Translations under genes and position numbers: made by a program | In this document: piece by piece, positions 1-34,692 of the stretch | Position numbering within the stretch: the stretch's first letter is position 1 | How the letters are laid out: each line of letters opens with the position of its first letter | The notes under the pieces: model-generated | Databases searched by the model: none | What the model was told of the DNA's origin: nothing | What the model saw: only the letters and a program-made list of their open reading frames with translations | Origin: Bacteroidota bacterium | GTDB taxonomy: Bacteria; Bacteroidota; Bacteroidia; Bacteroidales; VadinHA17 | Direction of reading: 5' to 3' | Assembly: GCA_022703405.1 (NCBI GenBank) | Contig: JAKLDT010000011.1 | Span: 1-34,692 of the forward strand | DNA length: 34,692 nucleotides

Positions 1-12
1 CGCTGTAATTAA

Positions 13-82
13 ATACCTGTTGCTATCCTCTGAGTCCTTTGTGTTACGCCGAAGGCGCCTCTGTGAACTCTGTGGTTAAAAA
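13..82 (+). repeat. 70-bp dispersed direct repeat, copy 1
   Basis: This 70-bp stretch begins ATACCTGTTGCTA and ends CTGTGGTTAAAAA. It recurs at 4131-4200 in the same orientation with one mismatch (T/C at the thirteenth base). Weaker similarity continues to about 112, where both copies carry GAATTTT..CACA.TTTCCA and later ATGAATTA. The ten bases before it (CGCTGTAATT) match the tail of the GTAATT array found before copy 2, so the window probably opens inside the same composite element. It contains the CTCTGTG words seen in other spacers of the window. Confidence 0.9.
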
Positions 83-88
83 GGAATT

Positions 89-1102
89 TTACACAATTTC
101 CAATGAATTAATTCTCAACACCACTTTCCCTGCCGACATGTTTCCCATATAGGCATCAACAGCCTCCTGAACCTTCTGTAGCGGATACCGGCCCTGGATT
201 GCTGTTTTCATGTTACTGCTCACCAGCCTGCTTGCAATCCGCAGGTTTATAAGGTTTTTGAGCAGCCCGTTTTCCTTTGCCCTCTGACCCAGGAAGAAGC
301 CTGATATGTTTATATTATTGTCAATAAGCTTTCTCGGATTGACATGTATATGTTCCTCCCCGGTGAGGTTGCCATAGATGACAACGGAGCTGCTGTCGGG
401 CAGTACCCCGATCATCTTTCCAAGCTGTTCACTGCATGTGGAATCAAAAAGGACTGTTGCATTCAGCTCATGCGACAGCCGGCCAAGATCGTCAATGAAA
501 GAATCCGATGAACTGTTAAGCACATATTTTGATCCTGAATTTCTGAGTGTCTCAGCATGTTTTTCACTCCTTACAATATTTATTACCGGAACTCCCTGCC
601 TGTTTCCCATCAGCTCAACCATGCGTCCCAGGGCGCTGGCTGCCGCATTGTTTATCAGAGCCTTATGCTTATTCTCCTTCACAATATCAAGGAATCCAAT
701 TGCCGTCAGAGGATTAACCATCATCATCGATCCCTGCTCATCATCAATAGTTTTATTCAGGGGAAAACACTTTCCTGCCTTTGTCACCATATACTCAGCC
801 CAGGTACCGCTGGCAGGGTATTCTGCCGTGCATGCCACTCTTTTTCCCTTCAAAATTGCGGGAAGTAATCCGCTTCCTGCTGCAATTACAGTTCCGCTTC
901 CTTCAAGTCCGGGAATATAGGTTTCAGGATCAAAGCCTCCTCTTTTCAGTCTGGCAAGATCCGAAGGATTCACAGGTGCCGCGCTTATCCTGACAAGTAC
1001 CTCACCACGACCGGGAGAGGGAACAGGCACTTCCCTGGTGTATAATGTTCCTCCGGGCCTGTCAATGCCGGCAGCTGTCATGGTTTTGGGAATTGAAGTC
1101 AT
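89..1102 (-). CDS. zinc-independent MDR-family oxidoreductase (quinone oxidoreductase-like)
   Basis: A 337-residue medium-chain dehydrogenase/reductase, expected to be cytosolic and NAD(P)H-dependent. The N-terminal GroES-like domain carries APVNPSD (42-48) and PGLEGSG (64-70), and the linker has NPLTA (130-134). The Rossmann segment NNAAASALGRM (151-161) replaces the usual AAAGGVG glycine loop, followed by a typical INIVRSEKHAETL strand-helix. The cysteine/histidine ligands of zinc alcohol dehydrogenases are absent, which favours the quinone-oxidoreductase/enoyl-reductase branch. The substrate cannot be told. It lies 35 bp downstream of the phosphatase gene and is probably co-transcribed with it. 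The last residues (NSLEIV) and the stop codon lie in sequence similar to the repeat element, so the natural C-terminus, usually ending near GKVVLRI, was probably altered by repeat insertion. Confidence 0.85.
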   Translation of the reverse strand: MTSIPKTMTAAGIDRPGGTLYTREVPVPSPGRGEVLVRISAAPVNPSDLARLKRGGFDPETYIPGLEGSGTVIAAGSGLLPAILKGKRVACTAEYPASGTWAEYMVTKAGKCFPLNKTIDDEQGSMMMVNPLTAIGFLDIVKENKHKALINNAAASALGRMVELMGNRQGVPVINIVRSEKHAETLRNSGSKYVLNSSSDSFIDDLGRLSHELNATVLFDSTCSEQLGKMIGVLPDSSSVVIYGNLTGEEHIHVNPRKLIDNNINISGFFLGQRAKENGLLKNLINLRIASRLVSSNMKTAIQGRYPLQKVQEAVDAYMGNMSAGKVVLRINSLEIV

Positions 1103-1137
1103 ACCTTATAAATATAGATGTCCGAAGGTAGATAATT

Positions 1138-2172
1138 TCAGAATACCTTCTCGAACAACACCTCCCCGTCCTCATTGAGAATGACGAAAGCGGGGGAGCT
1201 TACATCATCAGGATAGCAGGAATCGGGATTATTATGTCCTCCCGATGAGAACAGTGATATGAGTCTGTTATTGTAGCAGAACATTACACCGCTGTCAACT
1301 GGCTGATGTCCACGGATCAGGATATCATAACCGTGCCTGTCCATGAATTCATTGAATTCCGCCTTGCTGAACTCAAACCTCAGCTCTGTACCCCTGAAGG
1401 AAGAGCTTGCATCTCCCGGATCGCCCCAGAGCATCTGGTTCAGCATTATCCCTTCACGGGAATGGTCACTCAGGGGCAACAGGCATTCAACAAGCTTATC
1501 TTCATTGTAGTGGGGAGCGTAGTCGTGACGCGGAATACTGCCGTGAGTTATAAGATATTTTGTACCGCAATGATCCAGTGAAACAAGATATGGCAGCCTC
1601 GACAGGTATGAGAAGTAAAGATTATTGACCTCCGGTGAAAGCTTCCGGTTCATCAGCTCACTGGTGTCAGCCGGAAGGAAGGTGGGCCTGAGCATCATAC
1701 AGCTGTATCTGATAAGCTCATGATTACCCTTTAGTAAAATACATCTTTCACCCATTGCGGTTTTCAGTGCATACAACAGCCTCATTGTTTCAAAAGGCCT
1801 TCTTCCCCGATCGGTATAATCACCGCAGAAAATTATGTACGCACCGGCAAAATAATCATATTGTGATGCTGCAAGCTTATTGAGTATCAAACTAAGTGCA
1901 TTGAAGTCACTGTGGATATCTCCGATTATTACAATTCGCGGTACATGGGTTACAGCTTTGTCATTTTCTGTGCGTGAATCTGTGCTGATCCTTATTATTG
2001 AAGGAAAAATGTCGCCTGACAGCTGTGATTTATAAAATTCACTGAATTCGCTAATGAGAAAAGGTAAATCACTGTCCTTTATTGCAGAAGATGCATTTAC
2101 AATCACCTGGGCAAGGTTGTCTCTGAATGGCTGATCCTTGATCTTTGCTATCTGCTGCAGGATATTGTTCAT
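1138..2172 (-). CDS. PPP-family metallophosphoesterase (Ser/Thr protein phosphatase-like)
   Basis: A 344-residue protein with the full dimetal signature of PPP-type phosphatases: GDIHSD (84-89), GDYTDRG (117-123), GNHE (149-152), then metal-ligand histidines in LITHG (H210) and RGHQP (H289). These ligands normally bind two Mn/Fe/Zn ions and hydrolyse phosphate monoesters. About 80 residues precede the catalytic core and resemble no domain I recognise. No signal peptide is present, so it should be cytosolic. The natural substrate is unknown; bacterial homologues act on phosphoproteins, or on dinucleotide polyphosphates in the ApaH branch. It appears to lead a two-gene unit with the downstream MDR gene, with a candidate promoter just upstream of its ATG. 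Confidence 0.88.
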   Translation of the reverse strand: MNNILQQIAKIKDQPFRDNLAQVIVNASSAIKDSDLPFLISEFSEFYKSQLSGDIFPSIIRISTDSRTENDKAVTHVPRIVIIGDIHSDFNALSLILNKLAASQYDYFAGAYIIFCGDYTDRGRRPFETMRLLYALKTAMGERCILLKGNHELIRYSCMMLRPTFLPADTSELMNRKLSPEVNNLYFSYLSRLPYLVSLDHCGTKYLITHGSIPRHDYAPHYNEDKLVECLLPLSDHSREGIMLNQMLWGDPGDASSSFRGTELRFEFSKAEFNEFMDRHGYDILIRGHQPVDSGVMFCYNNRLISLFSSGGHNNPDSCYPDDVSSPAFVILNEDGEVLFEKVF

Positions 2173-2194
2173 CTTATCAGTCTCAGTATCAAAT

Positions 2195-2225
2195 CAAAGA
2201 TAATAATTATGGTTTGAATTTCAAT
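2195..2225 (-). promoter_or_regulatory. candidate Bacteroidota sigma-ABfr-type promoter of the phosphatase gene
   Basis: Read on the minus strand, ATTG (2225-2222) is followed after 19 nt by TATCTTTG (2202-2195). The Bacteroidota primary-sigma consensus is TTTG, 19-21 nt, TAnnTTTG, so the -7 element is perfect and the -33 element has one mismatch. Transcription would start about 20 nt before the phosphatase ATG at 2172. This is a pattern match only. Confidence 0.42.
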
Positions 2226-2228
2226 ATT

Positions 2229-2520
2229 TTGCTTTACTCTGTGTTCTCTGTGTCCCGATAGCAATGTATTTCTTCAGAATTCATGTAACACTTTTTTTCG
2301 TTATAACCCCCCTTTCAATTTCCCCCCACGAGGGGAAACGCTTTTTTATACTTTCTCCTTTGCAAAACGTCTTCTTGTACCTTCCCACCTGGGGGAAGGC
2401 CAGGATGGGGGTTTCAACATTAGAGAACTGTAATCAAAATTCATTTATACTGCTTGTTACATTAATTGTGAGGTGTTACATAGCTATCGGGACTCAGGAT
2501 TTCCTCTGTGTTACCATGTT
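2229..2520. repeat. nested palindromic repeat cluster in a 460-bp spacer
   Basis: The spacer 2173-2632 between the phosphatase gene and rmuC holds no convincing gene. Its core is an 11-bp perfect inverted repeat, GTCCCGATAGC at 2252-2262 and GCTATCGGGAC at 2483-2493, with CTCTGTG words just outside each arm. Nested within it is a C-rich/G-rich palindromic module from 2305 (AACCCCCC) to 2415 (GGGGGTTT) with inner CCCC..GGGG arms. The rest, 2521-2632, is AT-rich and shows nothing recognisable apart from the lead-in to rmuC. It looks like accumulated non-autonomous repeat units. Confidence 0.7.
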
Positions 2521-2632
2521 CAATCTTTGTAAGTTCCTGAAAAATATATCCTGTTTAAACTATAATTGTTATCTTAACTTATTGAAAAATTCAAAATTAT
2601 TACTCGGTCAAAGATCTGAAATTAAGTAGTTT

Positions 2633-3931
2633 ATGGAAATTGTTTTTTTGCTTGCCGGGCTTATAACAGGCGTTCTGATCGGCTGGCTCTTCACACGGCA
2701 GCAGGCAATGAAGGGGAAAGGAATACCCTTGGAGGAGGTAAACAGCAGGTATATCTCTCTTGATCTGTTTAAGCAGGAGAAGCTTGAGAACGGCGAGAAG
2801 GAAAAGACCATTATAGCCCTTAATGCCAGGATAGCTGAATTGAATGCAAACCTGAGGAATTTAGAGGAACGATTCGCTGAAAACAGGAAGGAGCTTGAGG
2901 AGATCAATAAAAGGATGTCCCTTGAGTTTAAAAACCTGTCGAATGAACTGCTTGAGGAGAAGAGCAAGAAATTCCTTGAACTGAATGAAAAAAGTGTGGG
3001 AAATCTGCTTAATCCGCTGAAAGAGAAGATAAAGGAATTTGAAGGCAAGATTGATGAAGTATACAAGGATGAGACACGTGAACGGATCTCGCTGAAGAAG
3101 GAGCTTGAGAACATAGTAAAGCTTAACCAGCAGGTCAGCGATGATGCCCATAAGCTTACAAATGCACTCAAGGGCGATAAAAAGCTTCTTGGTGACTGGG
3201 GTGAGGTACAGCTTGAGATGATACTCGAAAAAGCAGGACTTGAAAAGGATGTGCACTATCGCAAACAGGAAAATATGAAGGATGAGGAAGGTAAGAACTT
3301 CCGGCCCGACTATATAATCAACCTTCCTGAAAACAAACAGCTTATTATCGACTCAAAGGTCTCGCTTGTGGCTTATGAAAGATATTTTAATGCCGATGAC
3401 GACAAGGTTAAGGAACCAGCGCTGAAGCAGCACCTTAATGACCTGCTTAACCATGTGCGTGACCTCGGCGATAAGAATTATCCGAAACTCTACGGGATCA
3501 ATCCTCCTGATTATGTACTGATGTTCGTACCCATTGAGCCGGCTCTTGCTCTTGCCCAGAGGGAAGATCCCTCATTGTTTGAGAAAGCACTGAAGAAAAA
3601 TATTGTGATGGTAAGCACATCAACGCTTCTTGCCACGCTGAGAACAATCAACTTCATCTGGAATCAGGACAAGCAGCGTAAAAATGTTGATGAGATTGCC
3701 AGTCAGAGCGGAGCCCTCTTTGAAAAATTCCTTGGTTTTATTGAGGACCTTATAGCAGTGGGAAAGAAGCTTGATGATGCAAAGGGTGAATATGTCAATG
3801 CAATGAACAAGCTTTATGAGTCGAAGAAGAAGGGAGATACCATTATCGGCAGGATACAGAAGATAAAGGATCTTGGCGCCGGTACAACAAAATCCCTTCC
3901 CCAGAACCTCCTCGACAGGTTGGAAGAGTAA
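2633..3931 (+). CDS. rmuC: DNA recombination protein RmuC
   Basis: A 432-residue protein with the RmuC layout. An N-terminal membrane anchor (about 3-20) leads into a long charged coiled coil (about 40-160), then the nuclease-like RmuC domain (about 175-385) with GDWGE (187-191) and the RPDYIINLP..DSKVSLVAYERY block (224-251). The family has a PD-(D/E)XK-like fold; in E. coli, RmuC limits inversion rearrangements at short inverted repeats. No start closer to the conserved region fits better than the ATG at 2633, which precedes the anchor directly. It is monocistronic. The TAA stop (3929-3931) lies in the first GTAATT unit of the repeat array that follows. Finding this gene among dense inverted repeats is suggestive, but it is a common housekeeping gene. 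Confidence 0.95.
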   Translation: MEIVFLLAGLITGVLIGWLFTRQQAMKGKGIPLEEVNSRYISLDLFKQEKLENGEKEKTIIALNARIAELNANLRNLEERFAENRKELEEINKRMSLEFKNLSNELLEEKSKKFLELNEKSVGNLLNPLKEKIKEFEGKIDEVYKDETRERISLKKELENIVKLNQQVSDDAHKLTNALKGDKKLLGDWGEVQLEMILEKAGLEKDVHYRKQENMKDEEGKNFRPDYIINLPENKQLIIDSKVSLVAYERYFNADDDKVKEPALKQHLNDLLNHVRDLGDKNYPKLYGINPPDYVLMFVPIEPALALAQREDPSLFEKALKKNIVMVSTSTLLATLRTINFIWNQDKQRKNVDEIASQSGALFEKFLGFIEDLIAVGKKLDDAKGEYVNAMNKLYESKKKGDTIIGRIQKIKDLGAGTTKSLPQNLLDRLEE

Positions 3932-4097
3932 TTTGCGCTTCGCCGTAATTAGCCCTTCGGGCGTAATTTGCTTCGCTGTAATTCATAGTAATTTGCCCTT
4001 CGGGCGTAATTTGCGCTTCGCGCGTAATTCGCTTCGCTGTAATTCATAGTAATTAGCCCTTGGGGCGTAATTCGCTTCGCTGCTTTGCCAGCCGTAA
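3928..4097 (+). repeat. GTAATT-headed array of UUCG-loop mini-hairpins
   Basis: The 383-bp spacer 3932-4314 starts with a run of units, each opening GTAATT and followed by a short palindrome such as GCCCTTCGGGC, GCGCTTCGCGC or CGCTTCGCTG, with GTAATTCATA between groups. At least nine GTAATT words occur over about 170 bp. In RNA the GCCC(TTC)GGGC units would form small hairpins with C(UUCG)G-type loops. The first unit contains the rmuC stop codon. The array passes through a gene-free stretch into the 70-bp repeat at 4131. The spacing is irregular and no unique spacers are present, so it is not a CRISPR. Confidence 0.85.
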
Positions 4098-4130
4098 CTT
4101 CAGTGAAGGCTGGTAATTCGTTTTAATTAT

Positions 4131-4200
4131 ATACCTGTTGCTACCCTCTGAGTCCTTTGTGTTACGCCGAAGGCGCCTCTGTGAACTCTGTGGTTAAAAA
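4131..4200 (+). repeat. 70-bp dispersed direct repeat, copy 2
   Basis: This copy is identical to 13-82 except at one base and is preceded by the GTAATT array. Downstream similarity resumes to about 4241, where this copy has an extra GCGCAGCGAATTAC segment absent from copy 1. Together with copy 1 it brackets the dehydrogenase, phosphatase and rmuC genes as direct repeats about 4.1 kb apart. The near identity implies recent spread or gene conversion. Confidence 0.9.
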
Positions 4201-4314
4201 TGAATTTTCCACAGTTTCCAGCGCAGCGAATTACAATGAATTACAATTGATTTCGAAAAACTCCTGAGGAAATTGATTAATATTGGAAATACTTAAGTAA
4301 CTAAATTGTAAAAA

Positions 4315-4683
4315 ATGTACCGATATTTCTTCAGGTTCGTTGTTACTACCCTGACAATCCTCACAGCCAATCTTTTAACCCAGGCCATAAGTGACTATCT
4401 CATAAGCTATAAAAGCCATGTACAGCCTGTGACTTTTACCTTAATAGCAATGGGAATTATTGTAGTTATTTTTTATCCCCTGTTTGCTAAAATGGAAGAG
4501 TGGGTGAAGGCCCTGTCGATGAAGGTTGTAAAATCGGGCAAGTCATTTGCCGGAAAATACCTGGGCCTTTTCCTGGCCTTCATTGCAGCCCTGGCCGTGC
4601 TTACATATTTCTACGCAAAAGAATGGTATCACATCGACCTGGCGAAAGCCCTCGTTAACGGAACGATAGGAGGCTATTTTTAA
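4315..4683 (+). CDS. small three-helix membrane protein, function unknown
   Basis: A 122-residue hydrophobic protein with three likely membrane helices at about 6-24, 39-58 and 83-101. A short basic linker (KMEEWVKALSMKVVKSGKSF) between helices 2 and 3 contains no recognisable motif. There is no signal peptide cleavage site or cysteine pair, so it is an inner-membrane protein. I do not recognise the family. Its size and topology resemble small holin-like or DUF-type membrane proteins, but the sequence does not prove that. It stands alone after the repeat-rich spacer and converges with the yqeY-type gene across the inverted repeat at 4693-4774. Confidence 0.65.
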   Translation: MYRYFFRFVVTTLTILTANLLTQAISDYLISYKSHVQPVTFTLIAMGIIVVIFYPLFAKMEEWVKALSMKVVKSGKSFAGKYLGLFLAFIAALAVLTYFYAKEWYHIDLAKALVNGTIGGYF

Positions 4684-4692
4684 AGCCATTTA

Positions 4693-4774
4693 ACCACGGA
4701 GTTACACAGAGTTGTACTGATGCACAGCTTATAAATTCCGTGAAACTCCGAGAAACTCGGTGCCACTCCGTGGT
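4693..4774. terminator. inverted repeat between convergent genes, likely bidirectional terminator
   Basis: ACCACGGAGT (4693-4702) is the exact reverse complement of ACTCCGTGGT (4765-4774). Inside lies a second palindrome, CCGAG-AAA-CTCGG (4748-4760). An A run follows on the plus strand (4775-4781). The element lies in the 100-bp gap between two convergent genes and uses the CACAGAG/CTCCGTG vocabulary of the other repeats, so a dispersed repeat may have been adopted as terminator. Confidence 0.6.
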
Positions 4775-4784
4775 AAAAAAATAA

Positions 4785-5234
4785 TTATCCCAAAAGTTTC
4801 TTCACAATTGCTGAAATCTCCTTTCCATCAGCCTTGCCTGCCAGTTCCTTTGTTGCAGTTCCCATAACCTTACCCATATCGGCAGGTGATTTGGCGCCTA
4901 CCTTCTCAATAATGGACTTAACAGCTGCCGTGAGCTCAGCCTCGCTCATCTTTGCAGGGAGATATTTTTCAAGCACATCGGCCTCGGCAACCTCTTTCTG
5001 GTACAGATCGGCCCTGTTGTTCTGCTTATATATCTCGGCTGATTCCCTTCTTTGTTTAACTAGTTTCTGAATTACCTTCAGTTCTTCATCTGAACTGAGG
5101 ACAGCCTCAGCTCCCTTTTCCGATTTGGCAAGTATGAAGGCTGTCTTTGCAGCCCTTATTGCTTCAAGGGCAATGGTGTCCTTGGCTTTCATAGCAGCAA
5201 TCAGATCTGCTGAAATTTTTTCTGTAAGTGACAT
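4785..5234 (-). CDS. GatB/YqeY domain-containing protein
   Basis: A 149-residue protein matching the whole YqeY family, which is usually 145-155 residues. It has an N-terminal helical segment with AAMKAKDTIALEAIRAAKTA (14-33), a central stretch with KQRRESAEIYKQNNR (59-73), and the conserved C-terminal tail with ADMGKVMGTATKELAG and GKEISAIVKKLL. The family shares the tail domain of the tRNA-amidotransferase subunit GatB but lacks the catalytic part; a role in tRNA-dependent amidation is presumed, not shown. It is cytosolic. It begins 4 bp after the MerR-family gene and is therefore the third gene of a tight minus-strand cluster. Confidence 0.9.
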   Translation of the reverse strand: MSLTEKISADLIAAMKAKDTIALEAIRAAKTAFILAKSEKGAEAVLSSDEELKVIQKLVKQRRESAEIYKQNNRADLYQKEVAEADVLEKYLPAKMSEAELTAAVKSIIEKVGAKSPADMGKVMGTATKELAGKADGKEISAIVKKLLG

Positions 5235-5238
5235 ATAA

Positions 5239-6123
5239 TTATGGTTTTAAGTTGTAAAGAAAATCCAGATCACTGAGCACAAACAAAGGCTTCACATTCT
5301 TCAGTTTCAGTTTCTGTGCTGAAAGAGCCATTTCACCTCCTGCATATATTTTCTGTTCCGGCAAAGCCGTTGACAGTTTTTTCAGATAAGCACCAGAGTC
5401 CTTCATGTTCAGGCTGGTAAGATTACCTGTGACAACAAAATCAGGAATCCATGTTTCTGCTGTCTCAATAACTGAATCATAGGGTACTGACTGGCCAAGG
5501 TAGATCACATTATGACCATTTTTTCTTATCAGCAGGGAGAAGAACAGAAGGCCAAGTTCATGAAACTCACCTTCAGGAAGAAACAGGAGTACCTTTTTCC
5601 CGCTTTTCCCTGTATTTGGAGGGAGGGAATCGAGGGCAGAAAAAAGCTTCTGTCTGAATATTCCTGAAACAAAATGTTCTTTTGCGGCATTTATTGACCC
5701 TGTCTGCCACAGGAGGCCTACTTTGTACAGGAAGGGGAAAACAATCTCTGTATATGTGTTTTCCAGTCCCTTGTTTATCAGGCATTTCATGAGCAGATCG
5801 TTAACAGCGTTTTCATCTAGACTGTTCATGCCTATAATCAGGGCTGCTATTATATTCTCAGGTTTCCTGTGCCCTTCTGATAATGTCATGGTACAAGATT
5901 CAATCTCCTCTCCGGTCATCTTTGCTATCCTGGATATTTTCACTCCGCTGTTATAGAGTACTGAAATATTCAGCAGTCTTTTAAGGTCACTGTCCTCATA
6001 CCATCTCCTTCCTGTTTTAGTCAGGTGCGGTGATAGCAATCTGTAACGGTGCTCCCAGATCCGGATCGTATCCGACTTAATGCCGGTAAGGCTTTCAAGG
6101 TCCTTTAAGGTAAATCTGCTCAT
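5239..6123 (-). CDS. MerR-family regulator with CarH-type cobalamin-binding domain
   Basis: A 294-residue one-component regulator. Residues 1-70 form a MerR winged helix-turn-helix (LESLTGIKSDTIRIWEHRY at 9-27, then SDLKRLLNISVL). Residues about 90-165 form the helical cap and about 175-290 the Rossmann B12-binding domain. The cap carries W139, nine residues, then E149-H150, the W-x9-EH signature of adenosylcobalamin photoreceptors. The B12 domain has EFHELG (186-191), the ExHxxG form of the cobalamin motif with H188 as lower ligand. In CarH/LitR proteins the dark tetramer represses and light releases it. The usual carotenoid or photolyase targets are absent here. It sits between the secreted nitrilase (10 bp upstream) and yqeY-type gene, so it may repress its own cluster. 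Confidence 0.9.
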   Translation of the reverse strand: MSRFTLKDLESLTGIKSDTIRIWEHRYRLLSPHLTKTGRRWYEDSDLKRLLNISVLYNSGVKISRIAKMTGEEIESCTMTLSEGHRKPENIIAALIIGMNSLDENAVNDLLMKCLINKGLENTYTEIVFPFLYKVGLLWQTGSINAAKEHFVSGIFRQKLFSALDSLPPNTGKSGKKVLLFLPEGEFHELGLLFFSLLIRKNGHNVIYLGQSVPYDSVIETAETWIPDFVVTGNLTSLNMKDSGAYLKKLSTALPEQKIYAGGEMALSAQKLKLKNVKPLFVLSDLDFLYNLKP

Positions 6124-6133
6124 CAGATCCTGC

Positions 6134-7078
6134 TCAGTATATTTTTGTTCTGTTTGTTGACAATGAATCTTTTACGAGGGTGCCGCTATTCAGCTTCCCT
6201 TTGAGAACATCAGGTCTGAATTCGCCGCTGGCATCATAATACTTAAGCGACAGATCGATATCTGAAATCAGTATGCCCGGTTCATCGGGGGCAAGCTTAT
6301 TCTGGATCAGCCCGTCAGGTGTTATGAAATGGCAGGGCCAGCTCATAGGGGCACATGAATTTGTCAGTGACATGTAGAAGTAATTGACTCCCGCATGACC
6401 CTGAGCTGTTATGGGCATTATCAGGGGATGAATGCTGCCCCTGTCTGCCTTTGCGTTGTAGAATGACTGGAATATCATGTCGGCGCCAAGTTTCCTGTAT
6501 TCCCTGTAAAGTTCCGGAAACCTGATGTCATAACATATCAGTAGTCCGCATTTCAGTCCCTTCAGGTCAAAGGTTACAAAATGATCGCCGGGAGAACAGT
6601 ATTTCAGATCAGTCGATGTGCAGAACCTCTTGTCGTACCTGTCGGCTATTTTTCCTTCAGGAGTGATAAGGTACAGTGAATTATGAGGCTTATTATTCCC
6701 TCCCAGCCTGTGAAGAGAACCAAGAACCACCCATATTTTCAGCTTCCCGGCAACAGCACATACTGAATCGGTCATCTGGTGCAGGAGGGTCCAGTTGAAG
6801 TTCTCCATAGTCTGCATGTCTGTTCCCGGATAGCCTGAGAGAGCACATTCAGGGAAATGTACAATATCTGCCTTTTTAAGCTTAGCTTCAGTTATCTGTG
6901 CCTCAATAAACCTGTAGTTAGACCTGATATCTGCCGAAACAGGAAACTGGCACGAGGCAATCCTGATTCTTCCGGTGCTTTTTTCCTGTGGCTGACCGTT
7001 CAGAAAGCTTGCCGAGAAGCATAAAATTCCTGTAGTCAGGAAAATAAATGCTGCTCTCTTAAGATTCATTTTTTTCAT
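6134..7078 (-). CDS. secreted nitrilase-superfamily carbon-nitrogen hydrolase
   Basis: The C-N hydrolase fold with its full catalytic triad. Numbered from the ATG at 7078 (314 residues) these are E77 (FPECALSGYPG), K150 (YDKRFC) and C182 (LLICYDIRFPELYR). Such enzymes hydrolyse amides, carbamoyl groups or nitriles through a cysteine thioester. Unlike most family members it has an N-terminal hydrophobic signal segment (MKKMNLKRAAFIFLTTGILCF), pointing to the periplasm or outer face. An upstream in-frame ATG at 7126 exists, but the start at 7078 or 7069 puts the signal at the N-terminus. It is followed after 10 bp by the MerR gene. Its substrate is unknown; a second secreted family member lies at 10467. 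Confidence 0.87.
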   Translation of the reverse strand: MKKMNLKRAAFIFLTTGILCFSASFLNGQPQEKSTGRIRIASCQFPVSADIRSNYRFIEAQITEAKLKKADIVHFPECALSGYPGTDMQTMENFNWTLLHQMTDSVCAVAGKLKIWVVLGSLHRLGGNNKPHNSLYLITPEGKIADRYDKRFCTSTDLKYCSPGDHFVTFDLKGLKCGLLICYDIRFPELYREYRKLGADMIFQSFYNAKADRGSIHPLIMPITAQGHAGVNYFYMSLTNSCAPMSWPCHFITPDGLIQNKLAPDEPGILISDIDLSLKYYDASGEFRPDVLKGKLNSGTLVKDSLSTNRTKIY

Positions 7079-7230
7079 TTCAGATGACAATTTATATGTC
7101 TGAATCCCTGTTGCTAATATAATCAATAATTGCCTCTCTGACCTTTGTATAAAATCTTTGTACTGCCTGAGGTGAAAATCCCAGCCTTGTTCTTTAACAT
7201 AAATTGTACAAATAATTGAATTATCTTGGC

Positions 7231-7238
7231 TACATTTG
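7231..7238 (+). promoter_or_regulatory. candidate -7 promoter element upstream of the DUF5107/TPR gene
   Basis: TACATTTG matches the Bacteroidota -7 consensus TAnnTTTG exactly, 55 bp before the ATG at 7294. No good TTTG lies at the expected distance upstream (nearest is ATTG with a 24-nt spacer), so support is partial. The divergent spacer 7079-7293 shows no other feature. Confidence 0.3.
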
Positions 7239-7293
7239 GTAAACTTAAACCGGAAATTAAATCAAATCAATAAAAACCTTAAATCATATTGTT

Positions 7294-10200
7294 ATGCTTA
7301 AAAAGAACTTATTGTTTTTGTTGCTCATTCTGCCACAACTTCTCGCAGGTCAGAAAGCTACAATAACTCTTGAAAAAAGGGACATCCTCACTTATCCTTA
7401 CAACGATCCAAATCCGGCACCTATTCTCACCGAAAGGCGCGACGAGATATTTCCGTACCATTCATTCCACGGTTATGCTGTAAAGGGAACAATTCAGAAA
7501 TGGGATGTTGTAAAACTTGAAAATGATTACATACAGGTCTGGGTGATGCCTTCCGATGGCGGTAAGGTATGGGGTGCCATAGAAAAATCAACCGGAAAGG
7601 AATTTGTCTACCGTAATGAGGTTATGAAATACCGCAATATATCAATGCGTGGCCCGTGGACTTCAGGAGGTATTGAGCTGAACTTCGGTTTTATCGGTCA
7701 TAATCCCTCAACCTGTGTTCCTGTGGATTATAAAATGACTGAGAATGCAGACGGAAGTGTCAGCTGTATTGTAGGTAATTACGATCTTCCTTCAAGAACA
7801 AAATGGTATGTTGAAGTCAGACTGCAGAAGGACAAGGCATATTTCGACACCTATGCAATGTGGATTAACCCCACTCCCCTGAACCAGACATACTATAACT
7901 GGATGACAGGAGCCGCAGTTGTAACCGACGACCTTGAGTTCCAGTATCCGGGTATTGCTGAAATCGGACATGGCGGTGAATTCGGTCTTTGGCCGGTAAA
8001 TAAGGATGGCAGGGATGTCTCCTGGTACAAGAATAATAATTTTGAATCAAGCAAGTCATACCATGTTGTTGGTGAATACAACGACTTCATGGGAGGTTAT
8101 TATCATAATTCGAAGTTTGGCTATGGTCATTATGCCCTTTATGATGATATGCCCGGTCATAAACTATGGCTGTGGTCACTTGCACGTGACGGGGGTATCT
8201 GGGAACAGCTGCTTACCGACAGCGATGGCCAGTACATGGAATTTCAGGCCGGCCGTATGCATAACCAGTATGGTGGTACAACTGCTTTCAAAACACCCAT
8301 TTCACAGACTCCTTTCAACCCCGGACTTACCGACAGGTGGCATGAGATATGGTTCCCTGTAAAAGAGATAGGAGGCATCAGCGATATGTCTCCAGCTGGC
8401 GTATTGCATGCTGAAGTGACTGGCGGGAAACTTAATGTCGGAATTAATTCCCTCTCATTTGCCGAAGGTAAAATCTCGGTAAAAACCGGCGGAAAAGTAG
8501 TTTTTACTGAATCAAGGAAATTCAAACCAATGGATGTTTTCACAACATCTGTGGCCGTTAACAGCAATACTGACTATGAAGTTGTTGTTGAGGGTATGGA
8601 TCTGCAATTCAGTCCGCTCACAAAGAAAGCCCTGAAGAGACCATTTGTTTCAACAATGCCTAAAGACCTAGTGACGGCAGCTACTCTTTACCAGGAAGGT
8701 AATGAGAATAAGGAAGCCAGGAATTATTTAAAGGCAGAGGAGTTATTTAAGAAATGTCTTGAAAAAGACCCGATGTATATCGATGCAATGTCTGCTCTGA
8801 CTGAGGTGTATTACCGTTCAATGAGGTATGATTCAGCGCTTTATTTTGCAAACAATGCCCTTATGCTTGACACCTATCACCCTGCTGCAAACTATTTTGC
8901 AGGTATTACTTATCTGGCTCAGGGTAACCTTACCGATGCAATAGAGAGCCTCGGATGGGCAGCCCGTTCACCGGAATACAGATCTGTGGCTTATGCATTT
9001 ATGGCTGCTATCGAATTAAGGCTGAACAATATGGAACTTACAGAACATTATGCAAAGCAGTCACTTGATTATGAAAGGTGTAATTTCAATGCCCTCCAGG
9101 TACTGGCAGTTATGTACAGAAAAACCGGAGAGAAGGAAAATGCACAAAAGGTGATCGAGACAATACTGAGTGTTGATCAGCTCAGCCACTTTGCCGATTT
9201 TGAAGCTTACCTGCTGAATCCTTCAGAGGATAATCTTAAAAAATTCAAATCGACTATCACAAACGAGATGGCATACCAGACCTACCTTGAGACAGCTATG
9301 ATCTACTATGGTCTTGGTCTTAAGGATGATGCTGTTTCTCTGCTGTCAAATGCTCCTGTTCAGCCTGTAGTTACACTATGGAAAGCCTTCCTGAAAAATG
9401 ATGTCTCAATGCTGAATGAAGTTGCAGTGGCATCACCTGCATTTGTATTCCCGTACAGGACTGAAGATGTATCTGCTCTCGAATGGGCAGTTTCAAAGAA
9501 CAACAGCTGGAAATTCAAGTATTACCTTGCCCTTAACAAGATTGCTATCCAGAGAAGGGCAGAGGGTATTAAACTTCTTGCAGATTGCGGTAATGAACCT
9601 GACTATGCTCCCTTCTACCTTACAAGGGCAGCGCTTATGACTCCGAAGGATGATGCAAAAGAACTTGCTGACCTTCAGATGGCCGTTAAGCTCGATCCCA
9701 ATGACTGGCGTTCCGCAGGAAGACTAATCCAGTACTACTATGACAATAAGGATTATAAGACCATGCTGGCTCTCACCAGTGCCGGTGCTAAAAAATTCAA
9801 AGGTAACCAGGCAATAGAGGTTCAGCATATACTTGCTCTTATAAATAACGGGCAATACGCTAACAGTCTCAAACTTCTTGATGCCATGACAATACTGCCC
9901 GGTGAAGGCGCCAGCGAAGGTAAGGTGATCTATGAGCAGGCATCACTGCTGATGTCTATGGATCTTATTGGAAAGAAGAAATATGCAGATGCAATTAAAA
10001 TGATTGAAAAATCAAAAGATTATCCTGAACATCTTGGCGTTGGCAAACCCTATGTTACTGATACAAGGATTCAGGACTACCTTAATATATACTGTCTGAA
10101 CAAGCTAAACCGCAAGGCTGAGACAGAAGCTCTGAAAAAATCAATATCGGAATATACCGGTCACAGGAGAGGAGCTTCATATAGCAATATTCTTACAGTA

Positions 10201-10398
10201 AATGTTTTGAACAGCCTTGGCAACAAAACTGCTGCTGATGAGCTGGTCCAGAAAATGAAGGAATCAAACAGCCCTGCACAGAAATGGGCTGCTGCCGTTG
10301 CAACTGGCGATCAGGCTACTGCCTCTTCACTTGAGAAGAACCTGAGCTCAGATGTTAACTTCCAGATCATTAAAAGAGTTCTTGAAGTAACCAGGTAG
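7294..10398 (+). CDS. secreted DUF5107 and TPR-repeat protein
   Basis: A 1034-residue protein with a signal peptide (MLKKNLLFLLLILPQLLAGQ, cleavage probably before Gln20). Residues about 30-440 form the DUF5107 region, a beta-rich galactose-mutarotase-like module. It shows GGKVWGAIEKSTGKEFVYRN (about 90-109) and GPWTSGGIELNFGFIGH (about 122-138), then conserved tryptophan/aspartate-rich blocks. From about 455 to 1020 follow helical TPR-like repeats, including YLKAEELFKKCLEKDPMYIDAM and DALYFANNALMLDTYHPAAN-type pairs. DUF5107/TPR proteins are widespread in Bacteroidota and are linked to carbohydrate processing, but the reaction is not known to me. It is a single-gene transcript closed by a strong terminator at 10415. 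Confidence 0.85.
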   Translation: MLKKNLLFLLLILPQLLAGQKATITLEKRDILTYPYNDPNPAPILTERRDEIFPYHSFHGYAVKGTIQKWDVVKLENDYIQVWVMPSDGGKVWGAIEKSTGKEFVYRNEVMKYRNISMRGPWTSGGIELNFGFIGHNPSTCVPVDYKMTENADGSVSCIVGNYDLPSRTKWYVEVRLQKDKAYFDTYAMWINPTPLNQTYYNWMTGAAVVTDDLEFQYPGIAEIGHGGEFGLWPVNKDGRDVSWYKNNNFESSKSYHVVGEYNDFMGGYYHNSKFGYGHYALYDDMPGHKLWLWSLARDGGIWEQLLTDSDGQYMEFQAGRMHNQYGGTTAFKTPISQTPFNPGLTDRWHEIWFPVKEIGGISDMSPAGVLHAEVTGGKLNVGINSLSFAEGKISVKTGGKVVFTESRKFKPMDVFTTSVAVNSNTDYEVVVEGMDLQFSPLTKKALKRPFVSTMPKDLVTAATLYQEGNENKEARNYLKAEELFKKCLEKDPMYIDAMSALTEVYYRSMRYDSALYFANNALMLDTYHPAANYFAGITYLAQGNLTDAIESLGWAARSPEYRSVAYAFMAAIELRLNNMELTEHYAKQSLDYERCNFNALQVLAVMYRKTGEKENAQKVIETILSVDQLSHFADFEAYLLNPSEDNLKKFKSTITNEMAYQTYLETAMIYYGLGLKDDAVSLLSNAPVQPVVTLWKAFLKNDVSMLNEVAVASPAFVFPYRTEDVSALEWAVSKNNSWKFKYYLALNKIAIQRRAEGIKLLADCGNEPDYAPFYLTRAALMTPKDDAKELADLQMAVKLDPNDWRSAGRLIQYYYDNKDYKTMLALTSAGAKKFKGNQAIEVQHILALINNGQYANSLKLLDAMTILPGEGASEGKVIYEQASLLMSMDLIGKKKYADAIKMIEKSKDYPEHLGVGKPYVTDTRIQDYLNIYCLNKLNRKAETEALKKSISEYTGHRRGASYSNILTVNVLNSLGNKTAADELVQKMKESNSPAQKWAAAVATGDQATASSLEKNLSSDVNFQIIKRVLEVTR

Positions 10399-10414
10399 AA
10401 GACCTTATACCAAA

Positions 10415-10445
10415 CCCCTCTCCCACGGGAGAGGGGCTTTTTTTT
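10415..10445 (+). terminator. strong intrinsic terminator after the DUF5107/TPR gene
   Basis: CCCCTCTCCC (10415-10424) pairs with GGGAGAGGGG (10427-10436) and is followed by C and eight T residues (10438-10445). It lies 17 bp after the stop codon. The same CCCCTCTCCC/GGGAGAGG arms recur at 34554-34571, so the terminator may be a domesticated copy of a dispersed palindrome. Confidence 0.88.
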
Positions 10446-10466
10446 GCATGTTTATTATAAGATTGC

Positions 10467-11363
10467 ATGCTATATTATAAAAGAGTATTTTTTCTTCTGT
10501 TTCTTGTTACAGAATTTTTTTCTATGAACGCCCAGTCGCCTTTGCGGGAGTTTAAGCTGGCACTTGTGCAGATGTACGTCGAGCCGGGTGAACTGCAGAA
10601 AAACCTGGGTCATGCGGCAGATCTTATTGCTCAGGCTGCAAAGGGAGGAGCTGATATAGCACTGCTGCCTGAAGTTCTTGACCTTGGCTGGACGCATCCC
10701 TCAGCAAAGAAACTTGCCGGTACAATACCCGGAGGAAAATCATTTGAAGCCCTTTCAGAAGCTGCAGTAAAGAACAAAATATGGTTGTGCTGCGGGATTG
10801 TTGAGAGGGATGGAGATGTGGTGTACAACTCGGCTGTGATAATTGACAGTGAGGGGAAACTTGTAATTAAACACCGCAAACTCAATGAGCTCGACATAGC
10901 TCATGATGTTTATGCCCAGGGAGACAGGCTCAATGTGTGTAAATCGCCATGGGGTACTATAGGTCTGATGATCTGCGCCGACGGAACAGCTATCGATCAT
11001 GTTCTTGCCCGGTCGTTGTGCTATATGGGAGCAGATGTGATTCTCTCACCTTCAAGCTGGGCTGTACCTCCTGATCATGACAATAAAAAGGAACCCTATG
11101 GGAAAACATGGAGAGATGCCTATATGCCTGTTGCAAAGGAGTTTTCGGTTTGGATTGCCTCTGCAAGCAATGTTGGTCCTGTCACAGAAGGTCCATGAAA
11201 AAACTGGAAATGCATAGGTTGTTCTCTGATTATCAGCCCTGGTGGCAAGGAAGAATTAATGGGACCCTACGGAGAGCATGCCGAGAAAATTATGTTTTAT
11301 AACATAAATCCTCTTCCCCGTCCTGCCAGAGGCACTGGATGGTATAGGGAGATAAAGAAATAG
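10467..11363 (+). pseudogene. secreted carbon-nitrogen hydrolase interrupted by an in-frame TGA
   Basis: Codons 1-243 (10467-11195) encode a nitrilase-family protein with an N-terminal signal (MLYYKRVFFLLFLVTEFFSMNAQ) and the triad E69 (LLPEVLDLGW), K138 (KHRKLNE) and C170 (LMICADGTAID). A TGA at 11196-11198 stops translation after TEGP. Reading on in the same frame gives 54 more codons to TAG at 11361-11363, with family-like sequence (NWKCIGCSLIISPGGKEEL, GPYGEHAEK). Family members usually have tryptophan after this Gly-Pro, so a TGG-to-TGA change fits; the complete protein would be 298 residues. The shortened product keeps the triad but loses the C-terminal strands and tail. It could be a true nonsense allele, a read-through site or a sequencing error. 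Confidence 0.85.
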
Positions 11364-11378
11364 TTTCAGATTCAGTTT

Positions 11379-11505
11379 TAACCACTGAGGCACAGATTAC
11401 ACGGAGATTCACAGAGTTGTTCTCTGACTTTATTCTCTGTGAAACTCTGTGATCTCTATGTCATCGCTGGCGCGGATTTAGCGAAGCGTAATCCGTGCCT
11501 TTCAC
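11379..11505. repeat. dispersed repeat modules between the nitrilase-family and acetyltransferase genes
   Basis: The spacer 11364-11527 carries AACCACTGAGGCACAGATTACACGGAGATTCACAGAG, here split as ACCACTGAGGCACAG and ATTCACAGAGTT, which pair imperfectly with CTCTGTGAAACTCTGTG near 11438-11453. A further palindrome, GCGGATT..AATCCG, flanks TAGCGAAGCGT near 11472-11494 and shares GCGAAGCGTAAT with the array after rmuC in reverse complement. The genes on both sides converge here, so the structure may stop transcription from both directions. Confidence 0.6.
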
Positions 11506-11527
11506 CTCACGATAACTATTGGGACGC

Positions 11528-12628
11528 CTACAGCCTTATAAATATCTTCTTCTTATAAAGGTAGTAACACATATACCATACCATTGCTGCAACAACAAGG
11601 GTGACCACAACATCTTTCCCGACATCCCCCATAAAGAAGAAAATCCGGGATGTGAAGGGATCAGCAGCGCCACGGAGGAGATTCTTGCCTCCAAGATTTG
11701 AAAAGAGGTAAATGAATATTGCATTCATTCCCACTATGGCAAAGAAGTTGAGGAACCTGGTGTATCTCATGACATCAATAAGCCAGTACGAAAATGCCAT
11801 TGCTACAAGGCAGTACCCTCCGCTTACTATAACAAAGGAACTTGTGCATATCCTCTTGATTATAGGAATATACGGATCCATAAGGTAGCCTGTGATTATC
11901 ATTATTGTTCCCGGGATCAGAAGAACAAGAAGTTTCTTATTGTGTGTCCAGTCCTTCATAAGCAGCATGCCTGTCAGCACACCCCACATTGTATGAGCAG
12001 TTGTTGGTATTGCATTGAATGACACCCAGTGACCTGTGCTTAGATGTCCGGAAATCAGCAAATCGACCCAGGCTCCGAAATTCTTGTCAGGTGTGAAAGG
12101 CTGGTTGAAGCCGTCAACCGGGAATACCCTGTATATTACATCAGACAGTATAATCATCCCGAATGAAACAGCAATCTGAATCTTGAAATCTGTCCTCATC
12201 AGGAGGAAAGCCACAAGGTAGGTGAATGACAGTTGCGCAAGTACATTCTGGAAAGCATGTGAATTCCTGTCCGATCCGAGCATGAAGCCAAGAGCCAGCA
12301 GCCAGAATGATCTTGATAAGGCATGCATCAGGATTGTTTTGTAAGAATCGCCGCGGGCTGTTCTTTTTGCAAAGGAGAAAGGCATTGCCACCCCGACAAT
12401 GAACATGAAGAAGGGCTGGATAAGGTCCCAGGCAAAAAGTCCATTCCACTCTGCATGTTCAAACTGCCTGCTCAGTTCAGCAATTACTGACCCTCCCATA
12501 CCGTTATGGGCCAGCTCATGAAAAACATTTGTAATGCCTGTTACAAGCATGAACATTGTGAAACCTCTGAAGAAATCGACTGATAATACCCTGTCGGGTG
12601 CCTTCTCTGCCTGGATTAGAGTTGCCAT
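11528..12628 (-). CDS. HGSNAT/NagX-like membrane acetyltransferase (DUF5009), paralogue 2
   Basis: A 366-residue polytopic inner-membrane protein of the COG4299/DUF5009 type, related to human heparan-alpha-glucosaminide N-acetyltransferase and bacterial NagX. The N-terminus has the family mark RVLSVDFFRGFTMF (13-26), followed by HAEWNG (58-63) and DLIQPFFMFIVGVAMPF (68-84). H58 aligns with the H-x-x-W-N-G histidine that accepts the acetyl group in HGSNAT. About ten hydrophobic helices follow, with GFNQPFTPDKNFGAW and TTAHTMWGVLTG blocks. In mammals the enzyme moves acetyl from cytosolic acetyl-CoA to a terminal glucosamine across the membrane; that reaction here is inference. It lies 81 bp after a close paralogue and is last in the minus-strand unit. 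Confidence 0.85.
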   Translation of the reverse strand: MATLIQAEKAPDRVLSVDFFRGFTMFMLVTGITNVFHELAHNGMGGSVIAELSRQFEHAEWNGLFAWDLIQPFFMFIVGVAMPFSFAKRTARGDSYKTILMHALSRSFWLLALGFMLGSDRNSHAFQNVLAQLSFTYLVAFLLMRTDFKIQIAVSFGMIILSDVIYRVFPVDGFNQPFTPDKNFGAWVDLLISGHLSTGHWVSFNAIPTTAHTMWGVLTGMLLMKDWTHNKKLLVLLIPGTIMIITGYLMDPYIPIIKRICTSSFVIVSGGYCLVAMAFSYWLIDVMRYTRFLNFFAIVGMNAIFIYLFSNLGGKNLLRGAADPFTSRIFFFMGDVGKDVVVTLVVAAMVWYMCYYLYKKKIFIRL

Positions 12629-12660
12629 TTCTGCCTTTTAATAATGATTATAATATGTTG

Positions 12661-12705
12661 CCTCTACCCCCTCTTTGCGAAGCAGAGAGGGAGCAGGGGG
12701 GTGAG
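12661..12705. repeat. C-rich/G-rich palindromic element between the paralogues
   Basis: CTACCCCCTCTTTGCG is followed by GCAGAGAGGGAGCAGGGGG, an imperfect palindrome with CTCT/AGAG and CCCCC/GGGGG arms around GCGAAGC. It occupies most of the 81-bp gap. It belongs to the same general class as the elements at 2305-2415, 14839-14908 and 34500-34571. Confidence 0.65.
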
Positions 12706-12709
12706 TTTT

Positions 12710-13825
12710 TTATATTTTAATAAACAACTTATTCTTATACAGCCAGTAACACATATACCACTGTGCTGCCCATACAATAATGCTTGTGGCTGTACCTGCT
12801 GTAAGGCTTCCTGCCCAGCCGAGCAGCGATGTTGTAAATGGGGTGAAGATCTTATAAAGAAGACTTGCTCCGCCTACTTCAAAAAACAGGTAAATTGCTA
12901 TGCAGTTCATGCCTACAATGATGAAGAATTTTGCTCCTTCAATGAAGTATTTCCGTACATCGATCAGCCAGTAGGAGAAAGCCAGGGCCAGCATTGTCCA
13001 TCCTGCACTTGCAAAGACAAATGATGAGGTTGCTATCTTTTTGATCACAGGCGTAATACCCAGCCAGTCAAGTCCGAATCCCACTGCCAGTGCAATGACA
13101 CCGGCTATAACAAGTATCTTTACTTTCTCCATTGCAGGCTTCGCACTCATGAGCAGCTTGCCGGCAAGAACTCCCCAGACAGTATGAGCTGTTGTTGATA
13201 CAAAATTCAGAGTTGCCCAGATACTGGTCTTATCTGTCCCTTCAACAAGCTGATTGAACCATGCACCGAGGTTTTTATACGGTACCCAGGGCTGATTGAA
13301 ACCTTCAACCGGGAAAAACCTGTAGGCAAGATCGATGAACAGCAGTATAAGCAAGGTGAACGACAGCTGGAATCTTGTGCTTTTGTTCAATATGAGGAAG
13401 GCAACTATATAGGTTACAGATAACTGCGCCAGGACATTCTGAAATCTCCATACAATTTTCCCGGGACCGATACAATAGACGGCCCATCCGAAAAACAACA
13501 GCAACAGTGAGCGCTTTAATGCATGCTGAAGAATCTTGCTGTCCGAATCACCTTTCTTTTTCCTGTTGGCAACAGCAAAGGGAATGGCCACACCTACAAT
13601 AGTCATGAAGAAGGGTTGTATGAGGTCCCAGAAACGTAGTCCGTTCCATTCATGATGACTAAGCTGTGTTGCAAAAAAATGTACAATACCAGTGCCACCG
13701 AACTCATTAAGATGTTCGTAAAGCATAGTACTTTCACCAATCAGCAGGAACATTGTAAGTCCGCGGAAAAAATCGACAGAGAGTATCCTTTCCTGTGGCT
13801 GAATGAACTGGTCCGAATTTGTCAT
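12710..13825 (-). CDS. HGSNAT/NagX-like membrane acetyltransferase (DUF5009), paralogue 1
   Basis: A 371-residue membrane protein clearly homologous to its downstream neighbour along its whole length. Shared blocks are RILSVDFFRGLTMF (13-26), HHEWNGLRFWDLIQPFF (57-73), GFNQPWVPYKNLGAW and STTAHTVWGVLAGKLLM, and both end in YK(N/K)K(L/I)FI. H57 aligns with the presumed acetyl-accepting histidine. The pair is a tandem duplication that has diverged noticeably, so the copies may prefer different amino sugars or act as a heteromer. It starts 26 bp after the stop of the TIM-barrel isomerase gene, so the three are probably one transcript. NagX-type genes in other bacteria sit in GlcNAc/chitin operons, hinting at amino-sugar handling here. 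Confidence 0.85.
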   Translation of the reverse strand: MTNSDQFIQPQERILSVDFFRGLTMFLLIGESTMLYEHLNEFGGTGIVHFFATQLSHHEWNGLRFWDLIQPFFMTIVGVAIPFAVANRKKKGDSDSKILQHALKRSLLLLFFGWAVYCIGPGKIVWRFQNVLAQLSVTYIVAFLILNKSTRFQLSFTLLILLFIDLAYRFFPVEGFNQPWVPYKNLGAWFNQLVEGTDKTSIWATLNFVSTTAHTVWGVLAGKLLMSAKPAMEKVKILVIAGVIALAVGFGLDWLGITPVIKKIATSSFVFASAGWTMLALAFSYWLIDVRKYFIEGAKFFIIVGMNCIAIYLFFEVGGASLLYKIFTPFTTSLLGWAGSLTAGTATSIIVWAAQWYMCYWLYKNKLFIKI

Positions 13826-13851
13826 GGTTTATTTTTATTATTGTCTGGTAA

Positions 13852-14808
13852 TCAGCATAGATTAATGCGTGCGGTTTCTGCATATTTTCTTACAGCAGCA
13901 GCTGCCTGGTCATATTCTTCAGGTGTCTTAAGGTGTTCAAGCATAAGTGGAACATTCTTAAGTCTGCTCAGCTCGGTAAGAAATACCCTGTAATCAAGAC
14001 CTCCTGTTCCTATAATAACTTCATCGAGATGTACTGTGAGGTTAGTGCCAAGTCTTATATCCTTGGCATGGCAGTTTTTAATGTATGGTCCAAGTTTTGC
14101 AAAACAATCTTTAATGAATTCCCCGTTCCTGTAATACCTCTCAGGTGAATTGATCATATTGACGGGATCGAGATGAACGGCAAGCTGTTTCCTGTCTATA
14201 GCCTTTATCAGCTGAAGGTATGAATCGGGTGAGTCGGGATAAGCCCAGGGCATTGTTTCGAGTGTATAAAAGGTCCTTTTGGGCTTCACTGCATCAATTA
14301 TCTCCCGGGTAACCTGAACAATCAGATCAAAGGTGTCTTTTGTAAGGTTTTCAGGATCGGGACCATCCCATTTTTCACCGCGGGAACCTGTTATGTTTAC
14401 GCAGCAATTGGCTCCGATCTGGTCGGCAAGTGCAAGAGCATCCTTACATTTTTTAAGGGCTTCATTTCTCTCTTTTTCATTCCTGCTGATCGGATTGCTC
14501 CAGGCTCCGACTTCAGAAATTATAATGTTTGCATCCCTTGCAGCCTTTTCAAAGGCCTTAATAGTACTGTCATCTGCTCCCGGAGAAACAGGGCAGTAAG
14601 AAGCGCTGTAACCTTTGGCCTTTATGGCCTTCACCCATTCAGCAGGGTCTTTCAGGTTTCCAAACACCGGTCCTCCAAGCCTTACACAGGCCTGTGACTG
14701 CGGGATAAATGCACTTGCTGCCATACCTTTAAGTGCAACAACCGATGCACCTCCGGCCAGCGTTAGCTTAGCAAAATTCCTGCGGGAAATAGTTATACTC
14801 ATATTCAT
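13852..14808 (-). CDS. Tat-exported sugar isomerase/epimerase-like TIM-barrel protein
   Basis: A 318-residue xylose-isomerase-like (AP endonuclease 2 superfamily) TIM barrel. The N-terminus has a twin-arginine signal (ISRRNFAKLTLAGGASVVAL, 8-27), so it is exported folded, presumably with bound metal. The expected metal-ligand set is visible: Glu in LETMPWAYPD, Asp in HLDPVNMI, His in NCHAKDI and Glu in LMLEHL. Relatives isomerise or epimerise sugars, and some periplasmic ones act on 3-keto glycosides. ATGs at 14808 and 14802 are both possible. It lies 97 bp after the redoxin gene, across a palindromic repeat, and 26 bp before the first acetyltransferase gene. Confidence 0.87.
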   Translation of the reverse strand: MNMSITISRRNFAKLTLAGGASVVALKGMAASAFIPQSQACVRLGGPVFGNLKDPAEWVKAIKAKGYSASYCPVSPGADDSTIKAFEKAARDANIIISEVGAWSNPISRNEKERNEALKKCKDALALADQIGANCCVNITGSRGEKWDGPDPENLTKDTFDLIVQVTREIIDAVKPKRTFYTLETMPWAYPDSPDSYLQLIKAIDRKQLAVHLDPVNMINSPERYYRNGEFIKDCFAKLGPYIKNCHAKDIRLGTNLTVHLDEVIIGTGGLDYRVFLTELSRLKNVPLMLEHLKTPEEYDQAAAAVRKYAETARINLC

Positions 14809-14838
14809 ATATTATTATAGAAATCTGTCTTTAAGGTT

Positions 14839-14908
14839 CCACCCCTAAATCCCCTATGGGGGGACTTACCCTCGCTCAAAAAGCCCCCCCTGGGGGGTTG
14901 GGGGGTTA
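14839..14908. repeat. C-rich/G-rich palindromic repeat abutting the redoxin stop codon
   Basis: ACCCCTAAATCCCC at the left is answered by GGGGGGTTGGGGGGTTA at the right, with a second pair CCCCCCC/GGGGGG inside. It fills the gap between the redoxin and isomerase genes. The right-hand end, TTAACCCCCC when read on the minus strand as TAACCCCCC, supplies the redoxin stop codon (TTA at 14906-14908). It belongs to the AACCCC(C)TAAATCCCC kind of dispersed element seen in many environmental bacteria. Confidence 0.75.
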
Positions 14909-16027
14909 ATCATCGGCAAAAAACCTTCCGATACACTTCATTACCTCTTTTCTGACTTCAAGGGCATCAATAACGCCGTTATGTGCATAGACAATCTTAC
15001 CACCCGGTGCAACAATCATTGTATAAGGCAGTGAACCTGACCAGTTCTTGTCAACTGCTTCAATAAGAGGATACTTATTTTCAGAGGTATAGAGATAGTT
15101 CTTCACAGCTGAATTCTTGTCCTTAAGGAATTCAAGAACCTTGTCCTTCTTCTTTAAACCGTCAGTACTTATTGAAACGAATTCAAAATCGCGGGCTCCG
15201 AACATCCTTTGCATGTTTACAAGTTCAGGGTATTCTATAACACATGGTCCGCACCAGGTAGCCCATACATTAATAAGCCTGTACTTATTTGATTTGTTTG
15301 CAATAACTTCCCTGATGGCATCAAGGTCGGCTTCAATTATTTCAACCGGCTTATTCTTCCAGTCTGCATCAAGTTTCTTTCTGTATTCAGCCTTGTTCGC
15401 CCATTTGATTGAACAGCCGAAGGTCTTTGTTTTTTCAACAGGAACCGGCTTACCTTCAAGGAGTGCAACAAGGGCGTTTCTTGTATCATGTTCCTTAGCC
15501 TGTTCATAAGGATTTTCCAGTTCATCAATCCTTCCGCAGAAACGGAGTTTTCGCTGCGAATCAAAAATAAATACATGAGGTGTTGTTGTGGGACCATAAG
15601 CCATGGCCATCTCCTGCTTATCACCATCGTAGATATAAGGCATTTTATACTTTTTGTCTGCGGCTCTCTGCTTCATCTCATCAAAGGTGTCACCAAGGTC
15701 GGTATAGCCCATCTCTTCAAGACATACTGCCTGGGGATTGTTTGGCGAGACAAGGACAAAACCAACGCCTTTGGGATTGAATTCTGTATATAGCTTATCT
15801 ATCCTGTCCTCATAAGCCTGAGCAGTAGGACAGTGATTTGCTGTAAAAATAATAACAAGTATCTTGTTCTTGTTGAAGCTGTTAAGTGTATATGTCTTGC
15901 CATCAATTCCCTTCAGTGAGAATGGAGGAGCCTGTGCACCAATATCTAGTGTTTTCGGATCTTCAGCAGACACAGTTATCATATTTGCCAGAAATGCCGA
16001 TATAATCAACAGGTTTCTTATTTTCAT
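14906..16027 (-). CDS. exported two-domain thioredoxin-fold protein (redoxin plus TlpA-like)
   Basis: A 373-residue protein counted from the ATG at 16027 (MKIRNLLIISAFLANMITVSA signal peptide); an earlier in-frame ATG at 16054 would only add residues before the signal. The N-terminal domain (about 25-190) is peroxiredoxin-like, with GAQAPPFSLKGIDGKTYTL and TANHCPTAQ, where C66 stands alone because the second position of a CxxC is alanine. The C-terminal domain (about 220-370) is TlpA/ResA-like with WATWCGPC (C259, C262) and cis-proline at SLPYTM. One half thus looks peroxidatic or degenerate and the other a thiol-disulfide reductase in the periplasm. It heads the unit of isomerase and two acetyltransferases. 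Confidence 0.87.
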   Translation of the reverse strand: MKIRNLLIISAFLANMITVSAEDPKTLDIGAQAPPFSLKGIDGKTYTLNSFNKNKILVIIFTANHCPTAQAYEDRIDKLYTEFNPKGVGFVLVSPNNPQAVCLEEMGYTDLGDTFDEMKQRAADKKYKMPYIYDGDKQEMAMAYGPTTTPHVFIFDSQRKLRFCGRIDELENPYEQAKEHDTRNALVALLEGKPVPVEKTKTFGCSIKWANKAEYRKKLDADWKNKPVEIIEADLDAIREVIANKSNKYRLINVWATWCGPCVIEYPELVNMQRMFGARDFEFVSISTDGLKKKDKVLEFLKDKNSAVKNYLYTSENKYPLIEAVDKNWSGSLPYTMIVAPGGKIVYAHNGVIDALEVRKEVMKCIGRFFADD

Positions 16028-16274
16028 TTTACTTATATATTTAAAATATGGCATAGGTAATAATATTATCTTCTGAAAATATATGAATTATTTCTATAAG
16101 TAATGTGGAATTAACTAACATTTGGATATTTTTTAAGACTTTAAGCCTTAATCCGGTACCTTAAATAATTTATTATACAAACATCGTTATAGACATAATT
16201 ATGCTAACTTTAAATCTGATAATGCATTGGTGAAAAGAACTTTGCGATAGCAATAAGTAACATTTTAATTTAAA
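16028..16274. other. divergent intergenic region between redoxin and sigma-factor genes
   Basis: This 247-bp AT-rich spacer must hold the promoters of both the minus-strand unit and the sigma-factor gene. TAACTTTA at 16205-16212 is one mismatch from the TAnnTTTG -7 element on the plus strand, but no matching TTTG lies at the right distance. No gene, hairpin or repeat was seen. Confidence 0.35.
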
Positions 16275-16832
16275 ATGGAGTATTCTGATCAACAGCTTGT
16301 TGATAAGATAAGATCAGGTGATATTGCTGCTTTTGAAACTATTTTTAATAAGTTCTACATATATCTTTGTCTTTTGTCCGAGCATCTTGTAAGAAATCAG
16401 CATGATGCAGAGGAGATTGTATCAGATGTGTTTATGAAGGTATGGAATATCAGGGAAAAATTTGAAATCACAACATCGCTTAAAGCCTACCTCATCAGGG
16501 CTGTATACAATGCATCATTAAATCATATTGAGAGTAACAAATTCAGAAAAAAGCTGACTCAGAGCATTTCTGATTCAGATTATGAAATACTGGTCTGGGA
16601 TGACAATTACCCTCTCGGGCAGTTATTCGAAAAAGAGATTTTAGAAGTTTTAGATCAGGGTATAAATTCATTACCTGATGGATGCAGGCAAATATTTCTT
16701 CTCAGCCGCAATGAAAATATGAAATATTCAGATATTGCACAGAAGCAGGGAATATCAGTGAATACGGTAAAGACCCAGATGAAAATTGCCCTGTCACGAC
16801 TCCGAGAAAATCTAAAAGTCTTTCTTTCCTGA
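16275..16832 (+). CDS. ECF-type RNA polymerase sigma factor (FecI-like)
   Basis: A 185-residue sigma-70 family protein with only regions 2 and 4. Region 2 covers about 22-95 (FETIFNKFYIYLCLLSEHLV, then HDAEEIVSDVFMKVWNIREKFE). Region 4 covers about 128-182 with LPDGCRQIFLLSRNENMKYSDIA and the helix-turn-helix QGISVNTVKTQMKIALSRLR. No extra C-terminal domain is present. Such factors are held by a membrane FecR protein and released when substrate binds the partner SusC receptor. Eighty bp downstream is the fecR-like gene, followed by susC, the standard Bacteroidota order. Its expected targets are the susCD promoter and perhaps its own. Confidence 0.95.
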   Translation: MEYSDQQLVDKIRSGDIAAFETIFNKFYIYLCLLSEHLVRNQHDAEEIVSDVFMKVWNIREKFEITTSLKAYLIRAVYNASLNHIESNKFRKKLTQSISDSDYEILVWDDNYPLGQLFEKEILEVLDQGINSLPDGCRQIFLLSRNENMKYSDIAQKQGISVNTVKTQMKIALSRLRENLKVFLS

Positions 16833-16912
16833 AGAACTCCTGATTTTTTTCACTACTCTTTCACCCCGGATCTGTTTTTTCCTGTCTTTATAATCAGATC
16901 ATATATTATATT

Positions 16913-18070
16913 ATGCAACGAAACGAACATAAAGACCCGGCGGAAGAATTAATTCATGGTTATATTCAGGGGGAGCTAAGTGAGGATGAGGAGAAAAAGT
17001 TAATTGACTGGATAAAAGAAGATCCGGCCAATAAGAAATACTTTGATGAATATTGTGAAATATGGGTCAGTGCCAAAGCTTTACTGAAGAATCCCGGATA
17101 TAATTATCATGAAGGATTCTGGAAATTCAAGCATAAGATCAGTGAAGAAGCGAACAAGCCTGAATCATCAGATACAATTCGTATTATCAGGCTTATAACG
17201 AGGTATGCTGCAATTATAGTTATTACTATTTCTTTAAGCGGTTTTTTATTTTATCAATTAGGTAAAAGTAAAGCTGAATATCCGGTTGAGACAATCAGCG
17301 AATTGTGTGTTCCACTGGGTTCAAACGCCCACTTTTCATTATCAGATGGAACTACAGTAGCACTGAATGCAGGCAGCAGTCTTAAATATGACAATCGTTT
17401 CGGTCTAAAGGAAAGAGTTGTCCAGCTTGCAGGTGAGGGATATTTTAAAGTAGCAAAAGATACTCAGAAACCTTTCATTGTAAAAACTTCATGTCTGACT
17501 ATCAGAGCCCTGGGTACGGAGTTTAATGTGAGAGCTTATAGTGATGACAATAAGACCGAGGCTACACTTGTTGAAGGTTCCATAAAGGTAGAACCTGTAA
17601 ACGACGGGTATAAGGCTGAAGCTGTGATCCTTAAGCCAAATCAGAAGCTTACTTTTTACAGAAATGATTCAACCATGGTTGAAAATTCGGCTGTTTCAGA
17701 TGAAAATACAGGGAGTAAGACTCAACAAATAACTGAGCAAAAGATCAATTCAATTCCCAGGTTAGTAAAGGAAAATGTAGATGTGGAGAAAATAATTTCA
17801 TGGAAGGATAACAGGTGGATATTCGAAAGAGAAACTCTTTCAGAAATTGCTGTGGAACTTGAACGCAAATATAATGTTGAAATAAGGTTTGACTCGGAAA
17901 AGCTTATGAATTACAGGTTCACAGGCACCATAATTGCTGAGCCCATTGAGCAGGTGCTTGAAGCCATGAGTATTTCAGCTCCGATCCGGTACAAACTTGA
18001 AGGAAGGGTAGTGACATTATCTGAAAGCAGGAATTTTAAAGGTGTCAAAAACAATCTGTATAATAATTAA
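16913..18070 (+). CDS. FecR-family anti-sigma factor
   Basis: A 385-residue single-pass membrane regulator. The cytoplasmic N-terminal part (1-95), which should bind the sigma factor, carries HGYIQGELSEDEEKKLIDWI. The membrane helix is at about 98-116 (RYAAIIVITISLSGFLFYQL). The periplasmic FecR domain (about 125-225) has LPLGS-like VPLGSNAHFSLSDGTTVALNAGS and the GEGYFKV..PFIVKT..RALGTEFNVRAY sequence. The C-terminal DUF4974 domain (about 310-380) with FTGTIIAEPIEQVLEAMS probably touches the STN domain of the SusC receptor. It is a complete copy. A hairpin at 18132-18157 follows it. Confidence 0.94.
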   Translation: MQRNEHKDPAEELIHGYIQGELSEDEEKKLIDWIKEDPANKKYFDEYCEIWVSAKALLKNPGYNYHEGFWKFKHKISEEANKPESSDTIRIIRLITRYAAIIVITISLSGFLFYQLGKSKAEYPVETISELCVPLGSNAHFSLSDGTTVALNAGSSLKYDNRFGLKERVVQLAGEGYFKVAKDTQKPFIVKTSCLTIRALGTEFNVRAYSDDNKTEATLVEGSIKVEPVNDGYKAEAVILKPNQKLTFYRNDSTMVENSAVSDENTGSKTQQITEQKINSIPRLVKENVDVEKIISWKDNRWIFERETLSEIAVELERKYNVEIRFDSEKLMNYRFTGTIIAEPIEQVLEAMSISAPIRYKLEGRVVTLSESRNFKGVKNNLYNN

Positions 18071-18131
18071 AGTAAGCTGTACCTAAAGAAGTCTTTGCCT
18101 ATGGAACATTAAAAATTGCCTTGAAACCAAA

Positions 18132-18166
18132 GCGCAGGATGCTGTAACATCCCGCGCAGAGTTTTT
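18132..18166 (+). terminator. hairpin between fecR-like and susC genes, possible terminator or attenuator
   Basis: GCGCAGGATG (18132-18141) pairs with CATCCCGCGC (18148-18157) with one A/C mismatch around a CTGTAA loop. Four bases later comes a run of five T residues (18162-18166). It lies in the 162-bp gap before susC and could end the sigma/anti-sigma transcript, so that susC is mainly read from its own promoter, or act as a partial attenuator. Confidence 0.6.
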
Positions 18167-18232
18167 AAATTTCACCAATGCTGCCTTTTACCGGAAAACA
18201 TTGGATCATTTAACCAAAAACTATGCAAAATT

Positions 18233-21200
18233 ATGAAAAAAAAACTACCTAACACTATTCCGTTACCTATACCCGGAATAGAAAAACTCCTAATGATCAT
18301 GAAACTAGCTCTGATTATCGTTTTTTTAAGCGTTCTGCAGGTCAGTGCAAAAACCTATTCCCAGGTTACTGTCAACCTGGATTTTCAGGGTAAACCTATA
18401 CGTGAAGTACTGAAATCAATAGAAAAACAAAGTCAGGTCCGTTTTTTCTACAGTGACGACCTGATGGCTATGAATGATAGAATATCTGTATATGCGGAAA
18501 ACAGGAATATTATTAATGTGCTGGATGATATTTTTGCCGATACAAAACTCACTTATAAAAAGTATGACAATGATCTTATTGTAATTGCTCCAAGAGAGTT
18601 TTTACAGCAACAGGTAAGGGTAACAGGTACAATAATTGATGCGGGAACATCAGAACCTCTTGTTGGAGTGAATGTTGTACTTGAAGGTACTACAATTGGC
18701 GTTATGACCGACGTAAAAGGCAAGTTTACCCTGAATGTGCCAGACCTTACAGGAGCTCTTCAGTTTAGCTATATCGGTTATGTTGCACAGAGAATTCCTA
18801 TCAATGGTCAGACTGTAATAGATATTAAGCTTGCTTCAGACCTTCTTTCACTTGATGAAGTGGTTGTTACCGGGTATGGAACTGTAAAAAGGAGTGATCT
18901 GACAGGTTCTGTTAGTTCAATAAAAACAGAGCAGTTGCTGCAATTACCTACACAGCGTGTTGACCAGGCCATCCAGGGCAGGGCTACCGGTGTTTTTATC
19001 CTTAACACTGATGGTTCACCGGGGGGTAATACTCTTATACGTATCAGGGGCAGTAACTCAATTAATGGCGGAAACGATCCTTTGATCATTGTCGATGGTT
19101 TACAGGGCGCAAATATTAATCAGTTAAACCCTAATGATATTGAATCAATGGAAATCCTTAAGGATGCCTCAGCTACAGCAATATATGGTTCCAGGGGTGC
19201 AAATGGTGTTATCCTGATTACAACTAAACTGGGAAAGACTGGGAAACCTGTTATAGAGGCTGGCTACAGTATCGGCTTTCAAACCCTTGCACATAAGCTT
19301 GATGTAATGGATGCTGGTTCATTTGCAGAATATAATAACTGGTATCATAGTTTTGATACACAGGATGGGCAGACTCCAAAATATTATTTCACTCAGGCAG
19401 AAATAGATAATTACAAGAAGAATGGAGGTACCGACTGGCAGGATGAGATTTATGATGTTGGTGTTATGCAGACTTCAAACCTGGCAATTAGTGGTGCAAC
19501 TGACAGATTGAAATATATGGTTTCAACGGGTTACCTCGATCACCAGGGAATATTGTTAAACTCAGGCTATAACAGATTATCATTGAGGGCAAATCTGGCT
19601 GCAGATATAACGAGATGGGTTGACTTTGGCCTGAATTATTCATATACAAGTGAAAGGTATAAGTCTCCTCCATTTAATGCCAATTTATTTACTGCAGTAA
19701 ACAATGCTCCACGATGGGCTCCCACTGAACCGGTTTATGATGAATTCGGTAACTACGCCAGGCACAGGCCGGGATATGGTGCCTATGATACATGGAATCC
19801 GGTTGCAACTGCTCTGGAGACATTGATTGAAAATCCGACATACCAGAACAATATTAACATGTTCCTGAATTTTAAAATTGCAAAGGGACTGACTTTGAAG
19901 ATTATGGGTGGCGGAACATTTGCAAATGAGTATAACAACAAATATGAAAATACTAAAACCCGTAACGGTTATGCAATGAACGGAGTAGGAAGCGTCAGTA
20001 ACTCCTTCAGCAATATGTATCAGAATACCAATATTCTTACTTATGATAAAACAACGGGTATTCACCACATAACAGTTACAGGTGTGGCAGAGGAAATATT
20101 CAGTTCATGGTTCGGTAATTCAATGAACGGACAGGATTTTCTTGTCGACCAGCTGGGAACCGACAATATGGATGGTGCTAAATCAGTATCAGTTGACTCA
20201 TGGAGAGGAGAGAGAGCATTGGTCTCATTTATGGGACGAATTAATTATGGTCTGATGGACAAATATCTCCTTACATTAAGTTACAGGGCTGATGGCTCAT
20301 CTGTTTTTGGTGAGAATAACAAATGGGGTTACTTCCCCTCAGGTTCACTTGCATGGAGGATATCGCAGGAAGGCTTCCTCCAGGATTCAGAGGTTATTAC
20401 TGACCTTAAGCTGAGAATAAGTTATGGCGTTACAGGAAACCAGGGTATAAGCCCCTATGGATCGCTGGCCAGGCTGGGATCAGGTGAAAGTTACAGGTAT
20501 CCTTATATGAACGGGCAAAATCTTAATATCGGTTTCGGAATAGCAGGCATCGCTAATCCTGACCTGAAATGGGAATCTACTGCCCAGTCGAATATCGGGG
20601 TTGACGTATCATTGTTCAAAGGAAGGCTCATCTCCACAATAGATGTTTATCGTAAAGTAACTGAAGATCTTCTTATGCCAAGGCAGTTACCTGATTATGT
20701 TGGTGTGTCGAGTGTTATTGATAACATTGGATCTATCGAAAACAGAGGCCTTGAGATTATGATAGGTGGTGATCCTGTTGTGGGAAATTTCAGGTGGAAT
20801 ACATCACTCAATTTCACCATGAACCGAAATGAGGTACTTGACCTGGGTGAAGGTACTAAAAGAATTGGTTATACGCCCACCTCGGGAGGATACTCACTTG
20901 GCTCTTCCTATATGTTCCTTGAAGTAGGACAACCTTTTGGTCAGATGAGAGGATACAAATTCCTGGGTTTGTGGAGAGCTGATGAGGATGCTGAAGCAAG
21001 AGCTTACGGACAACTCCCCGGGTTACCTAAGTATGCTGATCTTACCGGCCCCAATGGTGTTCCCGATGGAATTGTCAATGAACTCGATAAAACAACTATT
21101 GGATATGGTTACCCCGATTTTACTATTGGATGGAACAACCTCTTCACATACAAAAACTTTGAGTTATCCTTCCTTGTTACAGGAGCCTATGGTGCCGACC

Positions 21201-21640
21201 TGTTCAATACAATCAGGATCCGCAGACAAACCTATGAGGGGAATGATCCAATTCTCTGGGATTACTGGACTCCGCAAAATCAGGACACAGATATTCCTGC
21301 ACGTTACGACGGTGCCTGGGTTCAGTCGCAGAACCTTGTTAATAAATACCTTCTCGGGAGTAGCGAAGGCGCTTCATCACGATGGGTGGAAGATGCTTCT
21401 TTTACAAGATTGAAGACTTTAACCCTTGCCTATAATTTTCAGCCTTCTATTCTGCAGAAGATCGGGTTTTCAAAAGCAAGATTGTTCTTCACCGGAACAA
21501 ACCTGATAACACTGACAAAATATACAGGGTACGATCCTGAAATAGCACAGTTCCCCACTAATGACGCGACAATCGGTGTCGATCAGAGTGTTTATCCGAC
21601 TGCCCGCATGTATACTTTTGGTGCTGATTTCACTTTCTAA
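18233..21640 (+). CDS. susC: SusC/RagA-family TonB-dependent outer-membrane receptor with STN domain
   Basis: A 1135-residue transducing receptor that imports glycan fragments through the outer membrane using TonB energy. After a signal peptide (to about 40, VSAKTYSQ) come an STN signalling domain (about 47-118), a carboxypeptidase-regulatory-like beta-sandwich (about 128-203) and the plug (about 213-332). The plug carries the DEVVVTGYGTVKRSDLTGSV junction, IRIRGSNS-type LIRIRGSNSINGG and RGANGVILITTK. The beta-barrel fills the remainder and ends in aromatic FTF. The STN domain explains the sigma/FecR genes upstream. The SusD gene starts 20 bp after the stop. Substrate cannot be read from the sequence. 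I see no frameshift. Confidence 0.96.
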   Translation: MKKKLPNTIPLPIPGIEKLLMIMKLALIIVFLSVLQVSAKTYSQVTVNLDFQGKPIREVLKSIEKQSQVRFFYSDDLMAMNDRISVYAENRNIINVLDDIFADTKLTYKKYDNDLIVIAPREFLQQQVRVTGTIIDAGTSEPLVGVNVVLEGTTIGVMTDVKGKFTLNVPDLTGALQFSYIGYVAQRIPINGQTVIDIKLASDLLSLDEVVVTGYGTVKRSDLTGSVSSIKTEQLLQLPTQRVDQAIQGRATGVFILNTDGSPGGNTLIRIRGSNSINGGNDPLIIVDGLQGANINQLNPNDIESMEILKDASATAIYGSRGANGVILITTKLGKTGKPVIEAGYSIGFQTLAHKLDVMDAGSFAEYNNWYHSFDTQDGQTPKYYFTQAEIDNYKKNGGTDWQDEIYDVGVMQTSNLAISGATDRLKYMVSTGYLDHQGILLNSGYNRLSLRANLAADITRWVDFGLNYSYTSERYKSPPFNANLFTAVNNAPRWAPTEPVYDEFGNYARHRPGYGAYDTWNPVATALETLIENPTYQNNINMFLNFKIAKGLTLKIMGGGTFANEYNNKYENTKTRNGYAMNGVGSVSNSFSNMYQNTNILTYDKTTGIHHITVTGVAEEIFSSWFGNSMNGQDFLVDQLGTDNMDGAKSVSVDSWRGERALVSFMGRINYGLMDKYLLTLSYRADGSSVFGENNKWGYFPSGSLAWRISQEGFLQDSEVITDLKLRISYGVTGNQGISPYGSLARLGSGESYRYPYMNGQNLNIGFGIAGIANPDLKWESTAQSNIGVDVSLFKGRLISTIDVYRKVTEDLLMPRQLPDYVGVSSVIDNIGSIENRGLEIMIGGDPVVGNFRWNTSLNFTMNRNEVLDLGEGTKRIGYTPTSGGYSLGSSYMFLEVGQPFGQMRGYKFLGLWRADEDAEARAYGQLPGLPKYADLTGPNGVPDGIVNELDKTTIGYGYPDFTIGWNNLFTYKNFELSFLVTGAYGADLFNTIRIRRQTYEGNDPILWDYWTPQNQDTDIPARYDGAWVQSQNLVNKYLLGSSEGASSRWVEDASFTRLKTLTLAYNFQPSILQKIGFSKARLFFTGTNLITLTKYTGYDPEIAQFPTNDATIGVDQSVYPTARMYTFGADFTF

Positions 21641-21659
21641 CAACATTAAAATTACAATC

Positions 21660-23114
21660 ATGAATATAAAAAGATCAAAAATATTGAGTCTGGTAATGTT
21701 GTCAGGATTTTTACTACTTCTTACCGGATGTGAGAAACTTAAAGAAAAGCCAACAGATTTCGTCGGACCTGATAATTTTTTTAAAACACCGGCACAGGTT
21801 GAATCTGCATTTGTCAGTGCAATGCAAAGACAATGGGGCGGATGGCAGTTTTACGACTGGATGGGCAGCCCTGAATGGCCTGCTCAGGATGATCAGTTAT
21901 ATGGAGGAGAACTGGTAATTGGCGATAATGATGCGGCAGGCAGCTGGCAGGTTCATTATCAGGCAATAGCCGACCTGAATCCTGCAATAAAAGCCCTTGT
22001 TAATGATCAGCTGGGAGCTGGAGTTCCCCAGGAAACAAAAGACCAGCTGATGGCAGAGGCAAAATTCCTCAGAGCATTTAATTATTTTTGGCTTGTAAGG
22101 CTTTATGGTGATGTTCCTCTTATTCTTGAAAACACTGATGTAATAAAAGGAGAGATTGAAAGGTCTCCTGTAGCTGCTGTTTATGATCAGATAGTTGAGG
22201 ATATGCTGTTTGCAGTACAACACCTTCCTGAAGTCTGGGATAGTGATAATAATGCCCGTCCAACCTCAGATGTAGCCAGGGGAATTCTTGCAAAAGTATA
22301 TATAACAATGGCCACAGCTCCCTTGAATGCAACAGCAAACTATGCCAAAGCCAGGGATATGGCAAAACAGGTAATGGATGGCGGACGTTACAGCCTTGTC
22401 CCGAAAGTTGAGGATGTGTTTAAAATGAGCAATGAGTTTGGCCCTGAGTTCATGTGGGCATGGCATAATTCTGAGGAAGAATATGTAATTGAACCTCAGA
22501 TATGGCTTCCTGGTGAAATGGCCGGGGGTTGGGGTGATGTTACTGCTGAAAAAATCTGGGGGGAAGCCTTTCCGGAAGAACCACGCAAGCATGCATATCT
22601 GCTGCTTGAGGATCTTTGGTTCGGAACTGGCACTACATATCTTGAATGGTACAAATCAGCTCCTTATGTAAGGAAGTTCCTCTATGACACTCCTGAAAAT
22701 ATGGAAAAGAACGTTTCATACCAGGCTCAACCTATACTTCGATATGCTGATGTTCTGTTACTGTTTGCCGAAGCTGAAAATATGGTGAACGGACCTACAC
22801 AGGCAGCCTGTGATGCAGTAAACCAGATAGTTGAAAGGGCAACAGGCGGAATACCCAATCCTGCTGATCCCTTATTTACAACTGCTATGTCGAAAGAACA
22901 GTTTGATGAAGCTGTGATACAACAGCGAAGCCTTGAGCTTTGTTTTGAATATGACCGTTGGTTCGACATCTGCAGGAAAAGGATATTGGATAAGGTAACA
23001 GATCCTGATTACCTGCCAAATTATTCGGAGTATGATTATCTTATGCCTGTACCCCAGAAAGATCTGCGGCTGAATAAGAGTCTCTCTCAGAATCCGGGAT
23101 ATACAAGACCATAG
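21660..23114 (+). CDS. susD: SusD/RagB-family glycan-binding lipoprotein
   Basis: A 484-residue surface lipoprotein that caps the SusC channel and captures glycan. The ATG at 21660 (MNIKRSKILSLVMLSGFLLLLTGC) puts the lipobox LTGC at the right distance with C24 as the lipidated residue; the frame is open upstream to 21561, but that would bury the signal. The acidic/basic residues after Cys (EKLKEK) fit outer-surface export. Typical SusD features are KFLRAFNYFWLVRLYGDVPL, then RYADVLLLFAEAEN, and the C-terminal QRSLELCFEYDRWFDICR, with NPGYTRP at the end. It is 20 bp from susC and clearly co-transcribed. A hairpin follows at 23139-23175. Confidence 0.95.
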   Translation: MNIKRSKILSLVMLSGFLLLLTGCEKLKEKPTDFVGPDNFFKTPAQVESAFVSAMQRQWGGWQFYDWMGSPEWPAQDDQLYGGELVIGDNDAAGSWQVHYQAIADLNPAIKALVNDQLGAGVPQETKDQLMAEAKFLRAFNYFWLVRLYGDVPLILENTDVIKGEIERSPVAAVYDQIVEDMLFAVQHLPEVWDSDNNARPTSDVARGILAKVYITMATAPLNATANYAKARDMAKQVMDGGRYSLVPKVEDVFKMSNEFGPEFMWAWHNSEEEYVIEPQIWLPGEMAGGWGDVTAEKIWGEAFPEEPRKHAYLLLEDLWFGTGTTYLEWYKSAPYVRKFLYDTPENMEKNVSYQAQPILRYADVLLLFAEAENMVNGPTQAACDAVNQIVERATGGIPNPADPLFTTAMSKEQFDEAVIQQRSLELCFEYDRWFDICRKRILDKVTDPDYLPNYSEYDYLMPVPQKDLRLNKSLSQNPGYTRP

Positions 23115-23138
23115 TGGTTTTTTAGTTTAGGTTTATTG

Positions 23139-23175
23139 GAAATTGCCACCTGACAATCATTAAGGTGGCAATTTC
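23139..23175 (+). terminator. 13-bp perfect hairpin after susD
   Basis: GAAATTGCCACCT (23139-23151) is the exact reverse complement of AGGTGGCAATTTC (23163-23175), with an 11-nt loop. Only a short T pair follows, so it may act as a weak terminator or as a 3' stabiliser that keeps the susCD message more abundant than the enzymes downstream. Its right arm overlaps the proposed -33 element of the next promoter. Confidence 0.7.
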
Positions 23176-23203
23176 TTAAAAACCTTCATCTTTTATATAT
23201 TTG
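23172..23203 (+). promoter_or_regulatory. candidate sigma-ABfr-type promoter for the VCBS/ASPIC operon
   Basis: TTTC (23172-23175), 20 nt, then TATATTTG (23196-23203). The -7 element is a perfect TAnnTTTG and the -33 is one base from TTTG, at the preferred distance. Transcription would begin near 23210, about 45 nt before the likely ATG at 23254. If real, the downstream enzymes can be made without the sigma factor that serves susCD. Confidence 0.45.
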
Positions 23204-23253
23204 ATAGGGATACTCTAAGTACACTGAAGTAGAAAGTGCTTCAATATCATCTG

Positions 23254-26200
23254 ATGACAAAATCAAAATTCCTTAAGATCAGATTATTATTGTTGTTTGT
23301 TGCCTTTATTGCCCTGACCTGCAGGAGAAGTGATCAGGAATACAGGCAGGAATCCGGTACTCAGTTCCGGAGTATCCCTCCCGGCGAAAGCGGGATAAAA
23401 TTTAAAAATCAGCTCCAGGAGACCGACAGTGCAAACTCTATCTTCTACGAATATTATTATAACGGTGCAGGCCTTGCAACAGGAGACCTGAATAATGACG
23501 GCTTAAGTGATATTGTCTTTGGGGCTAACATGACCAAATGCAGGATTTACCTGAACAATGGTAATTTTGTATTTACCGACATTACTGAGGAAAGCGGAAT
23601 TAATACCACAGGCAAATGGATAACCGGAGTAAGCATGGTGGATATTAATCACGATGGCTGGCTGGATATCTATTTCTGTGCTGCAGGTAATATCGATTAT
23701 GATTACCATAATTTGCTTTACATCAACAACGGGGATAGTGGAAAACTGACTTTTAAGGAATGTGCTGCTGACGTTGGTCTTGATGATAACGGCTATTCTA
23801 CACAGGCTGAATTTTTTGATTATGACCTGGATGGTGACCTTGATGCCTACATAGTTACAGCAGCAATGACAACACCAAATAAAAATGCTATAAGGCAGCG
23901 AAAAAATGACGGATCAATGATCAATACCGACAGGTTATACAGGAATGAAGGTATAGATGCCCGCACAGGATTGCCGTTTTTTCGGAATGTCTCAAAACAG
24001 GCTGGCGTAACATGGGATGGATTCGGTCTGGGGGCAGCAGTATGTGATATAAACAAAGATGGCTGGCCCGATATCTACGTCGGGAATGATTATATATCTA
24101 ATGACCTTCTCTATGTGAACCAGGGTGATGGCACCTTCAGGGAAATGCTGAAAGATTATATGAAGCATACAAGTAACAGTACTATGGGAGTCGATATAGC
24201 TGATTTCAATAATGACGGTTTAATCGATGTTCTAACCCTGGATATGCAGCCTGAGGATTATTTCAGGAAAAGGACAATGGCAGGCAATATGCGTACATAT
24301 ACAAGATATAGAAATGAGCTGAAGGCCGGCTATTCTCCGCAGTATGTGCGTAATATGCTTCATGTCAACATGGGGGAAATTGAAGGTCGGTACAGATTCA
24401 GTGAAATAGGACAGATGGCCGGGATTTTTGAGACTGACTGGAGCTGGGCTCCGCTCTTTGCAGATTTTGACAATGATGGTTTTAAAGACCTCTTCATCGG
24501 AAACGGGATAGGACATGATATGACAAATATGGATTTCTCTTCCTTATGGATGACAACGATAAAGAAGAATCCGGAAATTGAATTCGCTGTACTTTACAAA
24601 CTTCTTAAAAATGACCTTGATAAACGGGGAAATGTGAAAAAACCAAACGTAATTTTCCGTAATTCAGGAGGCTTGATCTTTGAGAATAAAACTGCTGAAT
24701 GGGGTTTGGAGCAGCCTATTTATTCACCTGGATCTGCATTCTCCGATCTCGATAATGACGGAGATCTTGACCTTGTTTTAAATAATATCAATGATTTTGC
24801 CTCAGTTTATGAGAACCGTATTATTAATAAGGATTCTGTAAACAGGAACAATCACTATCTTATAATTCAACTGTCGGGAGATTCATTTAACAAGGGTGGA
24901 ATAGGGGCGAAGATCAGTATATTCTGCAGTAAGGATCTGCAGTATTATGAACATTTCCCTATAAGAGGTTTTCAGGCAATGATGGATCCCAGAATTCATT
25001 TCGGATTGGGTGAAAAAAATATGATCGATTCATTACATATAAGGTGGCCTGATGGGAAGGAACAAGAATTGCACAATCTGCCTGTCAACCAGATGCTCAC
25101 ATTATATTATTCCAATTCTTCCTTCCGGAATGCAACAAGTATCTCAAAATCAGACAACAATGGGTTTTTTAAATCAGTCAGGGGAAAACTGAATACAGAT
25201 TATTTCCATAATGAAAAAGTATTTGTTGATTTCGAATATCAGCCGCTTGTCCCTCACATGTATTCTCAGGAGGGTCCTGGAATAGCGGTCGGCGATGTTA
25301 ACTCAGACGGGATGGATGATTTCTTCATTAGTGGTTCCACGGGCTTCTCCGGAGAAATCTTTGTTCAGCAGAGAACAGGTAAATTCTTTTCATACCCTTT
25401 ACCGGGAGATAATAATTATGAGGATATGGGGTCACTTTTTTTTGATGCTGACGGTGATGGTGATCAGGATCTCTATATAGTGAGCGGAGGATCGGGCCTG
25501 CCGCCTGGAAGCCGGTATTATGCTGACAGATTGTATATCAACAACGGTAAGGGTAAATTTCTTCACGACACCAAATCATTGCCAGATGTGCGTGTTTGTG
25601 GTTCCCAGGTTACAGCATCAGATTTTGATAAGGATGGGGATCTTGATTTATTTGTTTGCGGAAGAGTTGACCTTGAAAATTATCCGCTTCCGCCCAGAAG
25701 CTTTCTTTTGAGAAATGATAGTAAGGGAAATACAGTAAGATTTGCTGATATAACTTCACAGGTCAACCGTGAACTTGAAAGACCCGGGCTGCTGGCATCA
25801 TCAGTCTGGACCGATTTTAATAATGACGGATGGACTGACCTGATACTTGCCGGAGAATGGATGCCTCTCACTTTCTTTAAAAATGAACATGGGAAACTGA
25901 TCAATGTAACAACATCCACCGGTATTGAAAGCTATACAGGCTGGTGGAACAGTATTGCCGGCGCCGATTTTGACAAGGATGGTGATACAGACTATGTTGC
26001 CGGTAACCTGGGATTAAATACACAATACAAAGTATCGCAGTCTGAACCGATGCGGATTATGGCAAAAGATTTTGACAGGAATGGCACTTCAGATCCTGTT
26101 TGCAGTTATTATGTTCAGGGGAAGAGTTATCCAATTTATCAGAGAAATACTCTTCTTATACAGATCCCTTCATTAAGGAACCGGTATAAAACTTATGAAG

Positions 26201-26859
26201 ATTATGCAAAGGCCTTATTGGATGATATCTTTCCTGTGAATACCAGGAGGGATGCTTATGTGAGAGAAAGTCGTTTATTCGAGACTTCATACATTGAAAA
26301 TCTGGGGAATGGTAAATTCAGGCTTTCTCCGCTTCCGGATGAAGCGCAAACAGCTCCCATATACGGTATTCTTGCAAATGATTATAACGCTGACGGAAAC
26401 AACGATATCCTGCTTGCCGGCAACTCGTACTCAACCTCAATATCCGACGGGCAGTACGATTCATTTTGCGGCCTTTTGCTGGCAGGAGACGGAAAAGGGA
26501 ACTTCAAACCTGTTCAACCACGTGAGAGCGGATTCTTTGCTGATGGTGATTCAAAAGCAATGGCAGAACTTACAATGAAGGATGGGAGTTCAATTATTCT
26601 TATTTCCAGAAATTCTGATAGCCTTAAAGTCATAAAGTCATTAAAATCACCTGAGCGTATAATAAGGCTGAAAAGTGATGATGTTTCTGCAAGACTTATA
26701 TATCAAAATGGGGATAAGGAATACCGGGAGTTCTATTATGGCAGCGGGTACCTTTCACAATCATCAAGAGTTTGTAAGGTGCCGTCCGGAGTAATAACGG
26801 TCAGTCTCATCAACTATAAGGGAGAGATCAGAAATAAAAACTTAAAGGACAAAATGTAA
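23254..26859 (+). CDS. large exported VCBS/FG-GAP repeat protein with ASPIC/UnbV domain
   Basis: About 1201 residues from the ATG at 23254; an ATG at 23236 adds six. The N-terminus (MTKSKFLKIRLLLLFVAFIALTC) is a signal peptide with a possible but imperfect lipobox at Cys23. The body holds about fourteen calcium-binding D-x-(D/N)-x-D-G loops typical of beta-propeller blades. Examples are DLNNDGLSDIV, DINHDGWLDIY, DYDLDGDLDAY, DLDNDGDLDLV, DADGDGDQDLY and DFDKDGDLDLF. An ASPIC/UnbV domain, related to animal CRTAC1, covers about 535-620 (GGIGAKISIFCSKD..IRWPDGKEQEL) and splits the propeller repeats into two groups. Such proteins commonly accompany SusCD loci and are thought to bind glycan or proteins at the surface; the role is unproven. 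Confidence 0.88.
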   Translation: MTKSKFLKIRLLLLFVAFIALTCRRSDQEYRQESGTQFRSIPPGESGIKFKNQLQETDSANSIFYEYYYNGAGLATGDLNNDGLSDIVFGANMTKCRIYLNNGNFVFTDITEESGINTTGKWITGVSMVDINHDGWLDIYFCAAGNIDYDYHNLLYINNGDSGKLTFKECAADVGLDDNGYSTQAEFFDYDLDGDLDAYIVTAAMTTPNKNAIRQRKNDGSMINTDRLYRNEGIDARTGLPFFRNVSKQAGVTWDGFGLGAAVCDINKDGWPDIYVGNDYISNDLLYVNQGDGTFREMLKDYMKHTSNSTMGVDIADFNNDGLIDVLTLDMQPEDYFRKRTMAGNMRTYTRYRNELKAGYSPQYVRNMLHVNMGEIEGRYRFSEIGQMAGIFETDWSWAPLFADFDNDGFKDLFIGNGIGHDMTNMDFSSLWMTTIKKNPEIEFAVLYKLLKNDLDKRGNVKKPNVIFRNSGGLIFENKTAEWGLEQPIYSPGSAFSDLDNDGDLDLVLNNINDFASVYENRIINKDSVNRNNHYLIIQLSGDSFNKGGIGAKISIFCSKDLQYYEHFPIRGFQAMMDPRIHFGLGEKNMIDSLHIRWPDGKEQELHNLPVNQMLTLYYSNSSFRNATSISKSDNNGFFKSVRGKLNTDYFHNEKVFVDFEYQPLVPHMYSQEGPGIAVGDVNSDGMDDFFISGSTGFSGEIFVQQRTGKFFSYPLPGDNNYEDMGSLFFDADGDGDQDLYIVSGGSGLPPGSRYYADRLYINNGKGKFLHDTKSLPDVRVCGSQVTASDFDKDGDLDLFVCGRVDLENYPLPPRSFLLRNDSKGNTVRFADITSQVNRELERPGLLASSVWTDFNNDGWTDLILAGEWMPLTFFKNEHGKLINVTTSTGIESYTGWWNSIAGADFDKDGDTDYVAGNLGLNTQYKVSQSEPMRIMAKDFDRNGTSDPVCSYYVQGKSYPIYQRNTLLIQIPSLRNRYKTYEDYAKALLDDIFPVNTRRDAYVRESRLFETSYIENLGNGKFRLSPLPDEAQTAPIYGILANDYNADGNNDILLAGNSYSTSISDGQYDSFCGLLLAGDGKGNFKPVQPRESGFFADGDSKAMAELTMKDGSSIILISRNSDSLKVIKSLKSPERIIRLKSDDVSARLIYQNGDKEYREFYYGSGYLSQSSRVCKVPSGVITVSLINYKGEIRNKNLKDKM

Positions 26860-26884
26860 GAATCAACACTAAAACAAAAAGGAT

Positions 26885-28690
26885 ATGAAAACACAGACAA
26901 TTCAATTGTTTTTTCATCTGGGAAAAACATGGACAGATAGAACCTGTCAGTATTTTTTACTTACACTGTTTTTTATAATTTATTTTTACGGAGCCAGCGC
27001 ACAGGAGCCTGTAAAATCGGAAGAAATTAAAATATGGGCAGTCCCGGGCGAGCAGAAGGTCCGACCTGATGATATTCCTGAAACAAATAATCTTGTATGG
27101 TCGGCAGATAAAAAGGCAATTAAGGTTTCAGGAGCAGGAAATGAACATGTTCCGTTCCAGCTTGTGATATCCACGCCTGTGCCTCCGGGATGGAAGCCAA
27201 AAGCTCCGGATGGATTTTTCGTGACGGCATCAGATCTGAAATCTGATAAAGGTAATCTGATTCAAAATAAACAAGTCAGTCTGTTTCTTGAGCATTATAT
27301 TCAGATCTATGCAAAATCGAGTCCGGTAGGTGCTACCGGGTACTGGCCCGATGCTCTAGCTCCTCTGAAGGAGCCATTCAGCATGCAGGCTCAGTACGCT
27401 GTAGTGGGCAACAGGCCTGTCTGGATCGATATATTCATTCCAACAGGTACTCCGAAAGGTATTTACAGAGGAAAAATAACAATTACAAAATCTGAGAAAA
27501 TAATTGAAACACTTGCCGTTGAAGTTGAGGTCTTTGGTTTCTCGCTTCCAGATGAAACTCACCTTATTACCTATATGAATATTTCGAAGAGCGAAATTGC
27601 ACGGTTCTATGGCAAGCAAGTTTCATCACCTGAACTTGAGGAGCTTACCAGAAACTATTTTACCTTCCTTGATGAACACAGGATGGAAACATGGTTCAAT
27701 GACCCTCTTGTGCCTGATATTGTCGTTAAAGGGGAGTCTGTTGAGGTTAAATTCAATGACCAGAGATATGACCAGTATCTTAATAAGCAGAAAACAAAGA
27801 GAGTAATTCTTGAAACTGCTCCGAATGAGATTTTGAGAAATTCAGGAGAAGACCAATTCTCTGATGCCAATATCAGAATGGTTAAACAGTACCTGTCATC
27901 AGTAGAGTCATATTTCAGACGTAATGGCTGGAGGGACCGCCTGGTCTTCAACAGCCCAATTGATGAGCCAAATACTAAAAAGGATTATGAAGAGACCAGA
28001 AAATGGGCACAGCTTGTTCATGAAACGGTTCCCGGTATACCATTCTTGGCAACTGAGTCTCCGGTTACAGACAATCCCGAATGGGGGACGTTGAGAGGTT
28101 ATGTGAACAATTTCTGTGTTCATGGGAATAATCTCAATGATCCTGAGGTTAAGAAAGCTTTGCGCGAGGAGCAGGTGAAAGGTGGTGAAGCAACCTGGTA
28201 TATCTCCTGCGACCAGGCATATCCTCAGCCAAATTATTTCATAGATGCGCCTGCCCTTGATCCGGTAATGATCCCTTGGATCACAGAAAGATACAAAATG
28301 AACGGATTCCTTTACTGGGCTGCTAATTTCTGGAACCAGACCCCTGACCCATGGCTCGATCCGGTGACTTTTATCTCGGGATTTGCCTGTAGTAACGGAT
28401 ATGTTCTGAACGGTGAAGGATCATTGATCTACCCGGGAAACCACACAAAAACCTATACAGGACAGCCGGATGTAAATGGCGCTGTTTCTTCTATCCGATT
28501 TGAGCTTCTGCGCGACGGGATAGAAGACTATGAGTACCTGTGGATGCTGAAAGAAAGGGGTGATGCAACTTTTGCTGAACAGATTGTTAACAATATGGTA
28601 ATCGATGTAAGCACTTTCTCACGTAACCTTAATGAGCTCTATTTGGCCAGGAGGGCCATGGCTGAAAGGCTGGAGAAATTGACAAAATGA
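26885..28690 (+). CDS. DUF4091/GH123-like glycoside hydrolase, exported
   Basis: A 601-residue protein with an N-terminal hydrophobic signal (about 22-39, ending YGASAQ). An N-terminal beta-sandwich (about 45-215) includes VPFQLVISTP and GTPKGIYRGKITI, and a (beta/alpha)8 barrel follows (about 225-530). The barrel carries NSPIDEPN; the adjacent D360-E361 matches the Asp-Glu pair used for substrate-assisted catalysis in GH123 beta-N-acetylgalactosaminidases. Then come ATWYISCDQAYPQPNYFID and GFLYWAANFWN, family hallmarks, and a C-terminal helical part with RFELLRDGIEDYEYLWML. It starts 25 bp after the ASPIC gene, so they share a transcript. Activity on N-acetylhexosamine is inferred from the dyad. 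Confidence 0.87.
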   Translation: MKTQTIQLFFHLGKTWTDRTCQYFLLTLFFIIYFYGASAQEPVKSEEIKIWAVPGEQKVRPDDIPETNNLVWSADKKAIKVSGAGNEHVPFQLVISTPVPPGWKPKAPDGFFVTASDLKSDKGNLIQNKQVSLFLEHYIQIYAKSSPVGATGYWPDALAPLKEPFSMQAQYAVVGNRPVWIDIFIPTGTPKGIYRGKITITKSEKIIETLAVEVEVFGFSLPDETHLITYMNISKSEIARFYGKQVSSPELEELTRNYFTFLDEHRMETWFNDPLVPDIVVKGESVEVKFNDQRYDQYLNKQKTKRVILETAPNEILRNSGEDQFSDANIRMVKQYLSSVESYFRRNGWRDRLVFNSPIDEPNTKKDYEETRKWAQLVHETVPGIPFLATESPVTDNPEWGTLRGYVNNFCVHGNNLNDPEVKKALREEQVKGGEATWYISCDQAYPQPNYFIDAPALDPVMIPWITERYKMNGFLYWAANFWNQTPDPWLDPVTFISGFACSNGYVLNGEGSLIYPGNHTKTYTGQPDVNGAVSSIRFELLRDGIEDYEYLWMLKERGDATFAEQIVNNMVIDVSTFSRNLNELYLARRAMAERLEKLTK

Positions 28691-28796
28691 TAATCACTGT
28701 TAATTAATTATCAAAGAAAAGCCGGATAGTTTGAAATTTAAAGTGTTTAAGAAACGGGATAGGAGAATACATGGGATCAGATTGAATTTTTTTAAA

Positions 28797-28804
28797 TAGC
28801 TTTG
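28797..28804 (+). promoter_or_regulatory. candidate -7 promoter element before the Gfo/Idh/MocA gene
   Basis: TAGCTTTG matches TAnnTTTG exactly, 52 bp before the ATG at 28856, in a 165-bp AT-rich gap with no other visible feature. There is no good TTTG at 19-21 nt upstream, so this is weak. Confidence 0.25.
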
Positions 28805-28855
28805 AACTACAGTGATTTCAAATAATTATTGTTAACGATATAAATCAACAGAACA

Positions 28856-30148
28856 ATGGAAAGTAATAGCATTTCAAGAAGGAAATTTGTAAAAGGAGTG
28901 GCAGGGAGTGCTGCAGGAATTGCAGTATTCGGAGGCAGTCCTGGGATGTCGGCTTTAAGTTATTCGCGTATTTCCGGAGCGAATGAACGGATAAATATTG
29001 GTGTTATTGGGTGCGGAGGAATGGCTGGTAGCCATATAGAGGCCTTGCTGGCAATGAAGCAATCAGATAATATCGATATTACTGCTGTTTGTGATATATA
29101 TACTACAAGGCTTGAGAAGGCTAAAGAGCTTACAAAAGCGCGGGCTTTTAAAAATTACAAGGAGATACTGCAGGATAAGGACATTGATTATGTGCTGATT
29201 GCAACTCCAGAACACTGGCATTATCAGATGACACTGGATGCAATAAGTGCTGGAAAACACATTTACGTTGAAAAACCTATTACCCATACTATTGAGCAGG
29301 CTAAAGACATTTGCCAGAAAATGTCAGCGACAAAATTAAAATTACAGGTAGGGGTTCAGGGGATGTCGGATGATTCTTATGAAACCGCGAATAAAATGAT
29401 TCAGGAAGGAGCACTCGGGAAAGTTGTTATGGCTCATATTGATTATTCCAGAAACTATCCTGATGATTTCTGGGCATACCCAATCGATGAAGATGCCAGA
29501 CCCGGAGTAAATCTCGATTGGGAAGCATGGCTCGGCCCGGCACCAAAAAGGCCCTGGGACCCGCGAAGATACTTCCAGTGGAGAAGGTACTGGGATTATT
29601 CAGGAGGCATCGCAACAGATTTGTTCATTCACCGGGTGACAAGGATTATAAAATCACTGGGACTGAGCTTTCCTGATTATGTTGCCGCTACCGGTGGCAC
29701 CTGGAATTTTGTAAACAGCGTGGCTGAGATTCCTGATACATTTAATATGATGCTCGACTATCCTGAAAAAACAACTGTCATGGTTGTTTCATCACTGGCA
29801 AATGATATGCCAATCAGGCATGTGATAAGAGGGCACAAGGCAACACTCGAATTTACAAAAGAAGGCTTTACAATTACACCACAGGAGCAATCGGAAATGG
29901 CTAAAATAAGTGGTACAGGCGAAGCAGTAAAAGGTGCTAGTCTTTTTACACATAAGAAAAACGGCGCCGAAGATGTAACTCTGCACCACAGAAATTTGCA
30001 GGCTGCAATAAGAAAAAATGAACCTCTTAAGTGCGATCATAACCTTGGCATGTATGGTGTGGTAGCATGTATGATGGGGGTTGAATCATTCCGTAACAGG
30101 AAATACCTGAAATGGGATCAGCAGAATAAAAAGGTTATTGAGAGCTGA
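28856..30148 (+). CDS. Tat-exported Gfo/Idh/MocA-family oxidoreductase
   Basis: A 430-residue NAD(P)-dependent sugar oxidoreductase. A twin-arginine signal ([23 protein letters not shown], positions 5-27, longest part [10 protein letters not shown]) indicates export with bound cofactor. The Rossmann fold begins [15 protein letters not shown] (47-60). The catalytic lysine is in YVEKPITHT (K140), and the [10 protein letters not shown] motif (250-259) supplies the usual Asp and His. The C-terminal alpha/beta domain has [17 protein letters not shown]. Relatives oxidise, epimerise or, in GH109, hydrolyse glycosides by a redox mechanism with tightly held NAD. It may therefore make 3-keto sugars or act as a glycosidase. 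It follows the first DUF4091 gene by 165 bp. Confidence 0.9.
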
Positions 30149-30411
30149 TTATTCAGTGCTGTTGTAAAAATTCAGCCGGTTCACTTATAATTATCTTGCC
30201 GGTACGTTTGTTGTATGTGATGTCATGGATAAGCAGCGGGAGCCTGTGCACCTGTATCAGGTGTTTAAGGATCTTCTGCAGATAGCAGGCCTGATTGATT
30301 GATACTTTTCACATTTTTCAAAAAATGGTCTTGTATGGGCCCTTTTCTGAATGATTCATTGTATTTTCACACGAAATCTAAGGCTTAATTTCAGATAGAA
30401 ACAGGAAGATC
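30149..30411 (-). other. intergenic region with a possible gene remnant on the minus strand
   Basis: The 263-bp gap contains, on the minus strand, an open stretch of 49 codons ending in TGA (complement at about 30154-30156). It reads KVSINQACYLQKILKH, then LIQVHRLPLLIHDITYNKR and TGKIIISEPAEFLQQH. It has no ATG, and a TGA lies directly upstream in frame. The composition looks protein-like, so it may be the last part of a decayed gene. I do not recognise a family. On the plus strand TACGTTTG at 30203-30210 matches a -7 element but lacks a partner. Confidence 0.25.
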
Positions 30412-32163
30412 ATGAAATATTTGTTTTTTACAGCTGTCATATTGCTTGCGGGCTGTGCGCAATCAACGAAAGACAGCAGCTACAGCAAACCGGGAAATGA
30501 GGTATACAGCGAACTGAAAAATCCTGCATCTGCCCCGCTTGCTGAATGGCCTAATATGCCGGGAGAAACAAATGTCAGCTTTGGAGATGATAATATAAGG
30601 TATCCTAAAGAAAGGGTCCCGTCAGTGACATATTCAGAATGGGTTGCCTATGCCTGGAAGGGAGAAAAGGTTCATACACAGGTTCTTGTCTATTCAAAAT
30701 CGAGAATACCCGAACTGAGAGTCATTGCAGGTGACCTCATAGACGACAGTGGAAACCGCATTGTCAGCAGCAATATTGAAACAGGCTTTGTCCGTTATGT
30801 AATGACTGATGAGTTCGGGGAGGGTTGCGACATCCGTTATCCCGGGAAATATGATTCTTCACTGGTGGCTGATCCAATAGACATTGTCGATCACATCGAA
30901 GTTAAAAAGAACTCAGTACAGCCTGTATGGCTTACAGTAAAAGTTCCTGCAGAAACTCCTGCCGGAACCTACAGGGGAGAGCTGCTTGTTAAAACAGGCA
31001 GGGAGTTCAGACTTCCGGTAACAATTAATGTAGCTGATCATATTCTCCCTCCTCCGTCGGAATGGAAATACGACCTGGATCTTTGGCAGAATCCCGATCC
31101 TGTTGCTAAGGTACATGGCGTAAAACTGTGGAGCGATGAACACTACAGGCTCATGAAGCCTTATTATGAGATGCTTGCTGCTGCCGGCCAGAAAAGCATA
31201 ACAGCTTTTATTATTGATCAGCCCTGGGGCCCTGACCACGTCTATCACAGGGACCCTTCACTAATTTCATGGACTAAAAGAAAGGACGGCAGCTGGTCTT
31301 ATGATTATTCTGTTTTTGATAAATATATCGGTTTTGTGATGAGCTGCGGAATAGACAGGCGGATAAACTGCTATTCCATGATCACCTGGGACCTGAGGTT
31401 TATCTATTTTGATGAGGCTAAGGATGATACGGCTTCCGTATATGCACGTCCCGGCACTCGTGAATACCTGGATATCTGGCTGCCGATGATCACTGATTTT
31501 ACAGCGCATCTTAAGTCCAAAGGCTGGTTTGAGAAAACAACAATTGCAATGGATGAGAGGGATATGCAGGGTATGCTGGAAGTGATGAAGCTTCTGAAAT
31601 CGGTTGATCCCGCATGGAAAACAGCCCTGGCCGGAAATTACCACAGGGAAATAGCAATGGACATTTATGATTACTGTATTATATGGGGTAAGAAATTTGA
31701 CAGGGATATCCTCGATGCAAGAAGAGCTGCGGGTCTGCCAAGCACATATTATACAGCATGCGGAGAGAGGCGTCCCAACTGCCATTCATTTTCTCCACCC
31801 GCTGAAGCAACATGGATCAGCTGGTTTGCTGCAGCACAAGGATACAGCGGATATCTCAGATGGGCTTATAACAACTGGACAAGCGATGTGCTTCATGATA
31901 CACGATACAAGACCTGGCCTGGCGGCGAATGTTACCAGATCTACCCCGGTCCGCGTTCATCAATACGCTATGAGAAACTAATTGAAGGAATACAGGATTT
32001 CGAAAAGATAAGGATTCTCAGGGAGCAGTTTACTACCGAAAAAAATAAGGTGAAGCTTGCTGAAATTGATAAGATGCTGGCCCCGTTCACTGCAGAAAGT
32101 ATTGAGAAGGTTCCTGCAGCCAGCATGGTAAAAACAGCCAGGACCACACTTGCCGGATTATGA
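30412..32163 (+). CDS. DUF4091/GH123-like lipoprotein
   Basis: A 583-residue lipoprotein: MKYLFFTAVILLAGC gives a textbook lipobox (LAGC, C15). The N-terminal beta-sandwich (about 70-210) has VAYAWKGEKVHTQVLVYS and VPAETPAGTYRGELLVKT. The barrel (about 220-540) carries TIAMDERD with D381-E382, matching the Asp-Glu dyad of GH123. Also typical are SPPAEATWISWFAAAQGYSG, LRWAYNNW, and the C-terminal IRYEKLIEGIQDFEKIRILRE. It is distant from the other DUF4091 gene at 26885, so the two are not a simple duplication. Membrane anchoring versus the soluble form of the first suggests successive steps on one glycan. It opens the last block, followed by GH88 82 bp later. Confidence 0.88.
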   Translation: MKYLFFTAVILLAGCAQSTKDSSYSKPGNEVYSELKNPASAPLAEWPNMPGETNVSFGDDNIRYPKERVPSVTYSEWVAYAWKGEKVHTQVLVYSKSRIPELRVIAGDLIDDSGNRIVSSNIETGFVRYVMTDEFGEGCDIRYPGKYDSSLVADPIDIVDHIEVKKNSVQPVWLTVKVPAETPAGTYRGELLVKTGREFRLPVTINVADHILPPPSEWKYDLDLWQNPDPVAKVHGVKLWSDEHYRLMKPYYEMLAAAGQKSITAFIIDQPWGPDHVYHRDPSLISWTKRKDGSWSYDYSVFDKYIGFVMSCGIDRRINCYSMITWDLRFIYFDEAKDDTASVYARPGTREYLDIWLPMITDFTAHLKSKGWFEKTTIAMDERDMQGMLEVMKLLKSVDPAWKTALAGNYHREIAMDIYDYCIIWGKKFDRDILDARRAAGLPSTYYTACGERRPNCHSFSPPAEATWISWFAAAQGYSGYLRWAYNNWTSDVLHDTRYKTWPGGECYQIYPGPRSSIRYEKLIEGIQDFEKIRILREQFTTEKNKVKLAEIDKMLAPFTAESIEKVPAASMVKTARTTLAGL

Positions 32164-32245
32164 TATATGGGAATATTTGCTTCTCCTGAATTGAAAATTA
32201 ACTTTACATCCATCTTACTTAAATTAATAAAAGAGTAACCCTGAA

Positions 32246-33628
32246 ATGATAAAAATTGACTTCAGCATTAATAATGAGGCCCTTTCACAAAAGCTGACAG
32301 GATTCTGGCAGTTGTCAGGTAAAAAAATACATCTTATTGAAAAAGAGTATGGTGAGGGGAAGGGTTCGCCTGTCTTTACAGTTAAGGGAAAATATACAAC
32401 ACGCGGATGGACTGAATGGACACAGGGCTTTCAGTATGGTTCATCGATATTGCAATTCGATGCTACCGGAGAGAAAATGATGCTTGAGAACGGCAGAAAG
32501 AAAACACTGGAAAAAATGGCTCCTCATGTAAGCCATATCGGAGTGCATGATCATGGCTTCAACAATGTAAGCACTTATGGAAACCTGCTGAGGCTGATGA
32601 GGGAGGGCAAAATACCTTACAATGAGTGGGAAAAGAATTTTTATGAAATGGCTCTCAAAATCTCCGGCGCAGTACAAGCCTCGCGTTGGACAGCTGTAAG
32701 GGATGGTGGATTTATTCATTCTTTCAACGGTGCTCATTCACTTTTTGTTGACACAATACGTTCCTGCCGGGCACTTATTGTAAGCCATACTCTTGGACAT
32801 GTGTTCCAGGGAGAGGGCGACGCCAGGATAAGTCTGCTCGAACGGGCTCTTCTCCACATGAAGGCCACTGCAAAATATTCTGTGTTTTATGGCGAAGGAC
32901 GCGACAGTTATGATGTATGGGGCAGGACAGCACACGAAAGCATTTTCAATGTGAAGGATGGCAATTTCAGGTGCCCCGGTACCCAGCAGGGTTACTCGGG
33001 CTTCAGCACGTGGACGCGTGGCCTGGCATGGGCAATGTGTGGTTTTGCAGAACAGCTTGAGTGGATAAGTTCTGTAAAGGAGGAAGAACTTGCTGACTTT
33101 GGCGGAAAAGAAGGACTTAAGGCAATATTCCTCCGTGCTGCAAAAGCCACCTGCGACTTTTATATTGCAAATACACCAACCGACGGTGTACCTTACTGGG
33201 ACACCGGAGCCCCAGGCCTTGCTAATATGGGAGCTTATACCGATAAACCTTCAGATCCTTTTAACCAGCACGAACCTGTCGACAGTTCAGCTGCTGCTAT
33301 TGCAGCACAGGGACTACTGAGGCTCGGTCATTATCTTTCTGAAAACGGTGATCCGGAAGATGGCAGGACCTACTGGCAGGCAGGTCTTTGCGTTGTAAAT
33401 ACCCTTTTATCAGAACTTTACCTGAGTACTGATCCGTCTCACCAGGGACTTCTACTGCATACAATTTACCACAGACCCAATGGCTGGGACCATATCCCTG
33501 AAGGAAGCAAAATACCTTACGGTGAATCGTGCATGTGGGGAGATTACCATTTCCGTGAAGTGTGTCTTTACCTTGGCAGGATAATAAGCAGGGGAAATTA
33601 TTATACATATTATAATTGTGTGAGATGA
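32246..33628 (+). CDS. GH88-like unsaturated uronyl hydrolase, cytoplasmic
   Basis: A 460-residue (alpha/alpha)6-barrel enzyme of the GH88 type, longer than the usual 370-400. Conserved blocks are WTEWTQGFQYGSSI (55-68), HIGVHDHGF (97-105), SFNGAHSLFVDTIRSC (159-174), and QQGYSGFSTWTRGLAWAMCGF (247-267, shown here as QGYSGFSTWTRGLAW). Others are VPYWDTGAP and PVDSSAAAIAAQGLL. D102 and D169 correspond to the two catalytic aspartates (88 and 149) of Bacillus UGL. GH88 hydrates the double bond of 4,5-unsaturated uronic acids left by polysaccharide lyases and so frees the end sugar. There is no signal peptide, so it acts on imported oligosaccharides. The next gene starts within its stop codon. 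Confidence 0.88.
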   Translation: MIKIDFSINNEALSQKLTGFWQLSGKKIHLIEKEYGEGKGSPVFTVKGKYTTRGWTEWTQGFQYGSSILQFDATGEKMMLENGRKKTLEKMAPHVSHIGVHDHGFNNVSTYGNLLRLMREGKIPYNEWEKNFYEMALKISGAVQASRWTAVRDGGFIHSFNGAHSLFVDTIRSCRALIVSHTLGHVFQGEGDARISLLERALLHMKATAKYSVFYGEGRDSYDVWGRTAHESIFNVKDGNFRCPGTQQGYSGFSTWTRGLAWAMCGFAEQLEWISSVKEEELADFGGKEGLKAIFLRAAKATCDFYIANTPTDGVPYWDTGAPGLANMGAYTDKPSDPFNQHEPVDSSAAAIAAQGLLRLGHYLSENGDPEDGRTYWQAGLCVVNTLLSELYLSTDPSHQGLLLHTIYHRPNGWDHIPEGSKIPYGESCMWGDYHFREVCLYLGRIISRGNYYTYYNCVR

Positions 33629-34458
33629 ATGCTGAACCGGTGAAGGACCTTTCGAGGCTGTGCCTGCATACAATAACAACAAAGCCATGGAACATTGAGG
33701 AGGCTGCACGTAACTATTCAAAGGCTGGTGTGAAAGGAATAACAGTGTGGCGGGACACTCTTGAAGGCAGGGACATAATAAAAACAGGAGGTCTGCTTCG
33801 TGAAAGCGGCCTGCATGTTGTCTCTCTCTGCCGGGGTGGCTTTTTTGCTAACACAGAAAAAGCAAAAAGAGATCTTGCAATTACTGATAACCGCAGGGCC
33901 GTTGAGGAAGCCTTTAAGCTGGGAACTGACAAGATTGTACTTGTCTGCGGCGCTGATCCACGCCAATCTCTCGAAGATTCAAGGAAGCAGATCTATGACG
34001 GAATATGCGAAGTATTGCCCGATGCAAAAGCAGCAGGTGTTAAACTGGCTGTTGAACCACTTCATCCAATGTTTGCCGATACAAGGTCAGCTGTAAATAC
34101 AATCAAACAGGCAAATGATCTTGTTGAGGCTATTGACAGTGAGTATGTTGGTGTTGCTGTTGATGTTTACCATCTCTGGTGGGATCCCGACCTGGAAGAG
34201 GAAATTTACAGGTGCGGAAAGAACAGAAATCTCCTGGCCTTTCATATCTGCGACTGGAAGTCTCCAACTGTTGATATGCTCAATGACCGCGGACTGATGG
34301 GAGAAGGATGCATCAATCTCAGGAAAATAAGATCATGGGTGGAAAAGGCAGGCTTCAATGGTTTCATCGAAGTGGAGATCTTCTCCAACTTATGGTGGAA
34401 ACAGGATCAGAATGAGTTTTTGGAGAGAATTGTTAGGGCTTATAAGGAACATGCGTAA
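33625..34458 (+). CDS. cytosolic sugar isomerase/epimerase-like TIM-barrel protein
   Basis: 277 residues from the ATG at 33625, which overlaps the GH88 stop as ATGA and implies translational coupling; an ATG at 33616 would add three residues. It is a xylose-isomerase-like barrel with the metal-ligand set E144 (VEPLHP), D180 (AVDVYHLWW), H207 (AFHICDW) and E249 or E251 (FIEVEIFSN). Nothing suggests export. Relatives interconvert keto and aldo sugars, as in hydroxypyruvate or tagatose-type isomerases. Its tie to GH88 suggests it works on the sugar released there, perhaps the 4-deoxy-keto-uronate or the amino sugar. It differs from the Tat-exported isomerase at 13852, which has a signal peptide and another sequence. 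Confidence 0.88.
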   Translation: MNAEPVKDLSRLCLHTITTKPWNIEEAARNYSKAGVKGITVWRDTLEGRDIIKTGGLLRESGLHVVSLCRGGFFANTEKAKRDLAITDNRRAVEEAFKLGTDKIVLVCGADPRQSLEDSRKQIYDGICEVLPDAKAAGVKLAVEPLHPMFADTRSAVNTIKQANDLVEAIDSEYVGVAVDVYHLWWDPDLEEEIYRCGKNRNLLAFHICDWKSPTVDMLNDRGLMGEGCINLRKIRSWVEKAGFNGFIEVEIFSNLWWKQDQNEFLERIVRAYKEHA

Positions 34459-34499
34459 GAATTAAACCTTATCCTTGTGGGTGAAGCCTCATCCCCCGG

Positions 34500-34571
34500 C
34501 CCCTTCTCCCGGGGGAGAAGGGGAGTAAGAACCAAAGGATCAGGATTCTAGCCCCTCTCCCCTGGGAGAGG
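34500..34571. terminator. pair of C-rich/G-rich hairpins after the last gene
   Basis: CCCCTTCTCC (34500-34509) pairs with GGAGAAGGGG (34514-34523), and CCTCTCCC (34554-34561) pairs with GGGAGAGG (34564-34571). They lie 40-110 bp after the stop of the isomerase gene. Neither is followed by a good T tract, so termination is plausible but not certain. TTCCGATAGC (34572-34581) after the second hairpin echoes the GTCCCGATAGC arm at 2252. The remaining bases to 34692 are AT-rich with no gene seen. Confidence 0.6.
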
Positions 34572-34692
34572 TTCCGATAGCTCCTAAAATCCGCATGTTT
34601 GATTTGATAATAGATTTTGAAGCTATCTAAAACAAAAGTATGATGATTTTGCTATTGGTTTTATCGTTTAACCAATTTTGTAGAACTATTTC

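Follow-up and report, generated by a model that had tools for sequence, protein, structure and literature searches.

The DNA analyzed here (the window; 34,692 bp) is the entire contig C13 of its source genome (G000), a 3.43-Mb MAG of 382 contigs and 75% completeness. From position 16275 onward, all on the plus strand, genes for a sigma factor, FecR, SusC, SusD, an ASPIC protein, a first DUF4091 protein (GH123a), a Gfo/Idh/MocA oxidoreductase, a second DUF4091 protein (GH123b), a divergent GH88-type enzyme (GH88L) and a TIM-barrel protein (TIM) follow one another (Table 1), with intergenic gaps of 25 to 263 bp, overlaps apart. Another 234 bp of contig follow TIM, and a GC-rich palindrome shortly before the end may have caused the assembly to break; allowing at most three mismatches, it matches there on both strands and a second time at 10415-10436, with 0 matches expected. 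Promoter and terminator scans stayed near chance level.

Table 1. Features of the plus-strand run and the contig end (identities are to G089, a genome of the same genus)
Feature	Coordinates	Strand	Evidence
ECF sigma factor, Bacteroidetes type	16275..16832	+	TIGR02985 165.2 bits, cutoff 126.4; orthologue 79%
FecR anti-sigma factor	16913..18070	+	PF04773, PF16344 above cutoffs; 79%
SusC-type TonB-dependent transporter	18233..21640	+	TIGR04056 898 bits; 92%
SusD-type lipoprotein	21660..23114	+	PF07980, PF14322; 86-92%
FG-GAP/UnbV_ASPIC protein, large	23236..26859	+	PF13517 210 bits, PF07593 89 bits; 81%
GH123a	26885..28690	+	PF13320 91.8 bits; 8k2f E 9.1e-31; DE pair 360-361; 73%
Gfo/Idh/MocA oxidoreductase	28856..30148	+	PF01408 98.9 bits; twin-arginine-like N-terminus; 91%
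GH123b	30412..32163	+	PF13320 334.8 bits; 5l7r E 3.7e-150; DE pair 381-382; 70%
GH88L, divergent GH88-fold enzyme	32246..33628	+	Predicted fold; active-site residues
TIM, xylose-isomerase-like barrel, SMc04130 type	33625..34458	+	PF01261 138.4 bits; 3qc0/3ju2/7vpf
GC-rich palindromic repeat	34501..34522	.	170 bases before contig end

The SusC-SusD pair, a linked regulator and CAZymes identify a PUL within this run, which is itself of a known kind; its GH123 pair is unusual. The original prediction, of a locus for a uronic acid/N-acetylhexosamine polymer, had recognized the complete signaling and uptake set of sigma factor, FecR, SusC and SusD, which we confirm, with the STN domain of SusC scoring slightly below its cutoff (25.4 vs 28.4 bits). 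The genes it named are present, but its list lacked the ASPIC protein, the Tat-like Gfo/Idh/MocA protein and TIM. We moved the SusD start from 21561 to the ATG at 21660, which would yield a lipobox. The ASPIC protein, perhaps starting at the ATG at 23254, has a lipobox-like N-terminus and is a putative surface glycan-binding protein; a literature search for ASPIC proteins together with SusC returned nothing relevant.

Further upstream, two NagX-like membrane proteins are encoded in tandem (11528-13825, minus strand); they score 138 and 131 bits against the model of NagX, a glucosamine N-acetyltransferase (cutoff 480). Next come another AP_endonuc_2 TIM barrel (13852-14808) and a gene for a thioredoxin-like protein, and this block diverges from the PUL. 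A relative of the thioredoxin-like protein (79% over 200 aa) adjoins the sigma gene in G089, too. A DUF5107/TPR protein (7294-10398, plus strand) lies between nitrilase-type genes at 6134-7126 (minus) and 10467-11198 (plus), and a 56% relative of it is found three genes upstream of GH88L in locus L010.

The two GH123 proteins

GH123a and GH123b had been described as unrelated. However, both match the catalytic PF13320 and the N-terminal PF22680 domains above cutoffs and can be aligned with one another (24% identity along a stretch, E 3.4e-5), and therefore belong to one family, although far diverged. The proposed Asp-Glu pairs were borne out: D360-E361 of GH123a aligns on the DE pair of 8k2f, named an oligosaccharide-releasing beta-N-acetylgalactosaminidase, and D381-E382 of GH123b on that of 5l7r, which we take to be BvGH123. 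In the excerpt of PMC11087588 used here, the DE motif supplies the acetamido stabilizer and the acid/base, and tested members of the family have beta-N-acetylgalactosaminidase activity. Both proteins are thus predicted to cut beta-linked GalNAc, and GH123b carries a lipobox-like N-terminus.

The two look like a conserved pair, as 15 identical contig sizes of at least 7 kb occur between their relatives (120 matches listed each), against 0.1 expected from shifted sizes. Searched against 295 genomes from the order, GH123a matched only itself, and GH123b, searched against 395 genomes from the class, had matches in 10 genomes; nine of these loci, when examined, proved to be different loci with 40-52% identity and not this PUL. 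Domain structure, DE pair and sequence are shared with known GH123/DUF4091 enzymes (5l7r, and Nga in the same excerpt of PMC11087588), whereas the window is set apart by two divergent GH123 proteins, of predicted activity, whose locus also contains genes for ASPIC and Tat-like Gfo proteins. Elsewhere, a single 1301-aa open frame (L159:8586-12491) combines a NAGLU alpha-N-acetylglucosaminidase domain with a GH123 domain.

GH88L and its cassette

A GH88-like protein is indeed present, as had been proposed. Its score against PF07470 is below the cutoff (20.9 vs 26.6 bits), while many of 120 listed relatives carry PF07470 as a precomputed match, and its kinship to GH88 is settled by predicted fold and residues. 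The predicted fold matches UGL (GH88; PDB 1vd5) along nearly the whole chain and is nearer to UGL than to GH105. The two share the active-site positions W42, F46, D88, D149 and H193 (UGL numbering), with D102, D169 and H230 of GH88L standing at the catalytic Asp pair and His (D88, D149, H193); the placement of D102 and H230 is also given by the HMMER alignment. All three residues are invariant in 21 GH88L and across four proteins annotated as GH88. Carrying the roles over from UGL, D169 would presumably be the acid/base and D102 the supporting residue. GH88L differs from UGL in its low identity (21-24%), its extra loops, its cytosolic-looking N-terminus (no signal-like stretch by eye) and its coupling to TIM, Gfo381 and SDR rather than to a linked lyase.

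At least 8000 relatives of GH88L were found in the protein search, and among the matches listed the names, where given, are often "unsaturated chondroitin disaccharide hydrolase". In relatives, GH88L is the first gene of a separate cassette, GH88L-TIM-Gfo381-SDR (Gfo381 being a further Gfo/Idh/MocA-type protein), to which a permease is often added. This cassette occurs across many Bacteroidota families, with 65-80% (GH88L) and 55-76% (TIM) identity to the window, and 71-94% (Gfo381) and 43-76% (SDR) to locus L007. A recount with strict spacing gave 67 of 77 unique GH88L, and in five of the ten remaining cases TIM or OYE is present in overlapping ORFs.

The TIM frame opens at 33616, and a start at 33625 would create a 4-base overlap with GH88L, as in many relatives. 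Its residues E147, D183, H210 and E254 are invariant in 11 sequences; many sugar isomerases with the TIM fold have such a set. In the fold list, apart from SMc04130 and 7vpf (both uncharacterized), only IolI is somewhat prominent. Neither Gfo protein reaches the cutoff of a curated glycoside 3-dehydrogenase: the best NCBIfam match of the window protein is BT_2158 glycoside 3-dehydrogenase (150.6 bits, cutoff 750), and Gfo381 of L007 scores 62.6 bits against the levoglucosan dehydrogenase model (cutoff 650) and matches DgpA weakly (E 8e-9). The cassette SDR scores below the KduD cutoff.

Literature searches aimed at the cassette (SMc04130, PDB codes, DUF993) returned no description, and the table rows seen of PMC10434189 concern other B. 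thetaiotaomicron genes. The cassette is thus widespread, conserved and apparently undescribed, with a likely function in the breakdown of unsaturated uronic acids.

Partner enzymes

The original prediction had stressed that lyases, sulfatases, sugar permeases and KduI/KduD were missing from view, and among the window ORFs scanned (all but a few small ones) this is correct; DhuI (RpiB/LacA/LacB-type) likewise had no match among the window proteins scanned, and the contig end truncates the cassette. However, since the window is the whole contig of a fragmented, 75%-complete MAG and ends just past TIM, such absence says little. While C13 has no KduI, the only KduI-family match of the genome sits on contig C328 (NF002091, 422.7 bits, cutoff 250), 0.5 kb from an SDR (PRK07097, 420.6, cutoff 369); a hybrid kduI-dhuD cluster has been reported in Bacteroidota in the portion of PMC12838403 at hand. 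KduI-family matches are present in 14 of the 19 cassette-bearing genomes of the family, the source genome included. A Hepar_II_III-type lyase is encoded by 16 of the 19, including all 12 of at least 90% completeness and at most 5% contamination, and none was found in the source genome. Lyase_8 occurs in two of the 19 and in none of 14 control genomes, hence its negatives are without a positive control there.

Gfo381 was not found in the source bin (best match 30%). Contig C124 (L134, G000:C124:12001-23661) carries an SDR with 71-79% identity to its cassette counterparts in seven loci of the same genus. It adjoins a YceI-type relative as well as a 55% relative of the gene preceding GH88L in L122 (in other loci, 44% relatives are more distant from GH88L), and GH88L, TIM and Gfo381 are all absent from this locus. 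It seems that this cassette site was emptied or never filled in the source genome. The partner enzymes are likely encoded beyond the contig end or at other places in the genome, and their apparent lack is mostly an effect of both. Among the three explanations offered earlier (genes outside the window, scavenging of lyase products made by others, or another function of GH88L), the first is best supported, by the KduI-SDR pair on C328, the frequency of Hepar_II_III lyases and the probable continuation of the operon past the contig end.

Linkage of the cassette to the PUL

Within the examined flanks of 79 GH88L-anchored loci, GH123 was never found and a SusC or SusD relative occurred in six; in L006, one of these loci, a GH123 lies farther away on the same contig. 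As a proxy for linkage we used identical contig sizes between listed relatives (120 per search). A size match on short contigs of 2,258 bp, too small for both genes, was a coincidence, and therefore only contigs of at least 7 kb were counted. Among the matches listed, 7 of 13 GH88L relatives with at least 80% identity shared a contig size with a GH123 relative, vs 1 of 32 below 80%, and in one case equal size placed GH88L and GH123b on a single 7,269-bp contig. In a quick GH88L tree of 157 rows, the window GH88L falls in a well-supported set of 22 rows (SH-aLRT 97, no bootstrap), the smallest such set with more than five members, which includes all five GH123a-linked rows; one linked row of the higher-identity group, P0020, identical to the GH88L of G089, falls outside this set. 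Linkage to this PUL is thus restricted almost wholly to the closest relatives of GH88L.

G089 holds an orthologous PUL on a 42,657-bp contig, where the PUL additionally includes a GH28 and one more ASPIC-type gene, followed by an SNF2 helicase and an opposite-strand block that encodes an esterase and a GH88 protein scoring above the Pfam cutoff. At 14.5 kb from the PUL lies GH88L-TIM-Gfo381, together with a further TIM barrel, and therefore the linkage is conserved, but adjacency is not. The GH28-type protein (L168:7193-9853; PF00295, 89.8 bits), absent from the window PUL, may hint at uronic acid in the target glycan.

Discussion

On balance, we lean toward a reading in which a GalNAc PUL with two GH123 enzymes runs into GH88L-TIM, the start of a cassette that would hydrate 4,5-unsaturated uronides inside the cell and convert the resulting keto-uronate. 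The sigma/FecR pair would sense the glycan via the STN-bearing SusC, and SusC/SusD together with the ASPIC protein would bind and import oligosaccharides. Outside the cytoplasm, GH123a and GH123b would act on beta-GalNAc linkages, and the putatively Tat-exported Gfo/Idh/MocA protein might oxidize glycosides. In the cytoplasm, GH88L would hydrate the delta-4,5 uronide by the UGL mechanism to 4-deoxy-5-keto-uronate, which TIM may isomerize and SDR or Gfo381 reduce. This step would resemble those of the isomerase-reductase pairs KduI-KduD and DhuI-DhuD, with a different fold for the isomerase; in the source genome, the KduI-SDR pair on C328 could carry it out instead. Unsaturated ends would be supplied by lyases encoded elsewhere or by other organisms. 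The earlier assignment to a uronic acid/N-acetylhexosamine polymer thus survives insofar as a GalNAc-type PUL adjoins an unsaturated-uronide-type enzyme, but the idea that GH88L defines the PUL substrate finds no support, given that the cassette is mostly free-standing.

The strongest rival, which we regard as unlikely, needs no polysaccharide lyase: Gfo381 would oxidize a (uronic) glycoside at C3, TIM would beta-eliminate the aglycone, GH88L would hydrate the enol ether and SDR would reduce the ketone, so that four chemistries map one to one onto four cassette genes. It would also give a role to Gfo381, which the hydration-isomerization reading leaves without explanation, and agrees with the weak matches of this protein to levoglucosan dehydrogenase and DgpA, the invariant TIM residues and the lack of a lyase among the window ORFs scanned. 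In the excerpt of PMC7676230, TIM-type "sugar phosphate isomerase" proteins of the levoglucosan pathway perform beta-elimination and hydration, and in that of PMC10628242 the TIM-type protein of AtOGE performs beta-elimination with a metal site on strands 5-8. However, the conserved UGL residues in GH88L favor hydration of a delta-4,5 uronide.

It is similarly doubtful that everything from sigma to TIM forms a single PUL directed at a GAG-like polymer of uronic acid and N-acetylhexosamine, with GH88L cutting disaccharides released by the PUL's own, missing lyase. GH88L and GH123b are separated by 82 bp and share the strand, the closest kin of GH88L show linkage to GH123 relatives, and most cassette-bearing family genomes encode a Hepar_II_III lyase, all of which would fit, but the cassette mostly lies outside PULs, Lyase_8 was found in few of these genomes, and the G089 PUL has a GH28, no sulfatase among the genes scanned, and GH88L at a distance. 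A chance rearrangement placing GH88L-TIM behind a functionally unlinked PUL, as the altered gene order of G089 and the SDR locus without GH88L-TIM-Gfo381 on C124 might suggest, is quite improbable considering that the linkage recurs in the closest relatives, once on the 7,269-bp contig.

To our reading of a GalNAc PUL joined to a uronide-hydrating cassette we add a broader proposal, as a tentative possibility only: the cassette could be an undescribed phylum-wide route for unsaturated or keto-uronides, either as one that adds a third type of isomerase to KduI and DhuI or as a lyase-free oxidation-elimination pathway with GH88 as hydratase, which a Bacteroidales lineage has hitched to a GalNAc-glycan PUL. 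Like the KduI-KduD and DhuI-DhuD clusters in the seen part of PMC12838403, it has genes for an isomerase-type protein and an SDR next to that for a GH88-type enzyme, but it differs in the SMc04130-type TIM-barrel isomerase, the SDR below the KduD cutoff and the additional Gfo381. With the Lgd and AtOGE systems, as far as the excerpts of PMC7676230 and PMC10628242 describe them, it shares a Gfo/Idh/MocA protein, an isomerase-like TIM barrel and a reductase, whereas GH88 replaces the second isomerase-like protein and sequence similarity is weak.

We consider the cassette the more interesting part as compared to the PUL, being a compact and testable pathway recognizable over many Bacteroidota families. 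If the conserved neighbors of GH88L act otherwise, the name "unsaturated chondroitin disaccharide hydrolase" would mislead models of GAG and uronate turnover. Furthermore, a seemingly incomplete PUL can consist of an assembly edge plus a recruited cassette.

Gene content of GH88L loci also varies: in loci of the Spirosoma/Emticicia type, among them L011, L017, L018, L022 and L025, the place of TIM and Gfo381 is occupied by an OYE-like flavoprotein (~481 aa), and a Gfo434 oxidoreductase is retained after SDR.
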